Positions 1-64,000 of a DNA stretch of 64,000 bases are shown piece after piece (the first letter of the stretch is position 1; each line of letters opens with the position of its first letter). The translations under genes were made by a program, and so were the position numbers. Origin of the DNA: Streptomyces syringium (GTDB lineage: Bacteria > Actinomycetota > Actinomycetes > Streptomycetales > Streptomycetaceae); assembly GCF_017876625.1 (NCBI RefSeq), contig NZ_JAGIOH010000001.1, positions 434,001-498,000 of the forward strand, given 5' to 3'. Under the pieces are notes generated by a model. The model searched no databases and had not been told where the DNA came from. It was given only the letters and a program-made list of their open reading frames with translations.

Positions 1-1
1 G

Positions 2-3000
2 CGGCTGGTGGTCGCCCTCCGCTCGGACTTCTTCGACGCGGCGCTGCGCCACCCCCTCCTGAGCCGGATGGTCACCGAAAACCCGCTGCTGCTGCACCGG
101 CTCTCCGCCGACGACCTGCGACGGGTCATCGAGCAGCCGATCGAACGCTGGTGGGGCATCGGTTTCGAGGCAGGGCTGGTCAGCCGCATCCTCGACGAGG
201 TCGGCCCGTCGGTCGAGCCCTTGCCGCTGGTGCAGTTCACATTGAGCCTGCTGTGGGAGCAGCGCAGCGCCGGTCTCATGACGCACCGGGTCTACGAGGA
301 CTTCGGCGGCGTCACCGGGGCGCTCGCCCATTACGCGGAACGTGTCTGGCGCGATGGCCTGGAGCCCGCCGGCCAGGAGGACGCACGGTGGCTGTTCACC
401 CAGTTGGTGCGACCGGACGCCTCCGGGCGGCACACGGGGCGGGCGGTGGCGCTGGACGACCTCACCCCACGGCGCCAGTCCGTCGTCGACCGGCTCTCGA
501 CGGCCCGGCTCCTCGTCGCGGACAAGGATCCGCAAGGTCGCTGGACCGCGAGTCTCGTCCATGACGCGCTGATCGGCGCGTGGCCACGGTTGGCCGGCTG
601 GGTCGCCGAGGACAGGACGTTCCGGGTATGGCAGGAGGAGCTGCGGGGCCATATCGCCCTCTGGGAGCGGGGCGGTCGCGAACGCGGCGGGCTGCTCACC
701 CGACGGTCCCTGCAAGCCGCTCTGCGGTGGCTCGACGAGCGGAAGCCGGACCTGACCGAGCCGGAACGCTCCTACATTCTGGCCGGTCGCAGTGCCAGGC
801 GCCGCCATGCGCTGTTGCGGACAGGCGGTGCCGCCCTGGCCGTCTGTCTGGTCCTGGCGCTCGTCGCGGCGGTCGTCGTGGTCGATGTGAGGAGCCGTCA
901 GGCCGCTGATGCCCGCAGGACCAGCGCGTCCAAGCAGCTTGCCGCGCGGGCGAAGGACGCTGCGACCGCGCCCGACGCCGCGGGGGTGGCCGCCGTGGCC
1001 GCCTACCGGACGGAGGCGACTGGCGAGGCCTGGGAGAGTCTGCTGCTGCAGTTCTTCCGCACCCGGCACCACCGGGCTCTCCTGCCTTCCCCGGACGGGG
1101 AGGAGATGGCTTACACCACGGGCTCGCTCGGGCGGCTCGTCGCCGCGAGGACCAGCGAGGGACGCGTCCTGGTCTGGCGCCCGGGGAGCGGGGAGCGCGC
1201 CCGGGTGCTCGTGGACGGACGCGCCCGTGCCGTCGCCGTGTCGAGGGACGAGAGCCACCTGGCCACCGCGGTACCCGGCGGCGAGGTCGCCCTGTGGGAC
1301 GCGCGGACGCATCGGCGGGTGCGCTCGCTCCCGGTTCCCCCGGCCCGGGAGGGGGCGGGTCGCAGCGTCGTCAGCCTGGCGTTCGACGCGTCGGGGCAAC
1401 GGCTCGTGGGCATGGCGGCCGGAGGGCTGGGCGCCGTCCTGTGGGACCTGCGCCGGGCGGACGGGGCTCCGGCCCTCATCGGACCCGATGCCGTGGGACA
1501 GGAAAGGTTCTCCCGTGTCTGGCCGGGGACCGAAGGGCGTGTCCTCACCGAGGGAAGGGCCACCGCCACGCGCGCCGCCGGAGCCGGCACCAATGAGGTG
1601 ACCGTCTGGTCGGGCCGCCCGCCCCGTCCCGTCCACAGCACTGCCCTCACGCCGGCCGACGACGGGAGCGGCCGGGTCGTGTCCTCGTCGGGAGAACAGG
1701 CTCTGGCCTGCGAATTCGCCGACAACGTCGGCACGTGGCAGCTCACCGACCTCGTCTCCGGGCGCCACCGCATCCCGGGCTACGCGTCCGAACTCGCCCC
1801 CTGCAGCCTTGAGGAGACCCATCTGATCCAGCTCGGTGACGGTTCCCACGCCGCGGTCCTCGGGACCGAGGCTTCCGTGAGCGTACGGCCCGCTCCCGCA
1901 CCCCTCGCGGACGGGCGCGACGACACCTACGAGAAGGTGGCCGAGTACGGGCTGATGTCCGCGCGGGACCGGCTGCCGCTGCCGCTCGGCGGACCGCGGA
2001 ACGGCATGGTGGTGACCACCACCGCCAACTCCCTTGTCGCACTGGGCGGAGACGACCGGCTGGTTCCGGTGGGCATGGACGGAGCGGCGTCGAGCCTGGT
2101 GCTACGGGACGACGGCCGCTACGCCGCGCTGGTGGACAAGGAGTCCCGGCTTCGGCTGTACGACCTCGGTACCGGTCGGCAGGTCGCCGACGCGTCGGCG
2201 CCGCACAAGGCACCCCTCGCCTTCGTGGGGAAATTCCTGGCGCAGAGCCGCAGTGACGGCATCGTGCTGCGTTCGCTCCCGTCCCTGCGGGAAGTGAGAC
2301 TGATCGCCCAGCACCGGTCGGCCGACGAGCGCGGCCGGCCCGAGGCCATCGGCGCGGACTCCGCAGGCCGCCTGCTGGTGTGGCGCGACGGCGTGCTCAC
2401 CCGGTGGGGCGTCGACAGCGGCAGGAGCATCGGCCGGCCCCTGCCGGTGCCGGCCTCCGGTCCGGCTGCGCGGCCGGGCGCGGGTGGGGCCCGGCCGGAG
2501 GCGGAGCTGGTTCCCCGTCCCGGCACCGGGCAGGTCGCCCTGGTCGTGCACGGCATCGCCGATGTCGTCGTCCGGGACCTCGACCGGCGGGAACGGACGA
2601 GGACGCTCAGCACGGCGTCCGGCACGACCGCGGAGGGCGCCGTCTTCAGCCCCGACGGCGACCGTCTCGCCCTCATCGATTCCCACGGCCAGACCGCGGT
2701 GCACCGGTTCGCCGACGGAGGGACGACGGGACTCCTCTCGGGCACCGACAACAGCGACCGGCTCATCGGCTTCAGCAGCGGATATCTGGCGGCCTTCGAC
2801 CGCAGGGCACGCCTTCGCGCCCTCGGCCCCGACGGCCACCTGGTCCAGGCCGATCTGGTGGGGCCCGAGTTGCGGCAGACGGCGACGAACCTGCGGATGG
2901 CGGTCACGCGATCCGGCGAGACCCTTCTGATCGCGTCCGGAAAGCAGATCCGGTCCGTGCCTTTCAGCCCCCAACGTTGGATCAGGCATCTGTGTGCCCT

Positions 3001-3091
3001 GGTGGGCCGCGAGCCCACCGCGACCGAACGCCGGTCATTCCCGAAGGGGAGTGACGAGGACACGCTGTGCCCGGCCCCCGACCAGAGGTGA
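2..3091 (+). CDS. nSTAND-type NTPase with WD40-like repeats (5' truncated by window edge)
   Basis: The frame is open to the left edge, so the N-terminus (usually a protease-like or helix-turn-helix domain plus the Walker A part of the NTPase) is outside the window. About 1,029 residues are visible. Residues 1-260 match the C-terminal half of the nSTAND1 NTPase module, with the typical HDALI.AWPRL segment near residue 190. One strong hydrophobic helix (about 272-295, rich in Ala/Val/Leu) follows and should anchor the protein in the membrane. The remaining ~700 residues form degenerate WD40-like repeats (recurring FSPDGDRLA- and LWDARTHR-type strings), a predicted beta-propeller sensor. Proteins of this architecture are common in Streptomyces and are thought to be signalling or effector STAND ATPases; the ligand is unknown. 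A lipoprotein gene starts 4 bases after the stop codon. Confidence 0.88.
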   Translation, partial: RLVVALRSDFFDAALRHPLLSRMVTENPLLLHRLSADDLRRVIEQPIERWWGIGFEAGLVSRILDEVGPSVEPLPLVQFTLSLLWEQRSAGLMTHRVYEDFGGVTGALAHYAERVWRDGLEPAGQEDARWLFTQLVRPDASGRHTGRAVALDDLTPRRQSVVDRLSTARLLVADKDPQGRWTASLVHDALIGAWPRLAGWVAEDRTFRVWQEELRGHIALWERGGRERGGLLTRRSLQAALRWLDERKPDLTEPERSYILAGRSARRRHALLRTGGAALAVCLVLALVAAVVVVDVRSRQAADARRTSASKQLAARAKDAATAPDAAGVAAVAAYRTEATGEAWESLLLQFFRTRHHRALLPSPDGEEMAYTTGSLGRLVAARTSEGRVLVWRPGSGERARVLVDGRARAVAVSRDESHLATAVPGGEVALWDARTHRRVRSLPVPPAREGAGRSVVSLAFDASGQRLVGMAAGGLGAVLWDLRRADGAPALIGPDAVGQERFSRVWPGTEGRVLTEGRATATRAAGAGTNEVTVWSGRPPRPVHSTALTPADDGSGRVVSSSGEQALACEFADNVGTWQLTDLVSGRHRIPGYASELAPCSLEETHLIQLGDGSHAAVLGTEASVSVRPAPAPLADGRDDTYEKVAEYGLMSARDRLPLPLGGPRNGMVVTTTANSLVALGGDDRLVPVGMDGAASSLVLRDDGRYAALVDKESRLRLYDLGTGRQVADASAPHKAPLAFVGKFLAQSRSDGIVLRSLPSLREVRLIAQHRSADERGRPEAIGADSAGRLLVWRDGVLTRWGVDSGRSIGRPLPVPASGPAARPGAGGARPEAELVPRPGTGQVALVVHGIADVVVRDLDRRERTRTLSTASGTTAEGAVFSPDGDRLALIDSHGQTAVHRFADGGTTGLLSGTDNSDRLIGFSSGYLAAFDRRARLRALGPDGHLVQADLVGPELRQTATNLRMAVTRSGETLLIASGKQIRSVPFSPQRWIRHLCALVGREPTATERRSFPKGSDEDTLCPAPDQR

Positions 3092-3095
3092 AACG

Positions 3096-3680
3096 ATGCA
3101 CTTACCCCGAGCGGTCCCCGCTCTCACGCTGCTCGCCCTGTGCGCCGCCACGGGGTGCACGACGTCCACGTCCCCGGACGAGGTACGTGCCCGCCCGTCC
3201 TCCGGCCGCCCGACCGGACCGGCCGGATCTTCGTCCGAAGCGGCGCCTGCCGGCTCTCGTGCGCCCTCCTCCGCCTCTCCGGGCGGAGAGCGGGACGACT
3301 TCGAGGCCCGCACGGTCCGCCGCCTGATGGCTGAGGCGGGGGTGAGCGATGTGTTCAACGACCCGGCCGACCAGCCCGGCCCCCTACGGGCCGTGGCCGG
3401 CAACTGCCCCCATGTCGTGACCGACTGCCAGGTCCTCTACTTCTTCCACGGCTCCAGGAAGGTCGGTGACCTCACCACGGAAGTGGTGTCGGTCAGGTCC
3501 TCGGACGGTAGGACCGTCACGGTGCGCTTCCCCCAGTTCAGGACCGGCGACCCCCAGTGCTGCCCGTCCGGCCAGCCGAAGGACGTCCGCTGGCGATGGG
3601 AAGGCTCGTCGCTCAAGGCGGACTTCACCCTCCCGCCCGGCGCGAAGTGGAACCATCTGGACAGGAAGCCCCGTTGGTGA
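3096..3680 (+). CDS. LppP/LprE-like secreted lipoprotein, TTA codon at position 3
   Basis: A 194-residue protein. It begins with a short signal peptide (LTLLALCAATGC) whose Cys can serve as lipobox cysteine, followed by a Ser/Pro/Ala-rich linker (about 25-70). The folded domain has two cysteine pairs and the string DCQVLYFFHG, which resembles the LppP/LprE lipoprotein family of actinobacteria; the family assignment is from memory and moderate. ATG 3096 was chosen because it follows the upstream stop codon by 4 bases and gives an intact signal peptide. Codon 3 is TTA (3102-3104), the rare leucine codon read only by the bldA tRNA in Streptomyces, which suggests expression late in development. 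It probably shares a transcript with the upstream nSTAND gene. Function unknown. Confidence 0.8.
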   Translation: MHLPRAVPALTLLALCAATGCTTSTSPDEVRARPSSGRPTGPAGSSSEAAPAGSRAPSSASPGGERDDFEARTVRRLMAEAGVSDVFNDPADQPGPLRAVAGNCPHVVTDCQVLYFFHGSRKVGDLTTEVVSVRSSDGRTVTVRFPQFRTGDPQCCPSGQPKDVRWRWEGSSLKADFTLPPGAKWNHLDRKPRW

Positions 3681-3690
3681 ATCCCGCGCC

Positions 3691-4785
3691 TCACGTCGGC
3701 GCCTGAGGCCGGCTGCCGTGGTGGGCGAGGGCCGCGTGCGGGTCGCCGCCGGCAGGGAGGTGGTCGGTGTGTACCGTCGCGGCGGTCAGCCGGGGAACGG
3801 CGTGGATCAGGGCGTGTTCGGCCGCGACGGCCAGCTCGTGTGCCTGGACGACGGTCAGGTGCGACGCGACGATGATGTCGGCCTCGGCCCGCAGGGCGTG
3901 ACCGATCCACCGCATCCGTACCTGCCCGGTGTCCAGCACGCCGTCGACACCACGCAGCGCGGTCTCCGCGGTGTCGACGAGGGCGGGGTCGACGGAGTCC
4001 ATCAGACGCCGGTACACCTCGCGGGCCGCGTCCTTGAGGACCAGCAGAATGGCAACGGTGATCAGCAGGCCGACGATCGGATCGGCCGCCCGCACGCCGA
4101 GGGCCGCACCACCGGCGCTCAAGAGGACGGCCAGCGAGGTGAAGCCGTCGGTCCGGGCGTGCAGACCATCGGCCACCAACGCGGCGGAGCCGATCCGCCG
4201 CCCGGTACGGATGCGGTAGCGGGCGACCCACTCGTTGCCGGCGAACCCGGCCAGGGCCGCCGCGGCGACCGCCCAGAGGTGGGTGAGTTCACGGGGGTTC
4301 AGCAGCCGGTCCACGGCCACGTAGGCGGCCAGGCCCGCGGAAGCCGCGATGGTCGCCACGATGACGATGCCCGCCAGGTCCTCGGCGCGGCCGTAGCCGT
4401 AGGTGTAACGGCGGTTCGCCGCCCGCCGCCCCAGCAGGAACGCGATCCCCAGCGGGACGGCGGTCAGCGCATCGGCGGCGTTGTGGATCGTGTCCCCGAG
4501 CAGCGCCACGGATCCCGACAGCGCGACGATCACGGCCTGGACGGCGGTCGTCGCGCCCAGCACGACCAGGGAGATCCACAGCGTGCGCATCCCCTCGCGG
4601 GAGGCCTCCATCGCCGCGTCCACCTTGTCGCCGGCCTCATGGCGGTGCGAGGTGACCAGATGGGCGAGCCGGTGCCGCAGACGCGACGCGCGGGAACGCT
4701 CCCCATCGTGCTGGTGCCCCGAGCCGCCGCGATCGTGGTGCCGGGCGTGGGTGCGAGTGTGCCGAAGCCCCTCCATGAATTCCAC
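3691..4785 (-). CDS. Cation diffusion facilitator (CDF) family divalent metal exporter
   Basis: A 364-residue membrane protein of the CDF family, which exports Zn2+, Co2+, Fe2+ or Mn2+ from the cytoplasm in exchange for protons. A His-rich N-terminal tail (residues 7-50, repeated HTRTHARHH/GHQH/SHRH) precedes six membrane segments. The two metal-binding HxxxD motifs of the family are present: HNAAD at 101-105 with Asp98 nearby in helix 2, and HARTD in helix 5 (about 212-216). The C-terminal ~90 residues form the cytoplasmic dimerisation domain and end in further His residues. It is convergent with the lipoprotein gene, with only 10 bases between them. Which metal it carries cannot be told from the sequence. 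An alternative start is the in-frame ATG three codons downstream. Confidence 0.93.
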   Translation of the reverse strand: MEFMEGLRHTRTHARHHDRGGSGHQHDGERSRASRLRHRLAHLVTSHRHEAGDKVDAAMEASREGMRTLWISLVVLGATTAVQAVIVALSGSVALLGDTIHNAADALTAVPLGIAFLLGRRAANRRYTYGYGRAEDLAGIVIVATIAASAGLAAYVAVDRLLNPRELTHLWAVAAAALAGFAGNEWVARYRIRTGRRIGSAALVADGLHARTDGFTSLAVLLSAGGAALGVRAADPIVGLLITVAILLVLKDAAREVYRRLMDSVDPALVDTAETALRGVDGVLDTGQVRMRWIGHALRAEADIIVASHLTVVQAHELAVAAEHALIHAVPRLTAATVHTDHLPAGGDPHAALAHHGSRPQAPT

Positions 4786-4820
4786 ACTGGCACACCGATC
4801 CGATTGCGGCTACAGCCGTC

Positions 4821-5824
4821 ATGCGCCCTGTGACCAGGTGCGATCGGCTCGCAACAGCACCACGCGGCCGGGCCGCCCCGGTCCCGGCCCGCCCTGGGCC
4901 TGGCGCGGTGCGGGGCGCTTTTGAGCTCAACGACCCCGAGCGGGGCAACCACAGGACCTACGACATGAACGGCGGCACGACGGGCACCGGCACCCTGGTC
5001 ACCGACGACGACAACGTCTGGTGCGACCACGACCCTCACGGCCGGCAGGCGGACGCCGTGGCCGCCCATTACATCCACTCCGTGTTCTGGGACTACTTCC
5101 TCGACGCACACGGGAGGAAGGGCATGCGCAACGACGGGCGGGCCGGTTGCAGCCGCGTCCGTTACGGCAACGAATCCGCCTTCTACAACCTCGCCACCTC
5201 CTGCATGACCTACGGCACCGCAAGCTCGCCGTCCCGGAACCTGATACGCATCGACGTCGGCGCGCACGAGATGACCCACGGCGTCATCGCGGCGACCGCC
5301 GGCCTCGGCTACTTCGGGGAGACCGCCGGGCTGGGCGAGGCGATCAGCGACATCTTCGCGGTGGCCGCGGAGTTCCACGCCGGCAACCGTGCCGACCCGG
5401 GCGACTACCTCATCGGCGAAGGCATCGACATCTCGGGCGACAGGACTCCCCTGCGTTACCTGGACAAGCCGTCAAGAGACGGCGCTTCCAAGGACTACTG
5501 GTACTCCGGCATCAGCCACACCCGCAATATGCCTCGGGCCCCGCGAACCACTTCTTCTACCTGCTCGCCGAGGGCAGCGGACAGAAGGTGATCAACGGCG
5601 TCTCCTACAACAGCCCGACCTACGACGGCCGCCCGGTCACCGGCATCGGCCGGTCCGCCGCCGAGAAGATCCTCTACAAGGCACTCACCGAACGCATGAC
5701 GTCGAGCACCGACTACCACGGCGCGCGCCGGGCGACGCTGGCCGCAGCCGCCGATCTCCACGGGCAGGAAAGCGCCCAGTACCGGGCGGTGGGGGCCGCG
5801 TGGGCGGCGGTCGACGTCAAGTGA
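4821..5824 (+). pseudogene. Thermolysin-like M4 metalloprotease, 5'-truncated and frameshifted
   Basis: Two overlapping frames together encode most of a Streptomyces-type M4 neutral metalloprotease catalytic domain. The first frame (to the stop at 5591) carries RGNHRTYDMNGG, the zinc motif HEMTH, and the downstream ETAGLGEAISDIF that supplies the third zinc ligand. Near 5520-5535 the reading frame changes; the second frame continues with YASGPANHFFYLLAEGSG, INGVSYNSPTYDG and the usual C-terminus to 5824. The signal peptide, the whole FTP/PepSY propeptide and roughly the first 25 residues of the mature domain are missing, and there is no room for them because the divergent CDF gene starts at 4785. 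The gene is therefore decayed on two counts. The frameshift alone could be a sequencing error; the missing 5' end could not. Confidence 0.88.
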
Positions 5825-5864
5825 TCCGTGCGCGCCTGGGCCATGTCATCCATGTCCCGACCGC

Positions 5865-6965
5865 TCAGAAGTACGAGCGCAGTTCCCCACGTCGGCGAAC
5901 GTCCGCCGTGACGCAGTGGAAGCACCCGCCGAACCGGATCACGTTGCGGAAGCTCACCGGCAGGACGTCGAAACCCCAGTCCTGCAGGAAGTCGATCAAC
6001 GGGGCCTCGCCCGCCTCCACGACGACTCGCCGCTCGTCGACCATGAAGACATTCATGGACACCCAGGCACTGGACATGTACAGCACGTGGTCCTCCGGCA
6101 GCGCCGGCTGGGGCGCGAAGCGGATGTCCCACGAGTCGAAGCAGCTCGGGACCGTCTTCACGCGCTCCGGGTTGAGCAGGAGTTTGCCGGGGGCCAGCGG
6201 CATGAAGGTGGCGTCGATGTGCATCGGCGCGTGGTCGGCGACCTCTACCAGGTGGACGCGATAGGAGTCCCCGAGATGCCTGCGGACCCATTCGATGCCC
6301 GCCAGGTTCGTCACGTGGCTGCGCTGGGCGAAGAGGTCACGTCCGCAGCGGACGAAGTCGGCCGCGTCGAAGGTCGGTTCCGCCTCCGTGGTGGCGTACC
6401 GGCCGCTGCGGTAGGGACGCTCGTCGTCGAAGTCCTCGTCGTACAGGCTGTCCAGCAGCCGTGGCCGGGGAGCGCTGATCCACTTTGCACCCCGGCGGAA
6501 GTAGTCCATGAGCAGACGCCGGTACGCGTGGGCCTCGAAGTAGCGGGAGCGCCAGGCCATGGGCGACTCGATGACGGTGTCGCCGACGATCAGCAGCACG
6601 TCCCTGGGCATCGCACTGTAGAGACCACCCGGGCTGCTCCAGTCCGGGGTGGCGAAGGGACGCCGTTGGTCGAGGGCGTCCGGGCGCACCACCCGGACGC
6701 CGAGGGAGGTCAGCAGGGCCGCGAAATCCTCCAGCTCCGCGGCGGCGCGAGCGGTGTACTCGGCGGGGAAGGCCCCTCCGGCGTTGCGTTCGAAGAAGTC
6801 CTTCTGCCGGTGGGGCACCACGGCCGCGACTGCTGTCTCGCACGCCGGTACGGCGCAGCCGCCGAGGGTGCCGACGATCACCTCTTCCAGCGGGTCCCAC
6901 TCGTTGTACGACTCGACGGGCGAGGTGGTGACCGCGGGGTCTGTCACGGGGTCTACGACGGCCAT
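5865..6965 (-). CDS. Glycine/inosamine-type amidinotransferase
   Basis: A 366-residue enzyme of the guanidino-transferring family that includes glycine amidinotransferase (AGAT) and streptomycin StrB1. These move the amidino group of arginine to an acceptor amine through a covalent amidino-cysteine. The motifs are complete: FDAADFVRCGRDLF (catalytic Asp region, about 196), HIDATF (catalytic His, about 253) and the C-terminal GGCFHCVTADVRRRG, in which Cys351 of FHC is the nucleophile. The start at 6965 is preferred over an in-frame upstream codon because a GGAAGAGAG ribosome site lies 6-7 bases before it. The acceptor is not evident. No aminocyclitol or creatine pathway is nearby, and the divergent neighbour is a YbdK-type carboxylate-amine ligase. 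Confidence 0.92.
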   Translation of the reverse strand: MAVVDPVTDPAVTTSPVESYNEWDPLEEVIVGTLGGCAVPACETAVAAVVPHRQKDFFERNAGGAFPAEYTARAAAELEDFAALLTSLGVRVVRPDALDQRRPFATPDWSSPGGLYSAMPRDVLLIVGDTVIESPMAWRSRYFEAHAYRRLLMDYFRRGAKWISAPRPRLLDSLYDEDFDDERPYRSGRYATTEAEPTFDAADFVRCGRDLFAQRSHVTNLAGIEWVRRHLGDSYRVHLVEVADHAPMHIDATFMPLAPGKLLLNPERVKTVPSCFDSWDIRFAPQPALPEDHVLYMSSAWVSMNVFMVDERRVVVEAGEAPLIDFLQDWGFDVLPVSFRNVIRFGGCFHCVTADVRRRGELRSYF

Positions 6966-7267
6966 GATCAGCTCTCTTCCGGTGCGGCGGTGTGGCGTCA
7001 CCATTGGACGGCCGCACGGGGCGGCCCTCCACCGGGCCCCGCGCGAGGAAGGTGCTCACGACGGGTGTGCCGTTCGCGGGTTCTCCGTCGTCCACCGTGT
7101 GGACGGGGCACGCAGGCAGGCGAGCCGACCGCTCCGCCACTCGGGTGAGTACGGGCGGGCGCCGACGCCGCCCGCTCTCCCTCCGTCGGCGGGGGCCTGC
7201 CCCCTGCCGGACCACCCCGGGAGGCTGCCCGGGATTGGCCTCCCGACGTGCGGGTACGGGTACCTGA
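6966..7267. promoter_or_regulatory. Divergent promoter region between amidinotransferase and YbdK-type ligase, with a 7-bp inverted repeat
   Basis: A 302-base gap between divergent genes, with no credible gene in it. It holds one clear symmetric element, CGTCCAC-CGT-GTGGACG at 7089-7105 (7-bp perfect arms, 3-base centre). This could be a regulator site or a small RNA hairpin. No convincing -35/-10 pair was recognised. Confidence 0.4.
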
Positions 7268-8362
7268 GTGATGACCATTGGTGTGGAGGAGGAGTACCTC
7301 CTGCTCGACCCCGTCACCGCCCTGCCCGTGTCCTTGGCCGAGGAAACGCGTGCGGCGGCCGGGCTGCAGAGGATCGCGGGCGAGGAAGAGGTCCAGCAGG
7401 AGCTGCTGCAGGCCCAGGTGGAGGTCGCCACCCCGGTGTGCGAGGACCTGGCCGAGGTCGGCGGGCATCTGTTGCGGCTGCGCCACGCGGTGAGCGCCGC
7501 TGCCTCGACCGTCGGCTGCCGGGCAGCCGCCACCGGGGCGGCGCCGCTCACCGGCGGGATCCCGGTCCCGGTCACCCCGAGCCCCCGCTATCTGGCGCTG
7601 CGCGCGGAAGGGGCGCGGCTGGTCGACGAGCAGCTGGTCAACGGCATGCACGTGCACGTGGCGATGCCCGACCGGTCAGCGGGCGTGGCGGTCCTCAACC
7701 GGGTCCGCCTGTGGCTACCGCTACTGGTGGCCATGGCGGGGAACTCCCCGCTGTGGCGTGGCCAGGACACCGGATTCGCCAGCTGGCGCACGGTGGTCTT
7801 CGGCCGCTGGCCGGTCAGCGGGCCGCCTCCCCACTTCGCCGACGCCGCCGACTACGAGCGACGGGTGGACGCATTGGTGAAGGCCGGGGCGATCGCCGAC
7901 ACCGGCCAGGTCTACTGGCAGGCACGCCTCTCCGACCGGTACCCCACCCTCGAGGTGCGCTGTTTCGATGTCCAGCTCAGGGCGGAGGAGGCGGCGATGT
8001 TCGCCGGTATCGTCCGCGCGCTGGCCGCCACCGCCCTGCGCGAGGAGAACACAGGGGTCCCTGTCCCCCCGTGCCTGCCGGAGGCGCTGTACGCGGCGAA
8101 CTGGCACGCGGCCCGGCACGGTCTGGAAGGCAGACTCATCGACCCCCAGGGCTGCCAACGGTCCGCCGGGGACCTTGTCTGCACGCTGCTCGACCACATC
8201 GCTCCCGCACTCGAGGACAACGGGGACACCCGCGAGGTGACCTCCCTGCTGCATCAGTTCCTCCAGCGCGGCACGCCGGCCGACCGGCAGCGTCAGGCAT
8301 GGGCCGACGGCGGGCTGCGGGCGCTGGCCGACCTCGTCGCACTCGAAGGCACCGCGGACTGA
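7268..8362 (+). CDS. YbdK-family carboxylate-amine ligase (GCS2-like)
   Basis: A 364-residue member of the ATP-dependent glutamate-cysteine ligase 2 (GCS2/YbdK) superfamily. Characterised members form a weak gamma-glutamyl-amide bond with cysteine or other amines. The N-terminal [10 protein letters not shown] strand-loop, which contributes acidic metal/ATP ligands, opens the protein. The family motifs [26 protein letters not shown] and [12 protein letters not shown] follow in order, and the length is normal. Actinomycetes use mycothiol rather than glutathione, so the real substrate is likely another carboxylate-amine pair. GTG 7268 and ATG 7271 are adjacent in-frame starts that cannot be separated. 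The divergent amidinotransferase suggests, but does not prove, a shared pathway on a small amine or amino acid. Confidence 0.9.
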
Positions 8363-8406
8363 GCAGCGGAAGCGCGGGGCCGGGAGCGGGGTTCCGCGGG
8401 GATACA

Positions 8407-8452
8407 CGCCGAAGGGCGGCGGCACCGGGTGGGGTGCTGCCGCCCTTCGGCG
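8407..8452 (-). terminator. Rho-independent-type terminator of SLT gene copy A
   Basis: Perfect 14-bp stem CGCCGAAGGGCGGC with a matching right arm and a GC-rich internal part (GCACC/GGTGC). It lies about 30 bases past the stop codon and is identical to the hairpin behind copy B. There is no long U tract, as is usual in Streptomyces. Confidence 0.85.
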
Positions 8453-8481
8453 TGCGGGTGTGGGCTCCGGTGTCGGCTCGC

Positions 8482-9207
8482 TCAGTAGGCGGAGTTGACG
8501 TTGTCCATGGAGCCGTACTTGTCGGCGGCGTAGTTGCAGGAGGCGGTGATGTTGGCGACGGGGTCGTAGGGGTCCCAGGAGGTGCCCTCGACGTGGTAGG
8601 CCTTGAAGGTGGGGTCGATGATCTGGAGCAGGCCCTTGGAGGGGACGCCGTTGGCGGCGTTGATGTCCCAGTCGTTGATCGCGCGGGGGTTGCCGGTCGA
8701 CTCGCGCATCACGTTGCGCTTGATGCCCTCGTAGCTGGCGGGGATGTTCTTGGACTTCAGGATGTCCAGGGACTCCTTGATCCACCCGTCGAGGTTGTCG
8801 GCATACGCCTTCTTCACCGGAGCCGCAGGCTTGGCGGGGGCCGCGGGCTTGGCGGGGGCGGCGGGCTTGACGGGGGTGCGGGCCTGGGAGCGGCTGGCGG
8901 CCTGCTTCTCGGCGCGGTCCTTGTCGGCCTTGGCCTTCGCGGCGGCGTCGGCCTTCTTCTTCGCCTCAGCGGCGTCGGTCTTGGCCTGCTGTGCGGCCTT
9001 GTCGGACTGGTTGCCGATGTGGTGGTGGGCGCCGAGGTCGGTGGTGGTCCAGGCGACGGGCTTCACGGCGATGGAGGGGGTCTCGGCGCTCTGGCCGGGG
9101 GTGACGGCCATGGCGACGGCTGCGGCGCCCATGGCGACGGTGATGCCGGCGGCGGTGAGCTTGTGGGCCTTGGTCAGACGGGCGGTACCGGTGGTGGTGG
9201 AGCGCAT
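8482..9207 (-). CDS. Secreted SLT-domain murein transglycosylase, copy A
   Basis: A 241-residue exported cell-wall hydrolase. The N-terminus (MRSTTTGTARLTKAHKL, then an Ala/Val-rich stretch) is a signal peptide. Residues 65-110 are Ala/Lys/Asp-rich heptad-like sequence, predicted coiled coil, followed by a Pro/Ala/Lys linker with repeated PAAPAK units. The C-terminal ~90 residues are the transglycosylase SLT domain: NVMRESTGNPRAIN contains the catalytic Glu, followed by GLLQIIDPTFKAYH and the CNYAADKYGS tail. The start at 9207 was chosen because it follows AGAGGTTCAGCC and begins the signal peptide; longer upstream frames run into the structured leader. It differs from copy B by four extra linker residues (one PAKP-type unit). 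Likely role: peptidoglycan remodelling during growth or spore germination. Confidence 0.92.
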   Translation of the reverse strand: MRSTTTGTARLTKAHKLTAAGITVAMGAAAVAMAVTPGQSAETPSIAVKPVAWTTTDLGAHHHIGNQSDKAAQQAKTDAAEAKKKADAAAKAKADKDRAEKQAASRSQARTPVKPAAPAKPAAPAKPAAPVKKAYADNLDGWIKESLDILKSKNIPASYEGIKRNVMRESTGNPRAINDWDINAANGVPSKGLLQIIDPTFKAYHVEGTSWDPYDPVANITASCNYAADKYGSMDNVNSAY

Positions 9208-9499
9208 GCTGGCTGAACCTCTTCCAATCGCGTGAGTCGCACTGGCCGGATCGGCGCGAAGAAAGCGCCGTGTCTCGATCGACGGCGCCATGCGACTCGG
9301 CAATTGTTAGCGGCCCGAAAAGCCGCTGGCAAAGGTGTGACCTACTACCCCACCCCGGAACAGCACACCCCCGCACACCCCACCCATCACCCCACTTCAC
9401 ACCCAAATGTCCGAATCTGGAGTCCACTACCCGGGTTCGTAAGTGATCTGGGTCCCATGAGCGGCCTCACACCCCACCCCCCACCCCCACACACCACGT
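9208..9499 (-). promoter_or_regulatory. Structured 5' leader and promoter region of SLT gene copy A
   Basis: A long untranslated region identical to that of copy B except for one base. Reading on the minus strand, it has an AGCGGC/GCCGCT hairpin (9309-9327). Next is a long-range stem, GAGTCGCA (9291-9298) pairing with TGCGACTC (9234-9241), extended by TGGC/GCCA and enclosing a GCCGT/ACGGC hairpin. The stem ends about 26 bases before the start codon. Such leaders before cell-wall hydrolase genes often regulate expression, but the known c-di-AMP (ydaO) riboswitch core sequences are not visible here. Confidence 0.6.
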
Positions 9500-9543
9500 C
9501 ACGACGAATGCGCACAGCGTGCGCGGAGGCTGACGTGCGCGCC

Positions 9544-12500
9544 TCAGGCCCGGATCCCGGGCTCCGACGGCACCTCCCCGGCGCCCAGGGCCCGCGTGTG
9601 GTCGTCGACGGTGAGCGTGTGCCCGTGGGCGAAGGCCGCCGCGAACCCGTCCTCTCCCAGCGCCGCGCGTGCTCGCACGGCGGCCCTGTCGACATCGGTG
9701 CGTTCAGGAGCCGGGAGCGTCGCGTCGACGGACTCGCGGAGGGTGGTGGCCGTGCCGAGGAGCTCGGCGGCGTGGCGGGGCCGGCCGCCCGCGGCCCGGG
9801 CACCGGCCAGCCCCTCCAGGGCCAGGGCGACGGCACGCGGGTCGCCGGTTCTGCGGGCCGCCGCCAGACCGTCGAGGTGGAGTTCCAGCGCGCGCCCCGC
9901 TTCGCCGCGCTGTTCGGCGACGAAACCGAGCTGCGCGAGGACCAGGGCGGCACCGGAGTCGACGCCCAGGCGGCGGTTCCACTCCAGCCAGGGGAGGAGG
10001 TGTCGCTCGGCGGTGTCGAGGTCGCCGCGGCGGCGGGCGCCGAGGGCCAGGCCCGTCTCGGCGAACTGTTCCGCGGGGCGGTGGGACTGCTGCGCGGCGA
10101 GTTGACGGGCGCGTTCGTGGCACGCGGTGGCGCGTGTGTCGTCACCGGTCAGCAGGGCGACACGGCCGAGCCTGGCCAGCCGGAAGGAGACGTCGGTCCA
10201 CAGTTCCAGCTCCTCGGCCCCGCGCACGCCCTCGTCATGCAGACGGGCCGCCTCCTCGTACGCTCCGTTGATCTCGGCGAGCGTTCCCAGGTGCTCCGAG
10301 GCCCGCAGCCGGCCCCATCGGTCGCCCAGCTCCGCGAAGAGGGCCGCGCTCCGCTCGGCGCTGCGGCGCAACGCGGGGAGGTCGCCCCGGAAGCCCGACC
10401 GGGTCGCGCGGGTGATCAGCACCGCCGCCGTGCCCCAGGCGTCGCCGAGTGCGCGGAATTCGTCCAGCAGGCCGTCGAGCGGATCGTCACCGGTCGGGCC
10501 GTCGAAGCCGCAGCGCGCGTAGTCGAGCAGCCAGCGGGCCCGGGGCGTCGCGGCCTCGTAGCTGTCGCCGTGTGGCGAGCCGTCGCCGGTGAGCAAGGAG
10601 AAGGCCGCGTGCCTCGCCTGCGCGCTGTCCCGGGCCGTCGGCGCGCCCCCGGCGCGCCCCAGCGCGAGATCCAACGAGCGGAGGGCCTCGCCGAGGCGCC
10701 CGCGCAGGTACCAGTACCAGGACATCGCGTTGACCAGGCGCAGGGCGAGCGCGGCGTCCCCGTGCTCCACGGCGGTGTCGAGCGCCGCCCGCACATTGGC
10801 TGCCTCACCGTCGAGTCGGCGCAGCCATCGTCGCTGGTCACGGCCGTAGAGATGGGGTTCCGCCGCTTCGGCGGCAGCGGCGTAGTGAGCCGCGTGCCGC
10901 AGCCGCGCGGCCTGGTGCTCGCCCGCTGCACGGAGTCGCTCCCCGCTGTACGCCGTGACGGATTCCAGCGTGCGGTAGCGGGCCGACCCCATGCCGTCGG
11001 CGGTCACGACCAGCGAGCGGTCGACGAGCCGGGTGAGGACGTCCAGTACGTCCTCGGTCCGTACCCCCTGGGCCGCGCACACCGCTTCGGCGGCGTCCAG
11101 GTCGAAACCTCCGGAGAACACGGCCAGCCGGCTCAGTACGGTCCGCTCGGGTGCGGTCAGCAGCTCCCAGCTCCAGTCGATCATCGCCCGCAGCGTGCGT
11201 TGGCGTGCGGGGGCGTCCCGCCGTACCTGGTTCAGCAGCCGGAACCGGTCGTGCAGACGGTCGGCCAGCGTGTGCACCCCCAGCGTCCGCACGCGCGTGG
11301 CGGCCAGTTCCAGGGCCAGCGGGATGCCGTCGAGGCGACGGCAGATGAGGGCCACGGCTTCGCTGTTGTCCGCGTCCAGGGCGAAGCCGGGGGCGGATGC
11401 CGCCGCGCGGTCCGCGAAGAGCCGTACGGCATCCGCTTCGGCCAGCGGGGCGACGGCGTCCAGGGTCTCGCCCGAGATGGCCAGGGGTTCCTGGCTGGTG
11501 GCGATGATGTGCAGTCGTGCCGAACGGCGCAACATCCGCTCGGCGAGGGCGGCGACGGGCTCGATGACGTGTTCACAGTTGTCGAGGACGAGCAGCATGT
11601 GCCGTGAGCCGATGGTCCGGACGAGCCGGTCCACCGTCCCGCCCGGTCCCGACTCGTGAGGAGTGTCGTCGCGCACGCCCAGGGCAGCGGCGACCGTCTC
11701 GGCCACCTCTCCCCGGATCCCGGCGAGTTCGACGAGCCATACGCCGTCGGCGAAGGAGTCCGTCAGCCGCGCCGCCGCCTCCAGGGCCAGCCGGGTCTTG
11801 CCGACGCCACCGGGGCCGGTGAGCGTCACGAGCCGGCTCGACGCCGTTGCCGCGCATATCCGGGCGACGTCGTCGCCGCGCCCGACCAACGCGGTGAGCG
11901 GGGCGGGCAGGTTGGTGCGCGGCGCAACGGTGGCCGAGGGGGCCGACGCGGGAGCCGGGGCGAGTTGGGGGTCCTGTCGCAGGACGGCCTGGTGGAGGGC
12001 GGTCAGCGCGGCGCCGGGGTCGAGGCCGAGTTCGTCGGCGAGCCGCTGCTCGATGTCCCGGTAGGCGTCCAGCGCCTCCGTCGGGCGCCCGGCCCCGTAC
12101 AGGGCCCGCATATGGGCGCCGCGCAGCCTTTCCCGCAGCGGATGCAGGGCGACCACTGGCGCCAACTCGTCTGCCAGGGCACCGTGTTCGCCGAGTGCCA
12201 AGCGGATCTCGGCGAGCTCTTCGGTCAGCGTCAGTCGCTGCTCCTCCAGGCGGGCGGCCTCCGCCCGGGCGAAATCGGCGTCACGGAAATCGACGTACGC
12301 CTCTCCGCGCCAGAGGCCGAGGGCGTCCGCGAGCAGCGTCGCCTTCGCCCGCGGTTCGCCGGTCGCGTGCGCACGGGCGACGAGCGCGGTGAACCGTCCG
12401 GCGTCCACGGCATCGTCCGCGACGCGCAGGCTGTAACCGGCCGGCCCGTACTCCACCAGTCCCCGGGCGCCCGGTTCGGCCTTCTCCAGCGTTCTGCGCA

Positions 12501-12708
12501 GCTGGGAGACCTTGGTCTGGAGGGAGTTGCCGGGGTTTCCCGGCAGTGCGTCGCCCCACAGGTCGTCGACCAGCCGGTCCACGGGCACGGGCCGTCCGTG
12601 ATGCACCAGCAGATCGGCGAGCAGGGCCCGGACCTTCGGCTCGGGCACGGTGACGGGAGAGCCGTCCTCCGTGGTCACGTTCAGCGGGCCCAGCACGTCG
12701 AATCGCAT
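9544..12708 (-). CDS. AfsR/SARP-type large transcriptional regulator (HTH-BTAD-NB-ARC-TPR)
   Basis: A 1,054-residue regulator. Residues 1-95 are the OmpR-like winged-helix DNA-binding domain of SARPs (FDVLGPLNV start, GYSLRV end) and 100-245 the bacterial transcriptional activation domain (BTAD). An NB-ARC-type STAND ATPase follows, with Walker A GPGGVGKT at 298-305 and a Walker B-like LLVLDNCE near 370. The C-terminal ~400 residues look like TPR helices. This is the architecture of AfsR and of many cluster-situated activators. It is divergent from the medium-chain reductase gene at 12832, across about 120 bases, which makes that gene a likely target. The NB-ARC part (sequence style RLVTLTGPGG, DRFRLLNQVRRDAPARQRTLRAMIDWSW) resembles the LuxR/AfsR-type 'ATPase-like' regulators widespread in Streptomyces. 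Confidence 0.93.
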   Translation of the reverse strand: MRFDVLGPLNVTTEDGSPVTVPEPKVRALLADLLVHHGRPVPVDRLVDDLWGDALPGNPGNSLQTKVSQLRRTLEKAEPGARGLVEYGPAGYSLRVADDAVDAGRFTALVARAHATGEPRAKATLLADALGLWRGEAYVDFRDADFARAEAARLEEQRLTLTEELAEIRLALGEHGALADELAPVVALHPLRERLRGAHMRALYGAGRPTEALDAYRDIEQRLADELGLDPGAALTALHQAVLRQDPQLAPAPASAPSATVAPRTNLPAPLTALVGRGDDVARICAATASSRLVTLTGPGGVGKTRLALEAAARLTDSFADGVWLVELAGIRGEVAETVAAALGVRDDTPHESGPGGTVDRLVRTIGSRHMLLVLDNCEHVIEPVAALAERMLRRSARLHIIATSQEPLAISGETLDAVAPLAEADAVRLFADRAAASAPGFALDADNSEAVALICRRLDGIPLALELAATRVRTLGVHTLADRLHDRFRLLNQVRRDAPARQRTLRAMIDWSWELLTAPERTVLSRLAVFSGGFDLDAAEAVCAAQGVRTEDVLDVLTRLVDRSLVVTADGMGSARYRTLESVTAYSGERLRAAGEHQAARLRHAAHYAAAAEAAEPHLYGRDQRRWLRRLDGEAANVRAALDTAVEHGDAALALRLVNAMSWYWYLRGRLGEALRSLDLALGRAGGAPTARDSAQARHAAFSLLTGDGSPHGDSYEAATPRARWLLDYARCGFDGPTGDDPLDGLLDEFRALGDAWGTAAVLITRATRSGFRGDLPALRRSAERSAALFAELGDRWGRLRASEHLGTLAEINGAYEEAARLHDEGVRGAEELELWTDVSFRLARLGRVALLTGDDTRATACHERARQLAAQQSHRPAEQFAETGLALGARRRGDLDTAERHLLPWLEWNRRLGVDSGAALVLAQLGFVAEQRGEAGRALELHLDGLAAARRTGDPRAVALALEGLAGARAAGGRPRHAAELLGTATTLRESVDATLPAPERTDVDRAAVRARAALGEDGFAAAFAHGHTLTVDDHTRALGAGEVPSEPGIRA

Positions 12709-12831
12709 GGCGTCACGCTAACGCGCGGTCCTCAGCGGCCCGTGCGCGGACCGTCAGTGGTTCGTGCGCGGCCCCGTCCATGGTGGTCACATCAGCCCGA
12801 CCGAAGCAGTGAAGGAAGAGAGAAAACCATC

Positions 12832-13866
12832 ATGAACGACATCGCGACGCACACCGTCTCCCGGGAGATCCACCTCGTCTCGCGCCCCGTCGGGGCCCCG
12901 GTTGCCGAGGACTTCGCCCAGGTCACCACCGCGGTGCCGGAACTCGCGGAAGGCCAGGTCCTCGTCCGCAACACCTGGATGTCCGTGGACCCGTACATGC
13001 GCGGACGGATGGACGACGCCCCCTCGTACATCCCGCCGTTCCCGCTGGGCGTCGCCATGGAGGGAAGCGCGATCGGTGACGTGGTGGCGTCCCGTGACGC
13101 GTCGGTACCGGTCGGCGCGACCGTCTCGCACTTCCTGGGCTGGCGCGAGTACGCGGTCCTCGACGCCGCGGCCGTGACGGTGGTGGACACCTCGGCGGCC
13201 CGGCCGCAGGACTACCTGGGGGCGCTGGGCACCACGGGCCTGACCGCGTACGCGGCCCTCACCCGGGTCGCCCCGGTCCGTGAGGGAGACGTGGTGTTCA
13301 TCTCCGCCGCGGCGGGCGCGGTCGGCAGCGTCGCCGGACAGCTGGCCAGGAAGCTCGGTGCCTCCCGGGTGATCGGGTCGGCGGGCGGCCCGGCCAAGAC
13401 CAGGAAGCTGCTCGACGACTTCGGATACGACGCCGCCGTCGACTACCGCCAGGGCCGGCTCGGCGAACAGCTCGCCCAGGCCGCACCAAAAGGCATCGAC
13501 GTCTACCTGGACAGCGTGGGCGGCGACCACCTCCAGGCGGCGATCACCGCGATACGGCCCGGGGGCCGGATCGCCCTCGTCGGCGCGATCAGCGGATACA
13601 ACACCACGGAGCCCGCCCCCGGCCCCGACAATCTCTTCCAGGCCGCCGCCAAGGAAGTGACGCTGCGCGGCATGCTCGTCAGCAGCTACTTCACGCTCTT
13701 CCCCGAGTGGATCGGGCAGGCCGCCGGCTGGCTCGCGGACGGCACACTGCGCACCGAGGAGACCGTCACCGAAGGCATCGAAGAGGCACCCGGCGCCTTC
13801 CTGGGCATGATGCGCGGCACGAACACCGGCAAGGCACTGGTTCGCCTGGGGGCCGGGCAGCGATGA
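12832..13866 (+). CDS. NADP-dependent medium-chain reductase (CurA/prostaglandin reductase-like)
   Basis: A 344-residue zinc-independent member of the MDR superfamily (leukotriene B4 dehydrogenase/curcumin reductase group). These enzymes reduce the double bond of alpha,beta-unsaturated carbonyl compounds with NADPH. Typical features are VDPYMRGRM in the N-terminal substrate domain, GTTGLTAYAAL, the nucleotide-binding loop AAAGAVGSVAGQLA (about 158-171), and YLDSVGGDHLQAAI. The ATG at 12832 follows a GAAGGAAGAGAG ribosome site. The divergent AfsR-like regulator probably controls it. A strong terminator hairpin follows 9 bases after the stop, so it appears to be a single-gene transcript. Confidence 0.92.
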   Translation: MNDIATHTVSREIHLVSRPVGAPVAEDFAQVTTAVPELAEGQVLVRNTWMSVDPYMRGRMDDAPSYIPPFPLGVAMEGSAIGDVVASRDASVPVGATVSHFLGWREYAVLDAAAVTVVDTSAARPQDYLGALGTTGLTAYAALTRVAPVREGDVVFISAAAGAVGSVAGQLARKLGASRVIGSAGGPAKTRKLLDDFGYDAAVDYRQGRLGEQLAQAAPKGIDVYLDSVGGDHLQAAITAIRPGGRIALVGAISGYNTTEPAPGPDNLFQAAAKEVTLRGMLVSSYFTLFPEWIGQAAGWLADGTLRTEETVTEGIEEAPGAFLGMMRGTNTGKALVRLGAGQR

Positions 13867-13875
13867 CCCCGCATT

Positions 13876-13905
13876 CCGCCGGGGCCCGACGGCGGGCCCC
13901 GGCGG
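13876..13905 (+). terminator. Terminator hairpin after the MDR reductase gene
   Basis: Perfect 13-bp inverted repeat (CCGCCGGGGCCCG with its complement) around a 4-base loop, starting 9 bases after the stop codon. Confidence 0.8.
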
Positions 13906-13919
13906 GCGGGCCTTGGCTC

Positions 13920-13958
13920 GGCGAGAAGGCCCGGCGAGAGGGCCCGGCGAGAAGGCCG
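13920..13958. repeat. Three tandem 13-bp repeats
   Basis: GGCGAGAAGGCCC, GGCGAGAGGGCCC and GGCGAGAAGGCCG lie head to tail between the terminator and the RpiR-type gene. The copies differ by one base each. No function is apparent; they may be a slippage product. Confidence 0.6.
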
Positions 13959-14048
13959 TTGCCCCTGTTCCCCGCATGAATGTTCCCCCTTGGCCGCCAC
14001 GGTGGGTGAGCTATGTTGAGCGGGAGAAGGACGAGAGGGAGACCACCA

Positions 14049-14972
14049 GTGCCATCAGGGCAGCAGGCACGCGCGCAGGCGTCCGCGATCACGCCGGGAA
14101 AGCGGTCTCCGGGGGCGGAGCCGCTTCCCGCGGACAAGGTGCGCGCCTTGTTCGGCGACCACCGGTTGTCTCCCGCGCAACGGCGCATCGCGCGCTACAT
14201 CACCGACCACCTCACCGAGGCCGCGTTCCTGTCGATCACGGACCTCGCGGAGCGGGTGGGGGTGAGCCAGCCGTCCGTGACCCGCTTCGCGTCCTCCCTG
14301 GGATTCAGCGGGTACCCCGGCCTCCGGGAGGCCCTGCAGCCCATCGCGCTGAGCGCGGTCGCGAGGTCCACGGGAACGCGCGAGGAGGACCGCCGCAACG
14401 AGCTGCAGGCGGCCGTCGACGCCGAGATCGCGAGCCTGGAGAGCCTGCGCCGGGTGTTCGCCGACCCCGACCAGGTGCTCGACCTCGGCCGTGAACTCGC
14501 CCGGTCCGTTCCCCTGACCATCCTGGGCCTGCGGATCTCCGTCTCGCTGGCGGAGTACTTCGCCTACGCGGCGAAGCGGATCCACCCGGACGTGCGGCTC
14601 GTCTCCCGCGGGGGCAGCGTGGCCTACGACGCCCTGCTCCAGTCGCGGGAGGCGGGCGGGACGTGGGTGCTGGCGTTCGCGATGCCGAGGCACGCCAAGG
14701 AGATGCTGGCGGCGATGCGGGCCGCGCGCAGCACGGGGCTGCGCGTCGCGCTGATCACGGACCAGACGCTCGGGCCGCTGGTGGAGGAGGCCGACGTGGC
14801 CCTCACCGCCGGCACCGGCTCCCGTCTTGTCTTCGACTCGTACGCGGCCCCCGGGGTGCTGTCCGCGGCCATCCTCCAGGCCATGGCCGACGCCGACCCC
14901 GAGCGCACACAGCTCCGGCTGGAGAAGTACGAGCAGGCCGCTGAGCAGCACGACTTCTTCCTCGAACACTGA
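14049..14972 (+). CDS. MurR/RpiR-family transcriptional regulator
   Basis: A 307-residue regulator with an N-terminal RpiR-type helix-turn-helix (about 30-100; LSPAQRRIARYI, then SITDLAERVGVSQPSVTRFASSLGFSGY) and a C-terminal SIS sugar-phosphate-sensing domain (about 120-270). RpiR regulators sense phosphosugars or amino-sugar derivatives and bind short AT-rich palindromes. The GTG at 14049 was preferred to an in-frame ATG at 14013 because GAGAGGGAGACCACCA precedes it. An ATGAAAATTTTCAT palindrome, of the kind such regulators bind, lies 80 bases downstream of the stop, yet no intact gene follows that promoter-like island. The natural target may have been lost or may lie elsewhere (the anmK-containing unit at 23.9-26.4 kb is one candidate). 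Confidence 0.9.
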   Translation: MPSGQQARAQASAITPGKRSPGAEPLPADKVRALFGDHRLSPAQRRIARYITDHLTEAAFLSITDLAERVGVSQPSVTRFASSLGFSGYPGLREALQPIALSAVARSTGTREEDRRNELQAAVDAEIASLESLRRVFADPDQVLDLGRELARSVPLTILGLRISVSLAEYFAYAAKRIHPDVRLVSRGGSVAYDALLQSREAGGTWVLAFAMPRHAKEMLAAMRAARSTGLRVALITDQTLGPLVEEADVALTAGTGSRLVFDSYAAPGVLSAAILQAMADADPERTQLRLEKYEQAAEQHDFFLEH

Positions 14973-15312
14973 CAGCGGCCGCCGCCCCGCCATCCGGTCC
15001 TCTCCCCGCATACACCCGGCAGGGGAGGGCCGGACTTTTTTGGCGCTGGAGCGAATGAAAATTTTCATACGCTTGATTACTCGGCAGTAAATATATTTAC
15101 TTCAGGTGGCACCGGGGCCCGCAACGGGCTGCAGCCGGCAACAACAGCGCTCGCGACGGCGAGCCTCCGGTGCAAATGGACGGACATCCAGGGACGACAA
15201 CCTCCTCGTCGGCCCGAAGGTGTTCTGTTCCGGGTAGTCCGCTCCCCTCGGATGGCCCCCCGGAGGCCCCGGTCACCCCCTGGACCGGGGCCACCGGCAT
15301 GTCCTGGTGCGG
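14973..15312. other. AT-rich island with two perfect palindromes and no intact gene
   Basis: A 340-base gap between the RpiR-type gene and the convergent MFS gene. The stretch 15050-15105 is strikingly AT-rich for this genome. It contains the perfect palindromes ATGAAAATTTTCAT (15055-15068) and AGTAAATATATTTACT (15086-15101), 17 bases apart, followed by AGGTGG. The layout resembles a regulated promoter, but the sequence beyond 15110 has no recognisable start, domain or long open frame on the plus strand. It may be the remnant of a lost target gene. Confidence 0.6.
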
Positions 15313-16761
15313 TCACCGGTCGGTGCGGGCCCGACGACCGAGGGCGAAGGCAGCCGCTGTCGTGCCGAGTGCGATGAGCACCAGGGAGGCGTGAACGCCG
15401 ACCGTCACACCCTGCTGGCTCCCGCCCGACGCGCCCGCGGTGAGGGCTGCGGCAGGCAGGTCGCCGGACGGTGCCCCGCGCCCGAGAGGCAGATGGGCCG
15501 CGATGGCGAGCGCGGCCCCGGCGGCCACGGGACCGGACGCGCCCCCCAGCATGGCGAACGTGGTGGCCGTCGCGGTGGCCCGGGAGGTGAGGTGAGCGGC
15601 GCGGTGCCTGGTGACCGTGGTCATGGCCGCCCCGTTGGCCAGGCCGAGACCGCAGCCGACCAGAACGTAGCCGCCGCTCAGCAGCCAGAGGGGGGTGGGA
15701 CGGCGACAGCCCGCGGTGGCGGTGAGCAGGCCGGCCGCGACGCACAGCAGACCGGCCCGGATCAGCGCCGGACCGTGGCGGTGCGCGGAGCGTGCGACGG
15801 CCAGGCGACCCGCGATGACTGCGGGAAGCGTAGCGGGAAGGGCGACGAGCGCGGCCTGGACGGGGCTGAGGGAATGCGCACGGGAGAGGTGGAAGTAAGC
15901 GAGGAAGTGGAAGGCGGAGTTCGCGCTGAACAGCGTGAGCAGGGCCAGCAAGGCGCGACGTGCGGGAGCCCGGCGCAGGAGCCCCGCGTCGAGCGCGGGG
16001 TGGGAGTGCCTCCGGGTCTGCCGGACGAGGAGGGGAAGGAGCACGGCGGAGCTCAGCGCGGCAGCCGTCGCGAGGGCCGCAGAGTGCGCCGTCGCCGCTG
16101 TGAAAGTGACCAGAATCGCCGCGCCGGTTCCCGTGCACAGAGCGATTCCCAGGGCGTCCAGCGGCATCGCAGTCTTGGGATCCGGGTGCGGGGCGGGCAG
16201 GGAACGGGCTCGGCATGCGGTGAGGGACGCGAGAACGGCGAGCGCGGCGAAGACTCCGCGCCAGCCGAGAAGACCGGTGAGCGAGCCGCCCAGAAGCGGT
16301 CCGAGGCAGGACGCGACGGCGGCCGTGGACACCCACCCGGCCACGGCCCGGTCCTCATGCCCGGACGCCGAGTGCAGGCTCAGCAGGAGCGCGAGGCTGA
16401 CGGGCGAGAGGGCGGCTCCGCCTGTTCCTTGCAGCAGGCGGGCGGCGATCAGGCAGGGGGCATGGACGGCGACGGTGGCCAGGAGACTCCCCGCGGCGAA
16501 GACGGCCAGGGCGCCCAGCAGCACCCGACGTGGGCCGAGGCGATCGGCGAGTCCGCCCGCTCCCAGTTGGAGCGGTCCGGCGCACAGTTGATAGCCGGCG
16601 GCGAACCACTGGGCCTGCGCCGGGCTCATGTGCAGGGCGTGTGAAGCCGACGGCACGGCCGCTGTCGGGGAGGCGATGGCGAGAGCCCCGCACAACAACG
16701 CCAGATGGCATGTGAGCCGAGCCGCGTCCGGCCTCCGGACGGCGAGGAGGGCATGACGCAT
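15313..16761 (-). CDS. MFS drug exporter, DHA2 (EmrB/QacA-like) family
   Basis: A 482-residue membrane protein with about 14 predicted helices. Motif A of the major facilitator superfamily is present as GGLADRLGPRRVLL (about 69-82), and the motif C-like LGPLLGGSLTGLLGWRGVF lies after helix 5, as expected for proton-driven drug exporters. The gene follows the FAD monooxygenase gene on the same strand with a 16-base gap, so the two are probably one operon, with the exporter removing or protecting against the product of the monooxygenase. The substrate is unknown. The C-terminal helices are followed by a short basic tail. Confidence 0.9.
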   Translation of the reverse strand: MRHALLAVRRPDAARLTCHLALLCGALAIASPTAAVPSASHALHMSPAQAQWFAAGYQLCAGPLQLGAGGLADRLGPRRVLLGALAVFAAGSLLATVAVHAPCLIAARLLQGTGGAALSPVSLALLLSLHSASGHEDRAVAGWVSTAAVASCLGPLLGGSLTGLLGWRGVFAALAVLASLTACRARSLPAPHPDPKTAMPLDALGIALCTGTGAAILVTFTAATAHSAALATAAALSSAVLLPLLVRQTRRHSHPALDAGLLRRAPARRALLALLTLFSANSAFHFLAYFHLSRAHSLSPVQAALVALPATLPAVIAGRLAVARSAHRHGPALIRAGLLCVAAGLLTATAGCRRPTPLWLLSGGYVLVGCGLGLANGAAMTTVTRHRAAHLTSRATATATTFAMLGGASGPVAAGAALAIAAHLPLGRGAPSGDLPAAALTAGASGGSQQGVTVGVHASLVLIALGTTAAAFALGRRARTDR

Positions 16762-16777
16762 CGCGGCGGGCCGCGGA

Positions 16778-18211
16778 CTACAGGGTGTGCCCGTCGGGGC
16801 GGACGACGCACGCCCGTCGGCACGCTTCGGAGCGGGCGGTCAGCAGGGGGTGGGCCAAGTCCGCCGCGCGGGGGTCCGGGGTGCCGCACGCAGGGGTGAG
16901 ATGGACATGATGGCCACTGCGCAACGCCTCGAAAAGACGGCCCGGGGCGCCCTGGCCCGGTGCGGCGCGCAGGAGCAGATCCGGCACGCGCTGCCCGCTG
17001 CGGAGCCGGTTGTCTGCTCGCGTCACATGGGGGAGCCCCGCCAGCGCGACGGCGAGGCGTTGTCGTACGAGGGGCAGCCGGGCCGTGCGGAGCCCGACGG
17101 CGCGCACGGCACAGGCCCACAAGGAGGGAGCCGCGTTGAGGTGAAGCAGCGCGCCGGTCAGGCGCAGGACCCGCTCGGCGGCTTGCCGTCGCTCCTTCGC
17201 ATACGCGTCCAACAACCCGTCGTGCCGGGGGTCGGCGGCGGCGGACGCGAGACGCCACCCCAGACTCATGGCATCGGCGATCCCGGTATTGAGCCCTTGC
17301 CCACCGGTGGGCGGGTGGACGTGGGCGGCATCTCCCGCGAGGACGACGCGATGACGGCGATACGGGCCCGCCTGCACGCGCTCGCAGCGGTAACGGCTGA
17401 TCCATTGCACGTCGCGCAGACAGAGGTCGCGTCCCGAGACGCGGCGGAGCAGCGTTTCCGCCTGATCGAGCCCGCCGGTGGGTGCGCCACCGGTCCCGCG
17501 CGGACGGTAGTCGTACAGAATGATGCGCCAACGCCCGTCGCCGAACGGCAGCAGAAGGGCCATGCCGTCGCGCGCACACCGGCTCCACGGCTGCTGGGAG
17601 TCGAGGTCGAGCCGCGCGTCGATGGACGTCACGTCGTAGGGATACACGGAACGGGACGCGGGGATGCCCGCCAGCCGGCGTACCGGGCCGCGGGCGCCGT
17701 CGCACCCGGCAACGTAGGCGGCGCGTATCCGGCGGACCTGCCCCGCGTGCCGCACCGTCAGCACGACGCCGTCGGCTTCCTGGAGCAGGCCGGTGACCTC
17801 CGCACCCCGTACGAGGAGGGCGCCCTTGCCGCGCGCGTATGCCTGCAACAGGGCTTCCGTCCGATGCTGAGGCAGTGCGAGGGCGTAGGCGAATGAGCTG
17901 TCCAGCGTGGTGAAGGAAGCTTCGGCGCGCGCGGTACCCAAGGGATAGTGCAGGTACCGGTGTCCGGCTGCGACGAACGGCTCGGCGATGCCCCGCATGT
18001 CGAAGTACTCCAATGTCCGGGCGTGCAGGACCAGCGCCCGTGTTGCCTGCGCGATGCGCGGTTCCCGCTCCAGGACGGCACAGTCGATACCGCGCAGGGC
18101 GAGTTCGCCTGCCAGCTGCAGCCCTACGGGCCCCGCTCCCACGACGGCGACCTGCACGGCATCGGGCAGGACGGTGCCGGGGGCGCGAGGCCGGGACGGG
18201 GAATCGGGCAC
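16778..18211 (-). CDS. FAD-dependent aromatic monooxygenase (PheA/TetX/rifampicin-hydroxylase class)
   Basis: A 477-residue class A flavoprotein monooxygenase, which hydroxylates an aromatic substrate using NAD(P)H and O2. The three class motifs are present: VVGAGPVGLQLAGE (FAD, GxGxxG, about 23-36), GCDGARGPVRR (DG motif, near 168) and LAGDAAHVHPPTGGQGLN (GD motif, near 296). The C-terminal thioredoxin-like extension found in phenol hydroxylase-like enzymes is present but short. The GTG start at 18211 has an excellent GGAAGGAGG site. The gene leads an operon with the MFS exporter and diverges from the uricase-fold gene. The pair could form a small oxidative tailoring or detoxification unit. 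The substrate cannot be read from the sequence. Confidence 0.92.
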   Translation of the reverse strand: MPDSPSRPRAPGTVLPDAVQVAVVGAGPVGLQLAGELALRGIDCAVLEREPRIAQATRALVLHARTLEYFDMRGIAEPFVAAGHRYLHYPLGTARAEASFTTLDSSFAYALALPQHRTEALLQAYARGKGALLVRGAEVTGLLQEADGVVLTVRHAGQVRRIRAAYVAGCDGARGPVRRLAGIPASRSVYPYDVTSIDARLDLDSQQPWSRCARDGMALLLPFGDGRWRIILYDYRPRGTGGAPTGGLDQAETLLRRVSGRDLCLRDVQWISRYRCERVQAGPYRRHRVVLAGDAAHVHPPTGGQGLNTGIADAMSLGWRLASAAADPRHDGLLDAYAKERRQAAERVLRLTGALLHLNAAPSLWACAVRAVGLRTARLPLVRQRLAVALAGLPHVTRADNRLRSGQRVPDLLLRAAPGQGAPGRLFEALRSGHHVHLTPACGTPDPRAADLAHPLLTARSEACRRACVVRPDGHTL

Positions 18212-18314
18212 GTTGCGCTCCTCCTTCCGCGGGTGACCGTGCGACGCGTTGGATCTCGCTGTCCTGGGCGGCTGGAGTCGGCCACGTCAGGGTGGCAGGA
18301 ACCAACTTCCCTGT

Positions 18315-18330
18315 CCAGATGGCCATTTGG
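18315..18330. promoter_or_regulatory. Near-perfect 16-bp palindrome in the monooxygenase/uricase-like divergent promoter
   Basis: CCAGATGGCCATTTGG, symmetric at 14 of 16 positions, lies about 100 bases from the monooxygenase start and about 185 bases before the uricase-like start. The whole 18212-18513 gap (302 bases) holds no other gene; its right half has AT-rich strings (GGATAATCG, CTTACTTATG) that could be promoter elements. It is a candidate operator for both directions. Confidence 0.4.
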
Positions 18331-18513
18331 CGGACCTGCCGAACCCGGTGGGTAGGGTCCGCGCGATAACCGCATTCGGATAATCGTATGGACGGTATGA
18401 AGTACGGGCTTACTTATGCGGGAGGCGTTGACCTGCGGGACGGGCGCCTGCGAATGTGCTGCAGCGGGCGTTGCGGGAGGCGGCGTTTGCCGCCCTCAGC
18501 GGGACGGAGGCCG

Positions 18514-19365
18514 GTGGGACACATCATCGGAGACCACGCGTACGGCGAGTCCGGAATCGAATTTCTGCTGGTGGACAGAGGACAGCCGGAGCAGAGGGTC
18601 CGCAGGATGCGTGCGGACGTCAGCTTCCTCGTGGACCTGCCCGAGGTGTACCGGGACGGCGACAATTCCCGCCTGATCCCCACGGGCGCGATCAACAACA
18701 CGGTGCTGGCGCTCGGAGCACAGCACACCGACGCCGAACCCGAAGCCTACGCATTGGCGTTGGCCAAGCGCTTCCTCGCGGCGATTCCCCCCGTCGAGAC
18801 CGTCGATCTGCACCTCTCGTCATCGGAACTGACGCACCTGGAGACCGGCGCACAACCCCCCGGCGTCCGGCACTTCGGCGCTGCCTCGCTTCCCCGGGAC
18901 CACGCCCACGTCACCCTCCCGCGAGACGGCGAGCCCGTCGTACGGGGCGGCCTGCGTGACATCGAGCTCTTCGTGACCGCCGGCGCGACGTTCACGGGCT
19001 TCGCCCGCGACGCGTACACCACCACGCAGATCTTCACCGATCGCGTCTTCGGCGCACGGCTGGATGTGACCTGGCAGCTCGCGGAGGGGAGCGCGGGCCG
19101 TCGGTGCGTTCGGAGCCGCGCGCTGCAGGCAGTGGCCGGAGCCTTCACCGCGCACACCAGCCGGTCGAGCCAGCACACCTTTCACGAGCTGGGCGCCGCC
19201 GTTCTCGACGCCTGCCCCGACGTCACGCTGGTACGTGTCGAGGGAGCCCACCTGACGCGTTCCCTGGTCGATCTCAGCCCGTTCGGGAGGGAGAACGACG
19301 GCCGTGTCTACACCGCGTCCGACTCTCAGCGCAGCACGGTCTCGGTCGTCGTGAACCGCACCTGA
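18514..19365 (+). CDS. Uricase-fold protein lacking the catalytic lysine
   Basis: A 283-residue protein with the tandem T-fold of cofactor-free urate oxidase. The second-domain signature GATFTGFARDAYTTTQIFTDR (about 157-177) is clear, and the substrate-binding Phe160, Arg177 and Gln220 equivalents are kept, as are the Thr57-type threonine (IPTGAINNT) and a C-terminal His246 (EGAH). The lysine of the YGK motif, the base in the Lys-Thr-His catalytic relay, is Glu12 here (HAYGESG), and the Asp after Thr57 is Gly. GTG 18514 was chosen because GGGACGGAGG precedes it and the length then matches uricases; a longer frame starts at 18388. It may be a repurposed uricase acting on another purine or aromatic. 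It is divergent from a flavin monooxygenase. Confidence 0.82.
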   Translation: MGHIIGDHAYGESGIEFLLVDRGQPEQRVRRMRADVSFLVDLPEVYRDGDNSRLIPTGAINNTVLALGAQHTDAEPEAYALALAKRFLAAIPPVETVDLHLSSSELTHLETGAQPPGVRHFGAASLPRDHAHVTLPRDGEPVVRGGLRDIELFVTAGATFTGFARDAYTTTQIFTDRVFGARLDVTWQLAEGSAGRRCVRSRALQAVAGAFTAHTSRSSQHTFHELGAAVLDACPDVTLVRVEGAHLTRSLVDLSPFGRENDGRVYTASDSQRSTVSVVVNRT

Positions 19366-19449
19366 CCTCACGTCTCCTCCCACCGCCCGGCCGTCCTCGC
19401 GTCCCGGCACGTCCATGTGCCCGCCGCTTCGAAGAAGGAAGGGATCCTT

Positions 19450-20007
19450 ATGATCACCAGACTCCTCACCAGGACTCGGACCGTCGTAGCCGCAGCGCTT
19501 CTCGGCGTCGCCACCGTTGTCCCGGCGGCCCGGGCGACGGAGAGCCCCACCGTTCTCGTGGCGTGCGCGGGAACCGTCGCCGCCACCTATGCGCCGGGGC
19601 TGACCTACAGTCCCCGGTCCACCGCGATCAGCTCCCATGCCGTCGCAGGGTGCCCCGTCTCCGTCGGATCCACGCTCACCTCGGCCACCTTCGGGGGAAG
19701 CTCGACGGGTACGCTCTCCTGCCTGGCGGGCTCCGCGAGCGGCACCCTGACCTTCCACTGGGACCACGGAAAGTCTTCCACCGCCTCCATCACCAGCATC
19801 GCCTCACTGCGCCCCAACGGGAACATGGTCACCGTCAGCACGGGAACCATCACCGCCGGGAAGTTCACGGGGGCGGCCGTGGTCACGGAGGTCACCCTGC
19901 TCGCCTCCAGCGTCAGCGCGTGTCTGACTCCCAAAGGCCTCACTTCGGCGTCCGGCCCCACCACCGTCACCGTGACCCGACTGGTGAAGACTTCCCGCGA
20001 GAGCTGA
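19450..20007 (+). CDS. Small secreted protein of unknown function
   Basis: A 185-residue protein with a clear signal peptide (MITRLLTRTRTVVAAALLG, cleavage likely after ARA at about residue 30). The mature part is rich in Ser, Thr, Gly and Ala, with regularly spaced beta-strand-like segments, four cysteines (VACAG, AGCPV, LSCLAG, SACLT) likely to form two disulfides, and no recognised catalytic motif. This composition is common for extracellular all-beta Streptomyces proteins. The ATG follows AAGGAAGGG at good spacing. The gene is downstream of the uricase-like gene on the same strand (84-base gap), and a strong terminator hairpin follows. I do not recognise the family. Confidence 0.75.
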   Translation: MITRLLTRTRTVVAAALLGVATVVPAARATESPTVLVACAGTVAATYAPGLTYSPRSTAISSHAVAGCPVSVGSTLTSATFGGSSTGTLSCLAGSASGTLTFHWDHGKSSTASITSIASLRPNGNMVTVSTGTITAGKFTGAAVVTEVTLLASSVSACLTPKGLTSASGPTTVTVTRLVKTSRES

Positions 20008-20046
20008 AACGGGTCGCTGGACGCCGCCGCCCCGGGGCAGCGAGCC

Positions 20047-20083
20047 GCCCTCTGTCCCCCCGGTGGGCGGGGGGACAGAGGGC
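20047..20083. terminator. Bidirectional terminator hairpin
   Basis: Perfect 15-bp stem (GCCCTCTGTCCCCCC with its complement) and a 7-base loop. It lies between the converging secreted-protein gene and phospholipase C gene and could serve both. Confidence 0.85.
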
Positions 20084-20110
20084 GGGCTGGTTTGCCGGTC
20101 GCGGAGAGGG

Positions 20111-22168
20111 TCAGCCCGTGATGATCGCCGGGTCGCTCACGCCCGGCTCGCCGGTCTCGACGTGCCCCGCGAACCTGCGCAGGAACGAGGCGTCCTTGTC
20201 CGACGTCACGGACAGGTCGTACCACCGCCGGCTGTCACGCAGATCCACGGTGTGCACCACGCGCCCGCCCGCGCGCACCGTGAACGTCTCGCGCTTGCCG
20301 CAATAGGCGTTGGTGACCGTCAGACGGCACGCCGTACTGCCCGTGTTGGTCAGGGTCAGCGCGATGCGACCGCTGCCCGCGTCATGGCGGGCGGTCACCT
20401 CGGGGCCCGCGGCGTTGCCGGGTCCCTTGAAGGTGCGCAGGAAGCCGTTCGGTCCGAACACCGACAGGTTGTGAGTGCCCTTGGAGTAGGCGGAGTTCCA
20501 GGTGTCGGAGAGCTGCTTGCCTGCTTCGGTGGTGTACGTCCACGGCCCGTCCGTGCGGTTCCCGGACGTCACGGTGAAGCACACCCCAGCCGCCGCGCCG
20601 CCGCTGAAGGTGAGCGTGAAGCGCCCGGTCGAGGGCGTCGCGGAGCCGTCCACCCAGGGCGCGTAGGGCAGGGGACGGGTGCGCTTGGCACCCTTCTCCT
20701 GCTTGGGCAGGGAGGGATCGGCGGGGGGCTTCGGTACGTAATCGGGGTGCCGGTTGTTGTCCTTGGGCTTGTAGGCGTCGGTGCCCGGCAGCGACGCGGG
20801 CCGCGTGTGTGCCAGCCGGAAGTCGAAGGCCGAGGTGAGGTCGCCGCACACGGCACGCCGCCAGGGCGAGACATTCGGCTCGCCCACGCCGAAGCGGCGC
20901 TCCATGAACCGGAGGATGGACGTGTGGTCGAAGACCTCCGAGCAGACGTAGCCCCCCGTGCTCCAGGGCGAGACCACGATCATGGGGACGCGCTGGCCGA
21001 GCCCGTAGGGACCGGCCGCGTAGCGGCCGTTTCCGGCGAAGTGGTCGAGCTTGGTGTCCACCGTGGAGGCGCCCCGATCGGCCGAGGCCGGCGGGAAGGG
21101 CGGGGTGACGTGGTCGAAGTAGCCGTCGTTCTCGTCGTACGTGATGAAGAGCGCGGTCCTGCTCCACACCTCGGGGTCGGAGGTGAGGGCGTCCAGCACC
21201 TGGGAGATGTACCAGGCGCCGTAGTTCACCGGCCAGTTGGGATGCTCGGAGAAGGCCTCCGGGGCGGCGATCCAGGAGATCTGCGGCAGCTTGCCCGCCT
21301 TCACATCGGCCTTGAGGCCGTCGAAGTAGCCGTCGCCGTTCTTGACGCTCGTGCCGGTGCGCGCCTTGTCGTAGAGGGGATCGCCGGGCTTCGCGTTGCG
21401 GTACTTGTTGAAGTACAGCAGCGAGTTGTCACCGTAGTTGCCGCGGTACGCGTCGTTGATCCAGCCCCACTTGCCGGCCGCGTCGAGGCCGTCACCCGTG
21501 TCCTGGTACACCTTCCACGAGATCCCGGCCTGTTCCAGCCGCTCGGGGTAGGTGGTCCAGTCGTAGCCGGCTTCCTCGTTGCCGAGGACGGGGCCGCCGC
21601 CCTTGCCGTCGTTCCCGGTGTGACCCGTCCACATGTAGTAGCGATTGGGGTCGGTGGCCCCGATGAAGGAGCAGTGGTAGGCGTCGCAGACGGTGAACGC
21701 ATCGGCCAGCGCGTAGTGGAACGGTATGTCCTCGCGCGTCAGATAGGCCATGGTCCCCGCGGACTTGGCAGGAATCCACTTGTCGTACTTACCCTGGTTC
21801 CAGGCCTTGTGGCCGCCGGCCCAGTCGTGGTTGAGGCCCGCGATGAACTGCATGCCGAGGTCCTTCGCGTCCGGCCGGAACGGCAGCACGTCCTTGCTGC
21901 CGTTCGACTGGTGCCAGACCGACTTCCCGCTGTCCAGGGTCACCGGGCGCGGGTCACCGAATCCGCGGACGCCCTTCAGCGAACCGAAGTAGTGATCGAA
22001 CGAACGGTTCTCCTGCATCAGCACGACGATGTGCTCGACGTCCTTGATGGTGCCGGAGCGTCGCGTGGCGGGGATGGCGGCAGCACGGTCGATGCTGCTC
22101 GACAGGGCGGCGAAGCCCGCCGTCGCGCCGGCGATCTGCAGGAAGCGCCGCCGATTGAGTTCAGCCAT
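20111..22168 (-). CDS. Tat-exported non-hemolytic-type phospholipase C
   Basis: A 685-residue phosphoesterase of the phosphatidylcholine-preferring phospholipase C/acid phosphatase (AcpA-like) family, which releases phosphocholine from phospholipids outside the cell. The N-terminus MAELNRRRFLQIAG carries the twin-arginine signal. The catalytic domain (about 40-440) starts with the diagnostic VEHIVVLMQENRSFDHYFG and includes HDWAGGHKAWNQGKYDKW, ITYDENDGYFDHVTPP and VPMIVVSPWSTGGYVCSEVFDH, which supply metal ligands. After a Pro/Lys linker there are two C-terminal beta domains (about 510-685) of the bacterial PLC C-terminal type. Such genes in Streptomyces are usually phosphate-regulated, but I saw no clear PHO box. 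The length is normal for the family. Confidence 0.95.
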   Translation of the reverse strand: MAELNRRRFLQIAGATAGFAALSSSIDRAAAIPATRRSGTIKDVEHIVVLMQENRSFDHYFGSLKGVRGFGDPRPVTLDSGKSVWHQSNGSKDVLPFRPDAKDLGMQFIAGLNHDWAGGHKAWNQGKYDKWIPAKSAGTMAYLTREDIPFHYALADAFTVCDAYHCSFIGATDPNRYYMWTGHTGNDGKGGGPVLGNEEAGYDWTTYPERLEQAGISWKVYQDTGDGLDAAGKWGWINDAYRGNYGDNSLLYFNKYRNAKPGDPLYDKARTGTSVKNGDGYFDGLKADVKAGKLPQISWIAAPEAFSEHPNWPVNYGAWYISQVLDALTSDPEVWSRTALFITYDENDGYFDHVTPPFPPASADRGASTVDTKLDHFAGNGRYAAGPYGLGQRVPMIVVSPWSTGGYVCSEVFDHTSILRFMERRFGVGEPNVSPWRRAVCGDLTSAFDFRLAHTRPASLPGTDAYKPKDNNRHPDYVPKPPADPSLPKQEKGAKRTRPLPYAPWVDGSATPSTGRFTLTFSGGAAAGVCFTVTSGNRTDGPWTYTTEAGKQLSDTWNSAYSKGTHNLSVFGPNGFLRTFKGPGNAAGPEVTARHDAGSGRIALTLTNTGSTACRLTVTNAYCGKRETFTVRAGGRVVHTVDLRDSRRWYDLSVTSDKDASFLRRFAGHVETGEPGVSDPAIITG

Positions 22169-22445
22169 GAGTGTGGGGACCTCTTGGGGTGTGAGGGCTG
22201 GATCGAACAGAGTGCTCCAAGGGCAGCGAGCGCCGGGGAAGAGGGCATGTCGTCAAGGTGAAGCAGCGCGGTACGTGTGGCGAACGTCGTCGTCGGGGCA
22301 TGCGGCTCCCTCCTCAGCCAGGACGGGGCGGACCGGCACCTGGAGATCCGGCCGCGAGGATATAGCGGGAAGCGGTCAGAGTGAACAGCGCGTACTACCG
22401 GGCCGGTTGAGACCTGTCGGCGCTGCCGCCGCACCTTCGACGTCA

Positions 22446-23657
22446 TCACCGCTGCGCTGCCGCTCCGCCGTCCGCCCCCAGGGCGGCACCGGTGGCCCGC
22501 AGTGCGGCGGTCACCGGCTGGAAGAACGTCTCGCCGCCTCGGGTGCAGTCACCACTGCCGCCGGAGGTGAGCCCCACGGCCGAGTCTTCGGAGAACAGCG
22601 AGCCTCCGCTGTCACCGGGTTCCGCGCACACGTCCGTCTGTATGAGGCCGTTCACGATGTCTCCGTTGCCGTAGTTCACCGTGGCGCCGAGTCCCGTCAC
22701 GGTGCCGTCCTTCAGCCCGGTCGTGCTGCCGACCCGCTGTACCCGCATGCCCACGTTCGCCTCGGCGGCCCCGCTGATCTGCTGGACCGTGCCGTTCAAC
22801 AGGTCGACCGCGCTCGCCGCACCGGCGTTGGGGTCGTCGTAGGTCACCAGGGCGAAGTCACTGCCGGGGAACTGCGAGTCGGCGACGGTACCCAGAGGGG
22901 TGCCGCCCGCCTGGTCCGCCGTCCATGTCCGGGAGGCGTTGCCGCAGTGACCCGCCGTGAGGAACGCCGGTGCCCCCTGGACCGTGACATTGAAGCCGAG
23001 GGAGCAACGGGAACCCCCACCGAAGATGGCCCGCCCGCCGATGAGCGCACCGGCGCCCGGGGCGTCACCTTGTGCCCGCGTCCGTGAGCCGGACCGCCCG
23101 TGGCCGGCCGGCGGCGGGCTGCCCTCGTACCGCTTGAACTCACCCGATGACCGCTTGACGCGCACCAGCCCGCCCATGCGGTCGGTGACCTTCGTGAGCG
23201 CGTCGAGCTTGGCGCCGGTCACCGTCCGGTCGGCGGTGACCACGACCTTGTTGGTCTTCGGGTCGATCGACCAGGCGGTGCCGGGCACCGAGGCCCGGTC
23301 GCTCAGCGTCCGGGTCGCGCCCCGCAACGCGGCGGTGCTGTTCCGCACGATCCGCGGTACGGCACCGGTGGCCTGCACACGCCGTGCGGCGTCCTCGGCC
23401 GTGACGTTCACGACCATCCGGCCCGTCGAGCCGTCCAGGTACCAGCCCGCCGTCTTCTCCCGGACACCCGGTTCGAGGGAGGCCGCGAGATGCGCGGCCG
23501 ACCGTGAGGTGAAGGTGCGAGGAGACCCGGGCGCGTCCGTGCCCGGCTTGTCGGTGCTCGCGTCGGCGTGGGGGAGCAGCGTCGCCGCCGCCACTACGGC
23601 GGCGGCAGCGGCGACGGCGACGGCTCCGCGGCGACGATTGACACGACGGTGGTTCAA
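22446..23657 (-). CDS. Streptogrisin/alpha-lytic-type secreted serine protease (S1E)
   Basis: A 403-residue preproprotease. The TTG start at 23657 is chosen because GGAGGTCGATCC precedes it and the signal peptide (LNHRRVNRRRGAVAV followed by an Ala/Val-rich core) starts there; the frame stays open about 130 codons upstream without family similarity. An alpha-lytic-type pro-domain follows (HLAASLEPGVREKTAGWYLDG; about 55-200), then the chymotrypsin-fold catalytic domain. The catalytic triad is visible: His in FLTAGHCG, Asp in GSDFALV and Ser in EPGDSGGS. Conserved Cys pairs around the His and Ser loops should form disulfides. It digests extracellular proteins after self-processing. It is a close neighbour of phospholipase C on the same strand; both are secreted. 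Confidence 0.93.
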   Translation of the reverse strand: MNHRRVNRRRGAVAVAAAAAVVAAATLLPHADASTDKPGTDAPGSPRTFTSRSAAHLAASLEPGVREKTAGWYLDGSTGRMVVNVTAEDAARRVQATGAVPRIVRNSTAALRGATRTLSDRASVPGTAWSIDPKTNKVVVTADRTVTGAKLDALTKVTDRMGGLVRVKRSSGEFKRYEGSPPPAGHGRSGSRTRAQGDAPGAGALIGGRAIFGGGSRCSLGFNVTVQGAPAFLTAGHCGNASRTWTADQAGGTPLGTVADSQFPGSDFALVTYDDPNAGAASAVDLLNGTVQQISGAAEANVGMRVQRVGSTTGLKDGTVTGLGATVNYGNGDIVNGLIQTDVCAEPGDSGGSLFSEDSAVGLTSGGSGDCTRGGETFFQPVTAALRATGAALGADGGAAAQR

Positions 23658-23865
23658 CGGATCGACCTCCGGCTCGGGGTGTGATGCGTGACGGACCGCC
23701 GGGAACGCAGGGGTTCCGGTGTCCGGACGCGCTTGCCGTCCAGTACTACGGGCCCGGTGCCCAGGGGTCTCACGGCTGCTCAAGGTGTGATGAATTCCCG
23801 GCGTCCGCGGCCACGCGGCCGTATGCTTCTTCGTTCGCGCCCGGCCGCGACGGAGGGAGACCGCG

Positions 23866-25182
23866 GTGTCCGTACCCACCACCGAAGACCCCGGCGCCCC
23901 GCACCGGACACCGGCACGACGCGCCCTGGTCGCGGGCTCGGTGGGCAACTTCATCGAGTGGTACGAGTTCGGGGCGTACGGCTTCTTCGCCACCGTCTTC
24001 GCCGTCAACTTCTTCGGCGCGGGCACGGGGGACGGCACCGAGAGCCTCATCAAGACCTACGCGTCGTTCGCGTTGGCCTTCTTCTTCCGGCCGGTGGGAG
24101 CGGCGCTGTTCGGCCGGGTCGGGGACCGGTTCGGCCGGCGTCCCGCTCTCGTCCTGGCCCTTCTTCTCATGACGGGCTCCACCACGGCGATCGGCCTGCT
24201 GCCCACCTACGCCACGCTCGGGGCCGCCGCGCCCTGGGTCCTCACCCTGGTGCGCGCCCTGCAAGGCCTCTCCGCCGGAGGGGAGTTCGGCGGTGCGGTC
24301 TCGCTGATGACGGAGTCGGCCCCGCAGGGGAGGCGTGGTCTGTACGGGGCGTGGCAGTCGTTCACCGTCGCCCTGGGGCTGCTCGCCGGTGCCGGGCTGG
24401 CGGCGGGGGCCGCGGCCGTGCTCGGGGAGCGCGCACTGTACGACTGGGGGTGGCGGGTGCCGTTCCTGCTGGCGCTGCCCCTGGGACTGGTGGCGCTGTG
24501 GCTCCGGTTGAGGCTGGAGGAAACGCCGTCGTTCCGGCGCACACGCCGCACCGGCGCGGGGGCACCGGGCTCCCCGGCCACCCGCGGTGAGGTGTTCCGG
24601 ACCGTCGTGACGGGCATCGGGCGGATCATGGGCTGGTCGGCGGCCGGATACACCTTCCTGGTCGTCCTTCCGGCGTACCTTCAGCACACGCTCGGTGCCA
24701 CCTTCCAGGAGGCCCTGACGGCAGCCGTCCTGGCCAACCTCGGATTCGCGCTGACGATCCTGCCGGCCGGAGCGCTGAGTGACCGTGTCGGCCGCCGGCC
24801 CGTCATGGTGGCCGGGGCGGTGCTGGTCGTCCTGCTCGCCTTCCCGTTGCTGTGGACCGTCCGGAGCGGGAGCACGCCGACGGTGGCCAAGGGCCTCGTG
24901 GTCCTCCTCGCCGGAGCGGTGGTCGGGCTGATGGCGGGGCCGGGACCCGCCATGCTGGCGGAGATGTTCCCCACCCGGGTGCGCTGCACGGGACTGGGAC
25001 TGGCCTACTCGCTGGCCAACGCGGTCTTCTCGGGCTGCGCCGGCCTCATCATCACCGAGTTGGTCCAGCACACGGCCAACGCCGACATCCCGGCCTACTA
25101 CACCGTGGTGACCTGCGCGATCAGCACGGTCGCCCTGCTGACGCTGCGCGGGGACGACCATCGGCACGCCTTGCGCGACTGA
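23866..25182 (+). CDS. MFS transporter, metabolite:H+ symporter (MHS) family
   Basis: A 438-residue, 12-helix transporter of the MHS group (ProP, ShiA, KgtP, CitA relatives), which imports compatible solutes or organic acids with protons. The family starter VAGSVGNFIEWYEFGAYGFF is at about 26-45. The loop 2-3 motif appears as GRVGDRFGRRPAL and the repeat as GALSDRVGRRPVM in the second half. ALQGLSAGGEFGGAV and FPTRVRCTGLGLAYSLANAVFSG are also typical. It starts at GTG 23866 behind CGGAGGGAGACC. The anmK gene follows with a 15-21 base gap, suggesting a shared transcript and possibly import of a cell-wall-derived metabolite. The substrate itself cannot be predicted from sequence. Confidence 0.9.
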   Translation: MSVPTTEDPGAPHRTPARRALVAGSVGNFIEWYEFGAYGFFATVFAVNFFGAGTGDGTESLIKTYASFALAFFFRPVGAALFGRVGDRFGRRPALVLALLLMTGSTTAIGLLPTYATLGAAAPWVLTLVRALQGLSAGGEFGGAVSLMTESAPQGRRGLYGAWQSFTVALGLLAGAGLAAGAAAVLGERALYDWGWRVPFLLALPLGLVALWLRLRLEETPSFRRTRRTGAGAPGSPATRGEVFRTVVTGIGRIMGWSAAGYTFLVVLPAYLQHTLGATFQEALTAAVLANLGFALTILPAGALSDRVGRRPVMVAGAVLVVLLAFPLLWTVRSGSTPTVAKGLVVLLAGAVVGLMAGPGPAMLAEMFPTRVRCTGLGLAYSLANAVFSGCAGLIITELVQHTANADIPAYYTVVTCAISTVALLTLRGDDHRHALRD

Positions 25183-25203
25183 GGAGAGAAGGGACGGGTG
25201 ACC

Positions 25204-26382
25204 ATGCGGGTGATCGGTTTGATGTCGGGGACCTCGTACGACGCCGTCGACGCGGCGGCGGCCGATCTGCGGATCGAGGGGGACACCCTCCACCTGGAGC
25301 CTCTCGGCATGATCGGCCAGGGGTACGGGGAGCGGCTCCGTGCCGAGATCGCCGCCGCCCTGCCTCCGGCGCACACCACCCTCGAGACCGTATGCCGACT
25401 GGACACCCGCATCGGACAGGCCTTCGCCGAGGCCGCCGTCCGGGCCGTCCGGGAGGTGTGCGGAGGCCGGGCCGACCTCGTCGCCTCGCACGGACAGACC
25501 GTCTTCCACTGGACGGAGGACGGCCGCGTCCACGGCACCCTGCAGATCGGCGGGCCCGCCTGGATCGCCGAGCGCACCGGACTGCCGGTCGTCTCGGACT
25601 TCCGCTCCGCCGACGTGGCCGCCGGCGGGCAGGGTGCCCCGCTGGTCGGCATGGTGGACGCCATGTGGTTGCGCGACAGGCCGGGATGCCCGGTCGCGCT
25701 CAACCTCGGCGGCATCGCCAACATCACCGTGAGCGGCGGTGCCCGGGCGGCGTACGCCTACGACACCGGGCCCGGGAACGCCCTGATCGACGCGGCCGCC
25801 CGGTATCTCACCCACGGGCGGTGCGCCCTCGACGAACATGGTGCCATGGCAGCCCGGGGCAGGGTGTGCCGACCGCTCCTGGACCGGCTGCTCGACGAGC
25901 CGTACTACGCGCGCCCCGCCCCGAAGACCACCGGCAAGGAGCTCTTCCACCTGCCGTACCTGCTGACGGCCGCGGCGGGCCTGGAGCCCCTCGACGCCGA
26001 TGACATCCTGGCCACGGTCACCGCGCTGACCGCGCACACCGTGGCCGCCGCCGTCCGGGACCGCGGGGGCACCGAGGTCGTCGCCTCCGGGGGCGGCACG
26101 CGCAATCCGACCCTGATGGGAATGCTGCGCAGCGAGCTCACCGGCGTTCCGGTGCACACCTCCGACGAGTGGGGCGTGCCGGCCGGGGCCAAAGAGGCGT
26201 ATGCCTTCGCGGTGCTGGGCTTTCTGACCGCGCACGGACTGGCCGGCACGCTGCCGGCGTGCACCGGCGCCCGGCACGCGAGCGTCCTCGGCTCGATCAC
26301 ACCCGGTGCCGGGCCCCTGCGACTGCCACCCCCGGTGGCCGGCGGCCCGCCCGTCCGGCTGAGGGTGGCGGGGCAGCCGTGA
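25204..26382 (+). CDS. anmK: Anhydro-N-acetylmuramic acid kinase
   Basis: A 392-residue AnmK-family kinase. It opens and phosphorylates 1,6-anhydro-N-acetylmuramic acid released from peptidoglycan by lytic transglycosylases, giving MurNAc-6-phosphate for cell-wall recycling. Family features are VIGLMSGTSYDAVD at the N-terminus, SHGQTVFHW, FRSADVAAGGQGAPLVGMVD, LNLGGIANITV and DTGPGNALID, followed by GGGTRNPTLM near the C-terminus. An adjacent GTG two codons upstream (25198) is an equally possible start. It probably shares a transcript with the MHS transporter. Two SLT transglycosylases in this window make the kind of product this enzyme uses, though they are exported and the link is only functional. 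Confidence 0.95.
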   Translation: MRVIGLMSGTSYDAVDAAAADLRIEGDTLHLEPLGMIGQGYGERLRAEIAAALPPAHTTLETVCRLDTRIGQAFAEAAVRAVREVCGGRADLVASHGQTVFHWTEDGRVHGTLQIGGPAWIAERTGLPVVSDFRSADVAAGGQGAPLVGMVDAMWLRDRPGCPVALNLGGIANITVSGGARAAYAYDTGPGNALIDAAARYLTHGRCALDEHGAMAARGRVCRPLLDRLLDEPYYARPAPKTTGKELFHLPYLLTAAAGLEPLDADDILATVTALTAHTVAAAVRDRGGTEVVASGGGTRNPTLMGMLRSELTGVPVHTSDEWGVPAGAKEAYAFAVLGFLTAHGLAGTLPACTGARHASVLGSITPGAGPLRLPPPVAGGPPVRLRVAGQP

Positions 26383-26463
26383 ACGGTGCGGTGACCTCGG
26401 TGCGTTCGGCCCGGGTGATGGTGTCTGTCGGACCGTCGGCGATGACGCGTAGGCTCCGCGCCC

Positions 26464-27192
26464 ATGAACGACGACGTACGCAACATCGCCCTGGGGCTGG
26501 TGGCCAGCGGGGTCAGTGCCACTGCGGGCTGGTTCTTCCGCACGTACCTGTGGCGCCGCCAACTCCGCCGCAAACGGGAGTTCTTCGGATTGCCGGGCGG
26601 TTCGGAGTGTCTTCTGGTGGTCAACCAGGATCCGAGCGCGAGCGGCCGCGGCGTCTCCCGGCACGACGCCTTCGCGCTGCTCGAACTGTCCGCCCTGATC
26701 AAGGAGTGCGGGGCGCACGCGGACATCGTGGTGCACGACGCCGCCCGCCAGGGCTTCGGGATACGGACGGAATTCTGCGTGGGAGGCCCGGCCTCGAACC
26801 GGCGTACCGAGGCGCATCTGCGCTCGATGCTGCCGGGCGTCGAGGTGAACACCGACTTCGAGGACGCCGCTGAGGGTGGCGCGTTCACCATCGGCGGTGA
26901 GTCCTACCGGCTGCAGAAGGGCACGGCGGAGTACGTGCTTCTCGCCCGGCTGACCGGCCCCGAGGGCGGCCGGCCGGTCTTCCTCGCCTCCGGTCAGCGG
27001 GGGATCACGAACCAGGCTGCCGTGCGCTACCTGGCCCGGCACCACACCCGGCTCGCCCGCCGCCATGGGCTCGACGGCACGTTCTGCCTGTTGCTGAAGG
27101 TCGTCAACTCCGACGCCTACGGACCGGACATGGTGGAACAGGTCGCCGACGTCACCGCTTCGGCGACCGCGGGGACGGTCACCGGCCGCTGA
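26464..27192 (+). CDS. Membrane-anchored protein of unknown function
   Basis: A 242-residue protein with one N-terminal hydrophobic segment (residues 7-27, IALGLVASGVSATAGWFF) followed by a basic RRQLRRKR stop-transfer stretch, so the body is predicted to be cytoplasmic. The soluble part contains LVVNQDPSASGRGVSRHDAFALLELSALIKECG and VGGPASNRRTEAHLRSMLPG, reminiscent of a Rossmann-like nucleotide-binding fold seen in several uncharacterised Streptomyces proteins. I cannot name a family. A TAGGCT -10-like box lies 8 bases before the ATG, so the mRNA may be leaderless. It is monocistronic, between anmK and a GNAT gene. Confidence 0.75.
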   Translation: MNDDVRNIALGLVASGVSATAGWFFRTYLWRRQLRRKREFFGLPGGSECLLVVNQDPSASGRGVSRHDAFALLELSALIKECGAHADIVVHDAARQGFGIRTEFCVGGPASNRRTEAHLRSMLPGVEVNTDFEDAAEGGAFTIGGESYRLQKGTAEYVLLARLTGPEGGRPVFLASGQRGITNQAAVRYLARHHTRLARRHGLDGTFCLLLKVVNSDAYGPDMVEQVADVTASATAGTVTGR

Positions 27193-27238
27193 CGGCGTCC
27201 ACGGCCGAGCGCTCACCGGCCCCACCTGCGGCGACCAA

Positions 27239-27252
27239 TTGCGCTAGTGCAA
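27239..27252. promoter_or_regulatory. Operator-like palindrome 1 upstream of the GNAT gene
   Basis: TTGCGCTAGTGCAA, symmetric except at one base pair, with a CTAG core (rare in high-GC genomes). It is paired with a second site 22 bases away, centre to centre, on the same face of the helix. Confidence 0.5.
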
Positions 27253-27259
27253 AAATGTA

Positions 27260-27274
27260 TTGAAGCTAGTTCAA
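27260..27274. promoter_or_regulatory. Operator-like palindrome 2 upstream of the GNAT gene
   Basis: TTGAAGCTAGTTCAA, with perfect TTGAA/TTCAA arms around GCTAG, 20 bases before the start codon. Together with site 1 it looks like a tandem repressor or activator site. No regulator gene is adjacent. Confidence 0.5.
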
Positions 27275-27294
27275 AATGAGGTTAGGGTCTCGCT

Positions 27295-27885
27295 ATGCCT
27301 GCGACGACACCCTCGCCCGTAACCCTGACCGGCCGCCATGTGCGCCTCGTGCCGCTGACGATGGAGCACCTCGGTGACCTCTTCGCGGCAGGAGGCGGGG
27401 ACGAGGAGGTGTGGCGCTGGCAGGGGCCGACGCCGCACACGCGGGACGACTTCGCGGCCAAGCTCCGCGGCCTCCTCGAAGCCGCGGAGCGGGGCGAGTA
27501 CCTTCCGTTCGCCGTCATTCACCGTGCGACCGGCCAGGCGGTCGGATGGACCACCTTCATGGACGTCGATACCGACCACGAGCGTCTGGAGATCGGCTGG
27601 ACCTGGTACGGTCGCGCGTTCTGGCGCACGGCGGTCAACTCCGAGACGAAGCTGCTGCTGTTGACGCATGCCTTCGAGGAGCTGGGCATGGGGCGCGTGC
27701 AGTTGAAGACGGACCACATGAACCATCGTTCGCAAGCCGCCATCGCCCGCCTCGGTGCCCAGCGCGAAGGCGTACTGCGGCACCATCGCCGCCGCCCGGA
27801 CGGCACCTGGCGGGACACCGTCTACTTCTCCATCCTCACCGAGGAGTGGCCCGCCATCAAGGCACGCCTCGGCGCCCTGCTCTGA
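27295..27885 (+). CDS. GNAT-family N-acetyltransferase (RimJ/RimL-like)
   Basis: A 196-residue acetyltransferase of the GNAT_acetyltr_3/RimJ-RimL group, which transfers acetyl from acetyl-CoA to an amine (ribosomal protein N-termini or small molecules). The strand pattern VRLVPLTMEHLGDL, then AVGWTTFMDVDTDHERLEIGWTW, and the late motif VQLKTDHMNHRSQAAIARLGAQREG (acetyl-CoA binding and helix 4) are typical. A compact AT-rich promoter lies directly upstream, with two CTAG-centred palindromes and a TTAGGGT string close to the start codon; the ATG has no strong ribosome site, so the mRNA may be leaderless. It is convergent with the YkvA gene, 19 bases apart. Confidence 0.88.
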   Translation: MPATTPSPVTLTGRHVRLVPLTMEHLGDLFAAGGGDEEVWRWQGPTPHTRDDFAAKLRGLLEAAERGEYLPFAVIHRATGQAVGWTTFMDVDTDHERLEIGWTWYGRAFWRTAVNSETKLLLLTHAFEELGMGRVQLKTDHMNHRSQAAIARLGAQREGVLRHHRRRPDGTWRDTVYFSILTEEWPAIKARLGALL

Positions 27886-27904
27886 CGGCCGCCGACAGCC
27901 GGCG

Positions 27905-28204
27905 CTACTTCTCCGGGGCGCGCCCCGCCGCCCCGGCGCCGGCGGCAGCTTTGTGCAACGAGCGCAGAGCGAGCAGCAGGATGCCGATGTCGTCCAGATA
28001 GACGGGATCGGGCACCAGGTCGACGGGGGAGACCAGGTAGAGCAGGGCTCCCCAGAAGATGATCTTCTTGTTCTCGGGGACGCCGGCGTCACGCAGCAGA
28101 CGCCGGGCCCGGAAGAGCCGTACCGCCACGACCGCGGCGGCGACGGCCATCGCGGTGACCAGGACGGCGAGCAAGCTGACGAGGACCCAGGATTCGCTGC
28201 TCAT
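27905..28204 (-). CDS. YkvA-family (DUF1232) membrane protein
   Basis: A 99-residue protein with an N-terminal membrane helix (residues 6-28) and the YkvA/DUF1232 signature KKIIFWGALLYLVSPVDLVPDPVYLDDIG (about 45-74), whose SPVDLVPDxxxxxDD core defines the family. These small proteins are widespread and their function is unknown. The frame starts at ATG 28204. It lies between the GNAT gene and the LysR gene, with no evident operon partner. Confidence 0.88.
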   Translation of the reverse strand: MSSESWVLVSLLAVLVTAMAVAAAVVAVRLFRARRLLRDAGVPENKKIIFWGALLYLVSPVDLVPDPVYLDDIGILLLALRSLHKAAAGAGAAGRAPEK

Positions 28205-28287
28205 GCCTCACGTCTACCCCGTCGCCACCGATCCGTACGGGTGGACGCGCTGCGGACGCCGGACGCATTGCCCGCGGCCGGCGGGCG

Positions 28288-29193
28288 TCAGCGGGGAAGC
28301 GCCGTGCGGAGCCGGCCCAGGAGGGCTTTGGCCGCGGGGCTGGAGAGGCCGGCCGTCCGCCAGGCCAGAGCGACCCGGCCGCGCAGCCGCGGCTCGGTGA
28401 TCCGCAGGGTCCGCAGCCCGAAGGCCGACGCCGCCTCGGCGGAGAGCGCCGGGACGATGGCCACGCCGAGGCCACGGGCGGCGAGCTGCGCCAGGACGGG
28501 CGGGGCGGCGGCCTCGAAGGCGATACGGGGCCGGAAACCCGCCTCCGCGCAGGCCCGCTCCAGCACCCCGCGCAGCCCCGTGCCGCGCGGCAGGCTGATC
28601 AAGGAGCGATCGCGGAGCGCGGCCAACGGAAGCTCCGTGCGGTTCGCGTCGGCGAGGAGCGGATCGCCCGGAGCCATGGCCGCGACCAGGGGCTCGTCGA
28701 TCAGCACCTGGAGCGAAACGCCCGGCGGGGCCTCCTCGTCGGTGAGTCCGACTGCGGCGATGTCGAGCTCACCGCGGCGCAGCGCGGCGAGCATCCGCTC
28801 GGAGGTGTCCTCGGTGAGCGCGATCTCGACCTGAGGATGGTCGTCATGGAAGTCGGCCAGGGCGGAGGCCACGTCGAACTCGGGGGTGACGGCGCCCGAG
28901 ACGACACCGATCGTGACATGACCGCGCAGCAGCCCGGTGAACTCGTCCACGGCCTGCCGCGCCCCGTCGACGGCAGCCAGCGCGGCCCGCGCGTAGGGCA
29001 GGACGGCCTCGCCGACCTCCGTCAGGGTCACCGAATGGCCGGAGCGGTCCAGCAGGGGCTGCCCGAGTTCGCGTTCGAGAAGGCGGATCTGGGAGCTCAC
29101 CCCTGGCTGTGCCAGATGCAGTCGGGCGGCGGCGCGGGTGAAGTTGGCCTCCTCCACCACAGCGACGAAGTACCGCAGCTGTCGAAGCTCCAT
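28288..29193 (-). CDS. LysR-family transcriptional regulator
   Basis: A 301-residue LTTR with an N-terminal winged helix-turn-helix (MELRQLRYFVAVVEEANFTR, then AARLHLAQPGVSSQIRLLE, residues 1-60) and a periplasmic-binding-protein-like effector domain (about 90-295). The start at 29193 is set by the invariant MELRQLRYF beginning; the frame is open 28 codons further upstream without similarity. It is transcribed divergently from the DinB-type enzyme at 29295 across about 100 bases, the classic arrangement in which an LTTR controls its divergent neighbour. The effector is unknown. Confidence 0.93.
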   Translation of the reverse strand: MELRQLRYFVAVVEEANFTRAAARLHLAQPGVSSQIRLLERELGQPLLDRSGHSVTLTEVGEAVLPYARAALAAVDGARQAVDEFTGLLRGHVTIGVVSGAVTPEFDVASALADFHDDHPQVEIALTEDTSERMLAALRRGELDIAAVGLTDEEAPPGVSLQVLIDEPLVAAMAPGDPLLADANRTELPLAALRDRSLISLPRGTGLRGVLERACAEAGFRPRIAFEAAAPPVLAQLAARGLGVAIVPALSAEAASAFGLRTLRITEPRLRGRVALAWRTAGLSSPAAKALLGRLRTALPR

Positions 29194-29294
29194 AACCGCT
29201 GATTCTAGCCGCGAGACATAGGCGTTCTTGGACGTATGGGCGTGCGGTGGAGACCCTTGACGGCATGGGGAAGGCAACGCACCAAAGGACGGCG

Positions 29295-29912
29295 ATGGAC
29301 ATCAGAACCGCGATCGCGGCCGAACGCCGGGAGCTGGCAGCCATGTTGGACGGACTGCCTGCCGAAAGCTGGGACGCGCCGACGCTGTGCGCCGGGTGGC
29401 GCGTACGGGAGGTCGCCGCCCATATGTCCCTGGGGTTCCGCTACTCGTTCCCCAAGATGGCGTGGGAACTCGTCAAGGCACGGGGCAGCCTCGACCGCAT
29501 GACCGATCGATGCGCCCGCAGGGACGCGGCCCTTTTCCCGCCGGACGAGCTGGCCGCAGCGCTCGCGGACAACGCGAACCACCCCTGGAAGCCGCCGACG
29601 CTCGGGATCGAGGCCGCGTTGGGCCACGACGTCGTCCACGGCCTGGACATCTCGGTCGCGCTGGGCCTCGGCCGTCGGGTACCGGAGGACCGCCTGCGCA
29701 TCCTGCTGGAGGGCGTCGACTCCAAGACCCTCGCGTTCTTCGGGGCCGACCTCGACGGCGTCCAGCTCCGCGCCGACGACCTCGATTGGACCTTCGGCAC
29801 CGGCACGCCGCTGACCGGCGCCGCGCAGGATCTCCTGCTGCTCGCCTACGGTCGCAGACTGCCCCCGGGGCACCTGCGAGGGGAGCAGTGCGACCGTTTC
29901 GTCGCCGCGTAG
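29295..29912 (+). CDS. Maleylpyruvate-isomerase-family mycothiol-dependent enzyme (DinB fold)
   Basis: A 205-residue four-helix-bundle protein of the actinobacterial TIGR03083-type family. Its members use mycothiol as cofactor (maleylpyruvate isomerase is the reference). Helix 1 starts AIAAERRELAAMLDGLPAESWDAPTLCAGWRVREVAAHM, which holds the first metal-ligand His and the family CAGW string. GHDVVHGLDISVALG carries the other His ligands, and TFGTGTPLTGAAQDLLLLAYGRR is the typical C-terminal segment. The ATG at 29295 follows AAAGGACGGCG. It is divergent from and probably controlled by the LysR gene. The substrate is unknown; thiol-dependent isomerisation or detoxification is the usual guess. 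Confidence 0.88.
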   Translation: MDIRTAIAAERRELAAMLDGLPAESWDAPTLCAGWRVREVAAHMSLGFRYSFPKMAWELVKARGSLDRMTDRCARRDAALFPPDELAAALADNANHPWKPPTLGIEAALGHDVVHGLDISVALGLGRRVPEDRLRILLEGVDSKTLAFFGADLDGVQLRADDLDWTFGTGTPLTGAAQDLLLLAYGRRLPPGHLRGEQCDRFVAA

Positions 29913-30004
29913 GGACGGCAACCTGATGCGTCGCCCCGACCGTTCCCAGGACCGCAGCGTGAGATGCCGCTGTGCGGCGCTGCGGCCCATGGGACCGGCA
30001 CGGC

Positions 30005-31126
30005 TCAGTGCAGCCTGGCGAGCGCCTCCGTGCCGAAGGGCGTCAGCTCGTCGGTACGCCCGTTGAGGATCTTCGTGGCCCATTCGGGGTCGCCCAGCAG
30101 GGCCCGGCCGACCGCGACGAGGTCGAACTCGTCCCGCTCCAGCCTGTCCAGCAGCCCGTCGATGTCGGCGACACCGCTTTCCTGGCCCTGGAACGTCTTG
30201 AGGAATTCATTGTCGAGGCCGACCGAGCCGACGCTGATCGTCGCCCTGCCCGTGAGCTTCTTCGCCCAGCCCGCGAGGTTGAGGTCCGAGCCGTCGAACT
30301 CCGGCAGCCAGTAGCGGCGGGTCGAGCAGTGGAAGGCGTCGACCCCCGCCTCGGCGAGCGGATCGAGGACGGCTTCGAGCTCCTGCGGCGTCTCGGCGAG
30401 CCGGGCCCGGTAGTCACCCATCTTCCACTGGGACATCCGGAAGATGATCGGGAAGTCAGGCGCCACCGCTCGACGGCAGGCCGCCACGATCTCCGCGGCG
30501 AAGCGGGTACGGGAGACGGCATCGCCTCCGTAGGCGTCCGTGCGCCGGTTCGTGTGAGCCCAGAGGAACTGGTCGATGAGATAGCCGTGGGCGCCGTGCA
30601 GTTCGATGCCGTCGAAGCCGTTCGCCTCGGCCGCGGCGGCACCGGCGGCGAAGGCGGAGATCACCTCGTCGAGGTCGGCCCGCGTCATCGTCCGGCCCGG
30701 CTCCGAGTCGTCCAGGGGAACCCCCGAGGGGCCGACGCGCGGGGCTTCCGGTACCGGCGGGGCTCCCACGGCGCGCGCCATTCCCACATGCCACAACTGC
30801 GGCACGATCGCACCGCCCGCACGGTGGACCGCGTCCGCCACCCCGGCCCAGCCCGCGAGCGCGTCCTCGCCGTGGAACCGGGGGACGCGATCACTGGTCC
30901 CCGCCGAGGCGTGGCCGACATACGTCCCCTCGGAGATGATCAGGCCCACCCCGCCCGCCGCCCGCCGCGCGTAGTACTCCGCCACATCGGCTCCCGGCAC
31001 ACCACCGGGCGAGAACTCACGCGTCATCGGCGCCATGGCGATCCGGTTCCGGACGGTGAGGCTTCCCAGGGAGACGGGACGGACGAGCACGTCCGTCGCG
31101 CGTGCGGCTGAGCTGCTGGGTATCAA
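30005..31126 (-). CDS. Old Yellow Enzyme-family NADH:flavin oxidoreductase
   Basis: A protein of about 373 residues with the FMN-binding TIM barrel of OYE/2,4-dienoyl-CoA reductase relatives, which reduce activated double bonds. VRNRIAMAPMTREF, GVGLIISEGTYV, PQLWHVGMAR (substrate-binding His), ELHGAHGYLIDQFL, NRRTDAYGGDAVSRTRF and VGRALLGDPEWA are all in the expected order. The start is uncertain. TTG 31126 has an AAGGTGG ribosome site 5 bases upstream, and GTG 31135 is an alternative; the frame stays open to 31276 without similarity. No adjacent partner indicates the substrate. Confidence 0.92.
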   Translation of the reverse strand: MIPSSSAARATDVLVRPVSLGSLTVRNRIAMAPMTREFSPGGVPGADVAEYYARRAAGGVGLIISEGTYVGHASAGTSDRVPRFHGEDALAGWAGVADAVHRAGGAIVPQLWHVGMARAVGAPPVPEAPRVGPSGVPLDDSEPGRTMTRADLDEVISAFAAGAAAAEANGFDGIELHGAHGYLIDQFLWAHTNRRTDAYGGDAVSRTRFAAEIVAACRRAVAPDFPIIFRMSQWKMGDYRARLAETPQELEAVLDPLAEAGVDAFHCSTRRYWLPEFDGSDLNLAGWAKKLTGRATISVGSVGLDNEFLKTFQGQESGVADIDGLLDRLERDEFDLVAVGRALLGDPEWATKILNGRTDELTPFGTEALARLH

Positions 31127-31442
31127 GACATCCACCTTCGGTCGACGGGTGACCGTGCCACGATCGGCACGCCCCTTTCCCACCAACCTCACGGCCCACC
31201 GCTCCGATTCCCGGCAGCCCGGGAAACCTCGCCGTGTCGAGGACGGGAACCGGCCACTCCGGCGACCACCGATCACGGCGTGCAGGGCGTCACACCGAGA
31301 ATGAAGCCGTCATCGTCCAGGCACCCTTACGCACGGACAACGGTCCCGTCCGCGCCCGGGCCGAGGCCGACGGCCCTCCGCCGATGACGGCGTCGTCCGG
31401 AAACCCGGTCACTCGCGGCTCACCGCCCCCACCCGGTGGCCG
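31127..31442. other. Intergenic stretch upstream of the OYE gene
   Basis: 316 bases between the OYE start and the next small ORF. It should contain the OYE promoter. No gene, repeat or clear regulatory site was recognised. Confidence 0.4.
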
Positions 31443-31679
31443 ATGAGCCGCATCGGCGACTGGCGCAAAACCCTGAGGCATATGTCAGAGCCCGCCTCTA
31501 CCGTGGTTCTCATGTCCCCGACTTCCCTGGACGCCCAAGCACTGAACGCCGAGATCCGCGCGTTCTTGCGCGCGCGGCGAGGCCGGGCTCTGACGGCGGC
31601 AGAGCGCCGGCGGTACGAACGGCTGCGCGCGGAGTGGCTGGCGGCGGTGCGACGGGCACGGCGGCGCACCGCGGCGTAG
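31443..31679 (+). CDS. Small basic helical protein, function unknown
   Basis: Up to 78 residues, with several possible starts (31443, 31482 or 31512). The C-terminal half, from SLDAQALNAEIRAFLRARRG to the end, is strongly amphipathic and rich in Arg and Ala with almost no Gly or Pro, as expected for two long helices. Codon use is normal for the region. No family is recognised. The start at 31512 gives a 55-residue protein that begins MSPTSLDAQ and may be read from a leaderless mRNA, since there is no clear ribosome site. Confidence 0.5.
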   Translation: MSRIGDWRKTLRHMSEPASTVVLMSPTSLDAQALNAEIRAFLRARRGRALTAAERRRYERLRAEWLAAVRRARRRTAA

Positions 31680-31705
31680 GCCGGGCCGCGGGCCGGGCGG
31701 CCGGT

Positions 31706-31891
31706 TCATCGGTCGGGCCACGGGATCCGCTCCGCGAGGAGTGTCCATTCCTGGTCGTCGCGGCAGGGGACGCTTCGCCCGGCGGCGGCCCAGCGCGTGG
31801 CCAGCGCCTCGAAGATGGGGGTGTCGGCCGGGCCTCGCGGGGGCGTGTCGTTGCCGGGGGCGATGACCGGCATGGGCCGCATCGTCGTCAT
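31706..31891 (-). CDS. Small hypothetical protein
   Basis: A 61-residue frame. Its second half (IFEALATRWAAAGRSVPCRDDQEWTLLAER) has the look of a folded, conserved small Streptomyces protein: alternating helix-forming residues, a Trp in each half and a single Cys. The N-terminal 25 residues are Pro-rich and probably disordered. It is convergent with the preceding small ORF. Evidence rests on composition only. Confidence 0.45.
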   Translation of the reverse strand: MTTMRPMPVIAPGNDTPPRGPADTPIFEALATRWAAAGRSVPCRDDQEWTLLAERIPWPDR

Positions 31892-32386
31892 ACGAGGTCA
31901 ACGCCCTCCCGGCGGCGGAGGTCACGCGGCCGCCCCGTAATGGCTCAGAAGCGGTGTGCCCCGGAAGCGATACGCACGACCACGGCAAGACCGCGTCGGC
32001 CGTCGTGACTGCGCTCCGCGCCCTGGCGTCCCCGTGGCCCGCAGGTGACCACGGCGCATTGTCTGCAGATCCGCTTGTCGTGTTTTCGGGCACGGGAACA
32101 CGCGATCGCCGCCCGGGCACCGGATGTCGGTGACATCGACAGTAACTGCCTTTCCACAGCGGTGAGTTGGACTGATCGAGCGGCCGGAAAGCGCCCGTGT
32201 CGGCGCGTGGGACCAGCTCTCCAGGGACGCCGGTGAGGCGTTGAACCGCGGCCGGACGTGCCTCCGTGCGTGGAGGATCACTCCACGCACAGCGCCTATG
32301 GTTGTCGCACGAGCCGATTGTTTGAATCACGCACAACAGAGCGCGCGTGCTCTGCTGCGCGCAGCCGACAGAAGGGCGGTCACGCG
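31892..32386. other. Promoter region of the isonitrile-cluster regulator
   Basis: 495 bases with no convincing gene. It contains a short perfect inverted repeat, GATGTC-GGT-GACATC (32123-32137), about 250 bases before the regulator start. Overlapping open frames on the minus strand (31922-32336) have no recognisable family. Confidence 0.4.
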
Positions 32387-35326
32387 GTGGAGGCTCCGCG
32401 CGTCGAGTTCAAGGTGCTGGGGCCCCTCGAGGTAGCCGCCGGCGACCGCGTCCTCCCGCTCGGCGGACCGAAACAGCGGACACTGCTCGCCACGCTGCTG
32501 ATCCACACCAATGCCGCGGTATCCGGGGACCGGCTGTGTGACGCCATCTGGGGAGCCGCCCCTCCCGTATCGGCCCAGGCCAATGTCCGCAGCTATGTCG
32601 CCGCGTTGCGCAAGGTGATCAACCCCGCCGCGGGCGAGGACCGGCTGAGCCAGGGCCACGGCGGCTATCAGTTGCGGGTACTGCCGGGCGAAGTGGACCT
32701 CCACCTGTACGAGGACCTGGCCGCGCGGGGCCGCGCCGCACTGGCCGGGGGCCGGCACCGGGCGGCGGCCGGTCATCTGCGCGAGGCACTGGACCTGTGG
32801 CGCGGCGGCGCTTTCGACGGGGTGGCGCACCACGACGCCCTGCACATCGAGGTGGCCCGCCTGGAGGAGTCGCGGCTGGCCGCGTTGGAGGACCACGCCG
32901 AGGCGCGCCTCGCGCTCGGGGACGCCCGTGACGTGATAGGCCCGCTCCAGGCGGAGGCGGCCCGGTACCCGATGCGGGAGTCGCTGTGGGCCAAACTGAT
33001 GACCGCGCAGTACCAGTGCCGCCGCCCGGGCGACGCGCTGCGGTCCTATGCCCTCGCCCGCGCCGCGCTCCGCGACGAACTCGGACTCGAACCGGGCGCG
33101 GAACTCCGCCGACTGCACCACGCGGTGCTCACCGGAGAACCGCTGCCGGAGCCGGAACCCGCACCCGTGTGTGCCGAACGCCCCGTGGACTGCTGGCAGC
33201 CCACGAGCCAACTCCCCTCCGACACCACCGACTTCGTCGGCAGGGAACTCATCCTGGCGCGGGCCGCGGCAGTGCTCGCCCCGGACACCCCGGCCTCCGG
33301 GGAAACACCGAGCTGCGCCGTGCCCGTCGTGATCCTCACCGGCCTCCCCGGCGTCGGCAAGACCGCCCTGGCCACCCGCCTCGCCCACGACCTGCGGGAC
33401 GCCTTCCCCGACGGCCGGCTGTTCGTGCACCTGGACGGTGCCCGCGGGCCCCGGCGCGCGCCCGGCGCGGTCCTCGCGGACCTGCTCGTCAGCCTGGGCG
33501 TCGCCGGATCCTCCATCCCCGAGGCGACGGTGGACCGCGCCGCGATGTTCCGCTCCCTGCTGTCCGGCCGCAAGGTATTGGTGCTGCTCGACGACGCACA
33601 GGACGAGGCGCAGATCCGGCCGCTGCTGCCCGGCACCCCGGGCAGCGCGGCCCTGGTCACCAGCAGGACGAGGATGGCCGGCCTGACGGGAGCCCAGCTG
33701 ATCGACGTCGCCCCGTTCAATGACGAGGAGTCACAGGACCTGCTGCGCCGCATCGTCGGCTCCCCACGGATCGCGGCCGAACCCGAGGCCACCGAGCGGG
33801 TCCTGGCCAGCTGCGCCGGCCTGCCCCTGGCCCTGCGCGTGACCGCGGCGCGGCTCGCGAGCCGCCCGCACTGGCGGATCCGGCGGCTCGCCGACCGCCT
33901 CGCCGACGAGCGGGGCAGACTGGCGGAACTCACGGTGGGAGACCTCGCCGTCCGCACCAGCGTCGCCGCCAGCTACCACGGTCTGACGCCCGAGGCCGCC
34001 CGGGCCTTCCGGGCCATCGGCATGCTTCCCTCGCCGGAGTTCCCGGGCTGGGCTCTCGCCGCCCTGCTCGACTCCCGCGACACCGACCAGGCGACCGACG
34101 TGCTGATCGACGCGAACCTGGTCCAGGTCGCGTCGGTCGACCGTCAGGGCCTGCCGTGCTATCGGACGCACGACCTGCTGCACGTCTACGCGGGGGAGCG
34201 TGCTCTGGACGAGGAACCGTCGGCATGGCGGCGGGCAGCCGTGACCCGCCTCCTGGACGGCTGGCTCTCCCGGCTGCGGACGGCCGCCGACCAGCTCATG
34301 CGCCGAGAGGCGGGGGAGGCCGTACGGAAAGAGACGGGGGACCTCGTCGGCTGGCTGGAGGGCGAGCGGGCCAGCCTGGTCACCGCGGTCGAGTTCGCCG
34401 CCAGTGCCGGCTACGGCACACAGACGGCGGAGCTGGCCTCCGCGATGGAGGACGTCTGTCATCTGCGGAACTGGTGGGACGAGTGGGAACGGGTGGCACG
34501 GGCCGCGCTCGACCGGGCGAGAGCCGACGGCGACCCGGTCGCCACCGCGGTCGCCCAGGGCTCCCTGGCCAGGGCCTTCGCCGTCCGCGGCCGGGTGGAC
34601 GACGCGGTGATCCGGTGGGCCGCGGCCATCGAGCAGCTGGACGCACGCGGCGAGGCGCACCACGCCGCCCGGCTGCGCACACACCGGAGCTTCGCGATCG
34701 CCGACCGGGGCATGGCCGAACCCGCCCACGACGACGCCCGGGCGGCGGCCGCCGTGATGAGCCGGCTCGGTGACGAGCACGGCGAGGTCGTCGCCCTGCG
34801 CAGCCTCGGCTTCGCGCTCGTCTGTCTGCGGCGCGAGACGGAAGCCGTCGACGTCCTGCAGTCGGCCCTGGCGACGGCGGAGCGACTCGGCCGGCCCCTC
34901 GCCCTCGCCGACGTCCTGCAACTGCTGGCGTGGGCCGAGATCTGCCACGGCCGGTTCGACCGGTGCGTCGGCCATCTGCACCGGGCCCTGGCCGCATACC
35001 GCACGGTGCGCCACCGGCCCGGTGAGGCGTACGCGCTGCTGACCCTGGGGCGGATGCACCTCGCCCTCGGCCCCGGCCAGGCCGCGCACGCCCTCGGCCC
35101 GCTCGGCGAGGCGGCGGCGGTCTTCACCGAACTCGGGGAACGCCGGGGCGAGGCACTCGCCTCCTACTGGCTGGGCCGCACCCACGCCGCGGCGGGTGAC
35201 CCCGACCGGGCGGAGAGCCACCTCGCCACGGCACTGACGGGATTCCGCACCCTGCGCATGCCGTTCTGGACCGAACAGGCACGGCTCGCGATCAGCCGTA
35301 TCACCCGGGCCGGCACCCCTTCCTGA
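32387..35326 (+). CDS. AfsR/SARP-type cluster-situated regulator (HTH-BTAD-NB-ARC-TPR)
   Basis: A 979-residue regulator immediately upstream of the isonitrile operon. Residues 5-100 form the SARP winged-helix domain (FKVLGPLEV, GPKQRTLLATLL, GYQLRV) and 105-250 the BTAD domain. The NB-ARC ATPase starts at about 280, with Walker A GLPGVGKT at 319-326 and Walker B VLVLLDDAQ near 406-414. From about 670 onward there are TPR-like helical repeats. The GTG at 32387 was chosen because GAAGGGCGG precedes it and the SARP domain begins there; the frame is open 43 codons further upstream. Regulators of this type are usually pathway-specific activators, so it is the best candidate switch for the downstream cluster. 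Confidence 0.93.
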   Translation: MEAPRVEFKVLGPLEVAAGDRVLPLGGPKQRTLLATLLIHTNAAVSGDRLCDAIWGAAPPVSAQANVRSYVAALRKVINPAAGEDRLSQGHGGYQLRVLPGEVDLHLYEDLAARGRAALAGGRHRAAAGHLREALDLWRGGAFDGVAHHDALHIEVARLEESRLAALEDHAEARLALGDARDVIGPLQAEAARYPMRESLWAKLMTAQYQCRRPGDALRSYALARAALRDELGLEPGAELRRLHHAVLTGEPLPEPEPAPVCAERPVDCWQPTSQLPSDTTDFVGRELILARAAAVLAPDTPASGETPSCAVPVVILTGLPGVGKTALATRLAHDLRDAFPDGRLFVHLDGARGPRRAPGAVLADLLVSLGVAGSSIPEATVDRAAMFRSLLSGRKVLVLLDDAQDEAQIRPLLPGTPGSAALVTSRTRMAGLTGAQLIDVAPFNDEESQDLLRRIVGSPRIAAEPEATERVLASCAGLPLALRVTAARLASRPHWRIRRLADRLADERGRLAELTVGDLAVRTSVAASYHGLTPEAARAFRAIGMLPSPEFPGWALAALLDSRDTDQATDVLIDANLVQVASVDRQGLPCYRTHDLLHVYAGERALDEEPSAWRRAAVTRLLDGWLSRLRTAADQLMRREAGEAVRKETGDLVGWLEGERASLVTAVEFAASAGYGTQTAELASAMEDVCHLRNWWDEWERVARAALDRARADGDPVATAVAQGSLARAFAVRGRVDDAVIRWAAAIEQLDARGEAHHAARLRTHRSFAIADRGMAEPAHDDARAAAAVMSRLGDEHGEVVALRSLGFALVCLRRETEAVDVLQSALATAERLGRPLALADVLQLLAWAEICHGRFDRCVGHLHRALAAYRTVRHRPGEAYALLTLGRMHLALGPGQAAHALGPLGEAAAVFTELGERRGEALASYWLGRTHAAAGDPDRAESHLATALTGFRTLRMPFWTEQARLAISRITRAGTPS

Positions 35327-35483
35327 AGCACTCTCCGAAGCGCTTCCGAACTCCTTCCGAGCCCTTCCGCAGGACCTCCTCCCCGGCGTGACCGGGCGGC
35401 TGCGCGACCCCTGCTGCGACCTCTTGTGCGTTTCTCATGCGCCCGCAGAGCACGGTGGGAACCAGTCCACGAAGGGAGGCGCG

Positions 35484-36518
35484 GTGTCCGATCCCACCGC
35501 ACCCAACATCGAACCGGTCGCCGAAGCGATACTCCGGGAGATCCTGTCCCACCAGCGCAGAATGCGCGGGGGCGGTTGCACCCAAGAGGTCTGCCCGCAG
35601 TGCGTCGGGCACCATCTGAACGCCGTGCGCAGCGCCGTGGAGAGCGGTCGGCGCATCGACTTCGTCCTGCCGGCGTTCCCGGTGAAGTCCCCGAACCCGG
35701 CCAAGGTGATCGGCCCGCTGCCCGATCTCGCCGAGGAACTCGCCCTGCGCTTCCTCAATTCGCTGTGCGAGCGCATCACCGAGATCCACCCACCGGGAGC
35801 GGCCATCCTGATCTGCTCCGACGGACGGGTCTTCAACGACCTGCTCGGGGTGAGCGACGAAAACGTCAGCGGCTACGCACAGGCGCTCGACGCCATGATC
35901 ACCGGCATCGAGGCCACCCACCTCGAACAGTTCACCCTCGACGACGTCTACGACGGCGCGGGCCACGAGGACATGCGCGCCATGCTCTCCGCCGGCTACG
36001 CCCCGACGATCGAGGAACTGCGCGCGGAGGTGCGCACCGGCGGTGCCCCCCTCGCCATGTACCGGGGCATCACCCGGTTCATGCTGGAGGACCTGTCCGG
36101 CCCGCACTACACCGGCACCCGCTCCGCGCTGCAACGTCACTGCCGAGCGCTCGCCTACCGCGTCATCCAGCGCAGCCGGGCGTGGGGCGGGCTGTTGGAC
36201 GGGCTCTTCCCGGCCGCCGTCCGGCTGTCGATCCATCCGCAGCCCTGTGCCACCGACAAGATAGGCATCCTGCTCGCGGACACCCCGGACGCCTGGCTCA
36301 CACCTTGGCACAGCGTCGCGGTCGAGTCCGGCGGACGCTTCACGCTCATGAAACGCGCCGAGGCCGAGAAAGCCGGAGCCGAGCTGGCCTTCACAGCGGG
36401 CCGTCCCAGCCACTACGCGCTGAAGCAGCCCGGCACATCCCACCCGGCCGACACGGTCGGCGTCGCCTCGGACCCCGCCTCCGCGCACCACGAGCCGTGG
36501 AGCCGGGCCTGCGCATGA
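35484..36518 (+). CDS. Isonitrile (isocyanide) synthase, PvcA/IsnA/DIT1 family
   Basis: A 344-residue enzyme of the Dit1/PvcA family. Characterised members convert the alpha-amino group of tyrosine or tryptophan into an isonitrile, taking the carbon from ribulose-5-phosphate. The family core is very clear: FVLPAFPVKSPNPAKV (residues 60-75), LPDLAEELALRFLN (79-92) and LICSDGRVFNDLLGV (109-123), with RLSIHPQPCATDKIGI near 255 and TPWHSVAVE near 290. An N-terminal CTQEVCPQC cluster (32-40) is also typical of bacterial members. The GTG at 35484 follows GAAGGGAGG. It is first in an operon with a PvcB-like oxygenase 70 bases downstream, the standard pair for making vinyl isonitriles. The amino acid substrate is inferred to be tyrosine from the HpaB-like hydroxylase. 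Confidence 0.95.
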   Translation: MSDPTAPNIEPVAEAILREILSHQRRMRGGGCTQEVCPQCVGHHLNAVRSAVESGRRIDFVLPAFPVKSPNPAKVIGPLPDLAEELALRFLNSLCERITEIHPPGAAILICSDGRVFNDLLGVSDENVSGYAQALDAMITGIEATHLEQFTLDDVYDGAGHEDMRAMLSAGYAPTIEELRAEVRTGGAPLAMYRGITRFMLEDLSGPHYTGTRSALQRHCRALAYRVIQRSRAWGGLLDGLFPAAVRLSIHPQPCATDKIGILLADTPDAWLTPWHSVAVESGGRFTLMKRAEAEKAGAELAFTAGRPSHYALKQPGTSHPADTVGVASDPASAHHEPWSRACA

Positions 36519-36588
36519 CGGCCACCCACGGATCCGCACCCGGCCCACGTGCCGTGTCCCCGCATCACGACCACAGGAGGAACACCCC

Positions 36589-37449
36589 ATGACCGACGAC
36601 CGCGATCCCCTCGCCGGCACCCGGTACGACATCACACCGATCAAGCCCTTCGGCGTGGCGATACAGGCGCTCGGGGAGGGCCGGCACGTCCGGGACATCC
36701 CCGTGGCACCGCTGCGGACGCTCGTGGCGGAGCATCACATCCTGCTGCTGCGCGGCTTCGACACCTTCGACGCACCGGACGAGCTGTCCGCGTACTGCGA
36801 GCGCTGGGGCGGGCTGAGCGTATGGCCCTTCGGCACCGTGCTCGAACTGGTCGAACAGGAACAGCCCGAGGACCACATCTTCGACAGCAGCTACATGCCG
36901 ATGCACTGGGACGGCATGTACCGCGAACAGATCCCGGAATTCCAGGTGTTCCAGTGCGTGAACGCGCCCGGCGCGGGCAACGGCGGTGAGACCACCTTCT
37001 CCCACACCACCGCCGTGCTCGAGCACACCGACCCGGAGACCGTCGCCCGATGGGCGAAGGTGACCGGCACCTACCACCGGGCGATGGAGTACTACAACAG
37101 CGTCACCGTTTCACCGATCGTGACCGCCCACCCCGTCCACGGCGCTCCGGTCATCCGCTACAACGAACCCACCGCCGCCGATGACGCCGACTTCGTCAAC
37201 CACCCCGACCTGCGGTTCTCGGGCCTGCCGGACGACGAGCTCGCCGAGGTCCACCGCAGCCTGCGCGCGGCGCTGTACGACCCCGCGCACCTCTACGCCC
37301 ACAGCTGGCAGACGGGCGATCTCGTGATCACCGACAATCACACGCTGCTGCACGGCCGGAACGCCTTCACCAGCGGCGCACCCCGCCACCTGCGCCGGGT
37401 GCAGGTGCTCGGCACACCGCCGCTGGACAACCCGGGGCTGGTGCGATGA
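36589..37449 (+). CDS. Fe(II)/2-oxoglutarate oxygenase, PvcB/IsnB family
   Basis: A 286-residue TauD/TfdA-fold dioxygenase. PvcB/IsnB partners act on the isonitrile-bearing amino acid made by PvcA/IsnA and usually decarboxylate or desaturate it to a vinyl isonitrile. The iron ligands are His106 and Asp108 (MPMHWDGMY) and His255 (LLHGRNAF); Arg near 269-270 (RHLRRVQVLG) binds 2-oxoglutarate. ITPIKPFGVAIQ at the start and NGGETTFSHT are characteristic. A good CAGGAGG site lies 9 bases before the ATG. The stop overlaps the next start (ATGA), so translation is coupled to the flavin hydroxylase. Confidence 0.94.
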   Translation: MTDDRDPLAGTRYDITPIKPFGVAIQALGEGRHVRDIPVAPLRTLVAEHHILLLRGFDTFDAPDELSAYCERWGGLSVWPFGTVLELVEQEQPEDHIFDSSYMPMHWDGMYREQIPEFQVFQCVNAPGAGNGGETTFSHTTAVLEHTDPETVARWAKVTGTYHRAMEYYNSVTVSPIVTAHPVHGAPVIRYNEPTAADDADFVNHPDLRFSGLPDDELAEVHRSLRAALYDPAHLYAHSWQTGDLVITDNHTLLHGRNAFTSGAPRHLRRVQVLGTPPLDNPGLVR

Positions 37450-38960
37450 ACCAGCAGCACACCCTCATGACGGGCGACGAGTACCTGGAGAGCCTGCGCG
37501 ACGGCCGCCAGGTGTACCTGGACGGAGACCGGGTCAAGGACGTCACCCGGCACCCGGCCTTCCGTAACTCCGCCCTGTCGGTGGCACGCCTCTACGACGC
37601 CCTGCACGACCCGGCGACCTCCGATGTGCTCACCGGGGTCGACGCGGGCACGGGCATCCGCACCCACAAGTTCTTCAAGCCCAGCCGTTCGGCGGCGGAG
37701 CTGGTCGAGGCCCGCGAGGCGATCGCCACCTGGGCGCGGATGAGCTACGGCTTCCTCGGCCGCACACCCGAGTACAAGGCGTCCTTCATGTCGGGCCTGG
37801 GAGTCAACGCCGACTACTACGGCCCGTACGCCGCCAACGCCGCCGCGTGGTACCGCGAGTTCGCGGGCAAGGCGCTGTACCTCAACCACGTCCTCATCAA
37901 TCCGCCGGTCGACCGCAAGCGGGCGATCCACGACATGGAGGACGTCTTCGTGCACGCCGTGCGCGAGACGGACGCCGGCGTCGTCGTCAGCGGGGCGAAG
38001 ATGCTGGCCACCGGCTCCGCCCTCACCAACGCGGGTTTCGTCGCCCCGGTCGGCTCGGCGGCCCTCGCCCCCGGCAAGGCCGAGCCCTTCGCCCTCGCGT
38101 TCTTCGTCCGGATGGACAACCCCGGGGTGAAGCTCGTCTGCCGCACCCCGTACGCCCAGGCCGCCGTCAGCCCCTTCGACGCCCCGCTGAGCAGCCGCTT
38201 CGACGAGAACGACAGCGTGCTCCTGCTCGACGAGGCCCTGATCCCCTGGGAGGACGTCCTCGTCTACCGGGACATCGAACGGGCGACGGGCTTCTACGCC
38301 ACGTCGGGCTTCGCGAACCTGTACAACTTCCAGTCCGGAATCCGGCTGAGCGTGAAGCTGGAACTCATGGCCGGACTGCTCGCCCGCGGCACCAGGGCGA
38401 ACGGCACCGACGCGTTCCGCGGGGTCCAGGCCGCCGTCGGGGAGGTCATCACCATGCGGGACATGGTGTGGGCCCTGACCTCGGCGATGGCGTACGACCC
38501 CGAACCGGGCGGCGGCGGCATGGTCGTGCCACGGCTCGAGCACGCCTCCGCGATGCGGATGTACAACGCCCAGGTGTGGGACCGGGTCCACGAGCTCTTC
38601 GAGACCACCCTCGGCGGAGCGCCCCTGGCCGTCCCGTCGAGCGCCCGCGACCTGACCAACCCCGAACTGCGGCCGCTCATCGACCGCTTCTACCGCGGCG
38701 CGGACACCAGCGCCCTGGACCGCATCAAGCTCCTGAAGCTGGTCTGGGACGCGATCGGCACCGAGTTCGGCGGCCGGCACGAGCTCTACGAGCGCAACTA
38801 CTCGGGCAACGGCGAACAGGTCCGGCTGGACGCGCTGAAGTGGGCGACCCGGCGCGGCAACCTCGCCCGCTACGAAGCCCTGGTGCAGGACTGCCTCGAC
38901 GACTACGACGTCGACGGCTGGCGCAGAGGCCCGTGGCACGACCTGACCCCCACCGACTGA
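37446..38960 (+). CDS. HpaB/PvcC-type FADH2-dependent phenol 3-hydroxylase
   Basis: A 504-residue protein of the 4-hydroxyphenylacetate 3-monooxygenase oxygenase-component family (HpaB), to which PvcC of the Pseudomonas paerucumarin cluster also belongs. These enzymes use reduced flavin to add a second hydroxyl next to a phenol, making a catechol. Diagnostic segments are MTGDEYLESLRDGRQVYLDGDRV at the N-terminus, YGPYAANAAAWYREFAGKALYLNHVLINPP in the middle and RFYRGADTSALDRIKLLKLVWDAIGTEFGGRHELYERNYSG at the C-terminus. No flavin reductase (HpaC) is encoded nearby, so a housekeeping reductase must supply FADH2. The adjacent LigB-type dioxygenase would act on the catechol formed. Confidence 0.94.
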   Translation: MNQQHTLMTGDEYLESLRDGRQVYLDGDRVKDVTRHPAFRNSALSVARLYDALHDPATSDVLTGVDAGTGIRTHKFFKPSRSAAELVEAREAIATWARMSYGFLGRTPEYKASFMSGLGVNADYYGPYAANAAAWYREFAGKALYLNHVLINPPVDRKRAIHDMEDVFVHAVRETDAGVVVSGAKMLATGSALTNAGFVAPVGSAALAPGKAEPFALAFFVRMDNPGVKLVCRTPYAQAAVSPFDAPLSSRFDENDSVLLLDEALIPWEDVLVYRDIERATGFYATSGFANLYNFQSGIRLSVKLELMAGLLARGTRANGTDAFRGVQAAVGEVITMRDMVWALTSAMAYDPEPGGGGMVVPRLEHASAMRMYNAQVWDRVHELFETTLGGAPLAVPSSARDLTNPELRPLIDRFYRGADTSALDRIKLLKLVWDAIGTEFGGRHELYERNYSGNGEQVRLDALKWATRRGNLARYEALVQDCLDDYDVDGWRRGPWHDLTPTD

Positions 38961-38976
38961 GGAACGGAGCAGACAC

Positions 38977-40845
38977 ATGTGTGGCATCACCGGATGGGTC
39001 GACTACACCCGCGACCTCACCACCGCATCCCCGGTCGTCGACGCCATGACCGACACCCTGGCCGCCCGAGGGCCCGACGCCCGCGGCACATGGCTCGACA
39101 CGCACGTCGCGCTGGGGCACCGGCGACTGGCCGTCATCGACCTCGAGCACGGCACACAGCCCATGCGCACCCCGGAGCGCGGCCCCCGGGACCTGCCCCG
39201 GGCAGTGATCTCGTACGGCGGAGAGATCTACAACTTCCGCGAGCTCCGCTCCGAACTCGTCCTGCGCGGGCACCGGTTCACCACCCGCAGCGACACCGAG
39301 GTGGCGCTGCGCGCCTACCTGGAGTGGGGCGAGGACTTCGTCCACCGCCTCAACGGCATGTACTCCCTCGCCATCTGGGACACCGCCCGCGACGAGCTGC
39401 TGCTCGTACGGGACCGGCTGGGCGTCAAACCCCTCTACTACTACCCCACACCGGACGGTGTGCTCTTCGGCTCGGAGCCGAAGGCCATCCTCGCCAACCC
39501 CCTGGCGCGGGCCGAGGCGGGACCGGAGGAGCTCTGCGACGCGCTGCTGTTCCTGCGCACCCCCGGGCGGGTGCCCTTCCGCGGCATGCGCGAGGTCAAG
39601 CCGGGCCACCTGGTGCGCGTCGGCCGCGGCCGGATCACCGAGGAGCGGTACTGGGCCCTGGAAGCCCGCCCGCACACCGACGACCTGCCGACCACCGTCG
39701 CCACCGTCCGCGAGCTGCTCGACGACATCGTCCCCCGCCAGATGGTCGCTGACGTCCCCCTGGTCTCGCTGCTGTCCGGCGGCCTGGACTCCAGCACGAT
39801 CACGGCTCTCGCCGCGCGGGCCCGGGCCACGACCGGAGACGGCCTCGCCACGTTCTCCGTGGACTTCACCGGCCACACCGAGAACTTCCAGGCCGACGCC
39901 ATCCGCCCCACCCCGGACGGCCCGTACGCCCGGGCGGTCGCCGAGCACGTCGGCAGCGACCACCACCCCATCGTCCTCGACCGCGCCCGGCTGCTCGACC
40001 CGGCCGTCCGCCGGAGCGTCCTCGGCGCCTGGGACCTGCCGTTCAACTTCGCGGACCTCGACGTCTCCCTCCATCTGCTCTTCGCCGCCGTCCGCGAACA
40101 CGCGACCGTGGCACTGTCCGGAGAGGGCGCCGACGAGGTCTTCGGCGGCTACCTGTGGTTCTCCGACCCCGTCGCGCGGCGCGCGGAGACCTTCCCCTGG
40201 CTGAAGCTCGGCGCCCACCGGGGCCTCGACCCCCGTTCGCTGTTCCACCCCTGGTTCGTCGACGGGCTCGACCTCGGGGAGTACGAGGCCGATCTCTACC
40301 GCACCGCACTGGCCGAGGTGCCGCGGCTCGAAGGCGAGAGCGCCGAGGACCGGCGGACCCGGGAGCTCAGCCATCTGACGCTGACCCGGTGGCTGCCGAT
40401 CCTGCTCGACAAGAAGGACCGGATGGGCATGTCCGTCGGGCTGGAGGGCCGGGTGCCGTTCTGCGACCACCGCTTGGTGGAATACGTCTACAACGTCCCC
40501 TGGGCGATGAAGACCTTCAGCGGCGAGGAGAAGTCGCTGCTGCGCGCGGCCGCCGCCGACCTGCTGCCGGAACCGGTGCTGCGCCGCAAGAAGGCCGCCT
40601 ACCCCTCCATCCAGGACCCCGCCTACGACCGCGCCCTGATCACCGGCCTCACCACGGCGGCGGGCGACGACAGCGCGCCGCTGAGCCCGTTCCTCGCCGG
40701 CGAGGCGGTGCGGCGGCTCACGGCCAAGACCTTCGGGGGCAGTCTGTCGGAGTTCGAACGGATCCTCGTGGAGTCCACCGTCCGCCTGGACGACTGGCTG
40801 CGTACCTACCAGGTCGGACTGACCGGAGTGAAGGGAACGAACTGA
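38977..40845 (+). CDS. Glutamine-dependent asparagine synthetase-like amidotransferase (AsnB family)
   Basis: A 622-residue class B asparagine synthetase. Cys2 (MCGITGW) is the glutaminase nucleophile and the N-terminal Ntn domain spans about 1-215. The synthetase domain carries the PPi-loop SGGLDSS (267-273), and later GEGADEVFGGY and DRMGMSVGLEGRVPF. In primary metabolism it amidates aspartate with ammonia from glutamine. Paralogues inside biosynthetic clusters amidate other carboxylates or build unusual amide or lactam bonds. Its position between the hydroxylase and the QOR-like gene, and its 1-base overlap with the latter (TGATG), make it part of the pathway. A carboxylate exposed by extradiol cleavage is one possible substrate (inference). 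Confidence 0.94.
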   Translation: MCGITGWVDYTRDLTTASPVVDAMTDTLAARGPDARGTWLDTHVALGHRRLAVIDLEHGTQPMRTPERGPRDLPRAVISYGGEIYNFRELRSELVLRGHRFTTRSDTEVALRAYLEWGEDFVHRLNGMYSLAIWDTARDELLLVRDRLGVKPLYYYPTPDGVLFGSEPKAILANPLARAEAGPEELCDALLFLRTPGRVPFRGMREVKPGHLVRVGRGRITEERYWALEARPHTDDLPTTVATVRELLDDIVPRQMVADVPLVSLLSGGLDSSTITALAARARATTGDGLATFSVDFTGHTENFQADAIRPTPDGPYARAVAEHVGSDHHPIVLDRARLLDPAVRRSVLGAWDLPFNFADLDVSLHLLFAAVREHATVALSGEGADEVFGGYLWFSDPVARRAETFPWLKLGAHRGLDPRSLFHPWFVDGLDLGEYEADLYRTALAEVPRLEGESAEDRRTRELSHLTLTRWLPILLDKKDRMGMSVGLEGRVPFCDHRLVEYVYNVPWAMKTFSGEEKSLLRAAAADLLPEPVLRRKKAAYPSIQDPAYDRALITGLTTAAGDDSAPLSPFLAGEAVRRLTAKTFGGSLSEFERILVESTVRLDDWLRTYQVGLTGVKGTN

Positions 40846-41825
40846 TGCACGCGATCGAGATCCGTGAGACCGGCGGGCCCGAGGTCCAGCTCTACGTCGA
40901 GCGGGCGGACCCCCGGCCGGGCGAGGGGCAGATCCTCGTCGAACTCGCCGCGGCCGGAGTGAACTTCATCGACCTCTACCGCAGGGAGGGCCGCTATCCG
41001 CTGCCCGTGCCGTGCGTACCCGGCGAGGAGGGCTCGGGGACCGTGGTTGCCACCGGCCCCGGCGTCAGCCGGTTCAGGCCGGGCGACCGGGTCGCCTGGA
41101 CCACGGTCCTCGGCAGCTACGCGACCCGCGTGGTCGTGCCCGAGGACAAGGCGATCGCCGTGCCGGACGGCATCGACCTGGTCACCGCCGGCGGAGTGCT
41201 CGTCCACGGCATGACGGCCCACTTCCTGGCCAACGACTCCTACCCGGCGCGCGCAGGCGACACGGTGCTCGTCCACGCCGCCGCCGGCGGGGTCGGGCTC
41301 CTGCTCACCCAGCTGCTCAAGCGGCGGGGTGCCCGCGTCATCGGCACGGTCTCCACAGCGGAGAAGGAGACCCTGGCCCGGGGGAACGGCGTCGACGACG
41401 TCATCCGCTACACCGAGTTCACCGAGGAGGGGGCCCTGGCCGCCGAGGTGCGCCGGCTCACCGGCGGGGAGGGTGTCCACGCCGTCTACGACGGCGTGGG
41501 CGCCACCACCTTCGACGCGAGCCTCGCCAGTCTGCGCACCCGCGGCACCCTGGTCCTCTTCGGCGGCGCCGGCGGCGCCGTGCCGCCCGTCGACGTGATG
41601 CGGCTGCTGTGGGGCGGCTCCCTGACCCTGACACGGCCCTACCTGGAGCACTTCCGGGCCACCACCGAGGAGTTCGCGTGGCGGGCGGGGGAGGTCTTGA
41701 CCGGCATCCTCGACGGCACCTGGAAGTTCACCGTCGCCGGAACGTACCCCCTCGCCGAGGCCCGCCGCGCGCACGAGGACCTCGCGGCCCGGCGCACCAG
41801 CGGAAAGCTTCTGCTCGTTCCCTAG
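40845..41825 (+). CDS. NADPH:quinone oxidoreductase-like MDR enzyme
   Basis: A 326-residue zinc-independent medium-chain dehydrogenase/reductase of the QOR (zeta-crystallin) group. Motifs are AAGVNFIDLYRREGRYPLP, PGEEGSGTVVATGPGV, the NADPH-binding AAAGGVGLLLTQLLKRRGA (about 146-164) and the substrate-cavity strings VYDGVGATTF and FGGAGGAV. The ATG overlaps the asnB stop codon by one base. In the pathway it may reduce an enone, quinone or imine intermediate generated after catechol oxidation or cleavage; this is inference. The start is fixed by the overlap and by the conserved MHAIEIRETGGPEV opening. Confidence 0.92.
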   Translation: MHAIEIRETGGPEVQLYVERADPRPGEGQILVELAAAGVNFIDLYRREGRYPLPVPCVPGEEGSGTVVATGPGVSRFRPGDRVAWTTVLGSYATRVVVPEDKAIAVPDGIDLVTAGGVLVHGMTAHFLANDSYPARAGDTVLVHAAAGGVGLLLTQLLKRRGARVIGTVSTAEKETLARGNGVDDVIRYTEFTEEGALAAEVRRLTGGEGVHAVYDGVGATTFDASLASLRTRGTLVLFGGAGGAVPPVDVMRLLWGGSLTLTRPYLEHFRATTEEFAWRAGEVLTGILDGTWKFTVAGTYPLAEARRAHEDLAARRTSGKLLLVP

Positions 41826-41852
41826 CCCTCTCGACCGCGAAGGAGGTCGCCC

Positions 41853-42746
41853 ATGGGCGACATCGTCGGTGCGGGCCTGCTCTCGCACGCACCCGTCATC
41901 ATGTTCCCCGAGCCGGTGAGGATCAGGGAGAACGGAGGCCGTGACTTCACCCTCGCCACCGGCCTGACCCGGCTCCGGCACGAGGTGATCGACACGACCG
42001 ACCACGACACCGTCGTGGTGTTCGACAGCCACTGGGCGACCACGACCGAAACGGTGATCACCGCCCACCCGCGCCGCGCGGGCCTGTTCACCTCGGACGA
42101 GATGCCCGGCGCGATCAGCCGGCTGCCCTACGACATCCCCGGGGACCCGGAGCTGGCCCACACCGTCGCCAGGGCGGCGGAGCGGCGATCACGGTGGCTC
42201 ACCGCCAACGACGACCCGTATCTGCCGATCCACTACGCGACGCTCAACCTCTGGACCTACCTCGGCCGGGCCGGTACCCCCTGGGTCTCCGTCTCGGTCT
42301 GCCAGACGGCGACCACCGAGGACTTCCTCGAAGCCGGCGAGGTCGTCGCGGAGGCGGTCGCCGGCCTCGACCGCAAGGTGCTGCTGCTCGCCTCGGGAGG
42401 CCTGTCCCACCGCTTCCGGCCACTGGCCGAACTGCGCGAGCGCATGGCGGGGGACCCGGACAACATCGTCACCCCCGAGGCGCGCGCGGCCGACGAACAG
42501 CGCATCGCCTGGCTCGAGGCGGGCCGCCACGACCGGGTGATCGGGTCCATGCCGGAGTACCTCCGCTTCGCCCCCGAGGCACGTTTCGGTCACTACCTGA
42601 TGCTGGCCGGTGCGCTCGGCGGCGCGGACTGCGGGGCGCGGGGCAGCCGCTTCAGCAGCTACGAGAACGGCATAGGCACCGGGCAGGCCCACCTCTGGTT
42701 CGACCGGCCCGCCACCGGACGGCAGCACGAGGTGATCGGTCGCTGA
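41853..42746 (+). CDS. LigB-superfamily class III extradiol ring-cleavage dioxygenase
   Basis: A 297-residue non-heme Fe(II) dioxygenase related to 3,4-dihydroxyphenylacetate 2,3-dioxygenase (HpaD) and LigB. The family opens the aromatic ring of a catechol next to the diol. Candidate iron ligands are His12 (LLSHAPVIM), His60 (VVFDSHWAT) and a Glu in SSYENGIG near the C-terminus; LASGGLSHRF holds the conserved acid-base His region. The ATG follows GAAGGAGG. A perfect 19-bp terminator hairpin begins about 25 bases after the stop, so this is the last gene of the first operon. A ring-cleaving enzyme next to an isonitrile synthase and a phenol hydroxylase is unusual among the isonitrile clusters I know of. 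Confidence 0.92.
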   Translation: MGDIVGAGLLSHAPVIMFPEPVRIRENGGRDFTLATGLTRLRHEVIDTTDHDTVVVFDSHWATTTETVITAHPRRAGLFTSDEMPGAISRLPYDIPGDPELAHTVARAAERRSRWLTANDDPYLPIHYATLNLWTYLGRAGTPWVSVSVCQTATTEDFLEAGEVVAEAVAGLDRKVLLLASGGLSHRFRPLAELRERMAGDPDNIVTPEARAADEQRIAWLEAGRHDRVIGSMPEYLRFAPEARFGHYLMLAGALGGADCGARGSRFSSYENGIGTGQAHLWFDRPATGRQHEVIGR

Positions 42747-42771
42747 GGGCGATTCCGCCGCCTCGGGCCTC

Positions 42772-42813
42772 TTCCCTCCCGTCCCGCCGGTGCTCCGGCG
42801 GGACGGGAGGGAA
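42772..42813 (+). terminator. Strong terminator splitting the isonitrile cluster into two operons
   Basis: A 19-bp perfect stem (TTCCCTCCCGTCCCGCCGG with its complement) around a TGCT loop, just after the LigB-type gene. It is the longest hairpin seen in the window. The 143 bases that follow must contain the promoter of the second operon. Confidence 0.88.
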
Positions 42814-42956
42814 TCCTTCCGGTACCGGCCGTGAGCCCGCCGTGTCCGGATCCGCCCCAGGCCACCGGGTGTAGACCGGCCCTGGATGGATAAGGATCGG
42901 CCGGGGCGGTGCCTTGCAGCGGCCCGCCCGCCTTGTCGCAGGGAGGGACGTCTGAG

Positions 42957-44432
42957 ATGGATGGTGCCCCGTTATATCTGGAGCCACGGCTGGAACAGCC
43001 GTTGGCGTCGTTGCTGGAGTCGGCGGCGTTCCTCCACACCCTGGTCGACGCGCTGGGCTCGCCGCTCCATGTCGTCCTGCCCGAGCGGATCGCGGAGAAC
43101 GTCGAGCGATTCCGTTCCGTCTACCGCCGCCACAGCCTGGCCGGCCAGGTGTTCTTCGCCCACAAGGCGAATCGTTCCAGCGCCCTGGTGCGCCGGCTCG
43201 CGATGACCGACGCCGCCATCGACGTGGCGTCGCTGGGCGAACTGCAGCATGCCCTCGGCGCCGGATTCGGCCCGGAGCGCATCGTCGCGACCGGCCCCAA
43301 GGACCCGGAGTTCCAGTGGCTCGCCGCCCGCTGCCGGGTCACCGTCAGCATCGACGGGCCGGAGGAACTGGAAAGCCTCGCCGCCCTCGTGCGCGCCCAC
43401 GGGCTGCCACCGGTGCCGGTATTGCTGCGGTTGTCGGAGTTCGAGACGTCCGGAGTCACGGTGCGCTCCCGGCAGAGCCGCTTCGGCTCCTCCATGAGGT
43501 CGCTGCCCCGGCTGCTCGACGCCGTCGCACGACACCGGGACGTCCTCGGTCCGGCCGGCGTCGCCTACCACCTCGACACCACCAGCCTGGACGAGAAGGC
43601 GACGGCCCTCGAAGGCTGCCTCCGGGCCATGGACGCGCTGCGACGCCGGGGATTCACGCCGCGCGCCGTCGACATCGGCGGCGGCTTCGGCGTCAACTAC
43701 CTTGCCCACGAGGCCGAATGGGACCGCTACACCACCGAACTCACCCACGCGGTCCTGGGCAGACGGCCGCCCCTGACCCGCGGCGGCCACGGCTACGGCC
43801 TCCGGGCCGAAGGCGGCACCCTGCGCGGCGCGCTGAGTCTGTACCCCGCCCACCGCCCCGTCGCCGGGCCCGGCTATCTCGACGCGCTGCTGTCCCGGCC
43901 CGCCCCGGCCCTGAACCGGCCGCTGGGCACCCTCCTCCTGGAGAACCTCTACGACCTGTACACCGAACCCGGCCGGGCCCTGCTGGACCAGTGCGGGCTG
44001 TCGCTGGCGAAGGTGCTGGAAGTACGGCGCACCGACCGTGGTGATCCCCTGGTGCGCCTCGCGATGACGGCCGACGACGTCAGCCTGGAGGAACACGGCG
44101 TCCTCATGGACCCGGTGCTCCTCGCCCGTGAAGGTGCCCCCTCCGAAACCGGCGAGGGAAGCGGCCCGGTGGGCGTGCACCTCGCCGGCAGTCTCTGCCT
44201 GGAAGCCGACCTGATCACCCGGAGAACGGTGTTCCTGCCCCGTATGCCACGGCCGGGCGACCTCCTGTGCTTCGCCAACACCGCCGGGTACTGCATGGAC
44301 TTCCAGGCCACCCAGGCGCAGCGCCGGCCCGCCGCCCGGAAGGTCGCGGTGCACCGGGAGGGCGGCTCCTGGCGCTGGTGTCTCGACGAGCGGTACTGGC
44401 CCATCACACATCCGGGAGGGCACGAGGCATGA
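42957..44432 (+). CDS. Fold-III PLP enzyme (DAP/ornithine decarboxylase-like; possibly Y4yA family)
   Basis: A 491-residue alanine-racemase-fold PLP enzyme. The TIM-barrel domain carries the Schiff-base lysine Lys70 in QVFFAHKANRSS; GSSMRSLPRLL and the glycine-rich DIGGGFGVNYLA bind the cofactor phosphate. The C-terminal beta domain has AGSLCLEADLI, whose Cys corresponds to the catalytic cysteine of diaminopimelate decarboxylase, and ANTAGYCMDF. The substrate-specificity helix is not typical of DAP, ornithine or arginine decarboxylase, so another amino acid or an amino-acid conjugate is likely. It resembles the uncharacterised Y4yA group (from memory). Its stop overlaps the next start (ATGA). 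It begins the second operon of the cluster. Confidence 0.88.
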   Translation: MDGAPLYLEPRLEQPLASLLESAAFLHTLVDALGSPLHVVLPERIAENVERFRSVYRRHSLAGQVFFAHKANRSSALVRRLAMTDAAIDVASLGELQHALGAGFGPERIVATGPKDPEFQWLAARCRVTVSIDGPEELESLAALVRAHGLPPVPVLLRLSEFETSGVTVRSRQSRFGSSMRSLPRLLDAVARHRDVLGPAGVAYHLDTTSLDEKATALEGCLRAMDALRRRGFTPRAVDIGGGFGVNYLAHEAEWDRYTTELTHAVLGRRPPLTRGGHGYGLRAEGGTLRGALSLYPAHRPVAGPGYLDALLSRPAPALNRPLGTLLLENLYDLYTEPGRALLDQCGLSLAKVLEVRRTDRGDPLVRLAMTADDVSLEEHGVLMDPVLLAREGAPSETGEGSGPVGVHLAGSLCLEADLITRRTVFLPRMPRPGDLLCFANTAGYCMDFQATQAQRRPAARKVAVHREGGSWRWCLDERYWPITHPGGHEA

Positions 44433-45748
44433 GGTACGACAGCATCACCGACGCCATCGGCGACACCCCGCTGGTACGCATCGATCCGGCCGTGCACGGC
44501 CTGCGCACCATCGACCTCTACGCGAAGCTGGAGATGCTCAACCCCTTCGGGTCGGTCAAGGACCGGGCGGCCTGGAACATGGTGCGGCCCGGACTGCCCG
44601 CGGCGGTGCGCCGCGGCGAGACGGTCGTGGAGCTCTCCAGCGGCAACACGGCCAAGGCGCTGGCCGTCATCGCGGGCATGCACGGGCTGCCGTTCAAGAG
44701 CATCACCAACCGGATGCGGGTACCGGAGATCAAGGACCTGCTCCTGCTGCTCGGCGCCGCGATCGAGGAACTGCCCGGACAGACCGAATGCCTCGACCCC
44801 ACCAACACCGACGACCCGCTCACCCTCTTCCACCAGGAACTGTCACAGCCGGGCAGCCCCAACCTCCACACCGACCAGTACTTCAACGCACGCAACACCG
44901 AGTCCCACGCCACCGGCACCGGCCCGGAGATCGTGGCGGACCTCGACGGGCGGGCACCGGACTTCTTCATCGCCTGTGTCGGCACCGCCGGTTCCTCCAC
45001 CGGGGTGGCCCGGGTCCTTCGCGCGCACGACCCCGCGGTACGGGTCGTCGGTCTGGTCGCGCAGAAGTCGGACTTCATACCGGGGATCCGCACCATCGAC
45101 GAGGTGCAGGAGGTCGGCCTCTTCGACCCCGCCACGTACGACACGATCGAGGCCGTGAGCGCCGACGAGGCCATCGACGGCATGCTGACGCTGGTACGGC
45201 GCTGCGGCATCCTGGGCGGCCCCACCGGCGGGGCCGCGTACTTCGGGGCGCTGCGCCATCTGCGCCCGCTCGACGCCGGGTCGACCGAGCGGAGGACGGC
45301 CGTCTTCATCGTCTGCGACCGCGTCGAGAGCTACGTCGGCTACGTGCGCCAACGCCGCCCGGACCTGCTGGGCAGGCCGCCGGTGAAGAACTCCGTGAGC
45401 GCGCTCTCCGAAGCCGAGGTGGCGGCCGCCACGGTGATCGACACCGCCGACGCGCGGAAGTGGATCGCGGAGGAACGCCCCCTGGTCGTCGACCTGCGGG
45501 GCTCCTTCGCCTATGCCGCGCTGCACATCGAGGGGTCGGTGAACATCGTCGACGAGCTCTTCGACGAACTCCTGCGGGGCGGCCTGCCGTTCAGCAAGCG
45601 ACAGGCCGTGCTGCTGGCCTGCCCGGTCGGCGAGAAGTCCGTCCGCTATGCCGCCCTGCTGACCCGTATGGGCCACCCCGACGTCCGCAGCCTGGCCGGC
45701 GGCATCATCGCCTGGCGCGACGCGGGCGCCCCACTGGAGCGTGGCTGA
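44429..45748 (+). CDS. Cysteine synthase-like PLP enzyme fused to a rhodanese domain
   Basis: A 439-residue fusion. Residues 1-320 are a fold-II PLP enzyme of the O-acetylserine sulfhydrylase/cystathionine beta-synthase type: MLNPFGSVKDRAAWNM with PLP-Lys44, SSGNTAKALAVIAG (substrate loop) and GILGGPTGGAAYFG near 265. From about 345 to the end is a rhodanese domain: PLVVDLRGSFAYAALHIEGSVNI, then active-site Cys398 in LLACPVGEKSVR, and AGGIIAWRDAG. Rhodaneses carry sulfane sulfur as a cysteine persulfide. The fusion, sitting next to a SufS-like desulfurase, suggests sulfur is passed to a beta-replacement reaction or to the isonitrile itself (inference). The start is fixed by the ATGA overlap with the upstream gene. 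Confidence 0.9.
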   Translation: MRYDSITDAIGDTPLVRIDPAVHGLRTIDLYAKLEMLNPFGSVKDRAAWNMVRPGLPAAVRRGETVVELSSGNTAKALAVIAGMHGLPFKSITNRMRVPEIKDLLLLLGAAIEELPGQTECLDPTNTDDPLTLFHQELSQPGSPNLHTDQYFNARNTESHATGTGPEIVADLDGRAPDFFIACVGTAGSSTGVARVLRAHDPAVRVVGLVAQKSDFIPGIRTIDEVQEVGLFDPATYDTIEAVSADEAIDGMLTLVRRCGILGGPTGGAAYFGALRHLRPLDAGSTERRTAVFIVCDRVESYVGYVRQRRPDLLGRPPVKNSVSALSEAEVAAATVIDTADARKWIAEERPLVVDLRGSFAYAALHIEGSVNIVDELFDELLRGGLPFSKRQAVLLACPVGEKSVRYAALLTRMGHPDVRSLAGGIIAWRDAGAPLERG

Positions 45749-46940
45749 CATGGACCGACCGCTGGAGGATCTGCGCGACTGGCAGCGTCCGCTGCGCGCC
45801 GAGTTCCCCATCATCGTGGACCATCCGGACCTGGCCTATCTGGACAGCGCGGCCACCGCGCAGAAGCCGCGGGCGGTCCTGGACGCCGTGCAGACGTACC
45901 TCACCACGTCCAACGCCAACTCCGGCCGTGGCACATACCCCTGGGCCAATGCCACGACGACGCTGGTGGAGCGGACCCGCGACCGGGTCAAGGAGTTCCT
46001 GGGCGACCCCGCCCCGGACCGCTCGGCCGTGCACTTCACCAGCGGTACCACCGAAGGGCTGCGCACCGTGGCCCGCGACTGGCTGCCCGCCGTCCTGACC
46101 GACGGCGACGAGATCGTGGTGCCCTTCGCCGACCATCAGGCGAATCTCTCGCCCTGGCTGGAAGCGCGGCAACTGCTGGCCCGCCAGGGGATCCACATCG
46201 CTGTTCGCCCCCTGCCGTACCAGGAGAGCTCGGGCGACTACGACCCGCGGGCGCTGGCGGACATCGTCGGCCCCCGCACCCGCTTCGTCGCCGCCACCCA
46301 TGTGCACCACGTCTACGGCGGCGACATGAACGTCCACCGCATCCGCCGGGTGGTCGGCCCCGAGGTGCCGATCTGTCTGGACGCCGCGCAGAGCGTCGGC
46401 CATCTGCCGGTCTCCGTGGCCGATCTCGACGTGGACTTCCTGGTCTTCTCCGGGCACAAGGTCCTCGCCCTGCCGGGCTCCGGGGCGGTCTGGTCCCGTG
46501 GAACGCGCGGGCCGCGGCTCCGCCCCGGCGGGTGGAGCGGCACACCGAACACCGCCGGCATCGCCGGCCTGGCGGCCGCCCTCGACTGGTTGGACGCGGC
46601 GGGCCTGGACCGGATCGAACGATGGACCGTCGCCCTGGCCGCCCGGCTCACCGACGGCCTGCACCGGCTGTCCGCCTACGAGGTCCTGGGCTGTCCGCTG
46701 AGCCTGCCCGCAGGGTCCCCGGTGCAGCGGCGCCGGAGCATCGTCACCTTCCGGCACCGCGGGGTCAACTCCAACGACCTCGGGTTCATCCTCTTCAGTC
46801 ACGGCTTCATGGTGCGGTCCGACGGCCACTGCCAGGCCGGGGCAGCAGGGGAAGAAGGGTCCGTGCGGGTGAGTCTGCACATCCACAACACCCCAGAAGA
46901 GATCGACGCGTTGCTCTCCGCCCTCGCTAAACTACAATGA
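45741..46940 (+). CDS. SufS-like cysteine desulfurase (class V aminotransferase family)
   Basis: A 399-residue fold-I PLP enzyme. Key features are YLDSAATAQKP at the N-terminus, His132 in FADHQANLSPW, CLDAAQSVGH (Asp214), the PLP lysine Lys240 in FSGHKVLALPGSG, and a late Cys364 in RSDGHCQAG matching the RxGxHC persulfide loop of SufS-group enzymes. All the residues needed to take sulfur from cysteine are present. GTG 45741 overlaps the upstream stop codon; ATG 45750 is an alternative. No Fe-S assembly genes accompany it, so the sulfur is probably destined for the pathway product through the adjacent rhodanese domain. Its stop overlaps the methyltransferase start. Confidence 0.92.
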   Translation: MADMDRPLEDLRDWQRPLRAEFPIIVDHPDLAYLDSAATAQKPRAVLDAVQTYLTTSNANSGRGTYPWANATTTLVERTRDRVKEFLGDPAPDRSAVHFTSGTTEGLRTVARDWLPAVLTDGDEIVVPFADHQANLSPWLEARQLLARQGIHIAVRPLPYQESSGDYDPRALADIVGPRTRFVAATHVHHVYGGDMNVHRIRRVVGPEVPICLDAAQSVGHLPVSVADLDVDFLVFSGHKVLALPGSGAVWSRGTRGPRLRPGGWSGTPNTAGIAGLAAALDWLDAAGLDRIERWTVALAARLTDGLHRLSAYEVLGCPLSLPAGSPVQRRRSIVTFRHRGVNSNDLGFILFSHGFMVRSDGHCQAGAAGEEGSVRVSLHIHNTPEEIDALLSALAKLQ

Positions 46941-47749
46941 TTGTCAATACCACCAGAACGCGGGCGGGTGAGATGGCTGAGGTGCGCAGCAGGCCGGGCG
47001 TGAGCGCGGCGACGGCGGCACGCTGGGTGAAGCGTTGGGAAGGCCAACAGCAACGGTATGCGGTCGACCGCGAGGAACGCTTCACCGTGATCGCCGACGT
47101 GGTCGACCACGTCACGGCCGGCCGCCCGAGACCCCTGGTCGTCGACCTCGGCTGCGGCCCCGGAGCACTGGCGGCGTGCCTGTCGCGCCGCCTGCCGCAC
47201 GCGGAAGTCCTCGCCGTCGACGCCGACCCGCTGCTGCTCGAACTCGGCCGCACCTACTACGGCCCCGCCGTCCGGTACGTCGAAGCGGTGATCGGCGCAC
47301 CGGGCTGGCTCAGGACCCTCGGCCTGGACCGTCCCCTGGACGCGGCCGTCTCGACGACGGCACTGCACTACCTCGGCGAGCGCACCCTGCGGCAGGTCTA
47401 CCGTCAGCTCGCCGCCCTGCTGCGCCCCGGCGGCATCCTCGTCAACGGCGACCACCTCTGCCAGGACGCCGCGAAGATCTCCAGGATCGCCACCGCCGTC
47501 GGGCGCCGCTGGGCCGAACGAAGAGCGGTGCTCGCCCACGAGGACTGGCAATCCTGGTGGACGGCGATGGAAGCCGACCCGGAGCTGGCTCCTCTCCTCG
47601 CCGAGCGCCGCACCCGCCCGCTCCCCAGCAGTCAGGGCGAGGATCTGACGCTCTCCCGCCACATCACGCTCCTGCGCGAGGCGGGATTCGAGCACGCCGG
47701 CGCGGTCTGGCAATTCGGCAACAGCCACGTCCTGGTCGCCGTCCGTTGA
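46937..47749 (+). CDS. Class I SAM-dependent methyltransferase
   Basis: A 270-residue methyltransferase with SAM-binding motif I LVVDLGCGPGALAACLSRRLP (about 60-80), the acidic post-I residue in VLAVDADPLLLELG, and motif III-like RPGGILVNGDH. The N-terminal ~45 residues are helical and basic. The ATG overlaps the cysteine desulfurase stop (ATGA), making this the fourth coupled gene and the end of the second operon. It probably O-, N- or S-methylates the cluster product; the closest visible style is small-molecule methyltransferases rather than rRNA or protein ones. Confidence 0.9.
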   Translation: MIVNTTRTRAGEMAEVRSRPGVSAATAARWVKRWEGQQQRYAVDREERFTVIADVVDHVTAGRPRPLVVDLGCGPGALAACLSRRLPHAEVLAVDADPLLLELGRTYYGPAVRYVEAVIGAPGWLRTLGLDRPLDAAVSTTALHYLGERTLRQVYRQLAALLRPGGILVNGDHLCQDAAKISRIATAVGRRWAERRAVLAHEDWQSWWTAMEADPELAPLLAERRTRPLPSSQGEDLTLSRHITLLREAGFEHAGAVWQFGNSHVLVAVR

Positions 47750-47788
47750 GCCTCGGCCGGTGACGACCGGTGACGGCGGGCCCGCGGC

Positions 47789-48304
47789 TCAGGAAAAGCG
47801 CCAGCGGGTCTGGCTGTACGGCTCGCCCTTGCCGAAGCCGAAGGCCGTCCGGGGGGGCACCGCGAAGACCACGGCCTCACCGGCGCCGGGATTGACGAAC
47901 ACCCCGTCCCGTACGTCGAAGTGCCACTCCGCGCCGTACTTCGCTTCCCACGCGCCGGCGAGCCGCCGCAGCCGGGGCTCGTCTCCCACCCGCACCGCCT
48001 CGCCCTCGACGACCAGGTCGTAGCCCTCCCGCAGGGCGTTGGACCCGGTGGTGAGGACGACGTGCGGGTTGCCCCGCAGGTTCTGCGCCTTCCGCTCATG
48101 CGCTCCGGTGCAGAAGTGCAACGCGCCGTCCGCCCAGACCCCGATGAGCGGGGTGACGTGCGGTCGCCCGTCGGGGCGTACGGTCGTCAGCCAGTACACC
48201 TCGGCCTCGGCCAGCCGGGTGACGGCGTCCGACCAGGGCACGGCCGTCGCCCGCTCGTCGCTGTAGCGCGCGTCCAGTTCGGCGCGGGGTTCCTTGTCGG
48301 GCAT
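47789..48304 (-). CDS. Pyridoxamine 5'-phosphate oxidase-fold flavin/F420-binding protein
   Basis: A 171-residue split-beta-barrel protein of the PNPOx-like family. AEVYWLTTVRPDGRPHVTPLIGVWADGALHFCTGAHERKAQNL is the classic N-terminal strand set, followed by VVLTTGSNALREGYDLVVEGEAVRV. In actinomycetes such proteins bind FMN, F420 or biliverdin and are often assigned as F420-dependent reductases or general stress proteins. The start at 48304 is set by AGGAGG 8 bases upstream. It converges on the methyltransferase gene, 39 bases apart, so it is next to but not in the isonitrile operons. A role in the pathway is possible but unsupported. Confidence 0.87.
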   Translation of the reverse strand: MPDKEPRAELDARYSDERATAVPWSDAVTRLAEAEVYWLTTVRPDGRPHVTPLIGVWADGALHFCTGAHERKAQNLRGNPHVVLTTGSNALREGYDLVVEGEAVRVGDEPRLRRLAGAWEAKYGAEWHFDVRDGVFVNPGAGEAVVFAVPPRTAFGFGKGEPYSQTRWRFS

Positions 48305-48425
48305 GGGGTGTCCTCCTGGAGACCGATGGTGCCCTCCCGGCGAGGGCCCCGCATCCGGGCGAGCGAAGACATCGGGGTCGCTGACGCGCTCGACCGGCGC
48401 CGCCGCCTGATACGAGGCATGCACA

Positions 48426-48458
48426 GCCCTGGGGGAGGGGCCGGGCCTCCCCCAGGGC
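48426..48458 (-). terminator. Terminator of the ABC exporter gene
   Basis: Perfect 13-bp stem (GCCCTGGGGGAGG with its complement) and a 7-base loop, a few bases past the exporter stop codon. Confidence 0.8.
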
Positions 48459-48463
48459 GCCCG

Positions 48464-50482
48464 TCACAGTTCCAGGCTCTTCTCCGCCGCGTCGGCGGGC
48501 TTGCGTTGCCCGGGAAGGGCGGCGGATTGCTCGTCCGTGAACTGACGGCGTTGCATCTCGTAGAGGTCGCGGAAGATCCCGACCGGCGGGTTGTCCGTCA
48601 GCTCCCGGAAGGTGCCGCTCTCGCGGAGCCTGCCGTTCTCCAGGACGTGGATGAGGTCGGCGTCCCGCACCGAGGCCAGCCGGTGGGTGATCAGGAGGAC
48701 GGTCTGGCCCGCTTGGGCGAGCTGGCGGATCTGCTCGAAGACTTCGAGTTCGGCGCGGGCGTCGAGGGCCGAGGTGGGTTCGTCGACGATCAGGATCTGG
48801 GCGTCGCGGTAGTGGGCGCGGGCCAGGCCCAGCTTCTGCCACTGCCCGCCGGAGATCTGGTGGCCGCCCTTGTAGCCCCGGGAGAGCAAGGTGTCCCACC
48901 CGCGCGGCATCCCCTCGACCACCTTGCGGGCTCCCGCGTAACGGGCGGCTGCCTCCACCCGCTCCTCCTCCAGCGGCCGGTCGGTGCGGCCGATGGCGAT
49001 GTTCATCCGGGCGGTCAGCGGCCAGCGGTGGAAGTCCTGGCTGACCATGGCGAACCGGGAGAACAGCTCGGCCCGGTCCAGAGTGCCCGCGTCCTGCCCG
49101 TCCCACCGGATCGTGCCCTCACCGGGCTGGTAGAGGCCGGCGAGAAGCTTCACCAGGGTCGTCTTGCCGGAGCCGTTCTCCCCGACCAGGGCCACGATCT
49201 TGCCCATGGGGATGTCGAGGCTCACACCGCTGAGGGCGGGCCGCCCGTCGGGGGAGTCGCCGGGATAGGAGAAGGTGACGTCCTCGAACCGGATGAGCCG
49301 CGGCTGCTCGGGGACCGGCAGCCCGCCGACGGGAATGGCCCGTTTCCGTGCCTCGACACACAGCCGCTCCAGATCCATGACGTAACACGCCTCCTCGTAG
49401 AGGCTGTTGACCTGGAGGACGAGGGTGGTCAGGCTCGCCGCCCCGCTGCGGGTGGCCAGCACGGCGGTTCCCGCGACCGACAGCGCCATCACCCCGGTCA
49501 GCAGGAGGCCGCCCAGCGCGAGATAGGTCACGAGAGTGGCGAGGCCCGTCAGGGCCGAGGCGATCAGCCGGGTCCTGGCCGCACTGCGCGCGAGCCGCGT
49601 CTGTTCGGCCTCCGAGCTCTCCGACATGCTCCGGAAGTGGCCCAGCAGGAAGGGACCCACGTCGTGCACCCGGATCTCCGGCGCGGGATCGGTACGGATC
49701 AGGGTCTGGCTCAGCAGACGGCCGGCCCGGGCGTGCTGCGCCCACCGCTGGAACGACTCGTAGCGCGTCCGTGAGTTGCGCAGTGCGGCCCAGGAGCGGG
49801 GCAGGGTCATCAGGAGCAGCAGGGGCAGCAGCACCGGGTGCAGGACGGTCAGCACACCGGCCGCCGCGGCGAAGGAGACCAGCGCTCCGACGACCGCCGT
49901 GCAGTACCGGATCATGCGACGGGACCCCGCCGCCCCGTACTGGGCGGTGTCCAGCAGCCGGTGGAAGTTCTCGTCCTCGATCGCCTCCAACTCCACGCGG
50001 ATCACGCGCTCCAGGTACATCTCGGTCGCCACCCGCTCGACCTTCGGCTCCAGCCGTCCGGTGCCCGCGGTCGAGGCGGACATGGCCAGGGCCCCGACGA
50101 GACTGGTGACCGCGACCCAGATCAGCGCGGGCACCGACGCGTGGAGCCGGTCCGCGATGGGCCCGGTGGCCAGCACGGCACCGAGGACGTCGTTGACCGC
50201 CACGAGACCGATGGCCTGGGTGACGCCGTGCAGGACCTCCGCGCACCCCACCGCCCACAGGGCCCGGCGGTCGGCCCGCCACGCCAGCCGGACGGTGGAG
50301 GCGACCAGACGGGGCAGGCTCAACGCCATCGCCCACAGCGACATTTCCAGGTAGGCGCGCTCGTGCTTGTTCCAGCCCGTGTCGTGCAGCAGCGGCCCGC
50401 CGAACAGCAACCGCTCCGAGGGCGAGCCCTCCTGTGGGCCGGGACCCGCCGTGGCGGTGGCGTTCCCGGCGCGGCGACTCAC
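48464..50482 (-). CDS. ABC exporter, fused membrane and ATPase domains
   Basis: A 672-residue half-transporter. The transmembrane domain (about 60-380, six helices) is followed by a nucleotide-binding domain with Walker A GENGSGKTT, signature ISGGQWQKLGLARA and Walker B ILIVDEPTSALD, plus THRLASVRDAD (H-loop). It should work as a homodimer in the cytoplasmic membrane and export a peptide, lipid or small molecule. The GTG at 50482 was chosen because GGGAGG lies 8 bases upstream; the frame stays open 45 codons further. Its position next to the isonitrile cluster, on the opposite strand, makes it a candidate exporter or self-resistance gene, though MarR-linked transport genes lie on its other side. 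Confidence 0.92.
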   Translation of the reverse strand: MSRRAGNATATAGPGPQEGSPSERLLFGGPLLHDTGWNKHERAYLEMSLWAMALSLPRLVASTVRLAWRADRRALWAVGCAEVLHGVTQAIGLVAVNDVLGAVLATGPIADRLHASVPALIWVAVTSLVGALAMSASTAGTGRLEPKVERVATEMYLERVIRVELEAIEDENFHRLLDTAQYGAAGSRRMIRYCTAVVGALVSFAAAAGVLTVLHPVLLPLLLLMTLPRSWAALRNSRTRYESFQRWAQHARAGRLLSQTLIRTDPAPEIRVHDVGPFLLGHFRSMSESSEAEQTRLARSAARTRLIASALTGLATLVTYLALGGLLLTGVMALSVAGTAVLATRSGAASLTTLVLQVNSLYEEACYVMDLERLCVEARKRAIPVGGLPVPEQPRLIRFEDVTFSYPGDSPDGRPALSGVSLDIPMGKIVALVGENGSGKTTLVKLLAGLYQPGEGTIRWDGQDAGTLDRAELFSRFAMVSQDFHRWPLTARMNIAIGRTDRPLEEERVEAAARYAGARKVVEGMPRGWDTLLSRGYKGGHQISGGQWQKLGLARAHYRDAQILIVDEPTSALDARAELEVFEQIRQLAQAGQTVLLITHRLASVRDADLIHVLENGRLRESGTFRELTDNPPVGIFRDLYEMQRRQFTDEQSAALPGQRKPADAAEKSLEL

Positions 50483-50824
50483 ACCGACCACCTCCCGGCG
50501 GTCGCGACGGCGGCCTTGCCGGACGTCGTCGGACGTACGTGTTCGAACAGCAACCGCGCCCCGGTGGTGTGCGTGTGACGGTCGTGACGGTGATGCACTA
50601 CGCCTCCTCGTTGACATCCTGATCGGACGAGTGATCGGGAAAACGACCCCCGATCGGAGGAGTCACGGCCGCCAAGGGGCGTGATGTAGCGCAAGGATTC
50701 GAAGAAACGTCAACCGCCCCGAAGTTCCGGGGCGGGGCGTCGGCCGGAGTTTGTACGATTCACTCCACCGTGGTCCGTCACCCGATCCGGGCATTGCGTT
50801 GCTGCCGGAAACGATGAGCGCGCA
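50483..50824. other. Promoter region of the ABC exporter
   Basis: 342 bases between the exporter start and the MarR stop codon. The left part contains repeated GATCGG strings (TGATCGGACGAGTGATCGGG, then CCCGATCGGAGG near 50660), a possible regulator site; the right part holds the MarR terminator. No gene is seen. Confidence 0.45.
50714..50735 (-). terminator. Terminator downstream of the MarR gene
   Basis: 8-bp perfect stem CCGCCCCG/CGGGGCGG with a 6-base loop, about 90 bases past the MarR stop codon. Confidence 0.6.
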
Positions 50825-51271
50825 TCACGCCGAGGGCGGCAGGGCGTCCGGATTGAGGTGCGCGACCAGGCGGTACAGGAGGCTGTGCGCGGTTGCCTGT
50901 TCCGTCGGGGAAAGCACGGACAGCGCGGCATCGTTGACGTTCTTGACGACGGCCTGGGCGCGCTCGGTCAGATGCCGGCCGTCGTCGGTGATGTGCAGGC
51001 AGAGCACGCGCCGATTGGTCGGGTGGGGCCGGCGTTCCAGCATGCCCCGGTCGACCAGGCCGTTCACGGCGGCACCCATGGACTGGGCCGTGACGCCGGT
51101 GCGGCGGGCGGCGTCCGCGCTGGAGATGCCGGGGCTGCGGGCGATGTGCATCAGGGCGGTGTGCTGCGCCAGCGTCAGATCCAGCACCCGGAGTTCCTTC
51201 TCCAGGCGTGAGCCCATGACCTGGGAGAACTGCCAGGCCAGATAGCCGGTCGTCGCGGACTGTTCGTTCAT
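50825..51271 (-). CDS. MarR-family transcriptional regulator
   Basis: A 148-residue MarR protein with the winged helix in the middle: LTLAQHTALMHIARSPGISSADAARRTGVTAQSMGAAVNGLVDRGMLERRPHPTNRRVLCLHIT, including the DxRxxx wing-like PTNRR. Helices at both ends form the dimer interface. ATG 51271 was chosen; three GTG codons just upstream are alternatives. It diverges from a membrane transporter gene, and two palindromic sites lie in the 66-base shared promoter. The usual model is autorepression and repression of the transporter, relieved by a small phenolic or drug ligand. Confidence 0.93.
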   Translation of the reverse strand: MNEQSATTGYLAWQFSQVMGSRLEKELRVLDLTLAQHTALMHIARSPGISSADAARRTGVTAQSMGAAVNGLVDRGMLERRPHPTNRRVLCLHITDDGRHLTERAQAVVKNVNDAALSVLSPTEQATAHSLLYRLVAHLNPDALPPSA

Positions 51272-51283
51272 GGACACCACCAC

Positions 51284-51301
51284 TTGTAAGGCACCTTATA
51301 T
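51284..51301. promoter_or_regulatory. Predicted MarR operator 1
   Basis: TTGTAAGGCACCTTATAT, an 18-bp near-palindrome directly upstream of the MarR start. The arms are TTGTAAGG and CCTTATAT. Confidence 0.65.
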
Positions 51302-51313
51302 TTCCTGCTACGG

Positions 51314-51331
51314 TTATCAGGCAGCTTACAA
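51314..51331. promoter_or_regulatory. Predicted MarR operator 2
   Basis: TTATCAGGCAGCTTACAA, with the same 18-bp architecture as operator 1 and 30 bases from it, directly upstream of the transporter start. In addition ACTTGTAAG (51282-51290) and CTTACAAGT (51325-51333) form perfect outer arms across the two sites. Confidence 0.65.
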
Positions 51332-51337
51332 GTTTGG

Positions 51338-52408
51338 ATGGTCTTCGTGTCACTCCCCACTTCCTCCCGCCCTGCCGCCGCGCGGCAGGCACACCCGCAC
51401 ACCGACATCCCGGACAACGCCCCGCCTCCGCACCCGCAGGGCGGCCTCAAGGGCGTGCTCCTCCCGGTCGCCGTCGTGCTCGCGATCGGAACGATCTTCG
51501 TCAGCGTCTACCTCGCCGCGTTCCACGCCCCCAGGCCGCACGACCTGCCGGTCGCCGCCGTAGGCACCTCGCAGGAGATACACCGGCTCGAGAAGGGCTT
51601 GGAATCGGCCCTGCCCGGTGGCTTCGACGTACGGCCCTACGGCGACGAGAGCGCGGCACGGAAGGCCGTCGCACACCGCGACGTCTACGCCGCCTACCTC
51701 ACCGGCCGCGGCGAGCCGACCCTGCTGTACGCCGGTGCCAACGGGCCCTCCGTCACCGGAACCCTCACCGGAGCCTTCGGCCCGGTCGCCGAGGCGGACG
51801 GCCACCGGCTCGCCCAGGAAGACATCCTTCCCACCTCCGGGGGCGACACCCGCGGCCTGTCGATCTTCTACGCGGCCTTCGGCCTGGTCCTGGCCGGCTA
51901 TCTGTTCGGCATGATGACCTACCAGGCCGCACCCACCCTGCGCTTCAGGCAGCGCATGGCCAGCCTCGCGCTCTTCGGAGTCCTGGGCGGGATCATCATC
52001 GCCCTTCTCGCCGGAAGCACCGGATTCGGGGCGCTGCCCGGCTCGTTCATCGGGATCGCGGGGATGACCGCGCTGATGGCGATGGCGGCCGGCGGCGCGA
52101 CCATGGTGTTCATCCGGTGGACCGGAGCGGCGGGCGCCGGGCTGGCCTCGGTCGTTCTGCTGACCCTCGGCAACAGCACCAGCGGTGGTGTCATGCCCGC
52201 CCCCTACCTGCCAGGCTGGCTGCACCCACTGTCCGAGGTCCTGCCCGTCGGCGCCGGTGTCCGCGCCATTCAGGGACTGGCGTACTTCCACCACGACGGT
52301 CTGGAGCGCGGCATCATCGTGCTGGCCGTCTGGATCGTCGCCTGCGCGGGACTGCTCTACCTGCGGGACGCCCGCGGCGCCCGCGGCCGGCAGGCCGCCA
52401 CCGCCTGA
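51338..52408 (+). CDS. ABC-2/DUF3533-like membrane transport protein
   Basis: A 356-residue membrane protein. After a Pro-rich cytoplasmic tail there is one helix (about 38-62), an extracytoplasmic domain of about 120 residues (LPVAAVGTSQEIHRLEKGLE to ILPTSGGDTRG), then five helices to the C-terminus. This one-plus-five layout and the extracellular domain are typical of DUF3533/ABC-2-type permease relatives (YhgE/Pip-like). No ATPase gene is adjacent. It diverges from the MarR gene and has operator 2 a few bases before its start, so MarR-controlled export of a toxic compound is likely. A GTG three codons in is an alternative start. Confidence 0.82.
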   Translation: MVFVSLPTSSRPAAARQAHPHTDIPDNAPPPHPQGGLKGVLLPVAVVLAIGTIFVSVYLAAFHAPRPHDLPVAAVGTSQEIHRLEKGLESALPGGFDVRPYGDESAARKAVAHRDVYAAYLTGRGEPTLLYAGANGPSVTGTLTGAFGPVAEADGHRLAQEDILPTSGGDTRGLSIFYAAFGLVLAGYLFGMMTYQAAPTLRFRQRMASLALFGVLGGIIIALLAGSTGFGALPGSFIGIAGMTALMAMAAGGATMVFIRWTGAAGAGLASVVLLTLGNSTSGGVMPAPYLPGWLHPLSEVLPVGAGVRAIQGLAYFHHDGLERGIIVLAVWIVACAGLLYLRDARGARGRQAATA

Positions 52409-52525
52409 GCCCGGACACCGCCGGGGACGGCCCCTGGAAGGACTGCCGGGCCCCTGCCCGGGGCCCCTGTCGGGGTCCCTTTCCCGGCCTGCCCGGCCCG
52501 GCGCTGTGCGGGCCCCGCGTCGCCC

Positions 52526-52850
52526 CTACGCCCCGGACCGCCGTCCACTGCCGACCGCCTCGCAGGCCGGTGGCTCCAGGGCGTCGAGTGGCAGCGTGGG
52601 CGTGATGCTGGTGTCCAGCACCCCGCGTGCGGCCAGGAGGTCCGCCACGGCGTCGCTGATCCGCTGACGTTCCCTGTACAGATCGGGAAGCATCTCGGGG
52701 TACGCGGGCACCAGCTCCTCGCCGGCGTCGACCATGCAGGGCAACAGCTCCCCGATCGTGGTGGTACCGAGTCCGGCGGCGAGCAGGGTGCGGATGCCGC
52801 GCACCGTGTCGATGTCCTCGGCGCGGTACTCGCGGTACCCCCCCCATGGG
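52526..52850 (-). pseudogene. MerR-family regulator, N-terminus deleted
   Basis: The frame encodes GGYREYRAEDIDTVRGIRTLLAAGLGTTTIGELLPC onward, which is the second half of a MerR DNA-binding domain and the dimerisation helix. The first ~35 residues (the recognition helix-turn-helix, normally MRIGELxxxTG...RYYExxGLL) are missing. Upstream the frame runs through GGGGGGGTACC directly into sequence of the divergent oxidoreductase, so the start and promoter are gone. An open frame to 52870 (MSRRAPGPWG) is chance read-through into the neighbouring remnant. The C-terminal part looks intact. It cannot bind DNA in the normal way. Confidence 0.85.
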
Positions 52851-53142
52851 CCTGGCGCTCGCCGCGACACTGCTGGAGCAGGGCCACCCCACGACGGTCT
52901 GGAACCGCACTCCGGAGAAGGCCGACGGCCTCGTCGTCCAGGGCGCGCGCCGGGCGGCGACGATCGCCGACGCCGTTGCCGCGAGCCCGGTGACCGTCCG
53001 CACCAGCGTGGAAAGGAACGTCAGCTCCGACCAGCCGGAGCTGATGAAAGCCCTCGCCGAGCGGGCGATCGCCGAGGGCCACGGCGGACAGAACTACCTT
53101 GCCGTGTTCGAGCTGCTCAAGAAGCCGACGCCCTCGTCATGA
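52846..53142 (+). pseudogene. Imine-reductase/6PGDH-like oxidoreductase remnant with internal deletion
   Basis: [51 protein letters not shown] is the start of an NAD(P)-binding Rossmann domain as found in the 6-phosphogluconate dehydrogenase/imine reductase family, but the first strand (GLGxM before MGL) is cut off. After about residue 55 the sequence jumps to SSDQPELMKALAERAIAEGHGGQNYLAVFELLKKP, the C-terminal helix normally about 230 residues later. The frame is kept across the internal deletion. The gene ends inside the 3' end of the convergent methyltransferase gene. It is the beheaded divergent partner of the MerR remnant. Confidence 0.85.
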
Positions 53143-53868
53143 CGCGCGCAGGACCAGGCAGACGAATCCCAGGGTGTCCCGGTAGACGCGCAGCCACTCG
53201 GAGCGGTGGGTCGTGGCCGCCGCGAGCGCTTGGGCGCTCCCCGGATCGTCGGGGTGGTCCAGCGCCCACGCGGACAGGGACCCCGTCCATGCCCATTCGT
53301 AGGCGTCCAGCTCCTGGCGGGTGCTGACGTGTCCCTGTACGGGGGTCCACCCGTCGGCGATGACGCGGGCCACCGTGGTCGCCAGGTCGTCGAACTCCCC
53401 GAGCATGTCGACGGCCTCCTGGGAGGGCTCGCGCTCCCAGAAGCCATCACCGACCAGGACGCGCCCGCCGGGAGCCAGATGCTTGCGCGCGGCCGCGAGG
53501 GTGGGCAGCAGCCCACCGAAGGCATGCGTGGACCCCACGCAGAGCACCAGGTCGAACGAGTGCGGGGAGGTGAAGTCCGCGGCGTCCTGGCGGTGGAGTG
53601 CGAGCCGGTCCTGGACGCCGAGCTCGGCCGCGGCCTCGTGGGCGTGCGTCAGGGACGCCTCGGATATGTCCACACCCTCGGCCCGCAGCCGCGGGTGGGC
53701 GGCCAGGGCGCGCAGGAGCCATTCCCCGCCGCCGCAGCCGAGGTCGAGGACGCGCTCGTCGCCGCGGGGGATGCCGTGGTCCAGCAGTTCGCGGACCGAA
53801 GTGTCGTCGAGCGGCGCCGCGATCGGATGGTCGGCGTGCGCGAGCCTGGAGATCATTTCACGTTTCAC
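53137..53868 (-). CDS. Class I SAM-dependent methyltransferase
   Basis: A 243-residue methyltransferase with VLDLGCGGGEWLLRALAA (motif I, about 40-57), GVDISEASLTHAHEAAAELG (post I), FDLVLCVGSTHAFGG (motif II region) and LAPGGRVLVGDGFWERE (motif III). The overall pattern matches SAM methyltransferases often annotated as UbiE/Methyltransf_25 types acting on small molecules. The 3' end overlaps the imine-reductase remnant by 6 bases. No operon partner is present, and the substrate is unknown. Confidence 0.9.
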   Translation of the reverse strand: MKREMISRLAHADHPIAAPLDDTSVRELLDHGIPRGDERVLDLGCGGGEWLLRALAAHPRLRAEGVDISEASLTHAHEAAAELGVQDRLALHRQDAADFTSPHSFDLVLCVGSTHAFGGLLPTLAAARKHLAPGGRVLVGDGFWEREPSQEAVDMLGEFDDLATTVARVIADGWTPVQGHVSTRQELDAYEWAWTGSLSAWALDHPDDPGSAQALAAATTHRSEWLRVYRDTLGFVCLVLRAS

Positions 53869-54059
53869 CGGCGCAGTCTGACAGCGGCAGACCGCGCGCG
53901 CACCTGCTTTTCCGCCGCCGAGCGGGACGCCCCGCCGCGGCTCCGTCGGCGGGATTCACGCGATCGCACGCCCCGGCTGCCGGTCGTGTGATCGTTGCGT
54001 GTGATAGCAAAGGAATCGGTGGAAAACGCCCCTGAAGCACCACGGAGAGAGGAGTCGGC

Positions 54060-54137
54060 ATGTCCTCGAAGCGTCGCCGTAAGAAGAAGGCACGTCGTAA
54101 GCACGCAGCCAACCACGGTCGACGGCCTCAGTGCTGA
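54060..54137 (+). CDS. bL37-like ribosomal small protein (25 aa)
   Basis: A 25-residue, extremely basic peptide, MSSKRRRKKKARRKHAANHG followed by RRPQC. It closely resembles mycobacterial bL37 (from memory MAKRGRKKRDRKYSKANHGK-type, also ending in an ANHGKRP motif), a short protein that sits in the large ribosomal subunit. The ATG follows GAGAGAGGAGTCGGC, a good ribosome site, and a strong hairpin follows 28 bases after the stop, so this is a complete tiny gene. The C-terminal Cys is not in the mycobacterial protein I recall, so it may be a paralogue. Confidence 0.78.
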   Translation: MSSKRRRKKKARRKHAANHGRRPQC

Positions 54138-54165
54138 GACGGGCCCGGAACGGCTGGATGCACGC

Positions 54166-54189
54166 GGGGCGGCCCCTTGGGGCCGCCCC
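54166..54189 (+). terminator. Terminator of the bL37-like gene
   Basis: 11-bp perfect stem GGGGCGGCCCC/GGGGCCGCCCC with a TT loop, directly before the SLT repeat copy B. Confidence 0.8.
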
Positions 54190-54222
54190 GTCGTGTGCCG
54201 GACGGTACGTGTCCGGCTGCTC

Positions 54223-54514
54223 ACGTGGTGTGTGGGGGTGGGGGGTAGGGTGTGAGGCCGCTCATGGGACCCAGATCACTTACGAACCCGGGTAGTGGAC
54301 TCCAGATTCGGACATTTGGGTGTGAAGTGGGGTGATGGGTGGGGTGTGCGGGGGTGTGCTGTTCCGGGGTGGGGTAGTAGGTCACACCTTTGCCAGCGGC
54401 TTTTCGGGCCGCTAACAATTGCCGAGTCGCATGGCGCCGTCGATCGAGACACGGCGCTTTCTTCGCGCCGATCCGGCCAGTGCGACTCACGCGATTGGAA
54501 GAGGTTCAGCCAGC
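54223..54514 (+). promoter_or_regulatory. Structured 5' leader and promoter region of SLT gene copy B
   Basis: Same leader as copy A: AGCGGC/GCCGCT hairpin at 54395-54413, and the long stem GAGTCGCA (54424-54431) with TGCGACTC (54481-54488), extended by TGGC/GCCA. The promoter is probably within the G/T-rich 54223-54390 stretch; no consensus was recognised. Confidence 0.6.
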
Positions 54515-55228
54515 ATGCGCTCCACCACCACCGGTACCGCCCGTCTGACCAAGGCCCACAAGCTCACCGCCGCCGGCATCACCGTCGCCATGGGCGCCGC
54601 AGCCGTCGCCATGGCCGTCACCCCCGGCCAGAGCGCCGAGACCCCCTCCATCGCCGTGAAGCCCGTCGCCTGGACCACCACCGACCTCGGCGCCCACCAC
54701 CACATCGGCAACCAGTCCGACAAGGCCGCACAGCAGGCCAAGACCGACGCCGCTGAGGCGAAGAAGAAGGCCGACGCCGCCGCGAAGGCCAAGGCCGACA
54801 AGGACCGCGCCGAGAAGCAGGCCGCCAGCCGCTCCCAGGCCCGCACCCCCGTCAAGCCCGCCGCCCCCGCCAAGCCGGCTCCCGCGGCTCCGGTGAAGAA
54901 GGCGTATGCCGACAATCTCGACGGGTGGATCAAGGAGTCCCTGGACATCCTGAAGTCCAAGAACATCCCCGCCAGCTACGAGGGCATCAAGCGCAACGTG
55001 ATGCGCGAGTCGACCGGCAACCCCCGCGCGATCAACGACTGGGACATCAACGCCGCCAACGGCGTCCCCTCCAAGGGCCTGCTCCAGATCATCGACCCCA
55101 CCTTCAAGGCCTACCACGTCGAGGGCACCTCCTGGGACCCCTACGACCCCGTCGCCAACATCACCGCCTCCTGCAACTACGCCGCCGACAAGTACGGCTC
55201 CATGGACAACGTCAACTCCGCCTACTGA
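54515..55228 (+). CDS. Secreted SLT-domain murein transglycosylase, copy B
   Basis: A 237-residue protein, near-identical to copy A: signal peptide, Ala/Lys-rich coiled-coil-like segment, Pro/Ala/Lys linker (here shorter, PAAPAKPAPAAPVKKAY) and the C-terminal SLT lysozyme-like domain with the catalytic Glu in NVMRESTGNP. Only the linker differs, by four residues. Keeping two functional, almost identical genes in opposite orientation suggests recent duplication or ongoing gene conversion. Both copies keep their own leader and terminator, so both should be expressed. Confidence 0.92.
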   Translation: MRSTTTGTARLTKAHKLTAAGITVAMGAAAVAMAVTPGQSAETPSIAVKPVAWTTTDLGAHHHIGNQSDKAAQQAKTDAAEAKKKADAAAKAKADKDRAEKQAASRSQARTPVKPAAPAKPAPAAPVKKAYADNLDGWIKESLDILKSKNIPASYEGIKRNVMRESTGNPRAINDWDINAANGVPSKGLLQIIDPTFKAYHVEGTSWDPYDPVANITASCNYAADKYGSMDNVNSAY

Positions 55229-55257
55229 GCGAGCCGACACCGGAGCCCACACCCGCA

Positions 55258-55303
55258 CGCCGAAGGGCGGCAGCACCCCACCCGGTGCCGCCGCCCTTCG
55301 GCG
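55258..55303 (+). terminator. Terminator of SLT gene copy B
   Basis: 14-bp perfect stem identical to that behind copy A. Only about 19 bases separate it from the convergent alginate-lyase-like gene, so it may serve both. Confidence 0.85.
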
Positions 55304-55321
55304 TATCGAGACAGGCCGGAC

Positions 55322-56551
55322 TCAGCGGTTCTTCGCGTGGGTCAGGGCTTCCCAGGCGACGAAGAGGTCGTCCGTTCCCTCGTCCCGCAGTCGCTGGGCG
55401 ACCCGCTGGGCCTGGGGCATCGCGATGCCCCGCCGGTTGCGGAAGTGGTTGAGGGCCACCTCGGTGTCCGGCCCCATGTCGAGGTCCAGATTCCCGCCGC
55501 ACAGCCAATGCGGCACGTCGGCGCCCAGTTGGTACCGGGCGTGAAGGGTGAGCGCCGCCCGCATCCGCTTGCCGGCCTCGCCGTAGAGGTCGAGGCCCTG
55601 GTGCCAGGCGGTCTCCGCGATATGGGCGGTGGCCGCGAGGGAGTAGCCGATGTGCGTGAAGTTCCGGCACGTCTCCTGGCCGAGGCCGTTGACGAACCTC
55701 CGCTGCCCGAACCAGTACTCCCTGATCCTGTCGGGGGTTCTGATGTGGCCGCCCGGCGGGCGCTTGGGCAGGGGTCCGTCGGACTTGAGGTAGAAGTAGG
55801 CCGGGACGCGGGCCCGGAATCTGCGCACGGCCCTGTTGAAGCCGCGCCGGTCGTCGAGGAACACGGAGATCCCCATGGCGGCGTCCGTCATGGCCAGGTC
55901 CCAGTTCCCGTTGTAGTCCGGTGCGGTGACCGTCACCTCGCGGAGGTAGACCGTGCGCAGCATCCCGGCGAACCGCCGCACCCGGTGTCGCGGCCAGCCG
56001 CCGTAGGTGTGCCGCATGATCTCCGCGGCCCGCGCCCAGGAGCTGCCGGCCCATGCCGCCTGCAGGCCGGCATTGCCCTCGGTGTGGTCCCGGAGCACGG
56101 CGGACCAGGCGTCCATGATCTGCACGGCCTTGCGGGCGTGCGCGCGGTCCCGGGTGATGTACCAGAGGAGCGCCTGGGTGTAGGCGGCGATCGCGTCCTG
56201 CCGTTCTTCGACGCACCCGTAACCGGGCCGGTCGTCCGGCGGGCACTCCACGACCCGGACGGGCGTCGCGTGGTAGCCGAGCGATCCGTATCTGCTGTGG
56301 CGCATCGCGGCGAACGACGACCGCCACTCACGGCCCTTGACTCGTTTGCGGAGGCGGTCGAGCTGAGCCTTGCTCACCAGCACTCCAGGATGCTTGAATC
56401 CGCGCGCGGACGCGGATGGGCGCGCCACCGGCTCCGTCGGGCCGGCGGCGTCCGCCAGTGAGACCGGTGACGTCAATGTAGCGAGCAGAGCGACCGTCAG
56501 AGCCGTAAGGCGAAGCAACAGCCTGATGCCGTTGCTGCGTGGTCGGGACAC
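55322..56551 (-). CDS. Secreted alginate-lyase-domain protein
   Basis: A 409-residue exported protein. The GTG at 56551 (GGAGG 7 bases upstream) starts a signal peptide (RLLLRLTALTVALLATLTS, cleavage near ADAAG). The mature part is helix-rich and has the alginate lyase (PL5-like, alpha/alpha toroid) signature: HPGVLVSKAQLDRLRKRV at the start, AAYTQALLWYITRDRAHARKAVQIMDAWS, APDYNGNWDLAMTDAAMGISVFLDD (the conserved NxxNW-type active-site helix) and RNFTHIGYSLAATAHIAETAWHQG. Members act on uronate polysaccharides, but many Streptomyces homologues have no known substrate. It is convergent with SLT gene copy B. Confidence 0.87.
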   Translation of the reverse strand: MSRPRSNGIRLLLRLTALTVALLATLTSPVSLADAAGPTEPVARPSASARGFKHPGVLVSKAQLDRLRKRVKGREWRSSFAAMRHSRYGSLGYHATPVRVVECPPDDRPGYGCVEERQDAIAAYTQALLWYITRDRAHARKAVQIMDAWSAVLRDHTEGNAGLQAAWAGSSWARAAEIMRHTYGGWPRHRVRRFAGMLRTVYLREVTVTAPDYNGNWDLAMTDAAMGISVFLDDRRGFNRAVRRFRARVPAYFYLKSDGPLPKRPPGGHIRTPDRIREYWFGQRRFVNGLGQETCRNFTHIGYSLAATAHIAETAWHQGLDLYGEAGKRMRAALTLHARYQLGADVPHWLCGGNLDLDMGPDTEVALNHFRNRRGIAMPQAQRVAQRLRDEGTDDLFVAWEALTHAKNR

Positions 56552-56717
56552 AGCACACCTCCAAGTCGGTGCTGCAAGCCTCACTCCCCCATGGGCCCGG
56601 GCGCTGTGTGGAATACGCCAATGGGAGACCGGAGCGGGGTGCCACGCCCACGTTCGGACGCGTGCCGCCCACTCGCCGTCGGCTCGTCTAGTTTCGTTCG
56701 CGACTGGAGGCACAGCC

Positions 56718-58046
56718 ATGCCCAAGAGCCGTCAGGACATCAACGAACTGAGTGCGGGTCAGCTGAGCGACTACATCCACGCGGTCGACATCCTGCGTGC
56801 GCGCTCGGCGGCGGACCCCGACGATCCGGCCGGATACGACTTCCAGGCCGCGCTGCACAACGATGTCTTCGTCGGCCCGTGCGAGCACGGGAGCGACTTG
56901 TTCCTGCCGTGGCACCGCGCGCACCTGCACTACTTCGAGAAGCTTCTGCAGGGAACGGACCCGCCCAGGACCGCGAACGTCACGGTGCCCTATTGGGACT
57001 GGATCCACGCCCAGCCGGCCGGGAAGTTCCCGGCCGCTTTCGACCTGCCCGGACTGTCCTCACCGGGGCGCAGCCTCTCCCCGACGCCCCTGCCACCGGA
57101 CACGCTCGAGATCGTGACGACCGAGACGGACCCGGGCGAGTTCGGCGGGTACCCGGAGGCACACCCGGGCGGGGACTACGGCCGGCTCGAGCTGGGCCCC
57201 CACAATTACATGCACCCCGAGTTCATCGGTGGCCTGATGGCCGAACCCGGCACGGCGGCCCAGGACCCGATCTACTTCAGCTTCCACTGCTTCATCGACC
57301 TGCTGTGGGCGGAGTGGCAACGGCGCAACGGCTCACCGCCCCTTTCCTCACCGGACCACGATCTGCGCGGGTTCCTGGACCAGCCCAGGCACCAGGTCGC
57401 GGACTTCCACAGCACACTGGACCTGGACTACGCGTATGCGTACACCGACCAGCTCCACACGGTCTTCGGGGTGCCCGTGCCGCCGCCGTCGCCACCTCGT
57501 GAGCTGATGATGACGCAGCCGCTGGAAGCGGTGTCCGAGGCCGACTTCACAACGGAGTTGCGGGAGAAGGCCCGGGTGCAGTTCCGTCTCACGGCCCCGC
57601 CCGACCGGGGCAGGCGGGTGGTCGTGAGGCTGGACGAGCTGAAGGTGCCGGTGACCGGAAGCTACATGCTGCGGGCCTTCGTCCATCCGGCCGACGTGGA
57701 GTTCCGGCGGGACGACGAGGCGTTCGCGCGGAGTTACGGCGTCGGCTACGTGTCGATGTGGCGGGCGCACGATGCCTCCCACGGCGGTGGGCACGGCACC
57801 CCGCACGGACCGCACGGAGGCCATGGCCACCACGGAGGTCATGGGCCGCCGGCCCACCACCCGACCGCCGGCACCGCGCGCTTCGACGTGACGGCGGTGC
57901 TGGCCTCGGCGACGGCGGCGCCCGGGGACCATGTGCTGACGCTCCAGTACCTCCCCTCCCCCACGCCCACGGGCGAAGCCCAGGAACCGGCGGAACTCGT
58001 CGCGGAGGTCGCGTTGAGGGACGTGTTGATGGAGGTGTACGACTGA
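56718..58046 (+). CDS. Tyrosinase/polyphenol oxidase-type copper enzyme with a His-rich insertion
   Basis: A 442-residue type-3 copper oxidase. CuA ligands are His47 (ALHND), His57 (CEHGSD) and His66 (FLPWHRAHL); CuB ligands are His162 and His166 (GPHNYMHPEF) and His190 (YFSFHCFIDLLW). Cys55 two residues before His57 could form the Cys-His thioether bridge seen in many polyphenol oxidases. A C-terminal beta domain (about 270-442), like the lid domain of plant and some bacterial enzymes, is interrupted by a His/Gly-rich loop at 351-381 with 11 histidines. Unlike Streptomyces MelC2, no MelC1 copper chaperone is encoded; the coupled downstream gene takes that position. The ATG follows CTGGAGG. 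Confidence 0.9.
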   Translation: MPKSRQDINELSAGQLSDYIHAVDILRARSAADPDDPAGYDFQAALHNDVFVGPCEHGSDLFLPWHRAHLHYFEKLLQGTDPPRTANVTVPYWDWIHAQPAGKFPAAFDLPGLSSPGRSLSPTPLPPDTLEIVTTETDPGEFGGYPEAHPGGDYGRLELGPHNYMHPEFIGGLMAEPGTAAQDPIYFSFHCFIDLLWAEWQRRNGSPPLSSPDHDLRGFLDQPRHQVADFHSTLDLDYAYAYTDQLHTVFGVPVPPPSPPRELMMTQPLEAVSEADFTTELREKARVQFRLTAPPDRGRRVVVRLDELKVPVTGSYMLRAFVHPADVEFRRDDEAFARSYGVGYVSMWRAHDASHGGGHGTPHGPHGGHGHHGGHGPPAHHPTAGTARFDVTAVLASATAAPGDHVLTLQYLPSPTPTGEAQEPAELVAEVALRDVLMEVYD

Positions 58047-58047
58047 C

Positions 58048-58548
58048 ATGCGCACGCCCGTCTTCGAGCTGCACATCCAGCCCATGTTCCGGGCGACGGA
58101 CCGCGAGCACATGGCCTTCGCGTTCGACCTCTGGGACTACGACGCGGTCGTCTCGCAGGCCGACGACATCCTCGCCCGTCTGGAGAGCGACATGCCGCCG
58201 GTCGCCGGCGGCGGGCCGTGGCCCGACGAGTGGATCGAGCTCTTCCGACGCTGGAAGGACGGCGACCGCAAACGTCTGGAGCTGGGCACCGCGGACTACG
58301 CCTTCACCCGGACCGCCACCGCGGTGACCGTCACGGCTACCGGTACCTTCCCGGCAGCGGGCTACGAAGGCTGGCTGCAACTGACGGACGTATCGGAGAC
58401 GGCCAAGACGTACGTCCTGTACTTCGAACCGCCGGACACGCCCGTGACCGGCACCCCCGAGACGTTCACCGCCAAGGAGCGGTACCGCCCGGCCGACACC
58501 CGTTCGGTCTTCGTCCGCGACGCGGCAGGGGTACAGCAACTGCACTGA
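58048..58548 (+). CDS. Tyrosinase partner protein, unknown function
   Basis: A 166-residue soluble protein starting one base after the tyrosinase stop codon, so translation is almost certainly coupled. There is no signal peptide or membrane helix. Aromatic and acidic residues are evenly spread, with a beta-rich second half (TATGTFPAAGYEGWLQLTDVSE). I do not recognise the family. The position suggests an accessory role for the copper enzyme (folding, copper delivery or substrate binding), replacing the MelC1 caddie protein of classical Streptomyces tyrosinases. This is inference from gene order only. Confidence 0.78.
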   Translation: MRTPVFELHIQPMFRATDREHMAFAFDLWDYDAVVSQADDILARLESDMPPVAGGGPWPDEWIELFRRWKDGDRKRLELGTADYAFTRTATAVTVTATGTFPAAGYEGWLQLTDVSETAKTYVLYFEPPDTPVTGTPETFTAKERYRPADTRSVFVRDAAGVQQLH

Positions 58549-58552
58549 AGGG

Positions 58553-59776
58553 TCAGGGAGCAGGGGTGAAGACGAGCGAGGCGTTGTGACCGCCGAAGCC
58601 GAAGGAATTCGTCAGCGCCGCCTTCAGTCCTCCTCGCCGGGGCCCGCCCGTGACGATGTCGAGCTTCACCTTCGGGTCGAGGGAGTCGAGGTTCTGTGTG
58701 GCGGGGATGACGCCGTCACGGACCGCGAGGATCGCGGCGAGGGCGCCGATCGCTCCCGCCGCTCCGAAGAGGTGACCGGTCATGGACTTGGTCGCGGTGA
58801 CGGCCGGGTGGGTGCCGATGGCCTCGGTGATGGACTCGGCCTCGACGAGATCGCCCTGCGGCGTGGACGTCGCGTGGGCATGAACGTGCTCGATGTCGAG
58901 CGGGGACAGTCCCGCGGCGGTCAACGCCTGGCGTATGGCGCGGATTTGGCCGTCGGCGTGTGCGCCGGTGATGTGGTACGCGTCGGAGGTGACGCCGGCC
59001 CCGGCGAGTGTCGCGTGGGCGCGAGCCGCCCGGGCGGCGGCGAACTCGGCACGCTCCAGGACCACCACGGTGGATCCCTCGCCGATCACGAAGCCGTCGC
59101 GGTCGACGTCGAAGGGCCGGGATGCCCGCTGAGGCTCGTCATTGCGCCTCGAATGGGCCTTGGCCTGGGCGAACCCGGCGAGCGGCAGCGGGTGGACACA
59201 GGCTTCGGTGCCGCCTGCCACCACCACGTCGGCCCGGCCGAGCCGGATCAGGTCCATCCCCATCGCGATCGCCTCGGCCCCGGACGCGCAGGCACTGACG
59301 GGGGTGTGGGCACCGGCCCGGGCGCCGAGGTCGATACTGACCCACGCGGCGGGACCGTTCGCCATCAGCATCGGCACGGTGTGGGGGGACACGCGCCGCA
59401 CTCCGGAGGCCTCGAGAATGTCGTCCTGGCCCAGGAGGGTCAACGCGCCTCCCGTGCCCGTGCCGATGACGACGGCCAGCCGCTCCGGATCGACGTCGGG
59501 GCGGCCCGCGTCGGCCCATGCCTCACGGGCGGCGACGAGCGCGATCTGCTCACAGCGGTCCATGCGGCGGGCCTGCACCCGGTCCAGGACCTCCGTCGGT
59601 TCGGCCTTGAGCCTGCCCGCGATCCGCACGGGAAAGCCGTCCGCCCACTCCTCCGTTATCCGGCTGATCCCGGACTGCCCGGCCAGCATCGCCGACCAGG
59701 TCGAAGCGACATCCCCGCCGAGCGGAGTCGTGGCCCCCAGACCGGTGACCACCACATCGTTGGTGTCAGCGTTCAC
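58553..59776 (-). CDS. Stand-alone beta-ketoacyl-ACP synthase (FabF/KAS II-like)
   Basis: A 407-residue ketosynthase with the Cys-His-His triad: Cys163 (SACASGAEAI), His301 (HAHATSTPQGD) and His335 (MTGHLFGAAG), plus Lys330. GLGATTPLG, the gatekeeper region and NSFGFGGHNASLVF are typical of elongating FabF/KAS II enzymes. It condenses acyl-ACP with malonyl-ACP. No acyl carrier protein, ketoreductase or acyltransferase is adjacent, so it is an isolated paralogue of the housekeeping enzyme, as several Streptomyces carry. The start is the GTG at 59776 behind AAGGGGG. Two TTGTA-TACTA type motifs lie in its promoter. Confidence 0.93.
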   Translation of the reverse strand: MNADTNDVVVTGLGATTPLGGDVASTWSAMLAGQSGISRITEEWADGFPVRIAGRLKAEPTEVLDRVQARRMDRCEQIALVAAREAWADAGRPDVDPERLAVVIGTGTGGALTLLGQDDILEASGVRRVSPHTVPMLMANGPAAWVSIDLGARAGAHTPVSACASGAEAIAMGMDLIRLGRADVVVAGGTEACVHPLPLAGFAQAKAHSRRNDEPQRASRPFDVDRDGFVIGEGSTVVVLERAEFAAARAARAHATLAGAGVTSDAYHITGAHADGQIRAIRQALTAAGLSPLDIEHVHAHATSTPQGDLVEAESITEAIGTHPAVTATKSMTGHLFGAAGAIGALAAILAVRDGVIPATQNLDSLDPKVKLDIVTGGPRRGGLKAALTNSFGFGGHNASLVFTPAP

Positions 59777-59788
59777 GGATGAACCCCC

Positions 59789-59805
59789 TTGTAGTAGAGA
59801 TACAA
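59789..59805. promoter_or_regulatory. Palindrome next to the fabF-like ribosome site
   Basis: TTGTAGTAGAGATACAA (TTGTA/TACAA arms), immediately upstream of the ketosynthase ribosome binding site. A related site lies 125 bases upstream of it. The surrounding 302-base gap (59777-60078) holds no other gene. Confidence 0.45.
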
Positions 59806-59910
59806 CTCCCCGCTCGGACGATCGCGGGGAGGAATCGACTCATCGTCAACCCTGCCAGGGCTACCGAGGATGATCATGTGCGGTGATCCACGGAACTGGA
59901 CGAGGAAGTT

Positions 59911-59927
59911 TTGTAGTGTCCTACTAG
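59911..59927. promoter_or_regulatory. Second TTGTAGT-type site in the fabF-like promoter region
   Basis: TTGTAGTGTCCTACTAG with a GTAG-TGTC-CTAC core. It shares the TTGTA...TACTA pattern with the reverse complement of the first site, so one dimeric regulator could bind both. Confidence 0.4.
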
Positions 59928-60078
59928 TTTCAGAGGACGGCGCAGAAGAGCGACGGCTGCGAGATGCCGGGGAAAGTGAACCGAAATACGATGGTGCTGG
60001 CGAGTGAGCAGGAGGGCTGCCGCGCCCGGACGCGGGCAGGGACGGCGCGCTCCTGGAGCCGCCCTGGAGGTGTATGTG

Positions 60079-60537
60079 ATGAGTCACGACACGGGGGCGG
60101 ACGTCGATGAGCTGCTGACCATGTCACGGTCGGAACTCGACCGGCTGTTCCGCGCCAGTCCCCCCGGGGAGATACCTCGGGGAGAGGGGCGCGGCACGGT
60201 ACTGGTGGCACGCGGTGCGAAGCTGTCCAGGGCGGTGGCCGCGTCGGTACGTCTCCTCGCGTGGCAGGGGAAGGTCTTCGACCGCGACGGCGGCGGGCTG
60301 CGCAACAAGGTCACGCCCCTCGGCGTGCGGGCGATACGCGCGAAGGTCTACCGCGACTCGAGCCTGCTCGACGACGGCGAGTGCATCGTCCTGGACTACT
60401 CCCGCAGCTCTGTTCTCGCACACCGGATACGTGACGAGATCCGCCAGATCGGCCCCCACCGCTACCTGGGAATCGTCTACTGGGGGCGCCGCAGGATCCT
60501 CAATTTCTCCCTGCACTTCGCCGGTCCGCGTACCTGA
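60079..60537 (+). CDS. Unknown protein, first gene of the DyP/catalase-like operon
   Basis: A 152-residue soluble protein. The ATG at 60079 follows CTGGAGG. The N-terminal half has ELDRLFRASPPGEIPRGEGRGT and the C-terminal half a beta-rich segment, ECIVLDYSRSSVLAHRIRDEIRQIGPHRYLGIVYWGRRRILNFSLHF. This resembles the small calycin-like or DUF4334-type proteins in which a G-x-W/R-G strand and a YLG-V-W strand line a ligand pocket. No catalytic motif is seen. Its downstream neighbours are a membrane protein, a DyP peroxidase and a catalase-fold protein, so it probably binds heme, a lipid or an oxidised product. Confidence 0.72.
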   Translation: MSHDTGADVDELLTMSRSELDRLFRASPPGEIPRGEGRGTVLVARGAKLSRAVAASVRLLAWQGKVFDRDGGGLRNKVTPLGVRAIRAKVYRDSSLLDDGECIVLDYSRSSVLAHRIRDEIRQIGPHRYLGIVYWGRRRILNFSLHFAGPRT

Positions 60538-60600
60538 GACGTCCTGGCACACCACAGGCGACGACCCGTCAGCCGCGAGGCAGGGTGGGAGGTGCTGGAT

Positions 60601-61872
60601 ATGCCGCACCAGTCGGCAGTCACCGTCCTGGCCACCGTGCCCCCGGCCCGGGTCGATGACGTGCGGGAGGTGCTCAATGAAGCCGGCCGGAGGGGTGCCG
60701 GTGAGGTCTTCCGGTTCGCCGAGGTGGCGGGGGTCCACTTCGCACGGCTGCTCCTGGTTCCCGGAGGGCCGGACGGCACCGGGGAGATGCAGCCGCCCTG
60801 CGTCGTCTACATGAGCGAGGTGGATGTTCCGGTGGCCGTCCACCTCGCCGACCTCGTCCGTAGCGCGGGTGACGAGCTGGACAAGGTCTTCGCGTACTGC
60901 GACGGGTATCCGGCGGACGGGGCTTCGGAGGGCGAGCGGGTCGCCTGGCTGCGGTCGCATCACGTGCCGTGCGCGGCCTTCTACGTCCATACCGTCGGCC
61001 GGGGGCGGCAGCAGATACTGAACGAGGCCCGGCTGCGCGAGGCGATCGAGGAGTTCCTCGACCGGCACCGTGCCGAGCTGTCGGGCGAGAGTCCCGCCCG
61101 GGTACGCGCCGCCGTCCAGGAGTACGTCACCGGTCGCCAGGACCTGGCCTGGGCGCGTTCGCGGCCGGCGCTGCCCGCTCTGCGATGGCGGATCCGCCGG
61201 GCGGCCCATCTCGTCGGTGTACCGCTGGCCGGCCTGGCGTTGCTGCCGCTCCTGGTGATCGCCCTGCCGGTGTGGGCCGTGCTGGTGCGACGGCACGAGC
61301 GCCGTGACGTGCCCAGCCGGGCGCGTCCGGGCCGCGATCATGTGCGTGAGCTCGCTTCCCGTGAGGACTTCGGCGCGCAGAATCCCTTCACCGCCGTCGG
61401 CGCGGTCAAGCCCGGCCGGTTCAGACGGATCACCCTGACCGCGATCCTGTTCGTCGTCGACTACGGCGTCCGCCACTTCTTCCACCGGGGGAACCTCGCC
61501 GGGGTCAAGACCATTCACTTCGCCCGCTGGCTGTTCATCGACGGCAAACGACGGGTGATCTTCGCGAGCAACTACGACGGCAGCCTGGAAAGCTACATGG
61601 ACGACTTCATCGACAAGGTCGCCTGGGGCCTCAACGCCGTCTTCAGCAACGGGCTGGGCTATCCCCGCACCCGGTGGCTCGTGCGCGGCGGCGCCAAGGA
61701 CGAGCTGGCCTTCAAGCACTACCTCCGCTCCCATCAGCTGCCGAACCAGGTCTGGTACTCCGCGTACGACACTCTGACCACCGACAACGTCCGCACCAAT
61801 GCCCGGGTCCGCGCGGGTCTGTTCGGCACGCTCAGCCCGGCCGGTACCGAGGCCTGGCTCGCCCTGCTCTGA
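60601..61872 (+). CDS. Membrane protein associated with the DyP/catalase-like operon
   Basis: A 423-residue protein of unrecognised family. There is one strong membrane-spanning segment (about 205-230, VGVPLAGLALLPLLVIALPVWAVLV) flanked by two soluble domains. The C-terminal domain contains KTIHFARWLFIDGKRRVIFASNYDGSLESYMDDFIDK and HQLPNQVWYSAYDTLTTDNVRTNARVRAGL, a pattern I associate with uncharacterised proteins encoded near DyP peroxidases. ATG 60601 was chosen (GGGAGG 8 bases upstream); GTG 60592 is an alternative. It lies 63 bases after the first gene and 13 bases before the DyP gene. It may anchor the heme enzymes at the membrane (inference). Confidence 0.72.
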   Translation: MPHQSAVTVLATVPPARVDDVREVLNEAGRRGAGEVFRFAEVAGVHFARLLLVPGGPDGTGEMQPPCVVYMSEVDVPVAVHLADLVRSAGDELDKVFAYCDGYPADGASEGERVAWLRSHHVPCAAFYVHTVGRGRQQILNEARLREAIEEFLDRHRAELSGESPARVRAAVQEYVTGRQDLAWARSRPALPALRWRIRRAAHLVGVPLAGLALLPLLVIALPVWAVLVRRHERRDVPSRARPGRDHVRELASREDFGAQNPFTAVGAVKPGRFRRITLTAILFVVDYGVRHFFHRGNLAGVKTIHFARWLFIDGKRRVIFASNYDGSLESYMDDFIDKVAWGLNAVFSNGLGYPRTRWLVRGGAKDELAFKHYLRSHQLPNQVWYSAYDTLTTDNVRTNARVRAGLFGTLSPAGTEAWLALL

Positions 61873-61885
61873 GGAAGGGGACGTG

Positions 61886-63304
61886 ATGGCGGCGACTTTG
61901 GACCTCGACGACATGCAGGGACTCATCGTCCGCGGTTACGGCGGTCTGCGGTGGGCGAGCTTCCTGATGCTCTCGATCACCGATCCCGCGGGCGCGCGCA
62001 CCGCTCTCGGTCAGCTGACACCACGGGTGACGAGCGGCCGCGCCGAGCCCCCGGAGGTGGCCGTGAACCTCGCCTTCACCTCGGACGGAATACGGCTTCT
62101 GGGGTTGGAAGCCCCCCGCCACGAGGGGTTTCCCGAGGAATTCCTCTCGGGGATGACCGACCCCAACCGCAGCCGTCTCCTCGGTGACACCGGGGAGAAC
62201 GCGCCCCGGTACTGGCGATGGGGCGGCCCGGCCACCCCTCCCGTGCACGCCGTCGCCCTGCTGTACGCGCGGGACGAGGCGGGGCTGGGACGGCTCGAAG
62301 CGGAGGTGCGCCACGTCGCCCTCGCCGCGGGCGCACTCGCCGAGATCGTCCGGCTGGGAACGGCCGAACTGACCGAACGCGAACCCTTCGGCTTCCGGGA
62401 CGGCATCTCACAACCGCTCGTCGAGGGACTGCCCAGGGCCACAGCCGCCCGCGCCAAAGGCACAGCCGGCGACGAGGTGGTCAAGGCCGGGGAGTTCGTC
62501 CTCGGCTACCCCAACGAGTACGGCCTGCTGACGGACCGGCCGCTGCTGCCGTCCCCGCACGACTCCGCGGGCCTGCTGCCCCGCGTACCCGACGGCACCG
62601 ACGCGGACCTCGGACACAACGGCAGCTACCTGGTCTTCCGGCAACTCCGTCAAGACGTCGACGCGTTCCGGTCCTACCTCGACGAGGCGACGAGGCACCC
62701 CGACGGAACCGGCGATCCCGCCGCGCGCGACGCGCTCGCCGCGCGGATGGTGGGACGCTGGCCCGGCGGCGCACCCCTGGTCCACGCACCGCTGCGGGAC
62801 GACCCGGACCGCGCCACGGACAACGACTTCGGCTATTTCGCCACCGATCGGGACGGCTTGCGCTGCCCCCTCGGCGCGCACGTCCGCCGCGCCAATCCGC
62901 GGGACTCGCTGGACCCCCGGCCGGGCTCCGCCGACTCGGTCGCGATCGGCAGACGACACCGGATCCTGCGCCGGGGCCGGGCCTACGCGGATGGTGGTCC
63001 AGGGGGCGAGCAGGGGCTGCATTTCCTCTGCCTCAACGCGAACATCTCGCGCCAGTTCGAGTTCATCCAGCACACCTGGCTGAACAATCCGAACTTCAAC
63101 GGGCTCTACGACTCCCCCGACCCGCTCGTCGCACCCCGCTCGAACCGTCGCTCCACCTTCACCGAACAGGCCAGGCCCCTGCGCACCCGCCGCCTCGACC
63201 TGCCCCAGTTCGTCTCCGTACGCGGTGGCGCCTACTTCTTCCTGCCCGGGCTGCGGGCGCTGCGCTATCTCTGTAAGGCCACAGAGGAGGGCGGGCAGCG
63301 GTGA
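61886..63304 (+). CDS. DyP-type heme peroxidase
   Basis: A 472-residue dye-decolorising peroxidase. The family motif GFRDGISQP places the distal catalytic Asp at residue 172, and His332 in LGAHVRRANPRD is the proximal heme ligand; the following Arg residues belong to the distal and proximal pocket. TWLNNPNFNGLYDSPDP and GAYFFLPGLRALR at the C-terminus are also typical of the larger (type V/C-like) enzymes. No Tat signal is present, so it is cytoplasmic or membrane-associated through its neighbour. It oxidises phenols, dyes or lipids with H2O2. Its stop overlaps the start of the next gene (GTGA). Confidence 0.93.
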   Translation: MAATLDLDDMQGLIVRGYGGLRWASFLMLSITDPAGARTALGQLTPRVTSGRAEPPEVAVNLAFTSDGIRLLGLEAPRHEGFPEEFLSGMTDPNRSRLLGDTGENAPRYWRWGGPATPPVHAVALLYARDEAGLGRLEAEVRHVALAAGALAEIVRLGTAELTEREPFGFRDGISQPLVEGLPRATAARAKGTAGDEVVKAGEFVLGYPNEYGLLTDRPLLPSPHDSAGLLPRVPDGTDADLGHNGSYLVFRQLRQDVDAFRSYLDEATRHPDGTGDPAARDALAARMVGRWPGGAPLVHAPLRDDPDRATDNDFGYFATDRDGLRCPLGAHVRRANPRDSLDPRPGSADSVAIGRRHRILRRGRAYADGGPGGEQGLHFLCLNANISRQFEFIQHTWLNNPNFNGLYDSPDPLVAPRSNRRSTFTEQARPLRTRRLDLPQFVSVRGGAYFFLPGLRALRYLCKATEEGGQR

Positions 63305-64000
63305 CCGGGGCGCAGCGGGTCAACGACGCGATTCTGTGGTGCGTCCGGCTCGAACGGCGCGTCGATCCCTACATCCGGCCGCTGCTGGACCGGCTGCTGC
63401 GCCGGCCGGTCCAGGCTCTGGTGCAGTGGCTCATCAACGTCCGCCGCCGCGATGAGCACCTTCGTCTCGCCGAGGAGACGGTCCGGCCCGAGGAAGCCGG
63501 GATCGCCGAGGACATCGCACGCCGGATGGGCCGCTTCCTCGCACGCGAGTACGCGCCCGGCCGCGCGCAGCGGGCGGGGAACACCAAGACCTACGGGGTC
63601 GTGCGCGGAGAGTTCACCGTGCCCGCCGGCTTGCCCGAGCGGCTGCGTCACGGTGTCTTCAGCCGCCCGGCGACCTTCCGGGCGTGGGTCCGCTTCGCCG
63701 GGCCGGGTCCCCTGTCGCCGCCCGACATCAAGGACAACGGCGTCCTCAGCATCGGCGTGAAACTGCTCGGCGTTCAAGGAGCGAAGCTGCTCGACGACGA
63801 GCGGACCAGCCAGGACTTCACGGGCATCAGCGCGCCGACCTTCACCACCCCGGACGTCGTCGAGAATCTCGAGCTGCAGCGGCACGTCTTCGACGGCACC
63901 CCGCTCCTGTATTTCCTGGGCCCGCGCCACCCGCATCTGTGCGACATGGTGATGCAGGGGTTGTACGCCAGAACACACTCCAGCCCTCTGGAGGCCCGGT
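63301..64000 (+). CDS. Catalase-fold heme protein (3' truncated by window edge)
   Basis: The first ~233 residues of a protein with the catalase/allene-oxide-synthase beta barrel. TKTYGVVRGEFTVPAGLPERLRHGVFSRPATFRAWVRFAGPGPLSPPDIKDNGVLSIGVKLLGVQG and SQDFTGISAPTF follow the catalase pattern, but the usual distal-His segment (RVVHAKGAGAHG-type) is replaced by RAQRAGNTKTYG, so classical H2O2 dismutation is doubtful. Relatives of this type process fatty-acid hydroperoxides or act beside lipoxygenases. The GTG start overlaps the DyP stop by 4 bases. The C-terminal half, including the expected proximal Tyr ligand, is beyond the window. Confidence 0.82.
   Translation, partial: MTGAQRVNDAILWCVRLERRVDPYIRPLLDRLLRRPVQALVQWLINVRRRDEHLRLAEETVRPEEAGIAEDIARRMGRFLAREYAPGRAQRAGNTKTYGVVRGEFTVPAGLPERLRHGVFSRPATFRAWVRFAGPGPLSPPDIKDNGVLSIGVKLLGVQGAKLLDDERTSQDFTGISAPTFTTPDVVENLELQRHVFDGTPLLYFLGPRHPHLCDMVMQGLYARTHSSPLEAR

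Follow-up and report, generated by a model that had tools for sequence, protein, structure and literature searches.

A conserved isonitrile unit with a predicted extradiol dioxygenase adjoins a probably separate sulfur cassette in Streptomyces syringium

Results

Eleven genes lie on the + strand of the analysed window, a 64-kb stretch of Streptomyces syringium DNA, with the last one ending at position 47749. The original prediction had taken them for one isonitrile cluster with an unusual enzyme set; Pfam and profile matches upheld its family assignments and gene order for all 11. The genes look like two units rather than one pathway. Unit 1 (32387-42746) has the order AfsR-IsnA-IsnB-HpaB-AsnB-QOR-LigB, and unit 2 (42957-47749) comprises a PLP decarboxylase, a CysK-rhodanese fusion, a SufS-like protein and a methyltransferase; both lie on one strand, 210 bp apart.

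The first gene of unit 1 encodes an AfsR/SARP-type regulator with BTAD, NB-ARC and TPR domains (32387..35326; Pfam BTAD, 2.5e-41), which heads the unit in the other nine genomes carrying it as well (57-93% identity). The isonitrile synthase IsnA/PvcA follows (35484..36518; start at 35484 chosen in this analysis). It matched PF05141 (DIT1_PvcA) with 262 bits (cut-off 26.4) and the PvcA structure PDB 3e59 (2.1e-82), and since it scored 299 bits against the NCBIfam equivalog for L-tyrosine isonitrile synthase, whose cut-off is 600, tyrosine is a putative substrate. The third gene encodes the TauD-type Fe/2-oxoglutarate desaturase IsnB (36589..37449; PDB 3eat and 7tcl). According to PMC9467999, enzymes forming vinyl isonitriles carry K/R and N/H at positions 107 and 188 of PIsnB, and PvcB carries Leu and Cys. 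The corresponding residues of IsnB are R112 and N192, and R with N or H was present at these positions in the nine other unit-1 loci; the PvcB-type Leu and Cys of the paerucumarin pathway were found neither in this protein nor in those nine loci. The signature thus points to an enzyme of the decarboxylating type, whereas in overall similarity IsnB scored higher with PvcB (280 bits) than with PIsnB (242 bits).

The HpaB/PvcC-type flavin-dependent phenol hydroxylase (37446..38960; PDB 4oo2, 2.2e-152) contains both domains of the two-component hydroxylases, HpaB_N and HpaB, each above its cut-off (289 and 197 bits), and is the sole match in this genome at E ≤ 1e-30; its score for the NCBIfam 4-hydroxyphenylacetate hydroxylase HpaB-2 was 564 bits, below the cut-off of 885, and its substrate may be a different one. 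An HpaC-like flavin reductase gene follows LigB in six of the 10 unit-1 genomes, and in the nearest relative, S. netropsis, it is located between LigB and the PLP decarboxylase. No intact partner of this kind was found in the operon of the 64-kb window, where a remnant of the tail end was detected (42768..42812, + strand; 15 residues, E 4e-4 and 93% identity with the S. netropsis gene); the DNA alignment breaks at 42747-42752 and about 470 bp of the gene are gone. Six other PF01613 genes occur elsewhere in this genome. The next gene encodes an AsnB-type glutamine-dependent amidotransferase (38977..40845; GATase and Asn_synthase; TIGR01536, 479 bits, cut-off 267), whose N-terminal Cys2 is kept here and in the nine other loci. 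It is followed by a QOR-like reductase of the zinc-binding-dehydrogenase family (40845..41825; ADH_N and ADH_zinc_N), with NADPH:quinone reductase as best NCBIfam match (234 bits, under the cut-off of 348).

Unit 1 closes with a LigB class III extradiol ring-cleaving dioxygenase (41853..42746; PF02900, 80.8 bits, cut-off 26.3). In model comparison, its AlphaFold structure (pLDDT 87) matched best PDB 8iq8 (TM 0.85/0.89), a 3,4-dihydroxyphenylacetate 2,3-dioxygenase. Residues H12, H60, H186 and E242, which we take to be the His/His/Glu metal site plus the catalytic His, are present, and HHHE is kept in all nine other unit-1 loci. The modelled fold, the metal site and the catalytic His agree with membership of the family, and ring cleavage is predicted. 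The nearest NCBIfam model was HpaD_Fe (homoprotocatechuate 2,3-dioxygenase; 105 bits, below the cut-off of 316), and in the LigB tree the unit-1 proteins were placed on a side apart from other Streptomyces LigB (SH-aLRT 100). A homologue in Burkholderia thailandensis was found at 71%. Relatives of LigB occur in breakdown-type clusters; beside the one of S. lunaelactis an aldehyde dehydrogenase and a fumarylacetoacetate-hydrolase are annotated, neither of which is among the 11 genes of the window.

Unit 1 was present in one gene order in 10 distinct genomes, including S. netropsis CECT 3265, S. celluloflavus NRRL B-2493, S. griseocarneus JCM 4580 and S. triculaminicus JCM 4242, with protein identities of 57-98% for the seven genes in the other species. 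The flanks differed; gene calls were used for the flanks only, the caller missing overlapping genes (QOR and IsnB at several loci) and calling some antisense frames. All seven genes were present in the four loci found by IsnA alone. A search for unit-1-type LigB in a draw of 392 gave eight genomes, seven of them with the full set. Homologues of LigB and IsnA also occurred together in Amycolatopsis sp. NPDC059657 (each on a contig of size 109705), in S. rimosus (contig of size 28398), and in Streptomyces sp. NPDC006385 (34309), and a further pair agreed in contig size (23523). Partial sets were found in two genomes: G196 presented IsnA-IsnB-HpaB, LigB giving no match in the 20 kb examined, and G700 presented AsnB-QOR-LigB, the 9 kb upstream of AsnB containing none of IsnA, IsnB and HpaB, so that AsnB, QOR and LigB may also act on something else.

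Unit 2 begins with a fold-III PLP decarboxylase (42957..44432; Orn_Arg_deC_N), distant from diaminopimelate decarboxylase (lysA, 115 bits, cut-off 298). The next protein joins a CysK-like PLP enzyme to a rhodanese domain (44429..45748; PALP and Rhodanese); it reached 163 bits for the NCBIfam cysteine synthase, below the cut-off of 344, and its AlphaFold model (mean pLDDT 59) was set aside. A SufS-like cysteine desulfurase (45750..46940; Aminotran_5; sufS, 250 bits, cut-off 475; PDB SufS, 1.6e-49) and a class I SAM-dependent methyltransferase (46937..47749; Methyltransf_25) complete the cassette. We surveyed 40 loci from 60 other genomes of the family that carry it. The key residues of the decarboxylase, the PLP Lys44 and rhodanese Cys398 of the fusion, and Lys237 and Cys361 of the SufS-like protein were present in all 40; the methyltransferase, and with it the whole set of four genes, was present in 39. 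This conservation, together with that of unit 1 across species, rules out chance reading frames. The fusion was found in 61 of the 297 family genomes, about one in five, and the openly licensed literature yielded no described product for an operon with CysK-rhodanese and SufS. A pattern upstream of the cassette appeared in 12 of 41 upstream stretches versus 1.2 in base shuffles; as it was written after seeing the sequences, it hints at most at a promoter belonging to the cassette itself.

Between the units lies a perfect hairpin of 19 bp with a loop of 4 (42772-42813, + strand), the longest perfect one in the 64-kb window for loops of 3-8, and the region 42747-42840 had a z-score of -5.7. The S. 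netropsis hairpin has 17 pairs with one compensatory change and falls within the flavin reductase gene, in roughly its final 20 codons. A scan for T-run terminators found none, so any role given to the hairpin is a guess.

The two units rarely occurred together. Unit 1 was missing from 39 of the 40 surveyed cassette loci (one of these 39 had, on the opposite strand, an IsnA of a different type); 59 of the 61 cassette genomes had no unit-1 LigB, and 37 of the 61 had no IsnA match at E ≤ 1e-30. Among the 10 unit-1 genomes, the cassette was adjacent in two, S. netropsis being the other species in which this is so, seven did not have it, and in one (G873) its first three genes were located 38 kb downstream of unit 1, in the same strand and order. 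The cassette and any IsnA were found together in 24 of 297 genomes, where 15.8 would be expected (Fisher p 0.013, uncorrected for kinship).

Discussion

The locus probably holds two neighbouring sets: a seven-gene tyrosine-isonitrile unit, in which the ring would be converted to a catechol and then cleaved, and a separate four-gene sulfur-amino-acid cassette with its own product. What had been proposed as a single isonitrile cluster is thus retained for the first seven genes, in one order across 10 genomes, but membership of the last four was not borne out.

From the gene content, order, conservation, active-site residues and predicted LigB fold of unit 1 we infer the following reactions, their order and the product; because IsnA, HpaB and LigB all scored below the NCBIfam equivalog cut-offs, their substrates are predicted ones. 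IsnA would form an isonitrile from the L-tyrosine amino group, and IsnB would give 4-hydroxystyryl isonitrile by desaturation and loss of CO2. HpaB would add a second hydroxyl, making a catechol, with FADH2 from a flavin reductase acting in trans in S. syringium and encoded next to LigB in the six genomes mentioned; alternatively, its substrate could be free tyrosine, or the isonitrile could be hydroxylated prior to the IsnB step. LigB would then cleave the catechol adjacent to the side chain, the position used by its homoprotocatechuate-type relatives, to give a 2-hydroxymuconic semialdehyde bearing the vinyl isonitrile. As the carboxylate made in this step would be the molecule's only remaining one, AsnB is placed after LigB, where it would either form an amide or supply ammonia for a ring closure of the picolinamide or azepine type; QOR is assigned the putative reduction of a conjugated double bond.

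We tentatively propose, as a possibility that falls short of being probable, that unit 1 represents a class of isonitrile pathway not described before: an extradiol dioxygenase would open a tyrosine-derived styryl isonitrile, and the AsnB-type enzyme would provide the nitrogen with which it closes again. The product would be a non-benzenoid isonitrile of the pyridine, azepine or cyclopentene type and would have its fungal equivalent in the Trichoderma isonitriles with a contracted ring. To our knowledge, the bacterial aryl isonitriles described so far keep the aromatic ring. In the searchable open-access literature we did not find a paper joining an isonitrile to an extradiol dioxygenase, or this combination of isonitrile and ring-cleavage genes, and the earlier assertion that no characterised pathway has such a combination agrees with that search, which covered openly licensed papers only. 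A conserved operon combining isonitrile formation with a catechol meta-cleavage set points to a scaffold that would be new chemically and might bind metals.

A close known system is the pvcABC(D) paerucumarin pathway of Pseudomonas aeruginosa, in which IsnA and IsnB are likewise followed by an HpaB-type hydroxylase, the role of PvcC, and whose PvcA and PvcB are the best PDB matches of IsnA and IsnB. The unit-1 pathway might end at a catechol isonitrile, or at a coumarin such as paerucumarin, with LigB, QOR and AsnB degrading or detoxifying excess catechol. The proximity of LigB to HpaD_Fe, its relatives in breakdown-type clusters and the IsnA-IsnB-HpaB set of G196 are consistent with this idea; however, LigB, QOR and AsnB accompanied all four loci found by IsnA, the breakdown partners seen in S. 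lunaelactis are not found among the 11 genes, and IsnB does not have the PvcB-type residues, so we consider it rather unlikely. Unit 1 differs from the paerucumarin genes in the vinyl-isonitrile residues of its IsnB and in the addition of AsnB, QOR, LigB and the AfsR regulator.

The proposed ring-opening route also shares features with other pathways. With the vinyl-isonitrile pathways of the rhabduscin type (PIsnB) unit 1 has in common the R112/N192 signature and the predicted 4-hydroxystyryl isonitrile, but a predicted catechol and ring cleavage follow and no glycosyltransferase is among the seven genes. The homoprotocatechuate meta-cleavage set (HpaB/HpaC/HpaD-Fe) similarly places HpaB, an HpaC-like reductase and an HpaD-Fe-like dioxygenase in one row; unit 1 is distinguished by the isonitrile synthase tied in, the lack of aldehyde dehydrogenase and FAA hydrolase among its genes, and its own side of the LigB tree. 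The cyclopentenyl isonitriles of Trichoderma, trichoviridin and dermadin, are fungal and are likened here by product only, being non-aromatic isonitriles as predicted for unit 1; labelling work reportedly derived them from tyrosine by ring opening and contraction. Passages of PMC10804414 yielded no pathway.

All 11 genes might instead make one sulfur product, with SufS, rhodanese and CysK passing sulfur either to a ring-opened intermediate or to the carbon of the isonitrile (isothiocyanate, thioformamide), and the decarboxylase and methyltransferase finishing it. The common strand, the short spacing, the adjacency conserved in S. netropsis, the order kept in G873 and the slight excess of cassette and IsnA co-occurrence favour this reading. 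Sulfur-transfer genes of an isothiocyanate cluster would be expected to stay with the isonitrile genes, but seven of the 10 unit-1 genomes do without the cassette and nearly all cassette genomes and loci do without unit-1 LigB or the whole of unit 1; the isothiocyanate idea, which had been put forward for this locus, has thereby lost its main support, keeping the adjacency in two species. The hairpin between the units also stands against a single product. So does the comparison with Burkholderia, where the sinapigladioside cluster likewise contains isonitrile synthases and its product carries an isothiocyanate (PMC12195442). Judging from that source, locus L201 of B. stagnalis YJ-2 is probably this cluster; its IsnA-IsnB match at 49-58%, with no LigB, AsnB or HpaB match within 10 kb of them, and a match to CysK-rhodanese or SufS was likewise not found in 17 kb. 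A single product is, on balance, quite unlikely, and treating the sulfur cassette as separate helps to avoid predicting the wrong product.

It is very improbable that CysK-rhodanese and SufS guard against cyanide released from the isonitrile, by way of beta-cyanoalanine or thiocyanate: rhodaneses do transfer sulfur to cyanide, and cyanoalanine synthases are CysK relatives (PDB 6pmu being among the PDB matches), but 59 of the 61 cassette genomes have no unit-1 LigB and 37 have no IsnA match at E ≤ 1e-30, and the decarboxylase and methyltransferase would be left unexplained.

Taken as a cassette separate from unit 1, unit 2 would form a sulfur relay from SufS to the rhodanese cysteine and on to CysK, yielding a beta-substituted sulfur amino acid that would then be decarboxylated and methylated, a sequence for which a link to unit 1 is not needed.

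Organization of the gene row

The original prediction of eleven genes was borne out for gene content, order and span (32387-47749, + strand): AfsR, IsnA, IsnB, HpaB, AsnB, QOR, LigB, a fold-III PLP decarboxylase, CysK-rhodanese, SufS and a methyltransferase, in a source genome of 7.7 Mb and two contigs (window, G000:C1:434001-498000). Spacing was tight from IsnB through LigB (-4 to 27 bp) and among the last four genes (the cassette, 42957-47749; -4 to 1 bp); AfsR and IsnA were 157 bp apart, IsnA and IsnB 70 bp, and 210 bp separated the first seven genes (unit 1, 32387-42746) from the cassette. Downstream, on the - strand (47789-50617), come a convergent gene for an F420/PPOX-type protein and an ABC exporter, a stretch including a 13-bp hairpin at 48426-48458.

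A perfect hairpin of 19 pairs with a loop of four (42772-42813), longer than any other detected in the window, lay between unit 1 and the cassette, in a stretch with a folding z-score of -5.7. Its counterpart in S. netropsis, a member of the same genus Streptomyces, had 17 pairs with one compensatory change (T-A to C-G). A terminator role is only suggested, since no T-run was found at the hairpin and the S. netropsis copy overlaps the last codons of a flavin reductase gene. The second-longest perfect hairpin was at 20045-20085 (18 bp, loop of five).

Conservation of unit 1

An IsnA alignment used to scan the species genomes of GTDB returned four loci (S. netropsis CECT 3265, S. celluloflavus NRRL B-2493, S. 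griseocarneus JCM 4580 and S. triculaminicus JCM 4242), all of them with the seven unit 1 genes in order. LigB was detected at E<=1e-118 in 11 genomes of a draw of 392 Streptomyces, and seven of these carried full unit 1 (the window's genome, S. triculaminicus [G907], G736, G738, G893, G873 and G724). An eighth, G700 (L182), had unit-1-type AsnB-QOR-LigB and lacked IsnA, IsnB and HpaB over the 9 kb preceding AsnB; the remaining three had LigB alone, placed on the other side of the LigB tree. Both searches combined, the single order AfsR-IsnA-IsnB-HpaB-AsnB-QOR-LigB occurred in ten distinct genomes.

According to PMC9467999, vinyl-isonitrile enzymes have Lys/Arg and Asn/His at PIsnB positions 107 and 188, and PvcB-type enzymes Leu and Cys. 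The window IsnB aligned Arg112 and Asn192 there, and all nine other unit 1 IsnB proteins had Arg with Asn or His, although overall the window protein scored higher against PvcB (280 bits) than against PIsnB (242 bits). Arg/Asn was also present in four IsnB from other clusters (L132-L135) and not in two (L130, L131). HpaB was the single match in its genome at E<=1e-30. AsnB scored above its named NCBIfam cut-off, and IsnA, HpaB, QOR and LigB below theirs.

The window's genome has a second isonitrile synthase gene (49% identity) within L146 6199-14749 (about C1:1467700-1476250), where the neighbouring genes encode a cytochrome P450, components of an ABC transporter, a heavy-metal P-type ATPase and a periplasmic binding protein; the IsnA of G120 (L040) likewise adjoins a P450 and a heavy-metal ATPase.

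LigB and the proposed chemistry

The AlphaFold model of LigB (pLDDT 87, from a 30-row alignment) best matched, in the PDB, 3,4-dihydroxyphenylacetate 2,3-dioxygenase (8iq8; TM 0.85/0.89), and His12, His60, His186 and Glu242 were kept in all nine other unit 1 loci. In a quick tree of 61 rows, the unit 1 side (41) was split from other Streptomyces LigB (20) with SH-aLRT 100; the unit 1 side included Burkholderia and uncultured sequences. Among these, the LigB proteins of Burkholderia thailandensis and kin (P0160, P0161 and P0163) are about 70% identical. Another 34 LigB matches among 297 family genomes were 55-60% identical, and the six loci inspected shared a neighbourhood unlike unit 1. This neighbourhood may be read as catabolic because, on a S. 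lunaelactis plasmid, a similar LigB is annotated next to an aldehyde dehydrogenase and a fumarylacetoacetate hydrolase.

In the pathway we infer, IsnB would strip the carboxylate, leaving none for AsnB until ring opening by LigB, which would yield one carboxylate and one aldehyde. If IsnB does decarboxylate, AsnB and LigB would travel together because LigB would generate the carboxylate on hand for AsnB, which would either turn the new acid into an amide or deliver ammonia to close a nitrogen ring. Reduction of a conjugated double bond would fall to QOR. The earlier view that no characterised pathway has this combination agrees with the openly licensed papers searched, where nothing joining isonitrile or isocyanide biosynthesis with an extradiol dioxygenase was found; it is in this sense, absence from those papers, that the unit 1 combination is new.

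An HpaC-like flavin reductase (PF01613) followed LigB in six of the ten unit 1 genomes, its best NCBIfam matches (HpaC_Thermus and related reductases) all being below cut-off; none was found after LigB in S. griseocarneus, S. triculaminicus or G873. In the window about 470 bp of this gene are missing and a 15-residue remnant remains. Reduced flavin could come from the six further PF01613 genes of the genome.

Distribution and enzymes of the cassette

CysK-rhodanese was present (E<=1e-60) in 61 of 297 same-family genomes, the window's own counted, and phylum-wide in 5 of 396, two of them in another family. Loci fetched from 40 of the 60 other genomes and searched with the window genes all contained the decarboxylase, CysK-rhodanese and SufS, and 39 the methyltransferase. 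The catalytic residues checked were intact throughout (40/40; methyltransferase 39/39), and the basic residue that follows the rhodanese cysteine loop varied, with K in 24, Q in 12 and R in 4. The decarboxylase was remote from named enzymes (lysA 115 bits vs. a cut-off of 298; best PDB E 1e-14). Flanks varied, no other family occurring in more than 7 of the 40 loci apart from a frame in place of CysK in 14, which is probably an antisense miscall. The CysK and rhodanese matches at G119:C34:107365-108677 and at G122:C1:8394319-8395667 are in different frames, which may reflect a split fusion or frameshifts in the assemblies.

Sulfur would be relayed from SufS through rhodanese to CysK, giving a sulfur amino acid that would then be decarboxylated and methylated. 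No described product of the four-gene cassette was found in the openly licensed papers searched, where cysteine synthase, rhodanese and cysteine desulfurase came up together with Streptomyces biosynthetic gene clusters only in work on encapsulins.

Relationship between unit 1 and the cassette

Although the eleven genes are adjacent on one strand, the single cluster originally predicted held only in part: unit 1 stood beside the cassette in one of the 40 fetched loci (L028, S. netropsis), 39 lacking it, and seven of the ten unit 1 genomes had no cassette, CysK matches there being just 33-37% identical. The two adjoin in two of the ten, the window and S. netropsis. Unit-1-type LigB (at least 83% identity) was found in 3 of the 297 family genomes (the window's genome, S. 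netropsis and S. griseocarneus [G265]). Two separate units are thus favoured, and joint action of all eleven genes in one pathway is improbable; we still retain it because two species keep the orientation and close spacing, order and strand recur in G873, and IsnA of any type co-occurs with the cassette in 24 of 297 genomes where 15.8 would be expected (P = 0.013, without correction for kinship). In G873 the first three cassette genes lie 38 kb downstream of unit 1, with no methyltransferase match in that stretch at E<=1e-15. In the L040 cassette locus, an IsnA of another type (45% identity) is on the opposite strand.
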